A stretch of 64,000 nucleotides of DNA from contig NC_091275.1 in NCBI RefSeq assembly GCF_042100115.1, forward strand, positions 1-64,000, given 5' to 3'. This document shows positions 1 through 64,000 of the stretch, one piece after another (within the stretch, counting starts at the first letter, position 1; every line of letters begins with the position of its first letter). This DNA is from Alternaria dauci (taxonomy: Eukaryota; Ascomycota; Dothideomycetes; Pleosporales; Pleosporaceae). A model generated the notes under the pieces. That model had not been told where the DNA came from. It was given only the letters and a program-made list of their open reading frames with translations, and made no database searches. The position numbers and the translations under genes were made by a program.

Positions 1-157
1 CCCTAACCCTACCCCTAACCCTCACCCTAACCCTAACCCTAACCCTAACCCTAACCCTAACCCTAACCCTAACCCTAACCCTAACCCTAACCCTAACCCT
101 AACCCTAACCCTAACCCTAACCCTAACCCTAACCCTAACCCTAACCCTAACCCTAAC
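1..157. repeat. Telomere, (CCCTAA)n C-strand at the left chromosome end
   Basis: About 26 head-to-tail CCCTAA hexamers form the left end of the window, as expected for the C-rich strand of a TTAGGG telomere read 5' to 3'. The most distal 30 bases contain two variant units (CCCTACC and CCCTCA); the rest is perfect. The array stops at CCCTAACGG and passes directly into the 18-bp satellite, with no unique sequence between them. It marks the window as a true chromosome end. Confidence 0.97.
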
Positions 158-1284
158 GGTTACAGCTTCTTAGTTATTTAGGGCTTCTTAGTTACTTAGG
201 GCTTCTTAGTTATTTAGGGCTTCTTAGTTATTTAGGGCTTCTTAGTTACTTAGGGCTTCTTAGTTACTTAAGGCTTCTTAGTTATTTAGGGCTTCTTAGT
301 TACTTAGGGCTTCTTAGTTACTTAGGGCTTCTTAGTTACTTAAGGCTTCTTAGTTATTTAGGGCTTCTTAGTTATTTAGGGCTTCTTAGTTATTTAGGGC
401 TTCTTAGTTATTTAGGGCTTCTTAGTTACTTAGGGCTTCTTAGTTACTTAGGGCTTCTTAGTTACTTAGGGCTTCTTAGTTACTTAGGGCTTCTTAGTTA
501 CTTAGGGCTTCTTAGTTATTTAGGGCTTCTTAGTTATTTAGGGCTTCTTAGTTATTTAGGGCTTCTTAGTTATTTAGGGCTTCTTAGTTATTTAGGGCTT
601 CTTAGTTACTTAGGGCTTCTTAGTTACTTAGGGCTTCTTAGTTATTTAGGGCTTCTTAGTTACTTAGGGCTTCTTAGTTACTTAGGGCTTCTTAGTTATT
701 TAGGGCTTCTTAGTTACTTAGGGCTTCTTAGTTACTTAGGGCTTCTTAGTTACTTAGGGCTTCTTAGTTACTTAGGGCTTCTTAGTTACTTAGGGCTTCT
801 TAGTTATTTAGGGCTTCTTAGTTATTTAGGGCTTCTTAGTTATTTAGGGCTTCTTAGTTATTTAGGGCTTCTTAGTTATTTAGGGCTTCTTAGTTACTTA
901 GGGCTTCTTAGTTACTTAGGGCTTCTTAGTTACTTAGGGCTTCTTAGTTATTTAGGGCTTCTTAGTTATTTAGGGCTTCTTAGTTACTTAGGGCTTCTTA
1001 GTTATTTAGGGCTTCTTAGTTATTTAGGGCTTCTTAGTTACTTAGGGCTTCTTAGTTACTTAGGGCTTCTTAGTTATTTAGGGCTTCTTAGTTACTTAGG
1101 GCTTCTTAGTTACTTAAGGCTTCTTAGTTATTTAGGGCTTCTTAGTTACTTAGGGCTTCTTAGTTACTTAGGGCTTCTTAGTTACTTAGGGCTTCTTAGT
1201 TACTTAGGGCTTCTTAGTTACTTAAGGCTTCTTAGTTATTTAGGGCTTCTTAGTTACTTAGGGCTTCTTAGTTACTTAAGGCTT
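158..1284. repeat. 18-bp satellite with internal TTAGGG, about 62 units
   Basis: Tandem copies of TTAGGGCTTCTTAGTTAC, or the same with a final T. A minority carry TTAAGG in place of TTAGGG. The hexamer lies on the plus strand, opposite in orientation to the adjacent CCCTAA telomere. The same satellite opens units 2 and 3 with far fewer copies. Nothing in it codes for protein. Confidence 0.95.
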
Positions 1285-2710
1285 TTAAGATTAATTTATA
1301 TTAAAGTTAAAGTAAAATAGTAGTAAAGTTTATATTTATTTTATTCTTATAATATTATTAGCTATATAGTAATATAAATAATAAAACTATATACTTTAGA
1401 AATAAATCTTACTATTAGTAATAAAGGATTTAAAAAACTATACTAACTATTACTTAAAATACTTAAAAACTCTTTTTTTAAATAAAATAAAAAAAAATTT
1501 ATTTTTACCTTAAATCTTTTATTAACTTTTAATAAATACTACTTTTAAAATTATTTCTTTCTACTAGTTTACTTAATTAAAAATAGCTATATAGTTAGAA
1601 GTAGTATATAAGGGGCTACGCTTAGGGAGCTATTATATAAGTATACTATTATTATATTTAATAAGGAAAGAAGCTAAGGAAAACTATAGTCTAAAGGCTA
1701 TTTAGGAGGTAGTAGCTTAGAGTATTATTTATCTAGTATACTAGTATAGAATCTAGGTTAACTACTAACTACTTAGATTCTATAAGTAGTATACCTTATA
1801 TATATAACTAAGATCTTATTAAGGAATAAGCTAATTTAAGCTTTAGCCTATTATATAGTAAGTTAATTAGAAGTAACTAGTTATTATAAAATAATAAATT
1901 ATAAAAAACTACTTCTTATTTTTTAAATAACTATACTTAGTAGTTACTAATACTTTATTATACTTTTTTTTCTTAAAGAAAAAATACTAAATTTTTATAA
2001 AATATTTTTTATTTTAAAGTATTAAATATTTTATTCTTTTACTTTATAAATATCTTTATCTTAAATATAAGTTATACTCTTTTCTTCTTTTTATAAAGTA
2101 GTTAAAAGTTATTAAATCTAAGTAAACCTTTATATAAGAATATAGATAAATAAAAAAGTAAAAAAATCTTATTTAATATATTACTATATACTATATACTT
2201 ACCCTTAGTTAAGTAAAATAAATAACTTTTTTTAAAAGGTTTCTTAATTATAGTAAAACTTTATAAATTCTTAATCTTTATTTAAGTTTTATATATAGTA
2301 GTATAAATTTCTTTTATAAAGATAATATAAGAAAGTCTTACTTAGTAGTAACTAGTATTTAGTTAATATAGCTTTAAACTATCTTTACTTATTACTTAAT
2401 TAAATACTTAATAACTTTATTCTTACTTTAGTATTTATTATTCTACTTATTTAAATAAAATTTAATTTAACTAGCTTTATTTTATACTTTTTCTTTATTT
2501 ATTACTTTATTATTATAAAGTAAAAGTAGTCTAGTTTTATTACTTCTATAGTAATATTATTAAATAATAAATAAGAAAGAAAAAAATTAATTATTATAAA
2601 TATATTTAGTAGAAAGTATATTTTTTAAAGATATAGTAAAAGGATTACTAACTATTTATACTAATAGATATATAAATTTTTAAAAGATTAGGTAATACTA
2701 ACTTTAATAT
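1285..2710. other. Extremely AT-rich, gene-free block, RIP-like
   Basis: This 1.4-kb stretch is almost entirely A and T, has almost no CpG, and stops occur in all frames. It sits between the satellite and the 22-bp array and recurs in the same place in units 2 and 3. Between copies it carries clustered differences, mostly G/A and C/T transitions (for example around 1600-1850 against 28210-28470). This fits repeat-induced point mutation, a fungal process that turns C:G into T:A in duplicated DNA. I see no recognisable ancestral gene. A natural AT-rich origin or structural element is the alternative. Confidence 0.75.
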
Positions 2711-3729
2711 TTATTAAAAGTTACTATAATATAAACCTTAACTTACTATAATATAAACCTTAACTTACTATAATATAAACCTTAACTTACTATAATATAA
2801 ACCTTAACTTACTATAATATAAACCTTAACTTACTATAATATAAACCGTAACTTGCTGTAACATGAACCTTAACTTACTGTAACATCAACCTTAACTTAC
2901 GGCAACATCAACCGCAACTTACTGCAATATTAACCGCAACTTACTGTAACATGAACCTCAACTTGCTGCAACATAAACCTCAACTTGCTGCAACATCAAC
3001 CGCAACTTGCTGCAACATAAACCTCAACTTGCTGCAACATGAACCTCAACTTGCTGCAACATAAACCTCAACTTGCTGCAACATGAACCTCAACTTGCGG
3101 CAACATCAACCGCAACTTGCTGCAACATCAACCGCAACTTGCTGCAACATGAACCTCAACTTGCGGCAACATCAACCGCAACTTGCTGCAACATGAACCT
3201 CAACTTGCTGCAACATGAACCTCAACTTGCTGCAACATCAACCGCAACTTGCTGCAACATGAACCTCAACTTGCTGCAACATTAACTGCAACTTGCTGTA
3301 ACATTAACCGCAACTTGCTGTAATATGAACCTCAACTTGCGGCAACATCAACCGCAACTTGCTGCAACATTAACCGCAACTTGCTGCAACATGAACCTCA
3401 ACTTGCTGCAACATTAACCGCAACTTACTGCAACATCAACCGCAACTTGCTGCAACATGAACCTCAACTTGCTGCAACATCAACCGCAACTTGCTGCAAC
3501 ATGAACCTCAACTTGCTGCAACATTAACTGCAACTTGCTGTAACATTAACCGCAACTTGCTGTAATATGAACCTCAACTTGCGGCAACATCAACCGCAAC
3601 TTGCTGCAACATTAACCGCAACTTGCTGCAACATGAACCTCAACTTGCTGCAACATTAACCGCAACTTACTGCAACATCAACCGCAACTTGCTGCAACAT
3701 GAACCTCAACTTGCTGCAACATCAACCGT
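2711..3729. repeat. 22-bp minisatellite with a graded RIP-like left edge
   Basis: About 46 tandem 22-bp units. The intact type reads CTTGCTGCAACATGAACCTC plus two bases, with variants ATCAACCGC and ATTAACCGC. The first five to seven units read CTTACTATAATATAAACCTT: every difference from the intact type is C to T or G to A. Units between about 2845 and 2950 are intermediate. An 11-unit block (242 bp) is duplicated, starting at about 3281 and again at about 3523. Short open frames through it are products of the repeat. Confidence 0.93.
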
Positions 3730-4282
3730 GATATATCGTAATGTATAATACAACATACTATAGTACATATTACCAACTATTGTACCACCTATTGTACCTT
3801 ACTATACTACATATTACAGCTTTATACACCCGTATAAGTTCTACATACAGTATATTATTACTTCTCCTCCAAAATCCTCTTCTGCCTTAACTCCTCTTCT
3901 CCCCAACGTAGCCGCAACTCTCCAGAACCGCTTGAAGTTCAGGGCTTTACTTCCAACCCATCTATTGTCAAACATATACAGCTGCATACGGTGAACTCAA
4001 GGTGTTTAGGAAACACACCTTTACCGCGATTTATTACAGTGTCTTTCAACAGTGTTGTGCTTGCGTCTTTTACCAGCACGTTTATTATTTTGATACAGTG
4101 TATTATCACTTTAAGAGGAATAGAGTAAGCGCATAAACTCTTACTCTACTACTTCTCTTCATTACTACGTACTGGCTTTCAAAGAACAAGAAGAGATCGA
4201 TATTAGCCTAGTCCCACACTATCCTACTGGGAGGCTTGTCTTCCTTGATCTCCAAATCACCTCCAGCGTCTCTAGAACCTTT
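3730..4282. other. Non-coding stretch downstream of gene A
   Basis: This region lies between the 22-bp array and the stop codon of gene A and should hold the 3' untranslated region of that gene. The left third is AT-rich with repeated TATTGTACC words. A small hairpin (AAGGTGT and ACACCTT arms) lies at 3999-4021. No coding sequence is supported on either strand. Confidence 0.6.
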
Positions 4283-7200
4283 TCAATCGTACTGGTTCCA
4301 GTCGTGTGCTACGTTGCTGCACTGATCTCCACCGTGACCCTCATCATTGCCGGCGTGATCCTCATCATCGTCAGCGTGATCCTCACCCTCTGGCTTGTCC
4401 TTGGCTTCGTCTCCACCATCGTCGGCGTGATCCTCACCCTCTGGCTTGTCCTTGGCTTCGTCTCCACCATCGTCGGCATGATCCTCACCCTCTGGCTTGT
4501 CCTTGGCTTCGTCTCCACCATCGTCGGCGTGATCCTCACCCTCTGGCTTGTCCTTGGCTTCGTCTCCACCATCGTCGGCGTGATCCTCACCCTCTGGCTT
4601 GTCCTTGGCGTCATCCCGATTCCAGTCATCTCCACCGGAATAGAAAGGAATCCCATCATCATTTGGCTTGTCCTTGGCGTCATCCCGATTCCAGTCATCT
4701 CCACCGGAATAGAAAGGAACCCCATCATCATTTGGCTTGTCCTTGGCGTCATCCCGATTCCAGTCATCTCCACCGGAATAGAAAGGAACCCCATCATCAT
4801 TTGGCTTGTCCTTGGCGTCATCCCGATTCCAGTCATCTCCACCGGAATAGAAATCAATTCCATCACCGTCGACGGGGGAGGCTGTGGAAAATGTGGGGAG
4901 AGGTCCGTAGTTGGCATCGGGAAACATCTTTATGGGCTCTTCAGTGGCCTGAGAGCCCGCAGCGAAGGCCTCTATATGCTCGGCGACATTGAACGGGGGG
5001 TTGAACTCGCACCAACCTTGAGCCAATTCTGGATCAACGTGCAATTGGATGGCGGATTTTCGGTCTAGGCACCATTTCCAAACCTTGTAGTAGGCGAGCT
5101 TGACGTACCGCTTGTCCTTGTCGGTCGCACCAGTGTATTCGGCGAGGACGCTCACAGGATTACCAACGATAACGAGGAGGGAACGCGCGCGTCCAACGGC
5201 TAGGAGCATTCGTGTGGTATGCTTGACGAAACCGAGGTCGCCAGCGTTGGTGGTGTCGAATACAATACCTTCCTTCTCGGCGCCCTGCATTTTGTCGACT
5301 GTGAAGACTTCGACGTCTCGCAGCTGGACGCTAAGTTTGAACAGCTCCTCCTCGTCAACCTGATTGGCTAAGTGCTCCATGAATCTAGCCAATACGAAGC
5401 GGATAGCGGCAACTTGCGCTACATACGGGGTGATGATAGCGACCTGCTTACCAGAAAACCCGCCAGCGATCATCTTGCAGACGGCCCGGAGGGTATAGGG
5501 AATGAAGTCCTTGTTGTAGCGAGACTTGGTGGCACCGACGATGTCGTGGCTACCTTTGACGCTGACGAAGATGACGCGATGGCCGGAGGAAATGTTGAAC
5601 TGCTCCATCGCGATCTCCATGGCGCGAATGTTTTCTTCCCGGTCATCTACCCCGGGGGCCACTTCCATACGGCCACGAGGAAGGATGTGGTTGGTGAGAG
5701 CGTTGATGTCGGAATTGAAGCGGTACTGTGTGTGCAGGTAAATAGTGGTACAGCCGCCTAGCATCGCACGATGGAAGAAAGGTAGGTCCTGCTGATCACT
5801 GAAGACGTGACGTTCCTCCGAACCACCGGCAGCAGAAGGCTTTGGCTGATGGATATCGCCGAAGAACAGGTGGGGTGTTATGGCCTTGCGCTCGACCATC
5901 AGCGGGCCCTCGTTATTATAGGCGTGCGTGTACACGAGAGGAGCGAGCGTGCTTGACTCGCTTGACTTGCCAGCCTCGTCGTGATGAACGGCATACGGCT
6001 GCTCGAGCGTATGAGTACGCGGCTGCGAGATTACGTCGGAGGTCATGCCAATGGCTACGGCCAGTTGAGCGAGGTCCCTAATGATCTCGTTGGTGAGAGC
6101 AGTCAGTCGGCGCATGTCATCGGCGTCGAATTCTTGGCCTGAAGCATAGAGGTCGAGCTGAAAACGGAAATCGCGGTACTTTTTTGGTTGGGCGATTTCG
6201 TGTACCACTAACTCGTTCGTATCGGCATTACGCTCCGGCACTCCGGCGAGGCGCAGAACCCACGCACCCTCCGACAGCATTTCCAACTGAAGTCGCTTGT
6301 CGGTGAAAGACGACTTTGTCTCGGACGTCTCAAGAAGGATGCGGAATTGCGAGTCCACTGTCAGTGCGTCAAGGAACGCCATGGTCCGCCTGTCTTCACT
6401 GGACTTCTCCTGGTAAGCCGCTGCCTGCTCTTTCAGCTGGTCCTTGGTGAAGTGCTCTTCTTCGATGTATTCAAAGTAGGGCGGCTTCTCGTTCTTTAGC
6501 AGGACGTTGCGAGCAGCTTCGGACTCCTTGCGAACAACCGCTGTCTCCGTCTCTTTCATATGGCGTCGGATTACGATAGGGAAACGTGCCTGGATGCCAG
6601 CGGCCTTGAGCTCCTTCCGTCGCTCTAGGCAGGCCGTGTAGATCCTGAGCATAGCGTCGTCGAGCTGCTTGTTCAACGGCGACGTGACCCAGAAAGCAGC
6701 AAGGCGACCAAGGCCATGGATAACGCCAGTTTGTTGAGCCTCGTAGTGCGCAACAGCCAGAGCCTCGATGATGCGTGTCTTGCCAACGCCACCAGGACCT
6801 TGGATGAGCGCTACACCACCGGCAAGGGCGCGAAGCTTCTGCAAAACGTCGGGTTGGAGTGAGCGGTTCAGACGCTCCATGATGCTGTCCTTAGCACCGT
6901 TGTCTCCCAAATACGCGAACATGCCGGCGAAGTAGTCCACGATCTTGTCGTCTGGGAAGCGAAGGTAGGAGTTGTGGAGGATTTGAGTGACATCGCTAAA
7001 GGCATCGCCGCCTCGGAAGTAATGGTTAAGGGCGTTGATCTGGCGCTTGATTCCCACGGTGGCAGGGTTCAAGCGAGCAAAGACGTAGATGCCGCGAAGC
7101 TTACGCAATGCCTCTTCAGCTTCAGGCAAAGTACGATAGTTAAATGCACAGCTGTAGTGAACGCCCTCCTTGAACAGGGGCTGCTCGGCGAAGGATGCAC

Positions 7201-8689
7201 CCAAGCGAGGGCGGTAGAGAAAGCCGCCTATGTAGCTAGCGGGCGTGATGCCTGCGGACGGTTTGATCTCAAATCGCCAGGTGTCCGCTTGCTCCTGGTA
7301 GGGACTGAACTGGATGTCCACGAAGGCGCCCTCGCGGTAGCTGGCGCCCTCTGGTACCCTGAGCTCGGCGTAGTATAACCGGTCACCGCCGCCGCGAACC
7401 TTCATAATCTTGGTGTCGGTGATCTCGAAACCCTTCTGCTTGGCGGCCTTGCGCAGTTCGTGGACAAGGTTCTGGTAGTGCACGGTGACGTACTGTGTGT
7501 TGTTCTGGAATGCCCACTGGGGAGGGACCTTGAATCCTTTCGGCTGCTTGTCGACAGAGATCTCCATGCCAGTCTGAGGGTTGACACGACAGTCCTTCCA
7601 GTAGAGCAGAATCGGGTCGTTCTTGTATTGAGCTTGCATCTCTTTGTACACGGTATCCATGCGCTCTTGTGCTGACTCTGTGGCGACCGTGAAGAAGTGC
7701 AGCACGGTGCCCTCGCCGCCATTCTCGAGGATATCGCGAGCACGATGGATGACTTCATCGAAGATCCCAAAGTTCTGGTGGGAGAAGAACCCCAATCCGT
7801 AGAGGGGGCGGGAGTTCAGAGGTTGTCCGTCAGGTTGTTCGGTTTGGAGGTCGAAGCGGAAGTGTAGGAGCATCCCTAGTTCGCTGAGTGCAAGCTTACT
7901 AGCAGCTCGCTTAACATCTTCTTGGGAAACCCTTGAGGTGAAGAACTCATCGGTGATCTTCATGGGAAGTACAGTGCAGTTGACGATGTTGTGGGCTGTC
8001 AGGGTAATGGAGGCTGCCCGATGAGCGTGGCCACGGAGGGTGATACTAGCGTCGTCGCTCGGATAGGAAATATCCATCTCTACACTAACGGAGGAGACAT
8101 AGTGAGGGATCTTCCGAGTGAATAACTTTGTTGTGAAGCTAGGTTTATCCAGTGGTGGGGCCATGGTTTGGGCAGGAGGAAGCTCGTCTTTGCCATCCTT
8201 GGAGACGTCCTCCTTGGAGACGTCCTCCTTGGAGGCGTCCTCCTTAGGAGCACGAAACTTGCGGGTTTTGATCGGCTGGGGATAGAAGCAATCCGAGGCA
8301 ACGTGGCCGAGACGGTTACAGCCGTTGCACCTAGGGCCCTGGTCTGCTGCTGGCTCACTAGGGCATTGCTTGGAGAGGTGCCCGTGACCACCGCAGTTGA
8401 AGCACTCGTTCGTGGGACAGTCGCGGTAGACATGGCCAACCTCGCCGCAGTTGGAACACGCTTGCTGTTCGAGCTTCTTGGGGCAATCTTTGGCCCTGTG
8501 GCCTGGTTCTTTGCAGGTGAAGCAGGCGTGCTTCTCTCGGTCAGGGGCGTCGGGAAGGCCTCCGAGCTGGACAGAGTCTTTGCCGGGTGCCTCCAAGACA
8601 GCAATGCCCTGGTCGTAGACTTCTGTATCATGCGGCGCCGACGTCGGCCGGTCATTGACCATGTAGTGCATGACAGACTGGTCGGCCAT
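4283..8689 (-). CDS. Gene A: zinc-knuckle SF1 (UPF1-like) helicase
   Basis: The predicted protein has 1468 residues. Four CCHC zinc knuckles (CX2CX4HX4C) lie at residues 56-69, 78-91, 96-109 and 121-134 and predict single-stranded nucleic-acid binding. A superfamily 1 helicase core follows: Walker A GPGGVGKT near residue 630, motif II DEAG near 900, motif III GDIHQPKP near 945, a QYRFN block, motif V VDKMQGAEKEG near 1135 and motif VI VGRARS near 1163. The order matches UPF1/SMG-type 5'-3' helicases. The C-terminus is acidic, with about four 23-residue and five 17-residue repeats. The open frame runs upstream to a TTG at 8719, but the ATG at 8689 (MADQSV) is the first real start codon, and a 5' leader intron lies just upstream. 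It is divergent from gene B. The role is inferred to be DNA or RNA unwinding for element or telomere maintenance; the substrate is unknown. Confidence 0.88.
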   Translation of the reverse strand: MADQSVMHYMVNDRPTSAPHDTEVYDQGIAVLEAPGKDSVQLGGLPDAPDREKHACFTCKEPGHRAKDCPKKLEQQACSNCGEVGHVYRDCPTNECFNCGGHGHLSKQCPSEPAADQGPRCNGCNRLGHVASDCFYPQPIKTRKFRAPKEDASKEDVSKEDVSKDGKDELPPAQTMAPPLDKPSFTTKLFTRKIPHYVSSVSVEMDISYPSDDASITLRGHAHRAASITLTAHNIVNCTVLPMKITDEFFTSRVSQEDVKRAASKLALSELGMLLHFRFDLQTEQPDGQPLNSRPLYGLGFFSHQNFGIFDEVIHRARDILENGGEGTVLHFFTVATESAQERMDTVYKEMQAQYKNDPILLYWKDCRVNPQTGMEISVDKQPKGFKVPPQWAFQNNTQYVTVHYQNLVHELRKAAKQKGFEITDTKIMKVRGGGDRLYYAELRVPEGASYREGAFVDIQFSPYQEQADTWRFEIKPSAGITPASYIGGFLYRPRLGASFAEQPLFKEGVHYSCAFNYRTLPEAEEALRKLRGIYVFARLNPATVGIKRQINALNHYFRGGDAFSDVTQILHNSYLRFPDDKIVDYFAGMFAYLGDNGAKDSIMERLNRSLQPDVLQKLRALAGGVALIQGPGGVGKTRIIEALAVAHYEAQQTGVIHGLGRLAAFWVTSPLNKQLDDAMLRIYTACLERRKELKAAGIQARFPIVIRRHMKETETAVVRKESEAARNVLLKNEKPPYFEYIEEEHFTKDQLKEQAAAYQEKSSEDRRTMAFLDALTVDSQFRILLETSETKSSFTDKRLQLEMLSEGAWVLRLAGVPERNADTNELVVHEIAQPKKYRDFRFQLDLYASGQEFDADDMRRLTALTNEIIRDLAQLAVAIGMTSDVISQPRTHTLEQPYAVHHDEAGKSSESSTLAPLVYTHAYNNEGPLMVERKAITPHLFFGDIHQPKPSAAGGSEERHVFSDQQDLPFFHRAMLGGCTTIYLHTQYRFNSDINALTNHILPRGRMEVAPGVDDREENIRAMEIAMEQFNISSGHRVIFVSVKGSHDIVGATKSRYNKDFIPYTLRAVCKMIAGGFSGKQVAIITPYVAQVAAIRFVLARFMEHLANQVDEEELFKLSVQLRDVEVFTVDKMQGAEKEGIVFDTTNAGDLGFVKHTTRMLLAVGRARSLLVIVGNPVSVLAEYTGATDKDKRYVKLAYYKVWKWCLDRKSAIQLHVDPELAQGWCEFNPPFNVAEHIEAFAAGSQATEEPIKMFPDANYGPLPTFSTASPVDGDGIDFYSGGDDWNRDDAKDKPNDDGVPFYSGGDDWNRDDAKDKPNDDGVPFYSGGDDWNRDDAKDKPNDDGIPFYSGGDDWNRDDAKDKPEGEDHADDGGDEAKDKPEGEDHADDGGDEAKDKPEGEDHADDGGDEAKDKPEGEDHADDGGDEAKDKPEGEDHADDDEDHAGNDEGHGGDQCSNVAHDWNQYD
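4376..4858. repeat. In-frame 51-bp and 69-bp tandem repeats at the 3' end of gene A
   Basis: About five 51-bp units (17 residues, containing EGEDHADDGGDEAKDKP) and about four 69-bp units (23 residues, containing FYSGGDDWNRDDAKDKP) encode the acidic tail of the helicase. They share the AKDKP segment, so one type probably grew out of the other. Unlike most other arrays in the unit, copy number is the same in all three gene copies. Confidence 0.9.
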
Positions 8690-9799
8690 GCTGGACGATA
8701 TGCAAAAACAGAGTTTCAACGGTAGGTGAGACTTTGTTTCTATACGGACAGCACATCGTTAGCAATCGATCAGCGGAACAGGAGGCCACAACAACTTACC
8801 GACAAGGGTCAATGGGTAGGTAGAGATATCGACGTTGAGAGTGGTTTGCTTTCAAGAGAAGCAATTCGGGGAAGGTGTCAAGTAGTTGGTGTGGAGGAAA
8901 GTGTTATTTGTGCAGGACTAGGTAGCGCGAGCGCGAGAGACGCTAACGCCAAGCAAATTTTGCGTTGCTCACCTTGGGTTGTGCGTGAGGAAGCGAGGAG
9001 CAAGATAAAGACACGTGAAAAGAAGGATTGGATGGAGAACGATAGGGACGCGAAGAGGATATGGGGATCACCCGAGTTCTACAAGTTGGTACCAAGAGAC
9101 AGAAGTGGACAGCCAGTCGACCTTTGGGCAATAGGAAGATAACTATCGGACCGGCCATACAAATAAGCGAGGACATGCCAAGGTGAATGGGAGATCTAGC
9201 GAGCGTCAAGGCCACAGCAATGCGCAGCGTGTAGCCGGCTACGTCTTGGCTCTCTCCTTCGCGACTACAGTTAGTCCTACGGCTGGGTGATCCCCATATC
9301 TCTTTTCGCTTTCTTTTGTTTGGTTCTATCAACTTCTATGCTCGATTCAGTTCACGATGACGGCCAGAACTGCGTTTGGGTGATCCCCATGTCTCTCCCT
9401 ACTTTCCCTGCTCCTTGTCTCTCTTCTCCCTCTGCTCGCTTTCTATACACTCGGGTGATCCCCATATCTTTTATCAACTTTCTCTGTTTCGCGCGTACGC
9501 AACGTGAGCCCGCGTCAGAGTCTTGTGCGCTGTACCCGCAATGCTCAACAGTGAGCGCTCACGCCAGAACCGGGTGGCTATACTATGCCCTACTCCTGGT
9601 CATCGTTCTACTAGGCTCAGTACGGGCGACGAGGCTAAAATTACTGGGAGCTTCCCCTTTCACTTTTCACCGCTCTCCGGCTGTTTCCTCGCGCATGTTG
9701 CCACAACACGAACGTTGCGACGCTCGCCGCAACACCACCCACCCACCACGTACCGCAGCATCGTCAACCTGCATACACCTTCTACCACGGGTGACTAGG
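8690..9799. promoter_or_regulatory. Divergent promoter region of genes A and B with a repeated motif
   Basis: The 1.1 kb between the two start codons holds four copies of GGGTGATCCCCATATCT: inverted at 9058-9076, direct at 9285-9301, 9378-9394 (one mismatch) and 9453-9469. The inverted copy and the last direct copy agree over 19 bp (CTCGGGTGATCCCCATATC). The core GGGTGATCCCC is nearly palindromic, as is common for fungal transcription-factor sites. The stretch is open in one plus-strand frame as far as gene B, which gives a false N-terminal extension. Control of the two helicase genes through this motif is an inference. Confidence 0.6.
8740..8799 (-). other. Probable 60-nt intron in the 5' leader of gene A
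   Basis: On the minus strand there is a consensus donor GTAAGT, a branch site TTGCTAACGA and an acceptor CCGTATAG, 60 nt apart. It lies 51 nt upstream of the ATG at 8689. No upstream ATG is seen in frame through the joined exon, so this looks like an intron of the untranslated leader. It also shows that the gene is eukaryotic and transcribed from the shared intergenic region. Confidence 0.7.
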
Positions 9800-12700
9800 A
9801 TGGACGATAACACGCAGTCACCCGCCCATCCACCGGCAGGCGACCCCAGCTCCCTTAGCTACTCGGGGAACCAAACAGAGATCTTCCGCGGCTTCGGCAT
9901 CGACGACGCCACCAGACAAAAGGAGATAGCCAGGACGATTGACAAGATTCTTGTGGACAACTACCCCGATGCACGCAATCGAGGTGCAGCAAAGCTCAGC
10001 GACACTGCCAATGAAGACCTGAACAAGAACCTACACGCCCTGGTCTGGAAGTCCGTACCCGACTTCCGCAACGAACCCAAGGCGTGGAGGACAATGGCGA
10101 TTAGCAAGTTGATCACACATTCTCTCAATCGCCTGAGGAAGCGTAAAGCGGAAGGCGACCATGCTAAAGCCCCAACCCCCAACCCCTTGACGGCAACCTC
10201 TACACTCCAAAAGCGCGAGTTATCGCCAGAATCAACGCACAACTCCAAAGACCACCCACCTAAGCGCTCTCGATCCAGAACCGTTCCTACAGGATTCACG
10301 CCTACTCCGAACAACGACAAGCCTGCTAATCCTCCCATGCCAACCGCTTCAAATCTCGACACACAGGTACATATATGCGCCGTAAAGGATGGAGAGATCA
10401 GCGAAGTAGTCAGCATGGTCGAATTCAGTGACATATGTTGGGAGGGCATCCCCAACTGGGAAAAACTACGCGACGAAGCTGAGCAATGCTACGAAACTGC
10501 GCAAGGCCTAGGACTCGATGGATTCGACTTCAAGGGCCGCTTGTTTATCGCTCCAAGAGCAAATCAGCATATCGGAATTGGAAGCCAAGGTGGATTCAAC
10601 TTTGCTATGCGAGAAATCCCAGCTGGCACAGCCGTAGTGTTTGTCACGACGGTTAGATTGAACGTAACCGACACGCAAGTTGCCTCCTCCAAAGTCGTCC
10701 CGCCAGCAGAGGTGCAAGATGGTCAGCAACAAGATGCCACCCACATGCAAGTTGCCTCCTCCGAGCCCGCCCCGCCAGCAGAGGTGCAAGGTGACCAGCA
10801 ACAAGATGCCACCCACATGCAAGTTGCCTCCTCCGAGCCCGCCCCGCCAGCAGAGGTGCAAGATGGTCAGCAACAAGATGCCACCCACATGCAAGTTGCC
10901 TCCTCCGAGCCCGCCCCGCCAGCAGAGGTGCAAGGTGACCAGCAACAAGATGCCACCCACATGCAAGTTGCCTCCTCCGAGCCCGCCCCGCCAGCAGAGG
11001 TGCAAGATGGTCAGCAACAAGATGCCACCCACATGCAAGTTGCCTCCTCCGAGCCCGCCCCGCCAGCAGAGGTGCAAGGTGACCAGCAACAAGATGCCAC
11101 CCACATGCAAGTTGCCTCCTCCGAAGCCGTCCCACCGGAAAGTAAGGAGCTTACACCCAAGACACTCAAGGAGATACTAGATTTGGCGGCCAACATACAT
11201 CCATTATCCTGGTCGAGGGAAGAATCCACACCTAGCAACAGCGCACACAAGCAGCATCCTGTAGGTCCGTTCTCGTCATACATGTCCAGGAATAACAGCA
11301 TCGCCTTCCCCCGCACACTTCAACCCTCGTCGTTCACACCCGTGAATCTGCTACCGCTCGCCAGACCTGCCAAACCACCGTCCAGCGCACCTAAGTCCTT
11401 TCTCAAGTTTGTCGAGACCTTCCCTTCTAATAGCTACCACGGTAGCGGACTAGACGACCCAATACATATCAGCGACGATAGTGGTAGCAGCGATTCTAGT
11501 GACAGCGAGTCTAGTAACAACATGGACATTCTCGTAGACGATGAAGAGGTGCTAGAAGAATGCATGTTAGACGAAGGCGAACCGGAACAACCCCCATTGA
11601 ACGAACAAGCTAAGACCCAGGCAAACGCGCATTTCTCGAGCACTATGAAGGTGAAGATGGATGGTATGTCTGCTTTTGCGCACGCGCAAAAGTCGAACAT
11701 AGACTTGTGGGACTTAGCCGCGCAAACCTTCGGCCTTGCGCTCGACGACCTCAAAGGCGACCAGATCAACCTCGGAACTGGGGTCGGCTTAAACCCAGAT
11801 TTCCACCCGCTACCCCATCAGTTGGTCGGCGCCAAGGATGGCTTGGATGTCCTCGCCGGCGACCGAGGAGCACTTGTCATCGCCGACGACATGGGCATGG
11901 GCAAGACGATCACCGATGTCCTCATATGGTATCTCAATTTTGCTAGATCGTACCAGCGCCTCGGCATCAGCGCGACGCCAGACTTCCCCTACACTGCTCT
12001 CAAATCGAACGGAGACGAGATAGAGACGCCGAATCTGTTTGGATGCACCTACTTTGTTGCGAGTGCAGCAGGCCTTGAAACATTGGTACAAGCATGGCGT
12101 ATGATCATGGGTGGCAGCGCCCACTTGGCTCAAGGATCAGAGTACAAGCCACCGAAGCTGATAGTCTTGCACGGTACGGGCGAAGAGATTGTACAGCGTT
12201 ATGGCGGTGCGAAGAACAGCATCTACTCTAGCATGACACCAAAAGAGTGGGATGAAGTCAACCGTCGCCCTAACTGGTTGAAATCACGATTGGCCTATGG
12301 GGAGTACAACAAGGTGTGGAAGTTGAACAACCCGACTAAGGAATGGGCAAACAGCGTCCCTGAGACATCGGACTTCAGACCTCAAAAGACGAGCGTTAGG
12401 TTCTTGATAGTCTCAACTCGCGAGTCTTGGAAGACGAAGATCTTTGGCACGCTTGTCGATACCTCTGCGCCCCCTCAGTACAAGAGGCTAAAACAACAGT
12501 TAGAAAAGACCGACAAGAGGCATACTAAGAAGAGGGCGGCGTTGAGAGCACAGCTGAGCCTGTGCGCCAAGACGCATATGGACACTTCACGATTGCCTGC
12601 GCTTGATGGTCTCGGCCCTTGGCAGGCTCGTCGCATGCAAATATGGACAGACGACAAAGGTGTGAGGGTCGAGGTGTGGTTGGTCACATTCGTTGGTTGC

Positions 12701-14161
12701 GCTGCAATAATCATGGTCGACGAGCTGCATACCGCCCCGGGTACAAAAACTCAAACCTACACCCACATCATCGACCCCATTTTGGACTACAGGCCCAATG
12801 ATCATCGTACTGGTATAGTAGGTCAGACGGGCACAGCTCTCACGAACGGGGTCGACCTGGTGTTAGGATTCGCCGACCACGTGATCCAGCGGTTAGTACA
12901 AAAGCAGTCCACCGATCCAGGCGCCAAAGCTTTAGCCAATTTGAAAGGGGTAGATTGTACTGCAGTGTGGAGAAAGCTCCTCAATAGCTACAAGAAGTAT
13001 CACGACGGGATGCAGCGTTGTAAAACCGAGAAGGAAAAGAACAAAGTACAGTCCGCGCTCGACAAGCAACTCCAGTCCGGCGAGATCAAGGACATGCTGA
13101 ACAATTTTCGGGACATGGTTCGGTGGTGTTTCATAATGCGCGACACCGACAGTCTGGATCCCTGGCGCAAACCCCTCAACGTTGTCACAGCAAAGCTTAC
13201 TGTCAACTTCACGTATCTGCAGCACGATGCGTGTTACTTCGCTAACGTGGAACAAGAAGAGTCTCGCGTGCTAGCCGCGGTCAAACAGCATTACGAGAAG
13301 GAAGTGGAGGCCTGGGAAGACCAAGGGGGAGAGAGCAGCAAGAAGTCCAAGCCCACCATGCCCCCAGGCGCAGTCGCAGACTCCGAGGCCTACCGCATTG
13401 CGCGACATGTCAGCATCTTTCCTAACCTTATGGCCGCAATCAACAATTGGGATGCCGACCAGCTTATCGGAGATCGGATCCTCGACCCTCACCGCAGTCT
13501 CAGTAATAACAACGAAAACCTCCGCACAGCTCTTGTGAACAGCGACACAATTCGACACTCATTCATCTGGGACATTGCATTGGAGGCTTGCAAGGGCTCA
13601 GCCAAGGTCGCATACATTCACAAGACGTTGGAAGAGCTACGCAACAAGAAGACGACCATTCCCCATCCCCGTCCTCGCGCACACCAAGGAGAAACCCTAG
13701 AGTACAGAGCCAAGTACGTCGTACTCGCGAGCTCGACATTGTCACGTGCTCTGATCTACGCTTACATCTGCCAAACGTTTGGAGAGAAACACGTTGTTCA
13801 TGCCTACAACGCCGTGACACGGGACAAGGAAGTACCCAAGTGGAAGAAGGTCTGGGATGAGGGGGGCGGCAAGGTCGACGATGGCGTCTATATTCTCGTG
13901 GGTGCAACGGGCGCGATGTGTCAGTCAATATCGCTTACAGAGGGCAACATCTTGCATGGTCTTGAGCCTCAGAGTAACGCGCATATTGCTGAACAGGCTG
14001 CGAAACGCCAACATCGCATTAATACGAGGTTCGCCGAAGTCTTCGTTGAATGGCTGACAACTACTGCCCCTCAAGGATGCCGAGACACCATTGACATGAG
14101 GATAGTCAAGAACCTCCAAGCTAAAGGCTATTTTCAGAGCACGATAAAGGCGCAAGACTGA
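9800..14161 (+). CDS. Gene B: divergent SNF2-family ATPase
   Basis: The predicted protein has 1453 residues in this copy. The N-terminal third is low-complexity and contains six 24-residue repeats (residues about 298-441); an acidic serine-rich stretch follows. The ATPase core has HQLVGA, Walker A ADDMGMGKT near residue 696, motif II VDELH near 973, GQTGTALTNG (motif III, near 1010) and C-terminal motifs ending in QAAKRQHRINT near 1400. The DDMGMGKT and QxxxRxHRI signatures are typical of SNF2 remodellers and RAD5/RAD16-like translocases; no RING or bromodomain is visible. The open frame begins at a GTG (9287), but the upstream part encodes repeated promoter motif. The ATG at 9800 is chosen; an ATG at 9695 is possible. 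SNF2 enzymes move along double-stranded DNA and remodel nucleosomes; a role at the chromosome end is inferred. Confidence 0.85.
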   Translation: MDDNTQSPAHPPAGDPSSLSYSGNQTEIFRGFGIDDATRQKEIARTIDKILVDNYPDARNRGAAKLSDTANEDLNKNLHALVWKSVPDFRNEPKAWRTMAISKLITHSLNRLRKRKAEGDHAKAPTPNPLTATSTLQKRELSPESTHNSKDHPPKRSRSRTVPTGFTPTPNNDKPANPPMPTASNLDTQVHICAVKDGEISEVVSMVEFSDICWEGIPNWEKLRDEAEQCYETAQGLGLDGFDFKGRLFIAPRANQHIGIGSQGGFNFAMREIPAGTAVVFVTTVRLNVTDTQVASSKVVPPAEVQDGQQQDATHMQVASSEPAPPAEVQGDQQQDATHMQVASSEPAPPAEVQDGQQQDATHMQVASSEPAPPAEVQGDQQQDATHMQVASSEPAPPAEVQDGQQQDATHMQVASSEPAPPAEVQGDQQQDATHMQVASSEAVPPESKELTPKTLKEILDLAANIHPLSWSREESTPSNSAHKQHPVGPFSSYMSRNNSIAFPRTLQPSSFTPVNLLPLARPAKPPSSAPKSFLKFVETFPSNSYHGSGLDDPIHISDDSGSSDSSDSESSNNMDILVDDEEVLEECMLDEGEPEQPPLNEQAKTQANAHFSSTMKVKMDGMSAFAHAQKSNIDLWDLAAQTFGLALDDLKGDQINLGTGVGLNPDFHPLPHQLVGAKDGLDVLAGDRGALVIADDMGMGKTITDVLIWYLNFARSYQRLGISATPDFPYTALKSNGDEIETPNLFGCTYFVASAAGLETLVQAWRMIMGGSAHLAQGSEYKPPKLIVLHGTGEEIVQRYGGAKNSIYSSMTPKEWDEVNRRPNWLKSRLAYGEYNKVWKLNNPTKEWANSVPETSDFRPQKTSVRFLIVSTRESWKTKIFGTLVDTSAPPQYKRLKQQLEKTDKRHTKKRAALRAQLSLCAKTHMDTSRLPALDGLGPWQARRMQIWTDDKGVRVEVWLVTFVGCAAIIMVDELHTAPGTKTQTYTHIIDPILDYRPNDHRTGIVGQTGTALTNGVDLVLGFADHVIQRLVQKQSTDPGAKALANLKGVDCTAVWRKLLNSYKKYHDGMQRCKTEKEKNKVQSALDKQLQSGEIKDMLNNFRDMVRWCFIMRDTDSLDPWRKPLNVVTAKLTVNFTYLQHDACYFANVEQEESRVLAAVKQHYEKEVEAWEDQGGESSKKSKPTMPPGAVADSEAYRIARHVSIFPNLMAAINNWDADQLIGDRILDPHRSLSNNNENLRTALVNSDTIRHSFIWDIALEACKGSAKVAYIHKTLEELRNKKTTIPHPRPRAHQGETLEYRAKYVVLASSTLSRALIYAYICQTFGEKHVVHAYNAVTRDKEVPKWKKVWDEGGGKVDDGVYILVGATGAMCQSISLTEGNILHGLEPQSNAHIAEQAAKRQHRINTRFAEVFVEWLTTTAPQGCRDTIDMRIVKNLQAKGYFQSTIKAQD
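10691..11122 (+). repeat. 72-bp in-frame minisatellite of gene B, 6 units
   Basis: Six 72-bp units encode a 24-residue repeat (core PAPPAEVQ, then DATHMQVASSE). Units alternate strictly between a QDGQQQ and a QGDQQQ form, so the higher-order period is 144 bp. Unit 2 has 15 copies and unit 3 has 6. The length is always a multiple of 3, so the frame is kept. Confidence 0.95.
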
Positions 14162-14477
14162 GATACTTTGAAGGAATGACTGCCCGGAAATCGCGGAGAC
14201 ATACTGTAACTTTCTCAAGTAGTCTGTAGTACAAAATCGATCCCATGACTCAATACCGATATAGGCGCACCAGACTAACATAGAGTAACGCTGTACGTAT
14301 TGCCTACTGCTGCCACTGTAGGAAGCCTAGAAAGTTGCCTCTGTTAGCAATAGCAAGTTACTGCTGTACCTAGGTAACGTTGTGAGTGGAAGCGCTGCTG
14401 TCAGCCTGACTTGCGGGCGCGTGGTCTTCCGAGTCAGGCCGAATGCAACCTACCACACTAAATACTACTCCATGCTT
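14162..14477. other. Intergenic region after gene B
   Basis: This stretch is the presumed 3' untranslated region and spacer. I see no coding sequence or repeat before the 68-bp array. Confidence 0.6.
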
Positions 14478-14885
14478 CGCAACCGCTTCGCAATGTGCCC
14501 TCGCTAGCAACCAACCGTTGCGGCAACTTGCGTCCCAAGCCATATCGCAACCGCTTCGCAACGTGCCCTCGCTAGCAACCAACCGTTGCGGCAACTTGCG
14601 TCCCAAGCCATATCGCAACCGCTTCGCAACGTGCCCTCGCTAGCAACCAACCGTTGCGGCAACTTGCGTCCCAAGCCATATCGCAACCGCTTCGCAACGT
14701 GCCCTCGCTAGCAACCAACCGTTGCGGCAACTTGCGTCCCAAGCCATATCGCAACCGCTTCGCAACGTGCCCTCGCTAGCAACCAACCGTTGCGGCAACT
14801 TGCGTCCCAAGCCATATCGCAACCGCTTCGCAACGTGCCCTCGCTAGCAACCAACCGTTGCGGCAACTTGCTTCCCAAGCCATAT
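14478..14885. repeat. 68-bp tandem array, 6 units
   Basis: There are six nearly perfect 68-bp units, each holding CCGTTGCGGCAACTTGCG and CGCAACCGCTTCGCAA, both rich in short inverted GCAA/TTGC words. Unit 2 has four copies. One separate partial unit lies downstream at about 15852-15914, beyond the MITE. The minus-strand open frames through it repeat with the array and are not genes. Confidence 0.95.
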
Positions 14886-14936
14886 CGTGATCTAATGACA
14901 TAGTTTTGTACGACGGCTTACGCCGAAAAGTCAGAC

Positions 14937-15821
14937 ATGGATGCGATACAGGCTCTAGCTGCAGCCTATAGGGTATATAAGCTCTCGGCGGTACAGCCAC
15001 CTACTGCACTGAAATACGAGCTAGACCAGGGACAGGACTTCAACAAGAATGCGATTCGGAACACGGTGCTGTGCAACACCAAGGCGTTTGCAGATTCCAA
15101 TGAAGCGAATCTACCAAAGCGAGAATCGGAGACTGAACAGCAGCATCACGACAGGATTGCACGCCGCATTTCAGGAGAATCAAACTAGGGCGATCGACTC
15201 GTTCGTGGAAGATCTGAGGAACCAGTGGCCAAGGCAGAGTCCCAGCGTGCCGTCCAGGACTGAGTATACTGCCTACCTCGACGTTTTCTCTACAGCGACA
15301 ACCATTAGGAATCAGTTTGTTCATTGGTTCAACAACCGTCTGTTCATGCAGCAGACTTGTCAACAATCAAGCCAGCTTGATCGCTATCAAGCTGGGGCAT
15401 CAAGCTGGCGTATCAATCAAGCTAAGCTAGAGTAGAGGTATAAATCAATTAAGCCAAGCTACTATAAGCTAGCTTGATTGTTTGGCTTGATTGGCTTGAT
15501 AGAATTAATACTCTATAAAGAAGGTTAAAGTAAGTAAGTAAGGTCACGTGGTGATAAGATCACGTGGTGATAAGATTATATAAGGATACCCCTACACTAT
15601 CCCCTTTTAAGCTTCTTGAAAGGGGGATTAATTTTGTTAAGCTAATCAAGCTAAACAAGCCAAGCTTATTAATTTTAACCATCAAGCCAATCAAGCTAAG
15701 CTGAGGTAGAGGTACCCACTAATCAAGCTAAGCTGGGGCACCCAGCTTGATTGGCTTGATTGTTGACAACTCTGTCATGCAGTACCTTGGACAGTCCAGA
15801 GAGTTGCCCAAAAGGTGTTAG
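14937..15821 (+). pseudogene. Broken gene fragment split by a MITE (DUF3638-like?)
   Basis: Frame 1 reads from an ATG at 14937 (MDAIQALAAAYRVYKL...) to a stop at 15187. A coherent continuation lies one frame over, including RAIDSFVEDLRNQWP and FVHWFNNRLFMQ, so a one-base frameshift near 15175 is likely. The 423-bp MITE then interrupts it. After the MITE, MQYLGQSRELPKRC continues to a stop at 15821. Removing the element and one target copy would join NNRLFMQ to YLGQSRELP, a natural-looking sequence. Words such as EANLPKRE and the WP...WF.NR.F spacing remind me of the very large fungal DUF3638/DUF6606 proteins; this match is from memory and tentative. It is a small remnant with no expected function. 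Confidence 0.5.
15352..15774. mobile_element. 423-bp hAT-type MITE with an 8-bp target duplication
   Basis: The ends are 23-bp inverted repeats with one mismatch: the left begins CAGACTTGTCAACAATCAAG and the right, read inward, CAGAGTTGTCAACAATCAAG. The element is flanked by TCATGCAG on both sides (15344-15351 and 15775-15782). An 8-bp duplication and CAGAG-like ends are hallmarks of hAT transposons. There is no open frame, so it must have been moved in trans. The interior is dense in AAGCTTGATTGGCTTGAT-like words in both orientations. It also holds a 16-bp tandem duplication of TCACGTGGTGATAAGA (15544-15575) with two CACGTG boxes, and a CCCCTTTT/AAAGGGG hairpin near 15600-15627. Confidence 0.85.
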
Positions 15822-16359
15822 TAGGTGTATGAAGCCATACCGTGGTCTCTGCGTAACTTGCCCTCGCTGGCAACCAACCGTTGCGGCAACTTGCGTCCCA
15901 AGCCATATCGCAACCTTGCAGCTGGAACATTCGGACGCTTTAACTACCTTAGGGCTGGCGCTCCAACCTTCTTCACGCTGCACCTCTAAAGGCAAATACT
16001 AGTGTTATATTATTTGGAACTGCGCTCTTAGATGTACGAGGCAGAGCGACCCTCCCTATCTAGGACTACCTCTTTGAGATCTTTCGTGTCTTCAACAACT
16101 AAACTTTAGTATTCAATATTATATAAGAATAGCACTCTAAAAAGAGAAATAACATGTATTCTACACTCAAGGACGCGACCTCTTCTGGGATTAGGGACCG
16201 TACTCTACCTTGTTAGTCGGTGCGACTATATGCCGCACCTTGCCGGCACGCCCTGGCCCCCTGCTTTCCATGCCACGTCTTCTTTTCTCTGCTGTTATTC
16301 TTACTACTTTTCTACCCACACACTAATCGCTGGCTTAGAGCGTCAGCCTTGGTTCTAAA
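15822..16359. other. Region upstream of gene D with a lone 68-bp-type unit
   Basis: Positions about 15852-15914 match most of the 68-bp unit (GGCAACCAACCGTTGCGGCA and onward), separated from the main array by the broken gene and the MITE. The rest is unique. An AT-rich stretch with TTATATAAG near 16122-16130 could serve the gene D promoter. Confidence 0.55.
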
Positions 16360-18222
16360 ATGGATCAGTTACAGCTCGATAGTGACCATTGTCAGGATAA
16401 ACACAGCGGAAGAGGCTTTCCTGCACAGTGGGACGCTACAGTCGCTAACAACTTAGCATACAGCCCACCTAACCCGTCCTACAGCAGATTTCTTGCGCGT
16501 CGTCTCGCAGAACCATGCCGTGTACCAGGCGATGTACGATACGCGGGATGGATCGTTCCAGAAGTAGGCGACGACGAAGCGTGCAAGCCGGTTTTCATAG
16601 CCCACTCGACACTAGATGCGATATGGCTGCTGAAAGAGACGCTGGGTGCCAGCACACTTGACGCAGAAAATTGGGGGCGTCTCACAAGCGCTGCTATGGA
16701 CTTTGCTAGTAGTAAGTCTCTAGAGCCTAGAAACTTAACTACAGCGCGGCTAATGACGCCAACGGAAGGCATCGCGGAGGACCGCATGGCTATAGACTCA
16801 GACAAGGACGATAGCATACCGCCATCAGCACAGAGGGCTACAGGCGACCTTGTGCCGTACCGTAAACGTCCAGCCTCCTCATCGCCTATTCGCAGCGAGA
16901 TCCGTGCCAACAGCTTAAACCGCCTAGCAATACAGGAGGACAGCGCGGACGAATCGACGGCTAGGGCTAGCGAAGTCAACACTATGACAGTACACGCTGG
17001 CAAAGACACAGCTAGAGCGGAGGGGGGACACGAGCGCGGAACAAGCGACGAGGACAGCGAAAACCAGAGTGCGACGACGCCTCTATCCGTAAAGAGGTCC
17101 GCAACAGTTACAAACAAGAATCGTCTTGCAGAGCTACGGCGTACAAGAAAGCTAGAAAGATCGCGTGTAATAAAGCTCGAGGCGATAGGCTTAAAGGAAC
17201 CGCCTGAGAAGATGCCTGCGCAGGAACGTATGGCGTACGGCAGCATTGCGCCAGACGATGAGCCGACGATCTCTTGGATCTTCAAGCAAAAAGTCGCGGA
17301 AGATGCTGATTTCTATACAGCCTCGCCAACACCCTACTATACTGCCTGCAGCATGCTAGCAAAAGCGCGTGCTTTTGGAAATGCAACCTCGCAGTACAGC
17401 GCTGCGCAGTTCCTGCATAATTGGCGGAAACAGGGCACGCCGTTCTTGGTAAAACCAGTAGATCGTTATGTTCTTACCCAGACGCAAATGTCGCAGTCAG
17501 TGGATAGTAGCGCAACACTTCATACTGATGCCGACAATGCATTCTGCTTTGCCTGGGACATGTGCACACGGTACGAGACGATGCTTGCAGCTGTAAACAT
17601 TGGCACTCGCTGGGCTTTCGCTTTGCTAGGGAAGGCGTACGCTCGCAAGGTCGACGAAATCCAGGTCGCTGATCGTCTAGCCAGTAACGACAGAACTCGC
17701 AACAGGTACGGGAAGGGCCAGGCACGAACAGAGGCTATCACATATTTGGTCCATCTGGTTTGCCAATCACCATCTAAATCTGACCACGCAGCCTTTCGTT
17801 ACCGCCTAAAGCGAGCGACACGATGGTTCGACATAGTTCAAGCTCTAGGCTGGGGATCGCTGCTGCTCATACCCCACGAAGAGGTCTCAAACCATTGGCT
17901 CGAGCGTGTGCTGCGGAAGAACCAGCGCGATGTTTTTCTTGAGCTAGTGAAGCGCGAACGGCCGGAAATTTGCACGGCAAGCAGGGCCCTCGAAGCCTGG
18001 CTAGGGCCGGATGGAATTACTGGTGCGCCGATTGCTGGAAAGGAGAGGCTTAGCATTGAAGCGAATGCGCTAGCTACGGCGGTGGGGTTAACAGAGATTC
18101 CAGACAGCGAAGCCGAAGATGACACTGATTCTGACGCATCGGAAAGTATCCCGGCATCGCCGGCGCCATTGCGACAGATGTCGGTACTTGAATTATTCTG
18201 TCCTGTAAGCCCTATAGGTTGA
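16360..18222 (+). CDS. Gene D: unknown protein, 620 residues
   Basis: I do not recognise this protein. It starts at an ATG in a good context (AAAATGG). The N-terminal 120 residues look globular (AEPCRVPGDVRYAGWIVPE). A polar, acidic and basic low-complexity linker spans about 130-290, including a charged helix-prone stretch (RLAELRRTRKLERSRVIKLE). A second globular part of about 250 residues follows, with an acidic, serine-rich C-terminus. No signal peptide or membrane segment is seen. The frame stops at 18222, but a possible intron at 18205-18272 (GTAAGC, ACCTGAC, acceptor AAG) would replace the last five residues with 25 others ending at 18350. It converges on gene E. Its conservation between units 1 and 2 and its clean frame argue for a real gene. 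Confidence 0.75.
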   Translation: MDQLQLDSDHCQDKHSGRGFPAQWDATVANNLAYSPPNPSYSRFLARRLAEPCRVPGDVRYAGWIVPEVGDDEACKPVFIAHSTLDAIWLLKETLGASTLDAENWGRLTSAAMDFASSKSLEPRNLTTARLMTPTEGIAEDRMAIDSDKDDSIPPSAQRATGDLVPYRKRPASSSPIRSEIRANSLNRLAIQEDSADESTARASEVNTMTVHAGKDTARAEGGHERGTSDEDSENQSATTPLSVKRSATVTNKNRLAELRRTRKLERSRVIKLEAIGLKEPPEKMPAQERMAYGSIAPDDEPTISWIFKQKVAEDADFYTASPTPYYTACSMLAKARAFGNATSQYSAAQFLHNWRKQGTPFLVKPVDRYVLTQTQMSQSVDSSATLHTDADNAFCFAWDMCTRYETMLAAVNIGTRWAFALLGKAYARKVDEIQVADRLASNDRTRNRYGKGQARTEAITYLVHLVCQSPSKSDHAAFRYRLKRATRWFDIVQALGWGSLLLIPHEEVSNHWLERVLRKNQRDVFLELVKRERPEICTASRALEAWLGPDGITGAPIAGKERLSIEANALATAVGLTEIPDSEAEDDTDSDASESIPASPAPLRQMSVLELFCPVSPIG

Positions 18223-18350
18223 ACAATAAACCGGGTTACCTGACGACCCTGAACTATGCGCTGCGGAAAAAGAGTGATGGGCTCGAAGAGCACAATGCTG
18301 AGCTTCTAGCGACACTCTACGGAAGTAGTGAGGTAGACGAGAGTTGCTAG

Positions 18351-18990
18351 TCATAGCGGTGCTTATTAGCAGGTGGGGTGTATGCGTCCGTGTTGCGGAA
18401 GCTTGCCAATTTAGTGTTAGGCTAGGTCTGTCGTCTAAGTCACCGGCTGTACCGTGGCTCTCGACGATTACAGCCTGCTAGGAAGCTGCTGTCGTATTGC
18501 GATACAGATAAGTCAACAACACCGCAGGCTACAAATCTACAAATAACTACAAAGAAGAGCGAAACACATAGCGGCTTCCTCTCTTTTCCTTAAAGGTTGC
18601 CGCGCAAGGTGCTATTACCTTTGCCTGCGGAGAATAGTAACAGGATGCCTCTACACTGTGCTACTTCAGCCACTAATGCAATGTAGACTTCGCAGGCTCT
18701 ATTCTCTAGTGCCTGCGTCTTTTTACTATTACGTTAATTATGTAAATAGTAGAGAAGAGACACAGTTAAGATTAAGAAACGGATTACATGCGACAACGAT
18801 AGTACGGTTAATATTGGGGTTGGTGTTTTTCTGAATTTACAGTTAATACGAAATATTTTAAAAAATCATAACACTACGTAACGTGTATTAATCTCTTCAA
18901 AAGCTGTATAGGATAGAAGATGTATATAGTATATACGTGTTTTATAGGAGAGAAGATGTAAAATTATAGTGGAAGCTATAATAGCTTACT
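18351..18990. other. Convergent intergenic region between genes D and E
   Basis: No coding sequence is seen. The DNA becomes AT-rich to the right. It contains an imperfect inverted repeat around 18723-18751 (TTTACTATTACG and TGTAAATAGTA) and a repeated AGAAGATGTA word near 18916 and 18951. It should hold the 3' ends of both transcripts. Confidence 0.5.
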
Positions 18991-21900
18991 CTACACTGGG
19001 GACTCCTGTATAATAGTATGACATCGGTCAACCCATGCATAATCAGAACTACCAAACACGCATTGAATAAAACCTTTAGCATCGCTCCGTAGTCGCATTA
19101 ACTCTGTACGTCTCTTCTCAAGAACGGAATCATAGTTGATCGCTATGTCGCTGTTCCTTGGGGAGTCTCGACGCCCACTAGTAACCCGAATCCATTGCAG
19201 TTGTCGAAGGAAGCGGTTGTTGCAACCTTTGTGCTCTACCCCAGATAGTACTATGTTAGCAATGCTTCTTACTTGGGAAAAGGGCCTCTCTTAGGGAAGT
19301 CTTACCAATCTTCTTCGTCATCTCCCGTACCGAAAGCACCCAACCATCGTCTTCCTCCGACGGGAAGTAATCTGGTCGAAGAGACCAGAGCATTCTTGTT
19401 ACCAAGGCGGCCGCAAACATTTCAGAGTTCTTGGTTGGTCCTTTGGAAAACTCAGTCGCATTCACCGCTACAGTAGGGGTAGCTGAAGAGGATGCAAGGG
19501 TTAACACCAACATGAGCATTAGATCGCATTTTGGCTGACCTAAGCACTCGATGAGGCACTGACGTGCTCTGTGGTAGTGTTCACGAACCTTCTGATTCAT
19601 GCCGGACTTTGAGAACTGGCCGTCCAACTGCTGAAAACCTTTTTCAACTAGCGGCGGGATGGCGTTAAAAGGGATTTGGCAACCAAAGTCGATAGTACTC
19701 TTTGTTTGCGAGCGCCGCTTTGCTTGGTGTACTGCCTCAATCGCTGCCCGCTTGAGGCTGCCCGGTCTCGCCGCTATAGCGGATGGGGCCGGAACGTTAC
19801 CGACTAGCCGCGTCATTCTCCGGTAGCTCAATCGGCCATGGTATGAACCAGGCACACAGTCAATGCGGCACGCCGCTAGAGCTGACATTATGGCGCTGAT
19901 CCAGTATTCCTCCTTCATCGCCTTGGCCCTGGCGTGTTGCACGGCAGCGCGTAACACAGTGAACCAGCTCGCGTTCTTTGAAAAGAGGTAGCTACTAGAT
20001 TGGCCATGGCTGTTAACACACTCCCAGTAGAGCTCTTGCGCAAAGTCGCGTCGCGTCTGGCTTCTCAAACCCGAAGTCGCTTCTGGATAAAAGACAGGAA
20101 AGATCGACTCGTACTCCCTGTACTGTGTTAGCGGCTGATATTTGAAACGCTAATTGCACGAACCCTGCAGAGAAGGGGTGCTCGCTTTCAGCCCAACGCG
20201 TCACCTGCTCTTGCGCCTCCTGTCGTGCCTGCAGTGTTGTTAGGCTTACGCTTTGAGCATTGCCCCGTCCGCCCTTGTTCAGAGCGCGATAGAATTGGTG
20301 TGTTACGAAAGCGATTGTCTGCGGCTTCCACATCTCTTCGAGCACCTCTACTAGGAACTCTTCTGCGCCACGAGGCCCTTTACCTGTGAGCCCACCAAGC
20401 TCACGGAACCATACCTCGCTGTGACAATAAGCGGCAACCTGGGGCCCATAGTGGTGGCGAATGGAAGCAACGTGCATCATAATAGGTCGTCCATTGTCCA
20501 TGCGCGGCCAACGCACTAGGTTAGCATGGCCACTGCCTTGCAGATTGAGCATGTTGGGGTCGATAAACGGCCACCCACCCTGCTCAATGCTTTCTATGGT
20601 GCAGAGAGGCCCGAGCACTGAGCCCACTAAAGACCGGGGGAACCCAGTAAAGCAGTAGCTGCCAAGGCGATCGAATGCGGCCACACCTTCCGCTAGGGCA
20701 AAAGGCAGCCCTTTAGAGCCAGCAGCCTTGAAGCGACGATAAAACTCGTCTGATGCGTGCGCGAACAGACTAGCAAAGGAGGAGAGAACCTTTGGAAAGA
20801 TGCGTTCTTTGAACGCGAAGAGGACATCAATGTAGGTAGGTTGTTCCAGCGAGAAGTACCGGATTAGCTGGAGGATAGGTTGAAGCACTGTCGCAAAATT
20901 CCGTTGACCGTCAGCTAACTGCGACACCTGCACAGACAGAACTTGCTCCATCCTAAACGCGTACAGTTCTTCCTTTATAGCGGCTTTAATCCGCTGTTGC
21001 TCGCGAGCGAACGGTTGGGAAGACGTAGGGTTATCAGGAGTCTGTTCGCCTCGCAATTTCCGCAGTAAACGCTGCCGCTTCGCCGCTACCCGAGGGTTTA
21101 GGTTGCCATCCTGATCTGGCAGCGTCAGGGCAGCCGTGGCAATGCCCTTGGTAGCAAGTAAGTTGCCGGGGCTATGGCGTATAGTTCGCTTAATGTTGGA
21201 GTACGCCTGAAAATAACCACTAGTCAACACGCTCGCACCGTTGTTCTGATAGCTCATGTTGTCCTCCATTACAGCGAGCACGTTGTCGCGTAGGAATGCT
21301 GGGGGCTGCGCGGAGGAGAAGTTGCCGTACGATGGATGGAAGGCAAGAGGGTAGAAGGTAAAGTCGCGCGGGTGTTGGTATTGGCGAACAACGTTGTTGC
21401 GATTGGCAAGGAGGCAGCGCGCAGGTGCGAGAATGACACCGACGTCATTAGAGGCGTTAGGGAGGTTGGAAGATGCTATTGAGTGGATGTCGACCGCTAG
21501 CGCGTAGGAGACCGTCTCAATGCTCTCCAGTCTATACTTGTCCTCTAGTGCGCGTAGAAGATCCTGTGTGTAGTTATCAAACGGCTGTTGATGGTCGTGC
21601 GGCGGGGGAATTGGATCGCCTGTTTGTGTACCGCTCTGTGGGGGCGTAGCCCCCTCTGCGCCGCCTTCGGACCTAGCCGCCGCGTCTTCAGAGTTAGATA
21701 AATCATTCTGAGAGTTTGGTAAATCATTCCCAGAGTTTGACAAATCATTCCCAGAATCAGACGTCTCGCTATCAGAGTCAGACGTCTCGTCATCAGAGTC
21801 AGACGTCTCGTCATCAGAGTCAGACGTCTCGTCATCAGGGCGCAACCGGGTTTCCTTAGGCAGACTATTGAGTTGCTCAGTAGACAACTCAATTGGAAGG

Positions 21901-22866
21901 TTCTGCCCGTAGTCATACGCATGGAACGCTGGCAGGTTCTCAGTCCAGAACGGATCCTGCGTGTTCTTGCGCACGTACTCTGGCCACCCTTCCATGAACT
22001 GCTCCTGGAACGTTTCCCACTTGACGATTGAGATCGATTGCGACTGGGGTCCATCCAATTTCCAAGAAGCCTCAACACCCTCTCCAAGTAATACGCCTGT
22101 AAGGAAGACTTTCTTAATGTACGACGTAAGGAACAGGGCATGGGAGGGTTTGAGAGCGCTGTGCTCAGACGCCTTCTCGCGGCGTTTGCGACGTTCGCTG
22201 CCTGACAGAAGAGGGTCTACTGTGCTATCGACAGGGTGCATAACAATAAACCAAGATTCGCGCGTTCCACCCTTTGCAAGACGGAAGGTACGATGCTCCA
22301 TATCAAACGACAGTCCGTGGCTGTGTTTAGCGCTGTATGGAGCTCGCCAGTGTTTAAAGCTGATTGTTACGTGGTCGAAGAACGTAGAGAACTTCACAAT
22401 GGGTTGGAGCGGCCGGCCGATGATAATGATAAGGTCGAGGTGGAACTCAGGGATAAATTTGTCCTCAGGCTTGGCTGGTCGGGACCCAACGCGCCTCGAT
22501 CCGTAGTCTATCGTGTATCGCTTCTGCAGCATTCCAATAGCCTTACTGCCGTTAAATTCGGGGCTGTCTATCATCTTGATAAATCCCTTCACTACTACGT
22601 AGTTACTATATGCGTACAAGTAGGATGCTCTTAAACTCACCAGGTAGTCGGTGGTCACCTCCGCTGTGGTCAATAGCCCAGGTAAGTTGATTATTCGCTA
22701 TTGCGTCTTCGTCCCCAAGGCTGCTCTCGTGGTATTCTTCTCCATCATGCTCGTCAGGTTCTCTATCGTGCTCATCAGGTTGCACATCTTGGTACAGGCC
22801 GTCCTCCTCTCCAGCACTGCTGTTATCGTAATCGCTATCGTTTTGTTGTGCAAGATCTAAAGACAT
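18991..22866 (-). CDS. Gene E: unknown protein, four exons, about 1234 residues
   Basis: I read one spliced gene here: exons 22641-22866, 20205-22594, 19306-20149 and 18991-19235, with introns of 46 nt (GTGAGT...CGTAG), 55 nt (GTGACG...ATTAG) and 70 nt (GTAAGA...TTGCTAACA...GGTAG). Exon lengths sum to 3705 nt, an exact number of codons, and the phase fits at every junction. The first exon encodes an acidic start (MSLDLAQQNDSDYDNSS). DETSDSD heptads followed by NDLSNS-type repeats lie in the middle; globular parts lie before and after, and the last exon encodes a basic tail. No family is recognised; no membrane segment is seen. The start is the ATG at 22866 because the upstream open frame begins at a GTG. 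Intron 1 could alternatively use an acceptor 3 nt later, and intron 3 a second GTAAGA donor 33 nt downstream. The C-terminal exon is the least certain. Confidence 0.72.
21751..21840 (-). repeat. 21-bp heptad-coding repeat in gene E
   Basis: Three perfect 21-bp units encode DETSDSD, followed by a variant SETSDSG and further NDLSNS-like hexads. The tract is acidic, serine-rich and probably disordered, with many possible CK2 sites. Unit 2 carries one more copy, which makes its gene E seven residues longer. Confidence 0.9.
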
Positions 22867-22998
22867 GATGATAAGAACAGTATTATATAAAATAGTACGT
22901 TGGCTAAGGGCTGAGGATCTTGTAGGGTAGATCGATAGATGATGATCGAGAATCACAATATCCAGTGCAGAGGAAAGAGGAGAGGAACAGTGTCTATT

Positions 22999-23014
22999 GG
23001 GTTAGGGCTAGGGT
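22999..23014. promoter_or_regulatory. Telobox-like GGGTTAGGGCTAGGGT upstream of gene E
   Basis: The short spacer between the stop of gene F (23025) and the start of gene E (22866) contains GGGTTAGGGCTAGGGT, two telomere-like hexamers in a row. In fungi, TTAGGG boxes in promoters are bound by Tbf1-type factors that also coat subtelomeric DNA. Function here is inferred from sequence only. Confidence 0.4.
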
Positions 23015-23024
23015 CAGATACGGA

Positions 23025-25292
23025 TTACTTCCTCCAAGCCCCTCGTTGTTTCTGTCGAGTCTTTTCGCTTGGAGAAGCACTGCCCTCTACAGCTACCTGG
23101 TCGCCAAGGGTGTGTTTCTTACGGTGTTTCTTTCGGGTCTTTTCGCTTAGAGAAGCACTGCCCTTTACAGCTACCTGGTCGCTAAGGGTGCGTTTCTGAC
23201 GGTGTTTCTCTCGGGCTGCAGCAAGGTCGCTTAGACTCAAGTCCTCAATCCCCCTGTTTTGAACTTTGGTCTGCTGGGATGCCTTGGGTATGCGCGGCTC
23301 AGTTGAGGGGTGAGAAATTAGCTCTGGGGTAAGCTGGTCCGAACTCGACCGTGCTGAAACGCTACGTGCCGCTTCAGAGACTGTCAGATTGAGCTCTCTC
23401 TCTCTGCTAGACTCGGCGTTAGAGTGCCTTGCGGGCAGCGGAACCTCTTGACTTGTATTATCAGAGTCTTCTAGAGTGTGTCTAGACATCCATTCAGTGA
23501 TTGCGACCTGAATTGTCTCTAGCAAGTCGTTTGCTGCCCTAGTAGACTGGAGCGCAGGTTCGTTGACGACTTCAGGGACCTGACAGATAGCATCACACGC
23601 GATTTGTGCGATTGTAGGCGTTCGCGCTATGTAGGTATCGCTTTGAATTAGGCACGCCAAGTGCTTGTTGTGCAAGGTTGGCCCTGTGAAACTGGTCACA
23701 ATTGACAGCAGTTCTCTCCACACCTTATGCTGGAAGCGTGCGCCGTAGTTCTTGATCTCTGCACTTGGGTACTCGTCAATATAGCGGTCTAGTATAGAGC
23801 TTGTGAATGCTTCCGCATTTTGCTGTACGTGTTGCAGTACTTCTTGTTGGAGGTCAAGAGATTTTTGATCAGCCTGGCCGGCATGCCTGCTCTGCAGCAC
23901 GGGCACTAGATACTTCCGCAGTGCGGGTTTGTTGTTGTCGCTGTCAGACACCTTGGCGGATCCGCTGTTTACCCATTGGCTGACGTGGGTCATAATACTC
24001 CTCATAAGCTTCCCCTCTTTCTTCGGGGTTTTTAAGAGAGCGAGGATGTTTGTGTACGTGTGTGTGGGCTTTGAAAGTACAGTGGAGTATAGCGCATGGT
24101 AGGCCTCATTGCTTAGAGTTGGGAAGAAGCCCTGCCGGCGCGTATGGGAAGGGCCAGGATCCTTGTCTAACTCCTCGCCAGGGTAGAACAGGTCTTGTAC
24201 GTCATGGGGACTTCGTGCCTGGGGCAGGCTAGCTAGCGTGTTCCAGTCTGCTAAACTGGCGTCAACCCCATACTGCTTTCGAATAGATGTAGAGATGCGA
24301 AGTACGTTCTCAAACGCAGCGAACCAATGCTAGACAGTAGATTAGCAAGACAGGTCAGAGTATTTCGGCGGCGGGTTACACATACGTCATCTATCCGACA
24401 ACTAGCCATCCACTCAAAAGTGGAGAGATTAAACGTTGCCTGCCCAATTGCGGTAGAACACCAACGCGTAAGCAGGGGCTGCCAGTTTTGATTTCTCCAC
24501 AGGGTAACTAGCCGCCGTATTGGGAACTTGACGCGGCTACTAAGCTGAAGATGCTCTCTCATCTCTTTCTCAACTGACTTGCTTGAGCCTTGAAAGAGAT
24601 TGGCGTTTGTGCAGAACAGGCTGGTTAACTCGGACCATATCTGGCCATGATTGTCAGGGAGCGTAATATCGGCCCGATTCGCCCGAAGTTTAACACGAGT
24701 GTCTGGTGGTAGCGTGTCTAAAAAGGTTAGGGGCTGTTGTTCACAGTACGCGCGTTAAGGGGCACCCGCCTTTATCGTAGATGCGGCACACCCACCACCT
24801 CTCCTCTTCTCCTAACTGCCGAAGGCGAAGATACTCTTTGAATGCCTCTACACGATGGTGACCCGTAATAAGTTCCGCTGTCCCTCCAGTCACGCTTTTC
24901 CAGCTCTTGAACGACGGCCATTCCAATCCTTCCTTATCCGCAAACGTGGCAGAAGTAACTGTGCTCTGAGCTGGCAATTCCACCTTCAGATGATGAAGCA
25001 TCTGCTCTACGTGTTCCTTAGAACAGGCAATCTGCAGTTGGTGGCTAGGGTCTCGTCGAAGAATACCAGTTTCGTTAAAGATCTCGCAGAGGCGGCGCTG
25101 GTGTGCTGTGTCAATAGACCTATTGACACCAAAACTCCATTCTGCGCTAAGCGCATCGATTGGAAACTTCGCTATAGCGAGTAGGTATGGCGCAGCTTGT
25201 TCGTGGATAGGAGTTGTCTCTTCAATCTCTGGATCATTCGTACGCTGCCGTTTGCTGTTTTTGGTTAAAACGTTTGCTAGAGGGCGCTTCAT
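23025..25292 (-). CDS. Gene F: ParB-like domain protein, spliced
   Basis: The ATG at 25292 opens a 183-residue frame. It has a basic patch (KNSKRQR), then FPIDAL and a later GHHRVEAF at residues 144-151, the spacing and GxHR motif of ParB/Spo0J-like nuclease-fold domains. The coding sequence continues in another frame (from about 24733) and then, through a canonical 56-nt intron at 24330-24385 (GTATGT...TGCTAATC...TCTAG), into the frame that ends at 23025. The first join is unclear: either a 58-nt intron at 24734-24791 (GTGTGC...ACAACAG; total 717 residues), which would delete VCRIYDKGG, or a one-base frameshift near 24750. The C-terminus is lysine-rich with a repeated DQVAV.GSAS segment. ParB-fold proteins bind or cut DNA; a nuclear role on the element itself is inferred. 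Stop to gene E start is 158 bp. Confidence 0.65.
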
Positions 25293-25450
25293 TGCAACGT
25301 TGTTAGAAAGAACACAGAAACTAAGGTAAGTGGAAAAGAGATAAGAGAAGGTAAGAAAGCAATAGAGAGGTACTACACAAGGTATAAGTAGGCGAGAAGC
25401 CGTCTATTCTTGCATAGGCCGCTGTAAGTCTAGCGGTGAGTGTTAGTCAC
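25293..25450. other. Upstream region of gene F
   Basis: This short unique spacer between the gene F start codon and the GC-rich 34-bp array is the presumed promoter. I see no distinct motif. Confidence 0.5.
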
Positions 25451-27268
25451 TCTCGCCCCCAAGGGCAGCACCTTACGGCAATCCGCGGCTACTATCTCGC
25501 CCCTGGGGGCAGCACTCTACGCCTACTATCTCGCCCCCGGGGGCAGCACTCTACGGCTACTATCTCGCCCCCGGGGGCAGCACTCTACGGCTACTATCTC
25601 GCCCCTGGGGGCAGCACTCTACGGCTACTATCTCGCCCCCGGGGGCAGCACTCTACGGCTACTATCTCGCCCCTGGGGGCAGCACTCTACGGCTACTATC
25701 TCGCCCCCGGGGGTAGTAACTTACAGCAACTTGCCGCAACCCGCGCCTACTATCTCGCCCCTGGGGGCAGCACTCTACGCCTACTATCTCGCCCCCGGGG
25801 GCAGCACTCTACGGCTACTATCTCGCCCCCGGGGGCAGCACTCTACGGCTACTATCTCGCCCCTGGGGGCAGCACTCTACGGCTACTATCTCGCCCCTAG
25901 GGGCAGCACTCTACGGCTACTATCTCGCCCCTGGGGGCAGTAACTTACAGCAACTTGCAGCAACCCGCGCCTACTATCTCGCCCCTGGGGGCAGCACTCT
26001 ACGGCTACTATCTCGCCCCCGGGGGCAGCACTCTACGGCTACTATCTCGCCCCTGGGGGCAGCACTCTACGGCTACTATCTCGCCCCCGGGGGTAGTAAC
26101 TTACAGCAACTTGCCGCAACCCGCGCCTACTATCTCGCCCCTGGGGGCAGCACTCTACGCCTACTATCTCGCCCCCGGGGGCAGCACTCTACGGCTACTA
26201 TCTCGCCCCCGGGGGCAGCACTCTACGGCTACTATCTCGCCCCTGGGGGCAGCACTCTACGGCTACTATCTCGCCCCTAGGGGCAGCACTCTACGGCTAC
26301 TATCTCGCCCCTGGGGGCAGTAACTTGCAGCAACTTGCAGCAACCCGCGCCTACTATCTCGCCCCTGGGGGCAGCACTCTACGGCTACTATCTCGCCCCC
26401 GGGGGCAGCAACTTGTAGTAACTTGCAGCAACCCGCGCCTACTATCTCGCCCCTGGGGGCAGCACTCTACGCCTACTATCTCGCCCCCAGGGGCAGCAAC
26501 TTACCGCAACCCGCGCCTACTATCTCGCCCCTAGGGGCAGCACTCTACGGCTACTATCTCGCCCCTAGGGGCAGCACTCTACGCCTACTATCTCGCCCCC
26601 AGGGGCAGCAACTTGCCGCAACCCGCGCCTACTATCTCGCCCCTGGGGGCAGCACTCTACGGCTACTATCTCGCCCCTAGGGGCAGCACTCCACGGCTAC
26701 TATCTCGCCCCCAGGGGCAGCACTCTACGGCTACTATCTCGCCCCTGGGGGCAGCACTCTACGGCTACTATCTCGCCCCCGGGGGCAGCACTCTACGGCT
26801 ACTATCTCGCCCCTGGGGGCAGCACTCTACGGCTACTATCTCGCCCCTGGGGGTAGCACTCTACGGCTACTATCTCGCCCCCGGGGGCAGCACTCTACGG
26901 CTACTATCTCGCCCCCGGGGGTAGCACTCTACGGCTACTATCTCGCCCCTGGGGGCAGCACTCTACGGCTACTATCTCGCCCCCGGGGGCAGCACTCTAC
27001 GGCTACTATCTCGCCCCCGGGGGCAGCACTCTACGGCTACTATCTCGCCCCTGGGGGCAGCACTCTACGGCTACTATCTCGCCCCCGGGGGCAGCACTCT
27101 ACGGCTACTATCTTGCCCCTGGGGGCAGCACTCTACGCCTACTATCTCGCCCCCGGGGGTAGCAACTTGCAGTAACTTGCAGCAACCCGCGCCTACTATC
27201 TCGCCCCTGGGGGCAGCACTCTACGCCTACTATCTCGCCCCTAAGGGTAGTACTCTATAGATACTATC
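25451..27268. repeat. GC-rich 34-bp array, about 53 units
   Basis: The 34-bp units contain CTCGCCCCYGGGGGCAGCA followed by CTCTACGGCTACTAT. The GCCCCCGGGGGC core is a perfect 12-bp palindrome in many units and GCCCCTAGGGGC in others. At several points an insert with AGCAACTTGCMGCAACCCGCG interrupts the series, giving a larger repeat of several hundred bases (for example 25710-25760 and 26090-26130). The long open frames across it arise because 34 is not a multiple of 3 and stop codons are absent from the unit. Unit 2 has only about 24 copies. Confidence 0.93.
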
Positions 27269-27346
27269 TTACCCCTAGGGGTAGACCCCTATAGCTACTA
27301 TCCTACATCTAACCCTATACTAGTTATACTGTTTACCTCTATAGTA
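27269..27346. other. Degenerate junction between units 1 and 2
   Basis: The last 34-bp units decay to TACCCCTAGGGGTAGACCCC-type sequence and then to AT-rich DNA. Compared with intact units most changes are C to T or G to A. A single telomere-like CTAACCCTA lies near 27309. The next satellite then starts. The unit 2/3 junction has the same layout with a few substitutions. Confidence 0.7.
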
Positions 27347-27896
27347 TTTAGGGCTTCTTAGTTACTTAGGGCTTCTTAGTTATTTAGGGCTTCTTAGTTA
27401 CTTAAGGCTTCTTAGTTATTTAGGGCTTCTTAGTTACTTAAGGCTTCTTAGTTATTTAGGGCTTCTTAGTTACTTAGGGCTTCTTAGTTACTTAGGGCTT
27501 CTTAGTTATTTAGGGCTTCTTAGTTATTTAGGGCTTCTTAGTTACTTAGGGCTTCTTAGTTACTTAAGGCTTCTTAGTTATTTAGGGCTTCTTAGTTACT
27601 TAGGGCTTCTTAGTTACTTAGGGCTTCTTAGTTACTTAGGGCTTCTTAGTTACTTAGGGCTTCTTAGTTATTTAGGGCTTCTTAGTTATTTAGGGCTTCT
27701 TAGTTACTTAGGGCTTCTTAGTTACTTAAGGCTTCTTAGTTATTTAGGGCTTCTTAGTTACTTAGGGCTTCTTAGTTACTTAGGGCTTCTTAGTTACTTA
27801 GGGCTTCTTAGTTACTTAGGGCTTCTTAGTTACTTAAGGCTTCTTAGTTATTTAGGGCTTCTTAGTTACTTAGGGCTTCTTAGTTACTTAAGGCTT
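27347..27896. repeat. 18-bp satellite, unit 2, about 30 units
   Basis: Same TTAGGGCTTCTTAGTTAC satellite as next to the telomere, here interstitial between two units, with a similar share of TTAAGG variants. Confidence 0.95.
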
Positions 27897-29321
27897 TTAA
27901 GATTAATTTATATTAAAGTTAAAGTAAAATAGTAGTAAAGTTTATATTTATTTTATTCTTATAATATTATTAGCTATATAGTAATATAAATAATAAAACT
28001 ATATACTTTAGAAATAAATCTTACTATTAGTAATAAAGGATTTAAAAAACTATACTAACTATTACTTAAAATACTTAAAAACTCTTTTTTTAAATAAAAT
28101 AAAAAAAAATTTATTTTTACCTTAAATCTTTTATTAACTTTTAATAAATACTACTTTTAAAATTATTTCTTTCTACTAGTTTACTTAATTAAAAATAGCT
28201 ATATAGTTAGAAGTAGTATATAAAAGGCTATACTTAAGGAGCTATTATATAAGTATACTATTATTTTATTAAATAAGAAAAGAAGTTAAGGAAAGCTATA
28301 GTTTAAAAGTTATTTAGGAAGTAGTAGCTTAGAGTATTATTTATCTAGTATACTAGTATAGAATCTAAGTAAACTACTTACTACTTAGATTTTATAAATA
28401 GTATACTTTATATATATAACTAAGATCTTATTAAGGAATAAGCTAATTAAGTTTTAGCCTATTATATAGTAAGTTAATTAGAAGTAACTAGTTATTATAA
28501 AATAATAAATTATAAAAAACTACTTCTTATTTTTTAAATAACTATACTTAGTAGTTACTAATACTTTATTATACTTTTTTTTCTTAAAGAAAAAATACTA
28601 AATTTTTATAAAATATTTTTTATTTTAAAGTATTAAATATTTTATTCTTTTACTTTATAAATATCTTTATCTTAAATATAAGTTATACTCTTTTCTTCTT
28701 TTTATAAAGTAGTTAAAAGTTATTAAATCTAAGTAAACCTTTATATAAGAATATAGATAAATAAAAAAGTAAAAAAATCTTATTTAATATATTACTATAT
28801 ACTATATACTTACCCTTAGTTAAGTAAAATAAATAACTTTTTTTAAAAGGTTTCTTAATTATAGTAAAACTTTATAAATTCTTAATCTTTATTTAAGTTT
28901 TATATATAGTAGTATAAATTTCTTTTATAAAGATAATATAAGAAAGTCTTACTTAGTAGTAACTAGTATTTAGTTAATATAGCTTTAAACTATCTTTACT
29001 TATTACTTAATTAAATACTTAATAACTTTATTCTTACTTTAGTATTTATTATTCTACTTATTTAAATAAAATTTAATTTAACTAGCTTTATTTTATACTT
29101 TTTCTTTATTTATTACTTTATTATTATAAAGTAAAAGTAGTCTAGTTTTATTACTTCTATAGTAATATTATTAAATAATAAATAAGAAAGAAAAAAATTA
29201 ATTATTATAAATATATTTAGTAGAAAGTATATTTTTTAAAGATATAGTAAAAGGATTACTAACTATTTATACTAATAGATATATAAATTTTTAAAAGATT
29301 AGGTAATACTAACTTTAATAT
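27897..29321. other. AT-rich RIP-like block, unit 2
   Basis: Counterpart of 1285-2710. In the segment about 28215-28470 it has A or T at many sites where unit 1 has G or C (for example AAAAGGCTATACTTAAGG against AGGGGCTACGCTTAGGG), plus a few small indels. The rest is nearly identical to unit 1. Confidence 0.75.
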
Positions 29322-30340
29322 TTATTAAAAGTTACTATAATATAAACCTTAACTTACTATAATATAAACCTTAACTTACTATAATATAAACCTTAACTTA
29401 CTATAATATAAACCTTAACTTACTATAATATAAACCTTAACTTACTATAATATAAACCGTAACTTGCTGTAACATGAACCTTAACTTACTGTAACATCAA
29501 CCTTAACTTACGGCAACATCAACCGCAACTTACTGCAATATTAACCGCAACTTACTGTAACATGAACCTCAACTTGCTGCAACATAAACCTCAACTTGCT
29601 GCAACATCAACCGCAACTTGCTGCAACATAAACCTCAACTTGCTGCAACATGAACCTCAACTTGCTGCAACATAAACCTCAACTTGCTGCAACATGAACC
29701 TCAACTTGCGGCAACATCAACCGCAACTTGCTGCAACATCAACCGCAACTTGCTGCAACATGAACCTCAACTTGCGGCAACATCAACCGCAACTTGCTGC
29801 AACATGAACCTCAACTTGCTGCAACATGAACCTCAACTTGCTGCAACATCAACCGCAACTTGCTGCAACATGAACCTCAACTTGCTGCAACATTAACTGC
29901 AACTTGCTGTAACATTAACCGCAACTTGCTGTAATATGAACCTCAACTTGCGGCAACATCAACCGCAACTTGCTGCAACATTAACCGCAACTTGCTGCAA
30001 CATGAACCTCAACTTGCTGCAACATTAACCGCAACTTACTGCAACATCAACCGCAACTTGCTGCAACATGAACCTCAACTTGCTGCAACATCAACCGCAA
30101 CTTGCTGCAACATGAACCTCAACTTGCTGCAACATTAACTGCAACTTGCTGTAACATTAACCGCAACTTGCTGTAATATGAACCTCAACTTGCGGCAACA
30201 TCAACCGCAACTTGCTGCAACATTAACCGCAACTTGCTGCAACATGAACCTCAACTTGCTGCAACATTAACCGCAACTTACTGCAACATCAACCGCAACT
30301 TGCTGCAACATGAACCTCAACTTGCTGCAACATCAACCGT
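29322..30340. repeat. 22-bp minisatellite, unit 2
   Basis: Same length and unit order as in unit 1, including the AT-shifted left edge and the duplicated 242-bp block. The equal copy number contrasts with the other arrays. Confidence 0.93.
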
Positions 30341-30893
30341 GATATATCGTAATGTATAATACAACATACTATAGTACATATTACCAACTATTGTACCACC
30401 TATTGTACCTTACTATACTACATATTACAGCTTTATACACCCGTATAAGTTCTACATACAGTATATTATTACTTCTCCTCCAAAATCCTCTTCTGCCTTA
30501 ACTCCTCTTCTCCCCAACGTAGCCGCAACTCTCCAGAACCGCTTGAAGTTCAGGGCTTTACTTCCAACCCATCTATTGTCAAACATATACAGCTGCATAC
30601 GGTGAACTCAAGGTGTTTAGGAAACACACCTTTACCGCGATTTATTACAGTGTCTTTCAACAGTGTTGTGCTTGCGTCTTTTACCAGCACGTTTATTATT
30701 TTGATACAGTGTATTATCACTTTAAGAGGAATAGAGTAAGCGCATAAACTCTTACTCTACTACTTCTCTTCATTACTACGTACTGGCTTTCAAAGAACAA
30801 GAAGAGATCGATATTAGCCTAGTCCCACACTATCCTACTGGGAGGCTTGTCTTCCTTGATCTCCAAATCACCTCCAGCGTCTCTAGAACCTTT
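30341..30893. other. Non-coding stretch downstream of gene A, unit 2
   Basis: Counterpart of 3730-4282 with the same small hairpin. No gene is seen. Confidence 0.55.
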
Positions 30894-33800
30894 TCAATCG
30901 TACTGGTTCCAGTCGTGTGCTACGTTGCTGCACTGATCTCCACCGTGACCCTCATCATTGCCGGCGTGATCCTCATCATCGTCAGCGTGATCCTCACCCT
31001 CTGGCTTGTCCTTGGCTTCGTCTCCACCATCGTCGGCGTGATCCTCACCCTCTGGCTTGTCCTTGGCTTCGTCTCCACCATCGTCGGCATGATCCTCACC
31101 CTCTGGCTTGTCCTTGGCTTCGTCTCCACCATCGTCGGCGTGATCCTCACCCTCTGGCTTGTCCTTGGCTTCGTCTCCACCATCGTCGGCGTGATCCTCA
31201 CCCTCTGGCTTGTCCTTGGCGTCATCCCGATTCCAGTCATCTCCACCGGAATAGAAAGGAATCCCATCATCATTTGGCTTGTCCTTGGCGTCATCCCGAT
31301 TCCAGTCATCTCCACCGGAATAGAAAGGAACCCCATCATCATTTGGCTTGTCCTTGGCGTCATCCCGATTCCAGTCATCTCCACCGGAATAGAAAGGAAC
31401 CCCATCATCATTTGGCTTGTCCTTGGCGTCATCCCGATTCCAGTCATCTCCACCGGAATAGAAATCAATTCCATCACCGTCGACGGGGGAGGCTGTGGAA
31501 AATGTGGGGAGAGGTCCGTAGTTGGCATCGGGAAACATCTTTATGGGCTCTTCAGTGGCCTGAGAGCCCGCAGCGAAGGCCTCTATATGCTCGGCGACAT
31601 TGAACGGGGGGTTGAACTCGCACCAACCTTGAGCCAATTCTGGATCAACGTGCAATTGGATGGCGGATTTTCGGTCTAGGCACCATTTCCAAACCTTGTA
31701 GTAGGCGAGCTTGACGTACCGCTTGTCCTTGTCGGTCGCACCAGTGTATTCGGCGAGGACGCTCACAGGATTACCAACGATAACGAGGAGGGAACGCGCG
31801 CGTCCAACGGCTAGGAGCATTCGTGTGGTATGCTTGACGAAACCGAGGTCGCCAGCGTTGGTGGTGTCGAATACAATACCTTCCTTCTCGGCGCCCTGCA
31901 TTTTGTCGACTGTGAAGACTTCGACGTCTCGCAGCTGGACGCTAAGTTTGAACAGCTCCTCCTCGTCAACCTGATTGGCTAAGTGCTCCATGAATCTAGC
32001 CAATACGAAGCGGATAGCGGCAACTTGCGCTACATACGGGGTGATGATAGCGACCTGCTTACCAGAAAACCCGCCAGCGATCATCTTGCAGACGGCCCGG
32101 AGGGTATAGGGAATGAAGTCCTTGTTGTAGCGAGACTTGGTGGCACCGACGATGTCGTGGCTACCTTTGACGCTGACGAAGATGACGCGATGGCCGGAGG
32201 AAATGTTGAACTGCTCCATCGCGATCTCCATGGCGCGAATGTTTTCTTCCCGGTCATCTACCCCGGGGGCCACTTCCATACGGCCACGAGGAAGGATGTG
32301 GTTGGTGAGAGCGTTGATGTCGGAATTGAAGCGGTACTGTGTGTGCAGGTAAATAGTGGTACAGCCGCCTAGCATCGCACGATGGAAGAAAGGTAGGTCC
32401 TGCTGATCACTGAAGACGTGACGTTCCTCCGAACCACCGGCAGCAGAAGGCTTTGGCTGATGGATATCGCCGAAGAACAGGTGGGGTGTTATGGCCTTGC
32501 GCTCGACCATCAGCGGGCCCTCGTTATTATAGGCGTGCGTGTACACGAGAGGAGCGAGCGTGCTTGACTCGCTTGACTTGCCAGCCTCGTCGTGATGAAC
32601 GGCATACGGCTGCTCGAGCGTATGAGTACGCGGCTGCGAGATTACGTCGGAGGTCATGCCAATGGCTACGGCCAGTTGAGCGAGGTCCCTAATGATCTCG
32701 TTGGTGAGAGCAGTCAGTCGGCGCATGTCATCGGCGTCGAATTCTTGGCCTGAAGCATAGAGGTCGAGCTGAAAACGGAAATCGCGGTACTTTTTTGGTT
32801 GGGCGATTTCGTGTACCACTAACTCGTTCGTATCGGCATTACGCTCCGGCACTCCGGCGAGGCGCAGAACCCACGCACCCTCCGACAGCATTTCCAACTG
32901 AAGTCGCTTGTCGGTGAAAGACGACTTTGTCTCGGACGTCTCAAGAAGGATGCGGAATTGCGAGTCCACTGTCAGTGCGTCAAGGAACGCCATGGTCCGC
33001 CTGTCTTCACTGGACTTCTCCTGGTAAGCCGCTGCCTGCTCTTTCAGCTGGTCCTTGGTGAAGTGCTCTTCTTCGATGTATTCAAAGTAGGGCGGCTTCT
33101 CGTTCTTTAGCAGGACGTTGCGAGCAGCTTCGGACTCCTTGCGAACAACCGCTGTCTCCGTCTCTTTCATATGGCGTCGGATTACGATAGGGAAACGTGC
33201 CTGGATGCCAGCGGCCTTGAGCTCCTTCCGTCGCTCTAGGCAGGCCGTGTAGATCCTGAGCATAGCGTCGTCGAGCTGCTTGTTCAACGGCGACGTGACC
33301 CAGAAAGCAGCAAGGCGACCAAGGCCATGGATAACGCCAGTTTGTTGAGCCTCGTAGTGCGCAACAGCCAGAGCCTCGATGATGCGTGTCTTGCCAACGC
33401 CACCAGGACCTTGGATGAGCGCTACACCACCGGCAAGGGCGCGAAGCTTCTGCAAAACGTCGGGTTGGAGTGAGCGGTTCAGACGCTCCATGATGCTGTC
33501 CTTAGCACCGTTGTCTCCCAAATACGCGAACATGCCGGCGAAGTAGTCCACGATCTTGTCGTCTGGGAAGCGAAGGTAGGAGTTGTGGAGGATTTGAGTG
33601 ACATCGCTAAAGGCATCGCCGCCTCGGAAGTAATGGTTAAGGGCGTTGATCTGGCGCTTGATTCCCACGGTGGCAGGGTTCAAGCGAGCAAAGACGTAGA
33701 TGCCGCGAAGCTTACGCAATGCCTCTTCAGCTTCAGGCAAAGTACGATAGTTAAATGCACAGCTGTAGTGAACGCCCTCCTTGAACAGGGGCTGCTCGGC

Positions 33801-35300
33801 GAAGGATGCACCCAAGCGAGGGCGGTAGAGAAAGCCGCCTATGTAGCTAGCGGGCGTGATGCCTGCGGACGGTTTGATCTCAAATCGCCAGGTGTCCGCT
33901 TGCTCCTGGTAGGGACTGAACTGGATGTCCACGAAGGCGCCCTCGCGGTAGCTGGCGCCCTCTGGTACCCTGAGCTCGGCGTAGTATAACCGGTCACCGC
34001 CGCCGCGAACCTTCATAATCTTGGTGTCGGTGATCTCGAAACCCTTCTGCTTGGCGGCCTTGCGCAGTTCGTGGACAAGGTTCTGGTAGTGCACGGTGAC
34101 GTACTGTGTGTTGTTCTGGAATGCCCACTGGGGAGGGACCTTGAATCCTTTCGGCTGCTTGTCGACAGAGATCTCCATGCCAGTCTGAGGGTTGACACGA
34201 CAGTCCTTCCAGTAGAGCAGAATCGGGTCGTTCTTGTATTGAGCTTGCATCTCTTTGTACACGGTATCCATGCGCTCTTGTGCTGACTCTGTGGCGACCG
34301 TGAAGAAGTGCAGCACGGTGCCCTCGCCGCCATTCTCGAGGATATCGCGAGCACGATGGATGACTTCATCGAAGATCCCAAAGTTCTGGTGGGAGAAGAA
34401 CCCCAATCCGTAGAGGGGGCGGGAGTTCAGAGGTTGTCCGTCAGGTTGTTCGGTTTGGAGGTCGAAGCGGAAGTGTAGGAGCATCCCTAGTTCGCTGAGT
34501 GCAAGCTTACTAGCAGCTCGCTTAACATCTTCTTGGGAAACCCTTGAGGTGAAGAACTCATCGGTGATCTTCATGGGAAGTACAGTGCAGTTGACGATGT
34601 TGTGGGCTGTCAGGGTAATGGAGGCTGCCCGATGAGCGTGGCCACGGAGGGTGATACTAGCGTCGTCGCTCGGATAGGAAATATCCATCTCTACACTAAC
34701 GGAGGAGACATAGTGAGGGATCTTCCGAGTGAATAACTTTGTTGTGAAGCTAGGTTTATCCAGTGGTGGGGCCATGGTTTGGGCAGGAGGAAGCTCGTCT
34801 TTGCCATCCTTGGAGACGTCCTCCTTGGAGACGTCCTCCTTGGAGGCGTCCTCCTTAGGAGCACGAAACTTGCGGGTTTTGATCGGCTGGGGATAGAAGC
34901 AATCCGAGGCAACGTGGCCGAGACGGTTACAGCCGTTGCACCTAGGGCCCTGGTCTGCTGCTGGCTCACTAGGGCATTGCTTGGAGAGGTGCCCGTGACC
35001 ACCGCAGTTGAAGCACTCGTTCGTGGGACAGTCGCGGTAGACATGGCCAACCTCGCCGCAGTTGGAACACGCTTGCTGTTCGAGCTTCTTGGGGCAATCT
35101 TTGGCCCTGTGGCCTGGTTCTTTGCAGGTGAAGCAGGCGTGCTTCTCTCGGTCAGGGGCGTCGGGAAGGCCTCCGAGCTGGACAGAGTCTTTGCCGGGTG
35201 CCTCCAAGACAGCAATGCCCTGGTCGTAGACTTCTGTATCATGCGGCGCCGACGTCGGCCGGTCATTGACCATGTAGTGCATGACAGACTGGTCGGCCAT
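30894..35300 (-). CDS. Gene A, unit 2: zinc-knuckle SF1 helicase
   Basis: The 1468-residue product reads the same as in unit 1, with all four CCHC knuckles, the helicase motifs and the same number of acidic C-terminal repeats. The start is the ATG at 35300; the leader intron lies at 35351-35410. Such identity over 4.4 kb, next to a block showing RIP-like change, points to recent copying or gene conversion. Confidence 0.88.
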   Translation of the reverse strand: MADQSVMHYMVNDRPTSAPHDTEVYDQGIAVLEAPGKDSVQLGGLPDAPDREKHACFTCKEPGHRAKDCPKKLEQQACSNCGEVGHVYRDCPTNECFNCGGHGHLSKQCPSEPAADQGPRCNGCNRLGHVASDCFYPQPIKTRKFRAPKEDASKEDVSKEDVSKDGKDELPPAQTMAPPLDKPSFTTKLFTRKIPHYVSSVSVEMDISYPSDDASITLRGHAHRAASITLTAHNIVNCTVLPMKITDEFFTSRVSQEDVKRAASKLALSELGMLLHFRFDLQTEQPDGQPLNSRPLYGLGFFSHQNFGIFDEVIHRARDILENGGEGTVLHFFTVATESAQERMDTVYKEMQAQYKNDPILLYWKDCRVNPQTGMEISVDKQPKGFKVPPQWAFQNNTQYVTVHYQNLVHELRKAAKQKGFEITDTKIMKVRGGGDRLYYAELRVPEGASYREGAFVDIQFSPYQEQADTWRFEIKPSAGITPASYIGGFLYRPRLGASFAEQPLFKEGVHYSCAFNYRTLPEAEEALRKLRGIYVFARLNPATVGIKRQINALNHYFRGGDAFSDVTQILHNSYLRFPDDKIVDYFAGMFAYLGDNGAKDSIMERLNRSLQPDVLQKLRALAGGVALIQGPGGVGKTRIIEALAVAHYEAQQTGVIHGLGRLAAFWVTSPLNKQLDDAMLRIYTACLERRKELKAAGIQARFPIVIRRHMKETETAVVRKESEAARNVLLKNEKPPYFEYIEEEHFTKDQLKEQAAAYQEKSSEDRRTMAFLDALTVDSQFRILLETSETKSSFTDKRLQLEMLSEGAWVLRLAGVPERNADTNELVVHEIAQPKKYRDFRFQLDLYASGQEFDADDMRRLTALTNEIIRDLAQLAVAIGMTSDVISQPRTHTLEQPYAVHHDEAGKSSESSTLAPLVYTHAYNNEGPLMVERKAITPHLFFGDIHQPKPSAAGGSEERHVFSDQQDLPFFHRAMLGGCTTIYLHTQYRFNSDINALTNHILPRGRMEVAPGVDDREENIRAMEIAMEQFNISSGHRVIFVSVKGSHDIVGATKSRYNKDFIPYTLRAVCKMIAGGFSGKQVAIITPYVAQVAAIRFVLARFMEHLANQVDEEELFKLSVQLRDVEVFTVDKMQGAEKEGIVFDTTNAGDLGFVKHTTRMLLAVGRARSLLVIVGNPVSVLAEYTGATDKDKRYVKLAYYKVWKWCLDRKSAIQLHVDPELAQGWCEFNPPFNVAEHIEAFAAGSQATEEPIKMFPDANYGPLPTFSTASPVDGDGIDFYSGGDDWNRDDAKDKPNDDGVPFYSGGDDWNRDDAKDKPNDDGVPFYSGGDDWNRDDAKDKPNDDGIPFYSGGDDWNRDDAKDKPEGEDHADDGGDEAKDKPEGEDHADDGGDEAKDKPEGEDHADDGGDEAKDKPEGEDHADDGGDEAKDKPEGEDHADDDEDHAGNDEGHGGDQCSNVAHDWNQYD

Positions 35301-36410
35301 GCTGGACGATATGCAAAAACAGAGTTTCAACGGTAGGTGAGACTTTGTTTCTATACGGACAGCACATCGTTAGCAATCGATCAGCGGAACAGGAGGCCAC
35401 AACAACTTACCGACAAGGGTCAATGGGTAGGTAGAGATATCGACGTTGAGAGTGGTTTGCTTTCAAGAGAAGCAATTCGGGGAAGGTGTCAAGTAGTTGG
35501 TGTGGAGGAAAGTGTTATTTGTGCAGGACTAGGTAGCGCGAGCGCGAGAGACGCTAACGCCAAGCAAATTTTGCGTTGCTCACCTTGGGTTGTGCGTGAG
35601 GAAGCGAGGAGCAAGATAAAGACACGTGAAAAGAAGGATTGGATGGAGAACGATAGGGACGCGAAGAGGATATGGGGATCACCCGAGTTCTACAAGTTGG
35701 TACCAAGAGACAGAAGTGGACAGCCAGTCGACCTTTGGGCAATAGGAAGATAACTATCGGACCGGCCATACAAATAAGCGAGGACATGCCAAGGTGAATG
35801 GGAGATCTAGCGAGCGTCAAGGCCACAGCAATGCGCAGCGTGTAGCCGGCTACGTCTTGGCTCTCTCCTTCGCGACTACAGTTAGTCCTACGGCTGGGTG
35901 ATCCCCATATCTCTTTTCGCTTTCTTTTGTTTGGTTCTATCAACTTCTATGCTCGATTCAGTTCACGATGACGGCCAGAACTGCGTTTGGGTGATCCCCA
36001 TGTCTCTCCCTACTTTCCCTGCTCCTTGTCTCTCTTCTCCCTCTGCTCGCTTTCTATACACTCGGGTGATCCCCATATCTTTTATCAACTTTCTCTGTTT
36101 CGCGCGTACGCAACGTGAGCCCGCGTCAGAGTCTTGTGCGCTGTACCCGCAATGCTCAACAGTGAGCGCTCACGCCAGAACCGGGTGGCTATACTATGCC
36201 CTACTCCTGGTCATCGTTCTACTAGGCTCAGTACGGGCGACGAGGCTAAAATTACTGGGAGCTTCCCCTTTCACTTTTCACCGCTCTCCGGCTGTTTCCT
36301 CGCGCATGTTGCCACAACACGAACGTTGCGACGCTCGCCGCAACACCACCCACCCACCACGTACCGCAGCATCGTCAACCTGCATACACCTTCTACCACG
36401 GGTGACTAGG
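35301..36410. promoter_or_regulatory. Divergent promoter of genes A and B, unit 2
   Basis: All four copies of the GGGTGATCCCCAT motif are retained at the same spacing: inverted at 35669-35687 and direct from 35896, 35989 and 36064. Confidence 0.6.
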
Positions 36411-39400
36411 ATGGACGATAACACGCAGTCACCCGCCCATCCACCGGCAGGCGACCCCAGCTCCCTTAGCTACTCGGGGAACCAAACAGAGATCTTCCGC
36501 GGCTTCGGCATCGACGACGCCACCAGACAAAAGGAGATAGCCAGGACGATTGACAAGATTCTTGTGGACAACTACCCCGATGCACGCAATCGAGGTGCAG
36601 CAAAGCTCAGCGACACTGCCAATGAAGACCTGAACAAGAACCTACACGCCCTGGTCTGGAAGTCCGTACCCGACTTCCGCAACGAACCCAAGGCGTGGAG
36701 GACAATGGCGATTAGCAAGTTGATCACACATTCTCTCAATCGCCTGAGGAAGCGTAAAGCGGAAGGCGACCATGCTAAAGCCCCAACCCCCAACCCCTTG
36801 ACGGCAACCTCTACACTCCAAAAGCGCGAGTTATCGCCAGAATCAACGCACAACTCCAAAGACCACCCACCTAAGCGCTCTCGATCCAGAACCGTTCCTA
36901 CAGGATTCACGCCTACTCCGAACAACGACAAGCCTGCTAATCCTCCCATGCCAACCGCTTCAAATCTCGACACACAGGTACATATATGCGCCGTAAAGGA
37001 TGGAGAGATCAGCGAAGTAGTCAGCATGGTCGAATTCAGTGACATATGTTGGGAGGGCATCCCCAACTGGGAAAAACTACGCGACGAAGCTGAGCAATGC
37101 TACGAAACTGCGCAAGGCCTAGGACTCGATGGATTCGACTTCAAGGGCCGCTTGTTTATCGCTCCAAGAGCAAATCAGCATATCGGAATTGGAAGCCAAG
37201 GTGGATTCAACTTTGCTATGCGAGAAATCCCAGCTGGCACAGCCGTAGTGTTTGTCACGACGGTTAGATTGAACGTAACCGACACGCAAGTTGCCTCCTC
37301 CAAAGTCGTCCCGCCAGCAGAGGTGCAAGATGGTCAGCAACAAGATGCCACCCACATGCAAGTTGCCTCCTCCGAGCCCGCCCCGCCAGCAGAGGTGCAA
37401 GGTGACCAGCAACAAGATGCCACCCACATGCAAGTTGCCTCCTCCGAGCCCGCCCCGCCAGCAGAGGTGCAAGATGGTCAGCAACAAGATGCCACCCACA
37501 TGCAAGTTGCCTCCTCCGAGCCCGCCCCGCCAGCAGAGGTGCAAGGTGACCAGCAACAAGATGCCACCCACATGCAAGTTGCCTCCTCCGAGCCCGCCCC
37601 GCCAGCAGAGGTGCAAGATGGTCAGCAACAAGATGCCACCCACATGCAAGTTGCCTCCTCCGAGCCCGCCCCGCCAGCAGAGGTGCAAGGTGACCAGCAA
37701 CAAGATGCCACCCACATGCAAGTTGCCTCCTCCGAGCCCGCCCCGCCAGCAGAGGTGCAAGGTGACCAGCAACAAGATGCCACCCACATGCAAGTTGCCT
37801 CCTCCGAGCCCGCCCCGCCAGCAGAGGTGCAAGATGGTCAGCAACAAGATGCCACCCACATGCAAGTTGCCTCCTCCGAGCCCGCCCCGCCAGCAGAGGT
37901 GCAAGGTGACCAGCAACAAGATGCCACCCACATGCAAGTTGCCTCCTCCGAGCCCGCCCCGCCAGCAGAGGTGCAAGATGGTCAGCAACAAGATGCCACC
38001 CACATGCAAGTTGCCTCCTCCGAGCCCGCCCCGCCAGCAGAGGTGCAAGGTGACCAGCAACAAGATGCCACCCACATGCAAGTTGCCTCCTCCGAGCCCG
38101 CCCCGCCAGCAGAGGTGCAAGATGGTCAGCAACAAGATGCCACCCACATGCAAGTTGCCTCCTCCGAGCCCGCCCCGCCAGCAGAGGTGCAAGGTGACCA
38201 GCAACAAGATGCCACCCACATGCAAGTTGCCTCCTCCGAGCCCGCCCCGCCAGCAGAGGTGCAAGATGGTCAGCAACAAGATGCCACCCACATGCAAGTT
38301 GCCTCCTCCGAGCCCGCCCCGCCAGCAGAGGTGCAAGGTGACCAGCAACAAGATGCCACCCACATGCAAGTTGCCTCCTCCGAAGCCGTCCCACCGGAAA
38401 GTAAGGAGCTTACACCCAAGACACTCAAGGAGATACTAGATTTGGCGGCCAACATACATCCATTATCCTGGTCGAGGGAAGAATCCACACCTAGCAACAG
38501 CGCACACAAGCAGCATCCTGTAGGTCCGTTCTCGTCATACATGTCCAGGAATAACAGCATCGCCTTCCCCCGCACACTTCAACCCTCGTCGTTCACACCC
38601 GTGAATCTGCTACCGCTCGCCAGACCTGCCAAACCACCGTCCAGCGCACCTAAGTCCTTTCTCAAGTTTGTCGAGACCTTCCCTTCTAATAGCTACCACG
38701 GTAGCGGACTAGACGACCCAATACATATCAGCGACGATAGTGGTAGCAGCGATTCTAGTGACAGCGAGTCTAGTAACAACATGGACATTCTCGTAGACGA
38801 TGAAGAGGTGCTAGAAGAATGCATGTTAGACGAAGGCGAACCGGAACAACCCCCATTGAACGAACAAGCTAAGACCCAGGCAAACGCGCATTTCTCGAGC
38901 ACTATGAAGGTGAAGATGGATGGTATGTCTGCTTTTGCGCACGCGCAAAAGTCGAACATAGACTTGTGGGACTTAGCCGCGCAAACCTTCGGCCTTGCGC
39001 TCGACGACCTCAAAGGCGACCAGATCAACCTCGGAACTGGGGTCGGCTTAAACCCAGATTTCCACCCGCTACCCCATCAGTTGGTCGGCGCCAAGGATGG
39101 CTTGGATGTCCTCGCCGGCGACCGAGGAGCACTTGTCATCGCCGACGACATGGGCATGGGCAAGACGATCACCGATGTCCTCATATGGTATCTCAATTTT
39201 GCTAGATCGTACCAGCGCCTCGGCATCAGCGCGACGCCAGACTTCCCCTACACTGCTCTCAAATCGAACGGAGACGAGATAGAGACGCCGAATCTGTTTG
39301 GATGCACCTACTTTGTTGCGAGTGCAGCAGGCCTTGAAACATTGGTACAAGCATGGCGTATGATCATGGGTGGCAGCGCCCACTTGGCTCAAGGATCAGA

Positions 39401-41420
39401 GTACAAGCCACCGAAGCTGATAGTCTTGCACGGTACGGGCGAAGAGATTGTACAGCGTTATGGCGGTGCGAAGAACAGCATCTACTCTAGCATGACACCA
39501 AAAGAGTGGGATGAAGTCAACCGTCGCCCTAACTGGTTGAAATCACGATTGGCCTATGGGGAGTACAACAAGGTGTGGAAGTTGAACAACCCGACTAAGG
39601 AATGGGCAAACAGCGTCCCTGAGACATCGGACTTCAGACCTCAAAAGACGAGCGTTAGGTTCTTGATAGTCTCAACTCGCGAGTCTTGGAAGACGAAGAT
39701 CTTTGGCACGCTTGTCGATACCTCTGCGCCCCCTCAGTACAAGAGGCTAAAACAACAGTTAGAAAAGACCGACAAGAGGCATACTAAGAAGAGGGCGGCG
39801 TTGAGAGCACAGCTGAGCCTGTGCGCCAAGACGCATATGGACACTTCACGATTGCCTGCGCTTGATGGTCTCGGCCCTTGGCAGGCTCGTCGCATGCAAA
39901 TATGGACAGACGACAAAGGTGTGAGGGTCGAGGTGTGGTTGGTCACATTCGTTGGTTGCGCTGCAATAATCATGGTCGACGAGCTGCATACCGCCCCGGG
40001 TACAAAAACTCAAACCTACACCCACATCATCGACCCCATTTTGGACTACAGGCCCAATGATCATCGTACTGGTATAGTAGGTCAGACGGGCACAGCTCTC
40101 ACGAACGGGGTCGACCTGGTGTTAGGATTCGCCGACCACGTGATCCAGCGGTTAGTACAAAAGCAGTCCACCGATCCAGGCGCCAAAGCTTTAGCCAATT
40201 TGAAAGGGGTAGATTGTACTGCAGTGTGGAGAAAGCTCCTCAATAGCTACAAGAAGTATCACGACGGGATGCAGCGTTGTAAAACCGAGAAGGAAAAGAA
40301 CAAAGTACAGTCCGCGCTCGACAAGCAACTCCAGTCCGGCGAGATCAAGGACATGCTGAACAATTTTCGGGACATGGTTCGGTGGTGTTTCATAATGCGC
40401 GACACCGACAGTCTGGATCCCTGGCGCAAACCCCTCAACGTTGTCACAGCAAAGCTTACTGTCAACTTCACGTATCTGCAGCACGATGCGTGTTACTTCG
40501 CTAACGTGGAACAAGAAGAGTCTCGCGTGCTAGCCGCGGTCAAACAGCATTACGAGAAGGAAGTGGAGGCCTGGGAAGACCAAGGGGGAGAGAGCAGCAA
40601 GAAGTCCAAGCCCACCATGCCCCCAGGCGCAGTCGCAGACTCCGAGGCCTACCGCATTGCGCGACATGTCAGCATCTTTCCTAACCTTATGGCCGCAATC
40701 AACAATTGGGATGCCGACCAGCTTATCGGAGATCGGATCCTCGACCCTCACCGCAGTCTCAGTAATAACAACGAAAACCTCCGCACAGCTCTTGTGAACA
40801 GCGACACAATTCGACACTCATTCATCTGGGACATTGCATTGGAGGCTTGCAAGGGCTCAGCCAAGGTCGCATACATTCACAAGACGTTGGAAGAGCTACG
40901 CAACAAGAAGACGACCATTCCCCATCCCCGTCCTCGCGCACACCAAGGAGAAACCCTAGAGTACAGAGCCAAGTACGTCGTACTCGCGAGCTCGACATTG
41001 TCACGTGCTCTGATCTACGCTTACATCTGCCAAACGTTTGGAGAGAAACACGTTGTTCATGCCTACAACGCCGTGACACGGGACAAGGAAGTACCCAAGT
41101 GGAAGAAGGTCTGGGATGAGGGGGGCGGCAAGGTCGACGATGGCGTCTATATTCTCGTGGGTGCAACGGGCGCGATGTGTCAGTCAATATCGCTTACAGA
41201 GGGCAACATCTTGCATGGTCTTGAGCCTCAGAGTAACGCGCATATTGCTGAACAGGCTGCGAAACGCCAACATCGCATTAATACGAGGTTCGCCGAAGTC
41301 TTCGTTGAATGGCTGACAACTACTGCCCCTCAAGGATGCCGAGACACCATTGACATGAGGATAGTCAAGAACCTCCAAGCTAAAGGCTATTTTCAGAGCA
41401 CGATAAAGGCGCAAGACTGA
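36411..41420 (+). CDS. Gene B, unit 2: SNF2-family ATPase with expanded repeats
   Basis: The 1669-residue product equals that of unit 1 except that the 24-residue array has 15 copies rather than 6 (216 extra residues). All ATPase motifs are intact. The expansion lies in the disordered N-terminal third, so activity is probably not lost. Confidence 0.85.
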   Translation: MDDNTQSPAHPPAGDPSSLSYSGNQTEIFRGFGIDDATRQKEIARTIDKILVDNYPDARNRGAAKLSDTANEDLNKNLHALVWKSVPDFRNEPKAWRTMAISKLITHSLNRLRKRKAEGDHAKAPTPNPLTATSTLQKRELSPESTHNSKDHPPKRSRSRTVPTGFTPTPNNDKPANPPMPTASNLDTQVHICAVKDGEISEVVSMVEFSDICWEGIPNWEKLRDEAEQCYETAQGLGLDGFDFKGRLFIAPRANQHIGIGSQGGFNFAMREIPAGTAVVFVTTVRLNVTDTQVASSKVVPPAEVQDGQQQDATHMQVASSEPAPPAEVQGDQQQDATHMQVASSEPAPPAEVQDGQQQDATHMQVASSEPAPPAEVQGDQQQDATHMQVASSEPAPPAEVQDGQQQDATHMQVASSEPAPPAEVQGDQQQDATHMQVASSEPAPPAEVQGDQQQDATHMQVASSEPAPPAEVQDGQQQDATHMQVASSEPAPPAEVQGDQQQDATHMQVASSEPAPPAEVQDGQQQDATHMQVASSEPAPPAEVQGDQQQDATHMQVASSEPAPPAEVQDGQQQDATHMQVASSEPAPPAEVQGDQQQDATHMQVASSEPAPPAEVQDGQQQDATHMQVASSEPAPPAEVQGDQQQDATHMQVASSEAVPPESKELTPKTLKEILDLAANIHPLSWSREESTPSNSAHKQHPVGPFSSYMSRNNSIAFPRTLQPSSFTPVNLLPLARPAKPPSSAPKSFLKFVETFPSNSYHGSGLDDPIHISDDSGSSDSSDSESSNNMDILVDDEEVLEECMLDEGEPEQPPLNEQAKTQANAHFSSTMKVKMDGMSAFAHAQKSNIDLWDLAAQTFGLALDDLKGDQINLGTGVGLNPDFHPLPHQLVGAKDGLDVLAGDRGALVIADDMGMGKTITDVLIWYLNFARSYQRLGISATPDFPYTALKSNGDEIETPNLFGCTYFVASAAGLETLVQAWRMIMGGSAHLAQGSEYKPPKLIVLHGTGEEIVQRYGGAKNSIYSSMTPKEWDEVNRRPNWLKSRLAYGEYNKVWKLNNPTKEWANSVPETSDFRPQKTSVRFLIVSTRESWKTKIFGTLVDTSAPPQYKRLKQQLEKTDKRHTKKRAALRAQLSLCAKTHMDTSRLPALDGLGPWQARRMQIWTDDKGVRVEVWLVTFVGCAAIIMVDELHTAPGTKTQTYTHIIDPILDYRPNDHRTGIVGQTGTALTNGVDLVLGFADHVIQRLVQKQSTDPGAKALANLKGVDCTAVWRKLLNSYKKYHDGMQRCKTEKEKNKVQSALDKQLQSGEIKDMLNNFRDMVRWCFIMRDTDSLDPWRKPLNVVTAKLTVNFTYLQHDACYFANVEQEESRVLAAVKQHYEKEVEAWEDQGGESSKKSKPTMPPGAVADSEAYRIARHVSIFPNLMAAINNWDADQLIGDRILDPHRSLSNNNENLRTALVNSDTIRHSFIWDIALEACKGSAKVAYIHKTLEELRNKKTTIPHPRPRAHQGETLEYRAKYVVLASSTLSRALIYAYICQTFGEKHVVHAYNAVTRDKEVPKWKKVWDEGGGKVDDGVYILVGATGAMCQSISLTEGNILHGLEPQSNAHIAEQAAKRQHRINTRFAEVFVEWLTTTAPQGCRDTIDMRIVKNLQAKGYFQSTIKAQD
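37302..38381 (+). repeat. 72-bp minisatellite of gene B, unit 2, 15 units
   Basis: The QDG and QGD forms alternate except at units 6 and 7, where two QGD units are adjacent. The break falls exactly after six units, the array length of the other two copies. This is what an unequal exchange between a 6-unit array and another array would leave. Confidence 0.95.
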
Positions 41421-41736
41421 GATACTTTGAAGGAATGACTGCCCGGAAATCGCGGAGACATACTGTAACTTTCTCAAGTAGTCTGTAGTACAAAATCGAT
41501 CCCATGACTCAATACCGATATAGGCGCACCAGACTAACATAGAGTAACGCTGTACGTATTGCCTACTGCTGCCACTGTAGGAAGCCTAGAAAGTTGCCTC
41601 TGTTAGCAATAGCAAGTTACTGCTGTACCTAGGTAACGTTGTGAGTGGAAGCGCTGCTGTCAGCCTGACTTGCGGGCGCGTGGTCTTCCGAGTCAGGCCG
41701 AATGCAACCTACCACACTAAATACTACTCCATGCTT
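41421..41736. other. Intergenic region after gene B, unit 2
   Basis: Counterpart of 14162-14477. Nothing further is seen. Confidence 0.5.
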
Positions 41737-42008
41737 CGCAACCGCTTCGCAATGTGCCCTCGCTAGCAACCAACCGTTGCGGCAACTTGCGTCCCAAGCC
41801 ATATCGCAACCGCTTCGCAACGTGCCCTCGCTAGCAACCAACCGTTGCGGCAACTTGCGTCCCAAGCCATATCGCAACCGCTTCGCAACGTGCCCTCGCT
41901 AGCAACCAACCGTTGCGGCAACTTGCGTCCCAAGCCATATCGCAACCGCTTCGCAACGTGCCCTCGCTAGCAACCAACCGTTGCGGCAACTTGCTTCCCA
42001 AGCCATAT
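41737..42008. repeat. 68-bp tandem array, unit 2, 4 units
   Basis: Two units fewer than in unit 1 (exactly 136 bp). The first unit (CAATGTG) and last unit (GCTTCCC) variants are kept, so the loss was internal. Confidence 0.95.
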
Positions 42009-42059
42009 CGTGATCTAATGACATAGTTTTGTACGACGGCTTACGCCGAAAAGTCAGAC

Positions 42060-42944
42060 ATGGATGCGATACAGGCTCTAGCTGCAGCCTATAGGGTATA
42101 TAAGCTCTCGGCGGTACAGCCACCTACTGCACTGAAATACGAGCTAGACCAGGGACAGGACTTCAACAAGAATGCGATTCGGAACACGGTGCTGTGCAAC
42201 ACCAAGGCGTTTGCAGATTCCAATGAAGCGAATCTACCAAAGCGAGAATCGGAGACTGAACAGCAGCATCACGACAGGATTGCACGCCGCATTTCAGGAG
42301 AATCAAACTAGGGCGATCGACTCGTTCGTGGAAGATCTGAGGAACCAGTGGCCAAGGCAGAGTCCCAGCGTGCCGTCCAGGACTGAGTATACTGCCTACC
42401 TCGACGTTTTCTCTACAGCGACAACCATTAGGAATCAGTTTGTTCATTGGTTCAACAACCGTCTGTTCATGCAGCAGACTTGTCAACAATCAAGCCAGCT
42501 TGATCGCTATCAAGCTGGGGCATCAAGCTGGCGTATCAATCAAGCCAAGCTAGAGTAGAGGTATAAATCAATTAAGCCAAGCTACTATAAGCTAGCTTGA
42601 TTGTTTGGCTTGATTGGCTTGATAGAATTAATACTCTATAAAGAAGGTTAAAGTAAGTAAGTAAGGTCACGTGGTGATAAGATCACGTGGTGATAAGATT
42701 ATATAAGGATACCCCTACACTATCCCCTTTTAAGCTTCTTGAAAGGGGGATTAATTTTGTTAAGCTAATCAAGCTAAACAAGCCAAGCTTATTAATTTTA
42801 ACCATCAAGCCAATCAAGCTAAGCTGAGGTAGAGGTACCCACTAATCAAGCTAAGCTGGGGCACCCAGCTTGATTGGCTTGATTGTTGACAACTCTGTCA
42901 TGCAGTACCTTGGACAGTCCAGAGAGTTGCCCAAAAGGTGTTAG
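42060..42944 (+). pseudogene. MITE-split gene fragment, unit 2
   Basis: Same frameshift, same MITE insertion point and same downstream remnant as in unit 1. Both lesions therefore predate the duplication of the unit. Confidence 0.5.
42475..42897. mobile_element. hAT-type MITE, unit 2
   Basis: Same 423-bp element and TCATGCAG flanks as at 15352-15774, with one visible substitution near the left end. It was copied with the unit rather than inserted a second time. Confidence 0.85.
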
Positions 42945-43482
42945 TAGGTGTATGAAGCCATACCGTGGTCTCTGCGTAACTTGCCCTCGCTGGCAACCAA
43001 CCGTTGCGGCAACTTGCGTCCCAAGCCATATCGCAACCTTGCAGCTGGAACATTCGGACGCTTTAACTACCTTAGGGCTGGCGCTCCAACCTTCTTCACG
43101 CTGCACCTCTAAAGGCAAATACTAGTGTTATATTATTTGGAACTGCGCTCTTAGATGTACGAGGCAGAGCGACCCTCCCTATCTAGGACTACCTCTTTGA
43201 GATCTTTCGTGTCTTCAACAACTAAACTTTAGTATTCAATATTATATAAGAATAGCACTCTAAAAAGAGAAATAACATGTATTCTACACTCAAGGACGCG
43301 ACCTCTTCTGGGATTAGGGACCGTACTCTACCTTGTTAGTCGGTGCGACTATATGCCGCACCTTGCCGGCACGCCCTGGCCCCCTGCTTTCCATGCCACG
43401 TCTTCTTTTCTCTGCTGTTATTCTTACTACTTTTCTACCCACACACTAATCGCTGGCTTAGAGCGTCAGCCTTGGTTCTAAA
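42945..43482. other. Region upstream of gene D, unit 2
   Basis: Counterpart of 15822-16359 with the lone 68-bp-type unit. Confidence 0.5.
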
Positions 43483-45345
43483 ATGGATCAGTTACAGCTC
43501 GATAGTGACCATTGTCAGGATAAACACAGCGGAAGAGGCTTTCCTGCACAGTGGGACGCTACAGTCGCTAACAACTTAGCATACAGCCCACCTAACCCGT
43601 CCTACAGCAGATTTCTTGCGCGTCGTCTCGCAGAACCATGCCGTGTACCAGGCGATGTACGATACGCGGGATGGATCGTTCCAGAAGTAGGCGACGACGA
43701 AGCGTGCAAGCCGGTTTTCATAGCCCACTCGACACTAGATGCGATATGGCTGCTGAAAGAGACGCTGGGTGCCAGCACACTTGACGCAGAAAATTGGGGG
43801 CGTCTCACAAGCGCTGCTATGGACTTTGCTAGTAGTAAGTCTCTAGAGCCTAGAAACTTAACTACAGCGCGGCTAATGACGCCAACGGAAGGCATCGCGG
43901 AGGACCGCATGGCTATAGACTCAGACAAGGACGATAGCATACCGCCATCAGCACAGAGGGCTACAGGCGACCTTGTGCCGTACCGTAAACGTCCAGCCTC
44001 CTCATCGCCTATTCGCAGCGAGATCCGTGCCAACAGCTTAAACCGCCTAGCAATACAGGAGGACAGCGCGGACGAATCGACGGCTAGGGCTAGCGAAGTC
44101 AACACTATGACAGTACACGCTGGCAAAGACACAGCTAGAGCGGAGGGGGGACACGAGCGCGGAACAAGCGACGAGGACAGCGAAAACCAGAGTGCGACGA
44201 CGCCTCTATCCGTAAAGAGGTCCGCAACAGTTACAAACAAGAATCGTCTTGCAGAGCTACGGCGTACAAGAAAGCTAGAAAGATCGCGTGTAATAAAGCT
44301 CGAGGCGATAGGCTTAAAGGAACCGCCTGAGAAGATGCCTGCGCAGGAACGTATGGCGTACGGCAGCATTGCGCCAGACGATGAGCCGACGATCTCTTGG
44401 ATCTTCAAGCAAAAAGTCGCGGAAGATGCTGATTTCTATACAGCCTCGCCAACACCCTACTATACTGCCTGCAGCATGCTAGCAAAAGCGCGTGCTTTTG
44501 GAAATGCAACCTCGCAGTACAGCGCTGCGCAGTTCCTGCATAATTGGCGGAAACAGGGCACGCCGTTCTTGGTAAAACCAGTAGATCGTTATGTTCTTAC
44601 CCAGACGCAAATGTCGCAGTCAGTGGATAGTAGCGCAACACTTCATACTGATGCCGACAATGCATTCTGCTTTGCCTGGGACATGTGCACACGGTACGAG
44701 ACGATGCTTGCAGCTGTAAACATTGGCACTCGCTGGGCTTTCGCTTTGCTAGGGAAGGCGTACGCTCGCAAGGTCGACGAAATCCAGGTCGCTGATCGTC
44801 TAGCCAGTAACGACAGAACTCGCAACAGGTACGGGAAGGGCCAGGCACGAACAGAGGCTATCACATATTTGGTCCATCTGGTTTGCCAATCACCATCTAA
44901 ATCTGACCACGCAGCCTTTCGTTACCGCCTAAAGCGAGCGACACGATGGTTCGACATAGTTCAAGCTCTAGGCTGGGGATCGCTGCTGCTCATACCCCAC
45001 GAAGAGGTCTCAAACCATTGGCTCGAGCGTGTGCTGCGGAAGAACCAGCGCGATGTTTTTCTTGAGCTAGTGAAGCGCGAACGGCCGGAAATTTGCACGG
45101 CAAGCAGGGCCCTCGAAGCCTGGCTAGGGCCGGATGGAATTACTGGTGCGCCGATTGCTGGAAAGGAGAGGCTTAGCATTGAAGCGAATGCGCTAGCTAC
45201 GGCGGTGGGGTTAACAGAGATTCCAGACAGCGAAGCCGAAGATGACACTGATTCTGACGCATCGGAAAGTATCCCGGCATCGCCGGCGCCATTGCGACAG
45301 ATGTCGGTACTTGAATTATTCTGTCCTGTAAGCCCTATAGGTTGA
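43483..45345 (+). CDS. Gene D, unit 2: unknown protein, 620 residues
   Basis: The product reads the same as in unit 1. The possible terminal intron is at 45328-45395 with an alternative stop at 45473. Confidence 0.75.
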   Translation: MDQLQLDSDHCQDKHSGRGFPAQWDATVANNLAYSPPNPSYSRFLARRLAEPCRVPGDVRYAGWIVPEVGDDEACKPVFIAHSTLDAIWLLKETLGASTLDAENWGRLTSAAMDFASSKSLEPRNLTTARLMTPTEGIAEDRMAIDSDKDDSIPPSAQRATGDLVPYRKRPASSSPIRSEIRANSLNRLAIQEDSADESTARASEVNTMTVHAGKDTARAEGGHERGTSDEDSENQSATTPLSVKRSATVTNKNRLAELRRTRKLERSRVIKLEAIGLKEPPEKMPAQERMAYGSIAPDDEPTISWIFKQKVAEDADFYTASPTPYYTACSMLAKARAFGNATSQYSAAQFLHNWRKQGTPFLVKPVDRYVLTQTQMSQSVDSSATLHTDADNAFCFAWDMCTRYETMLAAVNIGTRWAFALLGKAYARKVDEIQVADRLASNDRTRNRYGKGQARTEAITYLVHLVCQSPSKSDHAAFRYRLKRATRWFDIVQALGWGSLLLIPHEEVSNHWLERVLRKNQRDVFLELVKRERPEICTASRALEAWLGPDGITGAPIAGKERLSIEANALATAVGLTEIPDSEAEDDTDSDASESIPASPAPLRQMSVLELFCPVSPIG

Positions 45346-45473
45346 ACAATAAACCGGGTTACCTGACGACCCTGAACTATGCGCTGCGGAAAAAGAGTGA
45401 TGGGCTCGAAGAGCACAATGCTGAGCTTCTAGCGACACTCTACGGAAGTAGTGAGGTAGACGAGAGTTGCTAG

Positions 45474-46113
45474 TCATAGCGGTGCTTATTAGCAGGTGGG
45501 GTGTATGCGTCCGTGTTGCGGAAGCTTGCCAATTTAGTGTTAGGCTAGGTCTGTCGTCTAAGTCACCGGCTGTACCGTGGCTCTCGACGATTACAGCCTG
45601 CTAGGAAGCTGCTGTCGTATTGCGATACAGATAAGTCAACAACACCGCAGGCTACAAATCTACAAATAACTACAAAGAAGAGCGAAACACATAGCGGCTT
45701 CCTCTCTTTTCCTTAAAGGTTGCCGCGCAAGGTGCTATTACCTTTGCCTGCGGAGAATAGTAACAGGATGCCTCTACACTGTGCTACTTCAGCCACTAAT
45801 GCAATGTAGACTTCGCAGGCTCTATTCTCTAGTGCCTGCGTCTTTTTACTATTACGTTAATTATGTAAATAGTAGAGAAGAGACACAGTTAAGATTAAGA
45901 AACGGATTACATGCGACAACGATAGTACGGTTAATATTGGGGTTGGTGTTTTTCTGAATTTACAGTTAATACGAAATATTTTAAAAAATCATAACACTAC
46001 GTAACGTGTATTAATCTCTTCAAAAGCTGTATAGGATAGAAGATGTATATAGTATATACGTGTTTTATAGGAGAGAAGATGTAAAATTATAGTGGAAGCT
46101 ATAATAGCTTACT
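45474..46113. other. Convergent intergenic region between D and E, unit 2
   Basis: Counterpart of 18351-18990. No gene is seen. Confidence 0.5.
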
Positions 46114-49100
46114 CTACACTGGGGACTCCTGTATAATAGTATGACATCGGTCAACCCATGCATAATCAGAACTACCAAACACGCATTGAATAAAACCTTT
46201 AGCATCGCTCCGTAGTCGCATTAACTCTGTACGTCTCTTCTCAAGAACGGAATCATAGTTGATCGCTATGTCGCTGTTCCTTGGGGAGTCTCGACGCCCA
46301 CTAGTAACCCGAATCCATTGCAGTTGTCGAAGGAAGCGGTTGTTGCAACCTTTGTGCTCTACCCCAGATAGTACTATGTTAGCAATGCTTCTTACTTGGG
46401 AAAAGGGCCTCTCTTAGGGAAGTCTTACCAATCTTCTTCGTCATCTCCCGTACCGAAAGCACCCAACCATCGTCTTCCTCCGACGGGAAGTAATCTGGTC
46501 GAAGAGACCAGAGCATTCTTGTTACCAAGGCGGCCGCAAACATTTCAGAGTTCTTGGTTGGTCCTTTGGAAAACTCAGTCGCATTCACCGCTACAGTAGG
46601 GGTAGCTGAAGAGGATGCAAGGGTTAACACCAACATGAGCATTAGATCGCATTTTGGCTGACCTAAGCACTCGATGAGGCACTGACGTGCTCTGTGGTAG
46701 TGTTCACGAACCTTCTGATTCATGCCGGACTTTGAGAACTGGCCGTCCAACTGCTGAAAACCTTTTTCAACTAGCGGCGGGATGGCGTTAAAAGGGATTT
46801 GGCAACCAAAGTCGATAGTACTCTTTGTTTGCGAGCGCCGCTTTGCTTGGTGTACTGCCTCAATCGCTGCCCGCTTGAGGCTGCCCGGTCTCGCCGCTAT
46901 AGCGGATGGGGCCGGAACGTTACCGACTAGCCGCGTCATTCTCCGGTAGCTCAATCGGCCATGGTATGAACCAGGCACACAGTCAATGCGGCACGCCGCT
47001 AGAGCTGACATTATGGCGCTGATCCAGTATTCCTCCTTCATCGCCTTGGCCCTGGCGTGTTGCACGGCAGCGCGTAACACAGTGAACCAGCTCGCGTTCT
47101 TTGAAAAGAGGTAGCTACTAGATTGGCCATGGCTGTTAACACACTCCCAGTAGAGCTCTTGCGCAAAGTCGCGTCGCGTCTGGCTTCTCAAACCCGAAGT
47201 CGCTTCTGGATAAAAGACAGGAAAGATCGACTCGTACTCCCTGTACTGTGTTAGCGGCTGATATTTGAAACGCTAATTGCACGAACCCTGCAGAGAAGGG
47301 GTGCTCGCTTTCAGCCCAACGCGTCACCTGCTCTTGCGCCTCCTGTCGTGCCTGCAGTGTTGTTAGGCTTACGCTTTGAGCATTGCCCCGTCCGCCCTTG
47401 TTCAGAGCGCGATAGAATTGGTGTGTTACGAAAGCGATTGTCTGCGGCTTCCACATCTCTTCGAGCACCTCTACTAGGAACTCTTCTGCGCCACGAGGCC
47501 CTTTACCTGTGAGCCCACCAAGCTCACGGAACCATACCTCGCTGTGACAATAAGCGGCAACCTGGGGCCCATAGTGGTGGCGAATGGAAGCAACGTGCAT
47601 CATAATAGGTCGTCCATTGTCCATGCGCGGCCAACGCACTAGGTTAGCATGGCCACTGCCTTGCAGATTGAGCATGTTGGGGTCGATAAACGGCCACCCA
47701 CCCTGCTCAATGCTTTCTATGGTGCAGAGAGGCCCGAGCACTGAGCCCACTAAAGACCGGGGGAACCCAGTAAAGCAGTAGCTGCCAAGGCGATCGAATG
47801 CGGCCACACCTTCCGCTAGGGCAAAAGGCAGCCCTTTAGAGCCAGCAGCCTTGAAGCGACGATAAAACTCGTCTGATGCGTGCGCGAACAGACTAGCAAA
47901 GGAGGAGAGAACCTTTGGAAAGATGCGTTCTTTGAACGCGAAGAGGACATCAATGTAGGTAGGTTGTTCCAGCGAGAAGTACCGGATTAGCTGGAGGATA
48001 GGTTGAAGCACTGTCGCAAAATTCCGTTGACCGTCAGCTAACTGCGACACCTGCACAGACAGAACTTGCTCCATCCTAAACGCGTACAGTTCTTCCTTTA
48101 TAGCGGCTTTAATCCGCTGTTGCTCGCGAGCGAACGGTTGGGAAGACGTAGGGTTATCAGGAGTCTGTTCGCCTCGCAATTTCCGCAGTAAACGCTGCCG
48201 CTTCGCCGCTACCCGAGGGTTTAGGTTGCCATCCTGATCTGGCAGCGTCAGGGCAGCCGTGGCAATGCCCTTGGTAGCAAGTAAGTTGCCGGGGCTATGG
48301 CGTATAGTTCGCTTAATGTTGGAGTACGCCTGAAAATAACCACTAGTCAACACGCTCGCACCGTTGTTCTGATAGCTCATGTTGTCCTCCATTACAGCGA
48401 GCACGTTGTCGCGTAGGAATGCTGGGGGCTGCGCGGAGGAGAAGTTGCCGTACGATGGATGGAAGGCAAGAGGGTAGAAGGTAAAGTCGCGCGGGTGTTG
48501 GTATTGGCGAACAACGTTGTTGCGATTGGCAAGGAGGCAGCGCGCAGGTGCGAGAATGACACCGACGTCATTAGAGGCGTTAGGGAGGTTGGAAGATGCT
48601 ATTGAGTGGATGTCGACCGCTAGCGCGTAGGAGACCGTCTCAATGCTCTCCAGTCTATACTTGTCCTCTAGTGCGCGTAGAAGATCCTGTGTGTAGTTAT
48701 CAAACGGCTGTTGATGGTCGTGCGGCGGGGGAATTGGATCGCCTGTTTGTGTACCGCTCTGTGGGGGCGTAGCCCCCTCTGCGCCGCCTTCGGACCTAGC
48801 CGCCGCGTCTTCAGAGTTAGATAAATCATTCTGAGAGTTTGGTAAATCATTCCCAGAGTTTGACAAATCATTCCCAGAATCAGACGTCTCGCTATCAGAG
48901 TCAGACGTCTCGTCATCAGAGTCAGACGTCTCGTCATCAGAGTCAGACGTCTCGTCATCAGAGTCAGACGTCTCGTCATCAGGGCGCAACCGGGTTTCCT
49001 TAGGCAGACTATTGAGTTGCTCAGTAGACAACTCAATTGGAAGGTTCTGCCCGTAGTCATACGCATGGAACGCTGGCAGGTTCTCAGTCCAGAACGGATC

Positions 49101-50010
49101 CTGCGTGTTCTTGCGCACGTACTCTGGCCACCCTTCCATGAACTGCTCCTGGAACGTTTCCCACTTGACGATTGAGATCGATTGCGACTGGGGTCCATCC
49201 AATTTCCAAGAAGCCTCAACACCCTCTCCAAGTAATACGCCTGTAAGGAAGACTTTCTTAATGTACGACGTAAGGAACAGGGCATGGGAGGGTTTGAGAG
49301 CGCTGTGCTCAGACGCCTTCTCGCGGCGTTTGCGACGTTCGCTGCCTGACAGAAGAGGGTCTACTGTGCTATCGACAGGGTGCATAACAATAAACCAAGA
49401 TTCGCGCGTTCCACCCTTTGCAAGACGGAAGGTACGATGCTCCATATCAAACGACAGTCCGTGGCTGTGTTTAGCGCTGTATGGAGCTCGCCAGTGTTTA
49501 AAGCTGATTGTTACGTGGTCGAAGAACGTAGAGAACTTCACAATGGGTTGGAGCGGCCGGCCGATGATAATGATAAGGTCGAGGTGGAACTCAGGGATAA
49601 ATTTGTCCTCAGGCTTGGCTGGTCGGGACCCAACGCGCCTCGATCCGTAGTCTATCGTGTATCGCTTCTGCAGCATTCCAATAGCCTTACTGCCGTTAAA
49701 TTCGGGGCTGTCTATCATCTTGATAAATCCCTTCACTACTACGTAGTTACTATATGCGTACAAGTAGGATGCTCTTAAACTCACCAGGTAGTCGGTGGTC
49801 ACCTCCGCTGTGGTCAATAGCCCAGGTAAGTTGATTATTCGCTATTGCGTCTTCGTCCCCAAGGCTGCTCTCGTGGTATTCTTCTCCATCATGCTCGTCA
49901 GGTTCTCTATCGTGCTCATCAGGTTGCACATCTTGGTACAGGCCGTCCTCCTCTCCAGCACTGCTGTTATCGTAATCGCTATCGTTTTGTTGTGCAAGAT
50001 CTAAAGACAT
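46114..50010 (-). CDS. Gene E, unit 2: unknown protein, four exons, about 1241 residues
   Basis: Exons by the same reading are 49785-50010, 47328-49738, 46429-47272 and 46114-46358. All splice signals are conserved. The only coding difference seen is one extra DETSDSD heptad (21 bp, around 48890-48980). Confidence 0.72.
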
Positions 50011-50168
50011 GATGATAAGAACAGTATTATATAAAATAGTACGTTGGCTAAGGGCTGAGGATCTTGTAGGGTAGATCGATAGATGATGATCGAGAATCAC
50101 AATATCCAGTGCAGAGGAAAGAGGAGAGGAACAGTGTCTATTGGGTTAGGGCTAGGGTCAGATACGGA

Positions 50169-52436
50169 TTACTTCCTCCAAGCCCCTCGTTGTTTCTGTC
50201 GAGTCTTTTCGCTTGGAGAAGCACTGCCCTCTACAGCTACCTGGTCGCCAAGGGTGTGTTTCTTACGGTGTTTCTTTCGGGTCTTTTCGCTTAGAGAAGC
50301 ACTGCCCTTTACAGCTACCTGGTCGCTAAGGGTGCGTTTCTGACGGTGTTTCTCTCGGGCTGCAGCAAGGTCGCTTAGACTCAAGTCCTCAATCCCCCTG
50401 TTTTGAACTTTGGTCTGCTGGGATGCCTTGGGTATGCGCGGCTCAGTTGAGGGGTGAGAAATTAGCTCTGGGGTAAGCTGGTCCGAACTCGACCGTGCTG
50501 AAACGCTACGTGCCGCTTCAGAGACTGTCAGATTGAGCTCTCTCTCTCTGCTAGACTCGGCGTTAGAGTGCCTTGCGGGCAGCGGAACCTCTTGACTTGT
50601 ATTATCAGAGTCTTCTAGAGTGTGTCTAGACATCCATTCAGTGATTGCGACCTGAATTGTCTCTAGCAAGTCGTTTGCTGCCCTAGTAGACTGGAGCGCA
50701 GGTTCGTTGACGACTTCAGGGACCTGACAGATAGCATCACACGCGATTTGTGCGATTGTAGGCGTTCGCGCTATGTAGGTATCGCTTTGAATTAGGCACG
50801 CCAAGTGCTTGTTGTGCAAGGTTGGCCCTGTGAAACTGGTCACAATTGACAGCAGTTCTCTCCACACCTTATGCTGGAAGCGTGCGCCGTAGTTCTTGAT
50901 CTCTGCACTTGGGTACTCGTCAATATAGCGGTCTAGTATAGAGCTTGTGAATGCTTCCGCATTTTGCTGTACGTGTTGCAGTACTTCTTGTTGGAGGTCA
51001 AGAGATTTTTGATCAGCCTGGCCGGCATGCCTGCTCTGCAGCACGGGCACTAGATACTTCCGCAGTGCGGGTTTGTTGTTGTCGCTGTCAGACACCTTGG
51101 CGGATCCGCTGTTTACCCATTGGCTGACGTGGGTCATAATACTCCTCATAAGCTTCCCCTCTTTCTTCGGGGTTTTTAAGAGAGCGAGGATGTTTGTGTA
51201 CGTGTGTGTGGGCTTTGAAAGTACAGTGGAGTATAGCGCATGGTAGGCCTCATTGCTTAGAGTTGGGAAGAAGCCCTGCCGGCGCGTATGGGAAGGGCCA
51301 GGATCCTTGTCTAACTCCTCGCCAGGGTAGAACAGGTCTTGTACGTCATGGGGACTTCGTGCCTGGGGCAGGCTAGCTAGCGTGTTCCAGTCTGCTAAAC
51401 TGGCGTCAACCCCATACTGCTTTCGAATAGATGTAGAGATGCGAAGTACGTTCTCAAACGCAGCGAACCAATGCTAGACAGTAGATTAGCAAGACAGGTC
51501 AGAGTATTTCGGCGGCGGGTTACACATACGTCATCTATCCGACAACTAGCCATCCACTCAAAAGTGGAGAGATTAAACGTTGCCTGCCCAATTGCGGTAG
51601 AACACCAACGCGTAAGCAGGGGCTGCCAGTTTTGATTTCTCCACAGGGTAACTAGCCGCCGTATTGGGAACTTGACGCGGCTACTAAGCTGAAGATGCTC
51701 TCTCATCTCTTTCTCAACTGACTTGCTTGAGCCTTGAAAGAGATTGGCGTTTGTGCAGAACAGGCTGGTTAACTCGGACCATATCTGGCCATGATTGTCA
51801 GGGAGCGTAATATCGGCCCGATTCGCCCGAAGTTTAACACGAGTGTCTGGTGGTAGCGTGTCTAAAAAGGTTAGGGGCTGTTGTTCACAGTACGCGCGTT
51901 AAGGGGCACCCGCCTTTATCGTAGATGCGGCACACCCACCACCTCTCCTCTTCTCCTAACTGCCGAAGGCGAAGATACTCTTTGAATGCCTCTACACGAT
52001 GGTGACCCGTAATAAGTTCCGCTGTCCCTCCAGTCACGCTTTTCCAGCTCTTGAACGACGGCCATTCCAATCCTTCCTTATCCGCAAACGTGGCAGAAGT
52101 AACTGTGCTCTGAGCTGGCAATTCCACCTTCAGATGATGAAGCATCTGCTCTACGTGTTCCTTAGAACAGGCAATCTGCAGTTGGTGGCTAGGGTCTCGT
52201 CGAAGAATACCAGTTTCGTTAAAGATCTCGCAGAGGCGGCGCTGGTGTGCTGTGTCAATAGACCTATTGACACCAAAACTCCATTCTGCGCTAAGCGCAT
52301 CGATTGGAAACTTCGCTATAGCGAGTAGGTATGGCGCAGCTTGTTCGTGGATAGGAGTTGTCTCTTCAATCTCTGGATCATTCGTACGCTGCCGTTTGCT
52401 GTTTTTGGTTAAAACGTTTGCTAGAGGGCGCTTCAT
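50169..52436 (-). CDS. Gene F, unit 2: ParB-like domain protein, spliced
   Basis: Same open frames, canonical intron (51474-51529) and unresolved frame change (51878-51935 if it is an intron) as in unit 1. Because both copies share the change, it is not a random sequencing error in one copy. Confidence 0.65.
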
Positions 52437-52594
52437 TGCAACGTTGTTAGAAAGAACACAGAAACTAAGGTAAGTGGAAAAGAGATAAGAGAAGGTAAGA
52501 AAGCAATAGAGAGGTACTACACAAGGTATAAGTAGGCGAGAAGCCGTCTATTCTTGCATAGGCCGCTGTAAGTCTAGCGGTGAGTGTTAGTCAC
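52437..52594. other. Upstream region of gene F, unit 2
   Basis: Counterpart of 25293-25450. No motif is seen. Confidence 0.5.
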
Positions 52595-53406
52595 TCTCGC
52601 CCCCAAGGGCAGCACCTTACGGCAATCCGCGGCTACTATCTCGCCCCTGGGGGCAGCACTCTACGCCTACTATCTCGCCCCCGGGGGCAGCACTCTACGG
52701 CTACTATCTCGCCCCCGGGGGCAGCACTCTACGGCTACTATCTCGCCCCCGGGGGCAGCACTCTACGGCTACTATCTCGCCCCCGGGGGCAGCACTCTAC
52801 GGCTACTATCTCGCCCCTGGGGGCAGCACTCTACGGCTACTATCTCGCCCCCGGGGGCAGCACTCTACGGCTACTATCTCGCCCCCGGGGGCAGCACTCT
52901 ACGGCTACTATCTCGCCCCTGGGGGCAGCACTCTACGGCTACTATCTCGCCCCTGGGGGTAGCACTCTACGGCTACTATCTCGCCCCCGGGGGCAGCACT
53001 CTACGGCTACTATCTCGCCCCCGGGGGTAGCACTCTACGGCTACTATCTCGCCCCTGGGGGCAGCACTCTACGGCTACTATCTCGCCCCCGGGGGCAGCA
53101 CTCTACGGCTACTATCTCGCCCCCGGGGGCAGCACTCTACGGCTACTATCTCGCCCCTGGGGGCAGCACTCTACGGCTACTATCTCGCCCCTGGGGGCAG
53201 CACTCTACGGCTACTATCTCGCCCCCGGGGGCAGCACTCTACGGCTACTATCTTGCCCCTGGGGGCAGCACTCTACGCCTACTATCTCGCCCCCGGGGGT
53301 AGCAACTTGCAGTAACTTGCAGCAACCCGCGCCTACTATCTCGCCCCTGGGGGCAGCACTCTACGCCTACTATCTCGCCCCTAAGGGTAGTACTCTATAG
53401 ATACTA
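52595..53406. repeat. GC-rich 34-bp array, unit 2, about 24 units
   Basis: The same units as in unit 1, but the array is about 1 kb shorter. It lacks most of the AACTTGC-type inserts; one remains near 53300. Confidence 0.93.
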
Positions 53407-53486
53407 TCTTACCCCTAGGGGTAGACCTCTATAGCTACTCTCTTACCTCTAACCCTATGCTAGTTATACTGTTTACCTCTATAGTA
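53407..53486. other. Degenerate junction between units 2 and 3
   Basis: Same layout as 27269-27346, including CTAACCCTA, with a few substitutions relative to it (for example CCTCTAACCC against ACATCTAACCC). Confidence 0.7.
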
Positions 53487-53568
53487 TTTAGGGCTTCTTA
53501 GTTACTTAAGGCTTCTTAGTTATTTAGGGCTTCTTAGTTACTTAGGGCTTCTTAGTTACTTAAGGCTT
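53487..53568. repeat. 18-bp satellite, unit 3, about 4 units
   Basis: Only four full TTAGGGCTTCTTAGTTAY units and a partial one remain between the junction and the AT-rich block. Confidence 0.93.
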
Positions 53569-54993
53569 TTAAGATTAATTTATATTAAAGTTAAAGTAAA
53601 ATAGTAGTAAAGTTTATATTTATTTTATTCTTATAATATTATTAGCTATATAGTAATATAAATAATAAAACTATATACTTTAGAAATAAATCTTACTATT
53701 AGTAATAAAGGATTTAAAAAACTATACTAACTATTACTTAAAATACTTAAAAACTCTTTTTTTAAATAAAATAAAAAAAAATTTATTTTTACCTTAAATC
53801 TTTTATTAACTTTTAATAAATACTACTTTTAAAATTATTTCTTTCTACTAGTTTACTTAATTAAAAATAGCTATATAGTTAGAAGTAGTATATAAAAGGC
53901 TATACTTAAGGAGCTATTATATAAGTATACTATTATTTTATTAAATAAGAAAAGAAGTTAAGGAAAGCTATAGTTTAAAAGTTATTTAGGAAGTAGTAGC
54001 TTAGAGTATTATTTATTTAGTATACTAGTATAGAATCTAAGTAAACTACTTACTACTTAGATTCTATAAGTAGTATACTTTATATATATAACTAAGATCC
54101 TATTAAGGAATAAACTAATTAGGCTTTAGCTTATTATATAGTAAGTTAATTAGAAGTAACTAGTTATTATAAAATAATAAATTATAAAAAACTACTTCTT
54201 ATTTTTTAAATAACTATACTTAGTAGTTACTAATACTTTATTATACTTTTTTTTCTTAAAGAAAAAATACTAAATTTTTATAAAATATTTTTTATTTTAA
54301 AGTATTAAATATTTTATTCTTTTACTTTATAAATATCTTTATCTTAAATATAAGTTATACTCTTTTCTTCTTTTTATAAAGTAGTTAAAAGTTATTAAAT
54401 CTAAGTAAACCTTTATATAAGAATATAGATAAATAAAAAAGTAAAAAAATCTTATTTAATATATTACTATATACTATATACTTACCCTTAGTTAAGTAAA
54501 ATAAATAACTTTTTTTAAAAGGTTTCTTAATTATAGTAAAACTTTATAAATTCTTAATCTTTATTTAAGTTTTATATATAGTAGTATAAATTTCTTTTAT
54601 AAAGATAATATAAGAAAGTCTTACTTAGTAGTAACTAGTATTTAGTTAATATAGCTTTAAACTATCTTTACTTATTACTTAATTAAATACTTAATAACTT
54701 TATTCTTACTTTAGTATTTATTATTCTACTTATTTAAATAAAATTTAATTTAACTAGCTTTATTTTATACTTTTTCTTTATTTATTACTTTATTATTATA
54801 AAGTAAAAGTAGTCTAGTTTTATTACTTCTATAGTAATATTATTAAATAATAAATAAGAAAGAAAAAAATTAATTATTATAAATATATTTAGTAGAAAGT
54901 ATATTTTTTAAAGATATAGTAAAAGGATTACTAACTATTTATACTAATAGATATATAAATTTTTAAAAGATTAGGTAATACTAACTTTAATAT
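53569..54993. other. AT-rich RIP-like block, unit 3
   Basis: Closest to unit 2 in the variable segment. It carries its own transitions (for example ATTTATTTAG against ATTTATCTAG) but keeps some C or G positions that unit 2 has lost near 54060-54130. Confidence 0.75.
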
Positions 54994-56012
54994 TTATTAA
55001 AAGTTACTATAATATAAACCTTAACTTACTATAATATAAACCTTAACTTACTATAATATAAACCTTAACTTACTATAATATAAACCTTAACTTACTATAA
55101 TATAAACCTTAACTTACTATAATATAAACCGTAACTTGCTGTAACATGAACCTTAACTTACTGTAACATCAACCTTAACTTACGGCAACATCAACCGCAA
55201 CTTACTGCAATATTAACCGCAACTTACTGTAACATGAACCTCAACTTGCTGCAACATAAACCTCAACTTGCTGCAACATCAACCGCAACTTGCTGCAACA
55301 TAAACCTCAACTTGCTGCAACATGAACCTCAACTTGCTGCAACATAAACCTCAACTTGCTGCAACATGAACCTCAACTTGCGGCAACATCAACCGCAACT
55401 TGCTGCAACATCAACCGCAACTTGCTGCAACATGAACCTCAACTTGCGGCAACATCAACCGCAACTTGCTGCAACATGAACCTCAACTTGCTGCAACATG
55501 AACCTCAACTTGCTGCAACATCAACCGCAACTTGCTGCAACATGAACCTCAACTTGCTGCAACATTAACTGCAACTTGCTGTAACATTAACCGCAACTTG
55601 CTGTAATATGAACCTCAACTTGCGGCAACATCAACCGCAACTTGCTGCAACATTAACCGCAACTTGCTGCAACATGAACCTCAACTTGCTGCAACATTAA
55701 CCGCAACTTACTGCAACATCAACCGCAACTTGCTGCAACATGAACCTCAACTTGCTGCAACATCAACCGCAACTTGCTGCAACATGAACCTCAACTTGCT
55801 GCAACATTAACTGCAACTTGCTGTAACATTAACCGCAACTTGCTGTAATATGAACCTCAACTTGCGGCAACATCAACCGCAACTTGCTGCAACATTAACC
55901 GCAACTTGCTGCAACATGAACCTCAACTTGCTGCAACATTAACCGCAACTTACTGCAACATCAACCGCAACTTGCTGCAACATGAACCTCAACTTGCTGC
56001 AACATCAACCGT
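54994..56012. repeat. 22-bp minisatellite, unit 3
   Basis: Same length, order and graded left edge as in units 1 and 2. Confidence 0.93.
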
Positions 56013-56565
56013 GATATATCGTAATGTATAATACAACATACTATAGTACATATTACCAACTATTGTACCACCTATTGTACCTTACTATACTACATATTAC
56101 AGCTTTATACACCCGTATAAGTTCTACATACAGTATATTATTACTTCTCCTCCAAAATCCTCTTCTGCCTTAACTCCTCTTCTCCCCAACGTAGCCGCAA
56201 CTCTCCAGAACCGCTTGAAGTTCAGGGCTTTACTTCCAACCCATCTATTGTCAAACATATACAGCTGCATACGGTGAACTCAAGGTGTTTAGGAAACACA
56301 CCTTTACCGCGATTTATTACAGTGTCTTTCAACAGTGTTGTGCTTGCGTCTTTTACCAGCACGTTTATTATTTTGATACAGTGTATTATCACTTTAAGAG
56401 GAATAGAGTAAGCGCATAAACTCTTACTCTACTACTTCTCTTCATTACTACGTACTGGCTTTCAAAGAACAAGAAGAGATCGATATTAGCCTAGTCCCAC
56501 ACTATCCTACTGGGAGGCTTGTCTTCCTTGATCTCCAAATCACCTCCAGCGTCTCTAGAACCTTT
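56013..56565. other. Non-coding stretch downstream of gene A, unit 3
   Basis: Counterpart of 3730-4282. No gene is seen. Confidence 0.55.
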
Positions 56566-59500
56566 TCAATCGTACTGGTTCCAGTCGTGTGCTACGTTGC
56601 TGCACTGATCTCCACCGTGACCCTCATCATTGCCGGCGTGATCCTCATCATCGTCAGCGTGATCCTCACCCTCTGGCTTGTCCTTGGCTTCGTCTCCACC
56701 ATCGTCGGCGTGATCCTCACCCTCTGGCTTGTCCTTGGCTTCGTCTCCACCATCGTCGGCATGATCCTCACCCTCTGGCTTGTCCTTGGCTTCGTCTCCA
56801 CCATCGTCGGCGTGATCCTCACCCTCTGGCTTGTCCTTGGCTTCGTCTCCACCATCGTCGGCGTGATCCTCACCCTCTGGCTTGTCCTTGGCGTCATCCC
56901 GATTCCAGTCATCTCCACCGGAATAGAAAGGAATCCCATCATCATTTGGCTTGTCCTTGGCGTCATCCCGATTCCAGTCATCTCCACCGGAATAGAAAGG
57001 AACCCCATCATCATTTGGCTTGTCCTTGGCGTCATCCCGATTCCAGTCATCTCCACCGGAATAGAAAGGAACCCCATCATCATTTGGCTTGTCCTTGGCG
57101 TCATCCCGATTCCAGTCATCTCCACCGGAATAGAAATCAATTCCATCACCGTCGACGGGGGAGGCTGTGGAAAATGTGGGGAGAGGTCCGTAGTTGGCAT
57201 CGGGAAACATCTTTATGGGCTCTTCAGTGGCCTGAGAGCCCGCAGCGAAGGCCTCTATATGCTCGGCGACATTGAACGGGGGGTTGAACTCGCACCAACC
57301 TTGAGCCAATTCTGGATCAACGTGCAATTGGATGGCGGATTTTCGGTCTAGGCACCATTTCCAAACCTTGTAGTAGGCGAGCTTGACGTACCGCTTGTCC
57401 TTGTCGGTCGCACCAGTGTATTCGGCGAGGACGCTCACAGGATTACCAACGATAACGAGGAGGGAACGCGCGCGTCCAACGGCTAGGAGCATTCGTGTGG
57501 TATGCTTGACGAAACCGAGGTCGCCAGCGTTGGTGGTGTCGAATACAATACCTTCCTTCTCGGCGCCCTGCATTTTGTCGACTGTGAAGACTTCGACGTC
57601 TCGCAGCTGGACGCTAAGTTTGAACAGCTCCTCCTCGTCAACCTGATTGGCTAAGTGCTCCATGAATCTAGCCAATACGAAGCGGATAGCGGCAACTTGC
57701 GCTACATACGGGGTGATGATAGCGACCTGCTTACCAGAAAACCCGCCAGCGATCATCTTGCAGACGGCCCGGAGGGTATAGGGAATGAAGTCCTTGTTGT
57801 AGCGAGACTTGGTGGCACCGACGATGTCGTGGCTACCTTTGACGCTGACGAAGATGACGCGATGGCCGGAGGAAATGTTGAACTGCTCCATCGCGATCTC
57901 CATGGCGCGAATGTTTTCTTCCCGGTCATCTACCCCGGGGGCCACTTCCATACGGCCACGAGGAAGGATGTGGTTGGTGAGAGCGTTGATGTCGGAATTG
58001 AAGCGGTACTGTGTGTGCAGGTAAATAGTGGTACAGCCGCCTAGCATCGCACGATGGAAGAAAGGTAGGTCCTGCTGATCACTGAAGACGTGACGTTCCT
58101 CCGAACCACCGGCAGCAGAAGGCTTTGGCTGATGGATATCGCCGAAGAACAGGTGGGGTGTTATGGCCTTGCGCTCGACCATCAGCGGGCCCTCGTTATT
58201 ATAGGCGTGCGTGTACACGAGAGGAGCGAGCGTGCTTGACTCGCTTGACTTGCCAGCCTCGTCGTGATGAACGGCATACGGCTGCTCGAGCGTATGAGTA
58301 CGCGGCTGCGAGATTACGTCGGAGGTCATGCCAATGGCTACGGCCAGTTGAGCGAGGTCCCTAATGATCTCGTTGGTGAGAGCAGTCAGTCGGCGCATGT
58401 CATCGGCGTCGAATTCTTGGCCTGAAGCATAGAGGTCGAGCTGAAAACGGAAATCGCGGTACTTTTTTGGTTGGGCGATTTCGTGTACCACTAACTCGTT
58501 CGTATCGGCATTACGCTCCGGCACTCCGGCGAGGCGCAGAACCCACGCACCCTCCGACAGCATTTCCAACTGAAGTCGCTTGTCGGTGAAAGACGACTTT
58601 GTCTCGGACGTCTCAAGAAGGATGCGGAATTGCGAGTCCACTGTCAGTGCGTCAAGGAACGCCATGGTCCGCCTGTCTTCACTGGACTTCTCCTGGTAAG
58701 CCGCTGCCTGCTCTTTCAGCTGGTCCTTGGTGAAGTGCTCTTCTTCGATGTATTCAAAGTAGGGCGGCTTCTCGTTCTTTAGCAGGACGTTGCGAGCAGC
58801 TTCGGACTCCTTGCGAACAACCGCTGTCTCCGTCTCTTTCATATGGCGTCGGATTACGATAGGGAAACGTGCCTGGATGCCAGCGGCCTTGAGCTCCTTC
58901 CGTCGCTCTAGGCAGGCCGTGTAGATCCTGAGCATAGCGTCGTCGAGCTGCTTGTTCAACGGCGACGTGACCCAGAAAGCAGCAAGGCGACCAAGGCCAT
59001 GGATAACGCCAGTTTGTTGAGCCTCGTAGTGCGCAACAGCCAGAGCCTCGATGATGCGTGTCTTGCCAACGCCACCAGGACCTTGGATGAGCGCTACACC
59101 ACCGGCAAGGGCGCGAAGCTTCTGCAAAACGTCGGGTTGGAGTGAGCGGTTCAGACGCTCCATGATGCTGTCCTTAGCACCGTTGTCTCCCAAATACGCG
59201 AACATGCCGGCGAAGTAGTCCACGATCTTGTCGTCTGGGAAGCGAAGGTAGGAGTTGTGGAGGATTTGAGTGACATCGCTAAAGGCATCGCCGCCTCGGA
59301 AGTAATGGTTAAGGGCGTTGATCTGGCGCTTGATTCCCACGGTGGCAGGGTTCAAGCGAGCAAAGACGTAGATGCCGCGAAGCTTACGCAATGCCTCTTC
59401 AGCTTCAGGCAAAGTACGATAGTTAAATGCACAGCTGTAGTGAACGCCCTCCTTGAACAGGGGCTGCTCGGCGAAGGATGCACCCAAGCGAGGGCGGTAG

Positions 59501-60972
59501 AGAAAGCCGCCTATGTAGCTAGCGGGCGTGATGCCTGCGGACGGTTTGATCTCAAATCGCCAGGTGTCCGCTTGCTCCTGGTAGGGACTGAACTGGATGT
59601 CCACGAAGGCGCCCTCGCGGTAGCTGGCGCCCTCTGGTACCCTGAGCTCGGCGTAGTATAACCGGTCACCGCCGCCGCGAACCTTCATAATCTTGGTGTC
59701 GGTGATCTCGAAACCCTTCTGCTTGGCGGCCTTGCGCAGTTCGTGGACAAGGTTCTGGTAGTGCACGGTGACGTACTGTGTGTTGTTCTGGAATGCCCAC
59801 TGGGGAGGGACCTTGAATCCTTTCGGCTGCTTGTCGACAGAGATCTCCATGCCAGTCTGAGGGTTGACACGACAGTCCTTCCAGTAGAGCAGAATCGGGT
59901 CGTTCTTGTATTGAGCTTGCATCTCTTTGTACACGGTATCCATGCGCTCTTGTGCTGACTCTGTGGCGACCGTGAAGAAGTGCAGCACGGTGCCCTCGCC
60001 GCCATTCTCGAGGATATCGCGAGCACGATGGATGACTTCATCGAAGATCCCAAAGTTCTGGTGGGAGAAGAACCCCAATCCGTAGAGGGGGCGGGAGTTC
60101 AGAGGTTGTCCGTCAGGTTGTTCGGTTTGGAGGTCGAAGCGGAAGTGTAGGAGCATCCCTAGTTCGCTGAGTGCAAGCTTACTAGCAGCTCGCTTAACAT
60201 CTTCTTGGGAAACCCTTGAGGTGAAGAACTCATCGGTGATCTTCATGGGAAGTACAGTGCAGTTGACGATGTTGTGGGCTGTCAGGGTAATGGAGGCTGC
60301 CCGATGAGCGTGGCCACGGAGGGTGATACTAGCGTCGTCGCTCGGATAGGAAATATCCATCTCTACACTAACGGAGGAGACATAGTGAGGGATCTTCCGA
60401 GTGAATAACTTTGTTGTGAAGCTAGGTTTATCCAGTGGTGGGGCCATGGTTTGGGCAGGAGGAAGCTCGTCTTTGCCATCCTTGGAGACGTCCTCCTTGG
60501 AGACGTCCTCCTTGGAGGCGTCCTCCTTAGGAGCACGAAACTTGCGGGTTTTGATCGGCTGGGGATAGAAGCAATCCGAGGCAACGTGGCCGAGACGGTT
60601 ACAGCCGTTGCACCTAGGGCCCTGGTCTGCTGCTGGCTCACTAGGGCATTGCTTGGAGAGGTGCCCGTGACCACCGCAGTTGAAGCACTCGTTCGTGGGA
60701 CAGTCGCGGTAGACATGGCCAACCTCGCCGCAGTTGGAACACGCTTGCTGTTCGAGCTTCTTGGGGCAATCTTTGGCCCTGTGGCCTGGTTCTTTGCAGG
60801 TGAAGCAGGCGTGCTTCTCTCGGTCAGGGGCGTCGGGAAGGCCTCCGAGCTGGACAGAGTCTTTGCCGGGTGCCTCCAAGACAGCAATGCCCTGGTCGTA
60901 GACTTCTGTATCATGCGGCGCCGACGTCGGCCGGTCATTGACCATGTAGTGCATGACAGACTGGTCGGCCAT
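56566..60972 (-). CDS. Gene A, unit 3: zinc-knuckle SF1 helicase
   Basis: The product again reads identical to the other two copies (1468 residues from the ATG at 60972), with the leader intron at 61023-61082. Confidence 0.88.
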   Translation of the reverse strand: MADQSVMHYMVNDRPTSAPHDTEVYDQGIAVLEAPGKDSVQLGGLPDAPDREKHACFTCKEPGHRAKDCPKKLEQQACSNCGEVGHVYRDCPTNECFNCGGHGHLSKQCPSEPAADQGPRCNGCNRLGHVASDCFYPQPIKTRKFRAPKEDASKEDVSKEDVSKDGKDELPPAQTMAPPLDKPSFTTKLFTRKIPHYVSSVSVEMDISYPSDDASITLRGHAHRAASITLTAHNIVNCTVLPMKITDEFFTSRVSQEDVKRAASKLALSELGMLLHFRFDLQTEQPDGQPLNSRPLYGLGFFSHQNFGIFDEVIHRARDILENGGEGTVLHFFTVATESAQERMDTVYKEMQAQYKNDPILLYWKDCRVNPQTGMEISVDKQPKGFKVPPQWAFQNNTQYVTVHYQNLVHELRKAAKQKGFEITDTKIMKVRGGGDRLYYAELRVPEGASYREGAFVDIQFSPYQEQADTWRFEIKPSAGITPASYIGGFLYRPRLGASFAEQPLFKEGVHYSCAFNYRTLPEAEEALRKLRGIYVFARLNPATVGIKRQINALNHYFRGGDAFSDVTQILHNSYLRFPDDKIVDYFAGMFAYLGDNGAKDSIMERLNRSLQPDVLQKLRALAGGVALIQGPGGVGKTRIIEALAVAHYEAQQTGVIHGLGRLAAFWVTSPLNKQLDDAMLRIYTACLERRKELKAAGIQARFPIVIRRHMKETETAVVRKESEAARNVLLKNEKPPYFEYIEEEHFTKDQLKEQAAAYQEKSSEDRRTMAFLDALTVDSQFRILLETSETKSSFTDKRLQLEMLSEGAWVLRLAGVPERNADTNELVVHEIAQPKKYRDFRFQLDLYASGQEFDADDMRRLTALTNEIIRDLAQLAVAIGMTSDVISQPRTHTLEQPYAVHHDEAGKSSESSTLAPLVYTHAYNNEGPLMVERKAITPHLFFGDIHQPKPSAAGGSEERHVFSDQQDLPFFHRAMLGGCTTIYLHTQYRFNSDINALTNHILPRGRMEVAPGVDDREENIRAMEIAMEQFNISSGHRVIFVSVKGSHDIVGATKSRYNKDFIPYTLRAVCKMIAGGFSGKQVAIITPYVAQVAAIRFVLARFMEHLANQVDEEELFKLSVQLRDVEVFTVDKMQGAEKEGIVFDTTNAGDLGFVKHTTRMLLAVGRARSLLVIVGNPVSVLAEYTGATDKDKRYVKLAYYKVWKWCLDRKSAIQLHVDPELAQGWCEFNPPFNVAEHIEAFAAGSQATEEPIKMFPDANYGPLPTFSTASPVDGDGIDFYSGGDDWNRDDAKDKPNDDGVPFYSGGDDWNRDDAKDKPNDDGVPFYSGGDDWNRDDAKDKPNDDGIPFYSGGDDWNRDDAKDKPEGEDHADDGGDEAKDKPEGEDHADDGGDEAKDKPEGEDHADDGGDEAKDKPEGEDHADDGGDEAKDKPEGEDHADDDEDHAGNDEGHGGDQCSNVAHDWNQYD

Positions 60973-62082
60973 GCTGGACGATATGCAAAAACAGAGTTTC
61001 AACGGTAGGTGAGACTTTGTTTCTATACGGACAGCACATCGTTAGCAATCGATCAGCGGAACAGGAGGCCACAACAACTTACCGACAAGGGTCAATGGGT
61101 AGGTAGAGATATCGACGTTGAGAGTGGTTTGCTTTCAAGAGAAGCAATTCGGGGAAGGTGTCAAGTAGTTGGTGTGGAGGAAAGTGTTATTTGTGCAGGA
61201 CTAGGTAGCGCGAGCGCGAGAGACGCTAACGCCAAGCAAATTTTGCGTTGCTCACCTTGGGTTGTGCGTGAGGAAGCGAGGAGCAAGATAAAGACACGTG
61301 AAAAGAAGGATTGGATGGAGAACGATAGGGACGCGAAGAGGATATGGGGATCACCCGAGTTCTACAAGTTGGTACCAAGAGACAGAAGTGGACAGCCAGT
61401 CGACCTTTGGGCAATAGGAAGATAACTATCGGACCGGCCATACAAATAAGCGAGGACATGCCAAGGTGAATGGGAGATCTAGCGAGCGTCAAGGCCACAG
61501 CAATGCGCAGCGTGTAGCCGGCTACGTCTTGGCTCTCTCCTTCGCGACTACAGTTAGTCCTACGGCTGGGTGATCCCCATATCTCTTTTCGCTTTCTTTT
61601 GTTTGGTTCTATCAACTTCTATGCTCGATTCAGTTCACGATGACGGCCAGAACTGCGTTTGGGTGATCCCCATGTCTCTCCCTACTTTCCCTGCTCCTTG
61701 TCTCTCTTCTCCCTCTGCTCGCTTTCTATACACTCGGGTGATCCCCATATCTTTTATCAACTTTCTCTGTTTCGCGCGTACGCAACGTGAGCCCGCGTCA
61801 GAGTCTTGTGCGCTGTACCCGCAATGCTCAACAGTGAGCGCTCACGCCAGAACCGGGTGGCTATACTATGCCCTACTCCTGGTCATCGTTCTACTAGGCT
61901 CAGTACGGGCGACGAGGCTAAAATTACTGGGAGCTTCCCCTTTCACTTTTCACCGCTCTCCGGCTGTTTCCTCGCGCATGTTGCCACAACACGAACGTTG
62001 CGACGCTCGCCGCAACACCACCCACCCACCACGTACCGCAGCATCGTCAACCTGCATACACCTTCTACCACGGGTGACTAGG
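60973..62082. promoter_or_regulatory. Divergent promoter of genes A and B, unit 3
   Basis: Carries the same four GGGTGATCCCCAT motif copies: inverted at 61341-61359 and direct from 61568, 61661 and 61736. Confidence 0.6.
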
Positions 62083-64000
62083 ATGGACGATAACACGCAG
62101 TCACCCGCCCATCCACCGGCAGGCGACCCCAGCTCCCTTAGCTACTCGGGGAACCAAACAGAGATCTTCCGCGGCTTCGGCATCGACGACGCCACCAGAC
62201 AAAAGGAGATAGCCAGGACGATTGACAAGATTCTTGTGGACAACTACCCCGATGCACGCAATCGAGGTGCAGCAAAGCTCAGCGACACTGCCAATGAAGA
62301 CCTGAACAAGAACCTACACGCCCTGGTCTGGAAGTCCGTACCCGACTTCCGCAACGAACCCAAGGCGTGGAGGACAATGGCGATTAGCAAGTTGATCACA
62401 CATTCTCTCAATCGCCTGAGGAAGCGTAAAGCGGAAGGCGACCATGCTAAAGCCCCAACCCCCAACCCCTTGACGGCAACCTCTACACTCCAAAAGCGCG
62501 AGTTATCGCCAGAATCAACGCACAACTCCAAAGACCACCCACCTAAGCGCTCTCGATCCAGAACCGTTCCTACAGGATTCACGCCTACTCCGAACAACGA
62601 CAAGCCTGCTAATCCTCCCATGCCAACCGCTTCAAATCTCGACACACAGGTACATATATGCGCCGTAAAGGATGGAGAGATCAGCGAAGTAGTCAGCATG
62701 GTCGAATTCAGTGACATATGTTGGGAGGGCATCCCCAACTGGGAAAAACTACGCGACGAAGCTGAGCAATGCTACGAAACTGCGCAAGGCCTAGGACTCG
62801 ATGGATTCGACTTCAAGGGCCGCTTGTTTATCGCTCCAAGAGCAAATCAGCATATCGGAATTGGAAGCCAAGGTGGATTCAACTTTGCTATGCGAGAAAT
62901 CCCAGCTGGCACAGCCGTAGTGTTTGTCACGACGGTTAGATTGAACGTAACCGACACGCAAGTTGCCTCCTCCAAAGTCGTCCCGCCAGCAGAGGTGCAA
63001 GATGGTCAGCAACAAGATGCCACCCACATGCAAGTTGCCTCCTCCGAGCCCGCCCCGCCAGCAGAGGTGCAAGGTGACCAGCAACAAGATGCCACCCACA
63101 TGCAAGTTGCCTCCTCCGAGCCCGCCCCGCCAGCAGAGGTGCAAGATGGTCAGCAACAAGATGCCACCCACATGCAAGTTGCCTCCTCCGAGCCCGCCCC
63201 GCCAGCAGAGGTGCAAGGTGACCAGCAACAAGATGCCACCCACATGCAAGTTGCCTCCTCCGAGCCCGCCCCGCCAGCAGAGGTGCAAGATGGTCAGCAA
63301 CAAGATGCCACCCACATGCAAGTTGCCTCCTCCGAGCCCGCCCCGCCAGCAGAGGTGCAAGGTGACCAGCAACAAGATGCCACCCACATGCAAGTTGCCT
63401 CCTCCGAAGCCGTCCCACCGGAAAGTAAGGAGCTTACACCCAAGACACTCAAGGAGATACTAGATTTGGCGGCCAACATACATCCATTATCCTGGTCGAG
63501 GGAAGAATCCACACCTAGCAACAGCGCACACAAGCAGCATCCTGTAGGTCCGTTCTCGTCATACATGTCCAGGAATAACAGCATCGCCTTCCCCCGCACA
63601 CTTCAACCCTCGTCGTTCACACCCGTGAATCTGCTACCGCTCGCCAGACCTGCCAAACCACCGTCCAGCGCACCTAAGTCCTTTCTCAAGTTTGTCGAGA
63701 CCTTCCCTTCTAATAGCTACCACGGTAGCGGACTAGACGACCCAATACATATCAGCGACGATAGTGGTAGCAGCGATTCTAGTGACAGCGAGTCTAGTAA
63801 CAACATGGACATTCTCGTAGACGATGAAGAGGTGCTAGAAGAATGCATGTTAGACGAAGGCGAACCGGAACAACCCCCATTGAACGAACAAGCTAAGACC
63901 CAGGCAAACGCGCATTTCTCGAGCACTATGAAGGTGAAGATGGATGGTATGTCTGCTTTTGCGCACGCGCAAAAGTCGAACATAGACTTGTGGGACTTAG
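62083..64000 (+). CDS. Gene B, unit 3 (partial): SNF2-family ATPase, N-terminal part
   Basis: The frame is open from the ATG at 62083 to the window edge, which falls before the Walker A motif. The 24-residue array has six copies, as in unit 1. Confidence 0.82.
   Translation, partial: MDDNTQSPAHPPAGDPSSLSYSGNQTEIFRGFGIDDATRQKEIARTIDKILVDNYPDARNRGAAKLSDTANEDLNKNLHALVWKSVPDFRNEPKAWRTMAISKLITHSLNRLRKRKAEGDHAKAPTPNPLTATSTLQKRELSPESTHNSKDHPPKRSRSRTVPTGFTPTPNNDKPANPPMPTASNLDTQVHICAVKDGEISEVVSMVEFSDICWEGIPNWEKLRDEAEQCYETAQGLGLDGFDFKGRLFIAPRANQHIGIGSQGGFNFAMREIPAGTAVVFVTTVRLNVTDTQVASSKVVPPAEVQDGQQQDATHMQVASSEPAPPAEVQGDQQQDATHMQVASSEPAPPAEVQDGQQQDATHMQVASSEPAPPAEVQGDQQQDATHMQVASSEPAPPAEVQDGQQQDATHMQVASSEPAPPAEVQGDQQQDATHMQVASSEAVPPESKELTPKTLKEILDLAANIHPLSWSREESTPSNSAHKQHPVGPFSSYMSRNNSIAFPRTLQPSSFTPVNLLPLARPAKPPSSAPKSFLKFVETFPSNSYHGSGLDDPIHISDDSGSSDSSDSESSNNMDILVDDEEVLEECMLDEGEPEQPPLNEQAKTQANAHFSSTMKVKMDGMSAFAHAQKSNIDLWDL
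62974..63405 (+). repeat. 72-bp minisatellite of gene B, unit 3, 6 units
   Basis: Same number and alternation as in unit 1. Confidence 0.95.

Follow-up and report, generated by a model that had tools for sequence, protein, structure and literature searches.

A probable giant mobile element at the chromosome ends of the fungus Alternaria dauci

The left end of contig 4 (C4) in the 10-contig Alternaria dauci assembly carries head-to-tail copies of a giant, multi-gene unit, which is probably a mobile element specialised for chromosome ends and attached to broken or eroded ends. On our best reading it works like HeT-A or the Terminons, yet it is not recognisable as a retroelement. An earlier note on this DNA had left open whether the repeat was selfish or used for telomerase-independent end maintenance; a selfish nature is favoured because the element has an exact terminus on unrelated flanks, while telomerase-independent maintenance was not supported. 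The window, that is, the whole stretch that was analysed, comprises the first 64 kb of this contig. The evidence for attachment comes from this one A. dauci assembly, which has chimeric-looking ends at C3R (with mitochondrial DNA), C4R, C7L, and C9L; neither movement nor a free form of the element was observed, nor an empty allele in another strain.

The repeated unit and its genes

The features of the window, with strand where one applies, are as follows:

1-156: telomere repeats (CCCTAA)n
157-165, plus strand: distal junction CGGTTACAG, the boundary of telomere and element
165-1284, plus strand: roughly 62 tandem copies of an 18-bp repeat, GCTTCTTAGTTAYTTAGG
1285-4270: AT-rich distal non-coding part, GC 0.29
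2721-3728: 22-bp array inside the AT-rich distal part
4283-8758, minus strand: gene A, CCHC zinc knuckle and UPF1-type SF1B helicase, open frame of 1491 aa
9275-14161, plus strand: gene B, SNF2-like ATPase, open frame of 1628 aa
10667-11124: in-frame 72-bp repeats within gene B
14477-14887: 68-bp tandem array between genes B and C
16339-18222, plus strand: gene C, 627-aa frame, function unknown
18994-22866, minus strand: gene D, with apparent introns, product of roughly 1,100-1,200 residues
23025-25292, minus strand: gene F, ParB-fold protein, apparently three exons
25486-27302, plus strand: 34-bp array with palindromic core GCCCCCGGGGGC, adjoining gene F and the terminus
27329-27347, plus strand: exact proximal terminus CTGTTTACCTCTATAGTAT, which closes unit 1 and abuts the 18-bp array of unit 2
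1-27347: unit 1, complete
27348-53487, plus strand: unit 2, counted as complete although truncated distally inside its 18-bp array, with the same terminus at its end
53488-64000, plus strand: unit 3, truncated distally inside its 18-bp array and running on to C4:79630

Gene A matched the Pfam profiles zf-CCHC (1.6e-18) and AAA_12 (3.6e-27), as well as AAA_11, and its closest solved relatives were UPF1/NAM7, which bears out the earlier description of a zinc-knuckle SF1 helicase. Alignment with homologues placed its likely start codon near 8689. Gene B gave weak matches to SWI2/SNF2 models (ZorD, 4e-4; DrmD, 2e-3) and to the DNA helicase phrog_62 (3e-8). The naming of B as an SNF2 ATPase is tentative, drawing on these weak matches and on motifs read by eye; sequence searches gave no Pfam match at E ≤ 1, no NCBIfam match, and no PDB match at E ≤ 10. 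The matches of A to AAA_12, AAA_11, and UPF1 and the SNF2-like character of B are in line with the claim that neither is of the RecQ type. Gene C had no Pfam match above cut-offs, and none of its 34 complete copies, nor the two cut by contig ends, contained an in-frame stop.

As a correction to the earlier reading, three open frames (25403-24741, 24754-24251, and 24329-23025) are most likely the exons of one spliced ParB-like gene, F, in which the first splice site is provisional. The ParB-like identity itself held at the level of the fold, a homologue of F having the ParB N-domain fold. Gene F also appears to be a distant relative of the DUF3723 family, as judged from profile matches at E ≤ 0.05 in 15 of 34 F homologues (best 3.2e-5); the A. 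dauci F exon scored 13.6 bits and P0127 19.2 bits, against a curated cut-off of 22. The 34-bp palindromic array beside gene F is a candidate parS-like site, offered as a lead.

Gene D belongs to a widespread fungal family of unknown function, and was the unit protein with the most relatives found in other fungi. A confident structure model of D found no counterpart among solved or viral proteins, a result that does not show a fold to be absent. There was no Pfam match to gene D above cut-offs, and the matches below them were to EspB_PPE (0.16), TCAD7 (0.0076), and MANEC (0.023), none of which is a reverse transcriptase. Genes D and F were adjacent also in A. alternata, and many other filamentous fungi, as well as metagenome sets, yielded protein relatives of both. 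The genes of the unit lie on both strands and have apparent introns. Nothing in the unit was recognisable as a transposase, integrase, recombinase, or polymerase. None of the 112 RVT_1 matches listed for the genome fell in a unit, although a strongly diverged reverse transcriptase could escape RVT_1 and Pfam searches.

Distribution among chromosome ends

A search with a DNA probe found the unit at 19 of the 20 contig ends, in 36 copies genome-wide and with a single polarity; the sole end without it was rDNA. Searches with genes C, D, and F returned 36 copies each, all at ends and in one polarity. There were 33 copies of gene A (query, the N-terminal 786 aa) and 33 of gene B plus one that was cut (query, an 886-aa core). 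Three contigs end inside a unit. When the genome was searched with parts of all five genes, no intact copy distant from chromosome ends was found; in other words, intact genes were not seen scattered singly at internal loci, the arrangement named earlier as evidence against a chromosome-end element. The left end of C4, for which at least three telomere-adjacent head-to-tail units had been claimed, held in full six units and a 114-bp stump. Measured from terminus to terminus, units in arrays were 23.9-26.1 kb, a range that excludes this stump.

The exact proximal terminus and its joints

The centromere-side terminus of the unit was exact (…CTCTATAGTAT) and was followed by a different flank at each of the 19 outermost joints. 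Genome-wide there were 42 matches to the terminus with at most two mismatches (37 exact), compared with one for a reversed-pattern control. These 42 were made up of the 19 outermost joints, 20 unit-unit joints, and three older solo termini. Within arrays, the same terminus was joined at all 20 unit-unit joints to an older unit that was variably truncated from the telomere side. These truncations were at nine distinct points, some of them within the 18-bp array, whereas at the other extreme all that was left were stumps of 600 (diverged), 236, and 114 bp. The 18-bp array was the commonest cut site (9 of 20 unit-unit joints), and other cut points fell in the first part of the AT-rich distal non-coding region. 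No run of telomere repeats was found between units or at the proximal joint, in 60 bases at each of the 20 unit-unit and 19 outermost joints; the 18-bp repeat itself contains one TTAGGG.

A TAT was present at the joint in 10 of the 14 earlier targets that could be read. Tandem joint points outside the 18-bp array had TAT in six of seven cases and AT in the seventh. Natural empty sites, provided by a subtelomeric duplicate that is common to several ends and cut at different points, had TAT before the joint in four of seven cases, AT in one, and neither in two. Two types of joint in the 18-bp array were excluded from the 14, and are ambiguous because the array contains both TAT and TAC. Two of the four cases without TAT lie in duplicates that are only 88-94% identical, and were counted as misses. 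The background of TAT within the unit was 1.6-8.4% of positions, and may be higher in AT-rich host flanks. Microhomology joining of random ends would yield part of this pattern, but not the exact terminus.

Five joints at C3R and C5R are all at a single point or at a variant of that point. At C5L the terminus falls within a 186-aa open frame. The exact terminus, the joints to truncated units, and the TAT at the joint are new to the present analysis; the earlier reader had missed the first two and the genome-wide spread.

Proposed mechanism and significance

We propose that a broken, eroded, or cut chromosome end would lose the sequence distal to a TAT, and that the exact end of the element would be joined there through the 3-bp match. 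The element would supply its own telomere, which telomerase would maintain afterwards, and repeated rounds of attachment would give rise to head-to-tail arrays, while recombination between ends and within arrays would spread and homogenise the coding part. Beside the exact end, the ParB-fold protein F may bind the palindromic 34-bp repeats; helicase A and ATPase B could act on DNA at the joint, and D and C might perform or regulate the joining. Since the searches turned up no reverse transcriptase, we presume a DNA template. A broader proposal is more tentative, though we regard it as a serious possibility: that the element represents a DNA-based class of eukaryotic mobile elements, free of reverse transcriptase, that caps chromosomes, one extremity bearing the telomere and the other fusing to TAT at broken or cut ends, with D and F as the core of a widespread class. 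No description of a class with such a core was found.

To our knowledge, all known elements added to chromosome ends are retroelements. If a five-gene element is added to ends in the same way without a recognisable reverse transcriptase, its joining would have to depend on a different chemistry, perhaps that of proteins of unknown fold. The element makes testable the healing of ends, the building and truncation of filamentous-fungal subtelomeres, and the idea of a selfish element as a supplier of chromosome caps, and D and F provide protein markers with which to seek the class in long-read fungal genomes.

Recombination and the age of copies

Eight units from seven ends differed by only 0.14-1.54 substitutions per kb, and units 1 and 2 of the window were 99.6% identical over their longest aligned block (10.4 kb). 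Coding differences among near-identical copies were of the RIP type, and gene D contained stops in 7 of its 36 copies. At C1R the same stops in F were present in three of the four units, and therefore whole units have been copied within an array. Since copies have been homogenised, the 36 copies represent far fewer than 36 independent events. The element at C8L has layered ages: a stop-ridden copy of F (35 stops, C8:47944-49026) lies near an old terminus, beneath a young unit.

The low divergence, the copying of whole units at C1R, and the nine joints into the 18-bp array, explicable by unequal exchange there, are all consistent with a passive Y'-like subtelomeric block that spreads by break-induced replication and unequal exchange and has no mobility of its own. 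However, recombination brings the donor flank along or joins at homology, and would not give the same exact terminus at 19 of 19 ends whose flanks are unrelated. It also does not explain stumps of 114-600 bp under complete units, so we consider a passive block unlikely. Recombination very likely acts afterwards, as the homogeniser of a mobile element already attached.

Comparison with known elements

The Y' elements of budding yeast are 5-7 kb long, have a single helicase gene, and spread by recombination. The A. dauci unit is likewise helicase-coding, telomere-adjacent, tandem, of one polarity, present at many ends, and homogenised, but it is 23.9-26.1 kb long, carries five genes, and has an exact terminus that adjoins unrelated flanks. 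Starships are giant fungal mobile elements that occupy internal sites and have a DUF3435 tyrosine recombinase as captain. Giant size in a fungal mobile element and the distant relationship of F to DUF3723 recall them; however, the A. dauci element is at chromosome ends, and no match to a DUF3435 captain was found among the eight main ORFs or exons and 8 of the 39 further ORFs of the unit. HeT-A, TART, and TAHRE of Drosophila are non-LTR retroelements that stand in for telomerase and are added to ends in head-to-tail arrays, with the proximal end intact and the distal end truncated. The A. dauci unit has the same arrangement, but in a unit of about 25 kb in which no reverse transcriptase was found, and together with canonical telomeres and a telomerase domain.

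In Colletotrichum higginsianum, the TLH regions (DHX_G198 group) are described as a conserved block of 11.3-18.5 kb at all 24 subtelomeres in one orientation, with a RecQ-like helicase and DUF3505 and a single full-length copy per end (PMC5576322). Both are long conserved subtelomeric blocks of uniform orientation, but the A. dauci helicases are not RecQ, and an exact terminus is not mentioned for the C. higginsianum block in the parts of that paper used here (PMC5576322). The MoTeR and FoTeR elements are also fungal, located at chromosome ends, and found as truncated copies and in arrays (PMC8381367, PMC12857005). FoTeR, at 4.3-7.3 kb, has an ORF for a reverse transcriptase and is bordered on both sides by telomere-like repeats (PMC12857005), and MoTeR copies are separated by telomere tracts (PMC8381367), whereas A. 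dauci units have no telomere run between copies or at the proximal end. The Terminons of bdelloid rotifers, like the A. dauci element, are giant (in their case up to 40 kb), carry several accessory genes, and form distally truncated head-to-tail arrays at chromosome ends (PMC6431247). They are described as having a Penelope-type reverse transcriptase and attachment via reverse-complement telomere repeats at the 3' end (PMC6431247), neither of which was found in the A. dauci unit.

Distally truncated arrays with an intact proximal end, which characterise the retroelement class, are thus present in A. dauci, but a reverse transcriptase was not found. A disguised retroelement attached by reverse transcription in the manner of HeT-A, FoTeR, and Terminons, with the enzyme unrecognised in D or C or supplied in trans from a host retroelement, is nevertheless conceivable, given that target-primed reverse transcription can leave copies truncated distally but intact proximally, with a short match where they are joined, and that some of the 112 listed RVT_1 matches are in open frames of 1391 aa. 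We regard it as improbable, in view of the position of all listed matches outside the units, the lack of Pfam matches above cut-offs for B, C, and D, the sub-cut-off matches and structure model of D, and the genes on both strands with apparent introns in a unit of about 25 kb. The earlier suggestion that this is a separate and larger class of chromosome-end element, not of the RecQ type, was supported, because its gene set is unlike that of Y', TLH, or the telomeric retroelements, and searches with parts of all five genes found no intact copy off the ends.

The telomere side and telomerase

A telomerase RNA-binding domain was identified at C8:1169027-1169472 (E 7e-28; the matched stretch has one in-frame TAG, from an intron or damage), and (CCCTAA)n capped the element at all 16 ends where the telomere side was assembled; both findings speak against telomerase-independent end maintenance. 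A host-serving system of this kind would fit with the presence of the element at 19 of 20 ends, and with the tandem amplification at ends reported for Pyricularia after telomerase loss (PMC8381367), but RIP-type changes in copies and stops in D, in addition to the telomerase domain and canonical telomeres, make it very unlikely. The mobile element may have a back-up role in end maintenance. Assembly artefact is scarcely credible despite the chimeric-looking contig ends and the three contigs that stop inside a unit, as one mis-assembly cannot give the same terminus on different flanks at 19 ends, nor joints at nine points, and D and F have protein relatives in metagenome sets and in other fungi.

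The distal junction CGGTTACAG was present at 15 of the 16 telomere-bearing ends. Two variants were seen: C2L was without CGGTTA, and C5L had one extra C before CGGTTACAG.

Arrangement and distribution of the element

Nineteen of the 20 contig ends of the Alternaria dauci genome (section Porri; 34.9 Mb in 10 contigs) carried the five-gene element, always in a single polarity relative to the end. At the left end of contig 4, which is the window, the outermost unit was arranged as follows:

1-156, telomere repeats
directly after the telomere repeats, CGGTTACAG, then an 18-bp array
after the 18-bp array, genes A (-), B (+), C (+), D (-) and F (-), in this order
after gene F, a 34-bp array, then the proximal (centromere-facing) terminus at 27347

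Unit 2 began directly after 27347, with no gap. This junction of two complete units, and the 36 copies found genome-wide with each of a DNA probe, C (34 complete, 2 cut), D and F (33 for A; 33 plus 1 cut for B), bear out the earlier note's head-to-tail units next to the telomere. Units in arrays ranged from 23.9 to 26.1 kb.

Units at the left (L) and right (R) end of each contig (C1-C10)
C1: L 1, R 4
C2: L 1, R 2
C3: L 1, R 4
C4: L 6, R 1
C5: L 1, R 3
C6: L 1, R 2
C7: L 1, R 0
C8: L 1, R 3
C9: L 1, R 1
C10: L 1, R 1

The counts at C2R, C5R and C6R are lower bounds because these contigs terminate within a unit. At the remaining 16 element ends telomere repeats adjoined the element, in 15 of the 16 through CGGTTACAG. 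The right end of contig 7 carried 18S rRNA; the same is reported for Ch07 of section Alternaria (PMC13068351). Short stacks of telomere, CGGTTACAG and 18-bp repeats lay inside the ends at C3L 369, C6L 642 and C6L 804; they may reflect either genuine stacking of telomeres or noise in the assembly.

Tandem repeats within the coding parts had periods of 15, 21 (42), 51, 69, 72 and 78 bp, each of them divisible by three, which suggests that the reading frames are under selection. The periods of the non-coding arrays were 16, 18, 22, 24, 32, 34 and 68 bp.

Joints and target site

The proximal terminus, CTGTTTACCTCTATAGTAT, matched the genome at 42 sites with at most two mismatches, 37 of them exact (reversed-pattern control, 1). 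Of these, 19 were outermost joints, 20 joined one unit to another and three were older termini further in. Past the last T of the terminus, the flank was distinct at all 19 ends. Nine of the 20 unit-unit joints were into the 18-bp array, and the other 11 were into the distal AT-rich part or into short stumps, which measured 600 bp (diverged), 236 bp and 114 bp, giving nine distinct joint points in total; no run of telomere repeats was seen in the bases shown at the joints. Units thus lose sequence on their telomere side, and it is always the one proximal end that is joined.

Of the seven tandem joint points that lie elsewhere than in the 18-bp array, six had TAT and one AT as the native sequence before the joint; the two joint types within that array were excluded because TAT and TAC are both present there. 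Seven natural empty sites were obtained from subtelomeric duplicates common to several ends and cut at different points. Four had TAT (one within a 7-nt match), one AT and two no match, the last two coming from duplicates 94% and 88% identical with AT-rich, RIP-like flanks. Combined, TAT preceded the joint in 10 of 14 cases. The background, counted on the unit itself, was 1.6% of positions overall and at most 8.4% in the most AT-rich part; even at a 10% background, the chance of at least six TAT in seven is 6e-6. Either TAT serves as a target, or the joint is guided by a 3-nt match. In the proximal flanks, one duplicate was common to C2L, C3R and C8R, and other duplicates were shared by C1L/C6L, C9L/C2L, C10L/C2L, C2R/C6L and the old termini C3R_2/C3L.

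Next to the element at C5L, on its inner side (L020:5377-9943), there was a further gene of SNF2 ATPase type, with motifs read by eye and an SNF2-rel_dom match (E 0.022) below the cut-off. A neighbouring 186-aa open frame crosses the joint and may have been truncated by the element.

Divergence among copies

Among eight units from seven ends, divergence was 0.14-1.54 substitutions per kb, the C1L-C2L pair being compared over 21.4 kb. Most differences fell in the short non-coding stretch 1611-1850 of the window and its counterpart in the other units, and coding parts were near-identical. In five mostly coding blocks (together about 19.4 kb) there were 19 variable sites; with the majority base taken as original, all 19 were C:G to T:A changes and 16 were in CpA. 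This pattern is the mark of RIP.

In-frame stops were found in 7 of 36 copies of D, 4 of 36 of F exon 3 and none of 36 of C, and in 1 of 33 copies of the searched part of A and none of 33 of that of B. Open frames were shorter in 4 of 33 copies of A (983-998 aa) and 6 of 33 of B (1191-1239 aa), indicating that some copies are not intact. At C1R three of the four units had one set of stops in F in common, which indicates that whole units were copied within the array. A copy of F at C8:47944-49026 carried 35 stops; it lay beneath the young unit and some 2 kb away from an old terminus. This indicates long residence, and the element is old enough to have been added, mutated and covered again.

Genes of the unit and their relatives

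The zinc-knuckle SF1 helicase reported earlier was confirmed in A, which has four CCHC stretches and an SF1B helicase core near UPF1. Among 8000 candidates scored from 5.8 billion proteins, A had five homologues, with precomputed AAA_12 in all five and zf-CCHC in four. Weak but consistent matches suggest that B is SNF2-like. As for the ParB-like reading, the ParB fold was found in the N-domain of an F homologue; F itself is apparently spliced. The F family appears distantly related to DUF3723 (15 of 34 homologues match at E ≤ 0.05). No function was assigned to C.

Of the 8000 candidates scored for D, 152 were homologues at E ≤ 0.001, and the 120 matches listed included Pyrenochaeta, Fusarium, Metarhizium and Colletotrichum. 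One homologue, P0117, is labelled as coming from a bacterial metagenome bin and is probably fungal DNA inside it. The structure model of D, built from 68 aligned sequences, was confident (pLDDT 80.1, pTM 0.75) and had no match among solved and viral proteins. Homologues of D and F occurred on equally sized contigs in two cases (17,980 and 12,612 bp), which suggests that the two genes are linked. In A. alternata two gene models fuse F with D, making them neighbours there; P0148 matched D at 53% identity over 308 aligned positions, and P0149 in two blocks.

Towards its left end, contig 5 held a cluster of stop-rich DUF3723 remnants (C5:154239-155535, 192064 and 239729), perhaps an old Starship.

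Proposed mechanism and known systems

The proximal end of the element is exact and stands on unrelated flanks, older units in arrays are truncated distally, TAT is in excess at the joint, and the other end carries a telomere. We propose that it would be added onto chromosome ends that are broken, eroded or cut, with DNA as the template and with A, B, C, D and F taking part, and that recombination would then homogenise the copies. The 34-bp repeats that lie next to gene F and the terminus are palindromic (fold z -3.55) and, by analogy with ParB and parS, are candidate F-binding sites. A telomerase domain is encoded in the genome, with one in-frame TAG within the matched stretch.

By working, HeT-A, an end-attaching retroelement, is among the nearest to the element, and Y' elements are among its nearest look-alikes. 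Also among the nearest by working are Terminons (PMC6431247) and, at fungal chromosome ends, MoTeR (PMC8381367) and FoTeR (PMC12857005); all are retroelements, whereas no reverse transcriptase was found in the unit. By appearance TLH and the DHX_G198 group of C. higginsianum are also close, but their helicases are RecQ-type (PMC5576322), and A is UPF1-like SF1B. The unit failed a defining test of every family tested, in agreement with the distinct class of subtelomeric element first suggested; it works like an end-attaching element, yet is filed under none of these families.

Irregular contig ends

Other DNA extended beyond the telomere at C3R, C4R, C7L and C9L, and these contig ends are probably chimeric. 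At C3R about 120 kb followed the telomere, from beyond about 3325700, with cytochrome b near the joint (E 6e-73) and long open frames under code 4 at the contig end; this tail probably stems from mitochondrial DNA fused to the contig during assembly. At C4R, C7L and C9L the sequence distal to the telomere repeats was other DNA or, at C9L, inverted pieces of the element.
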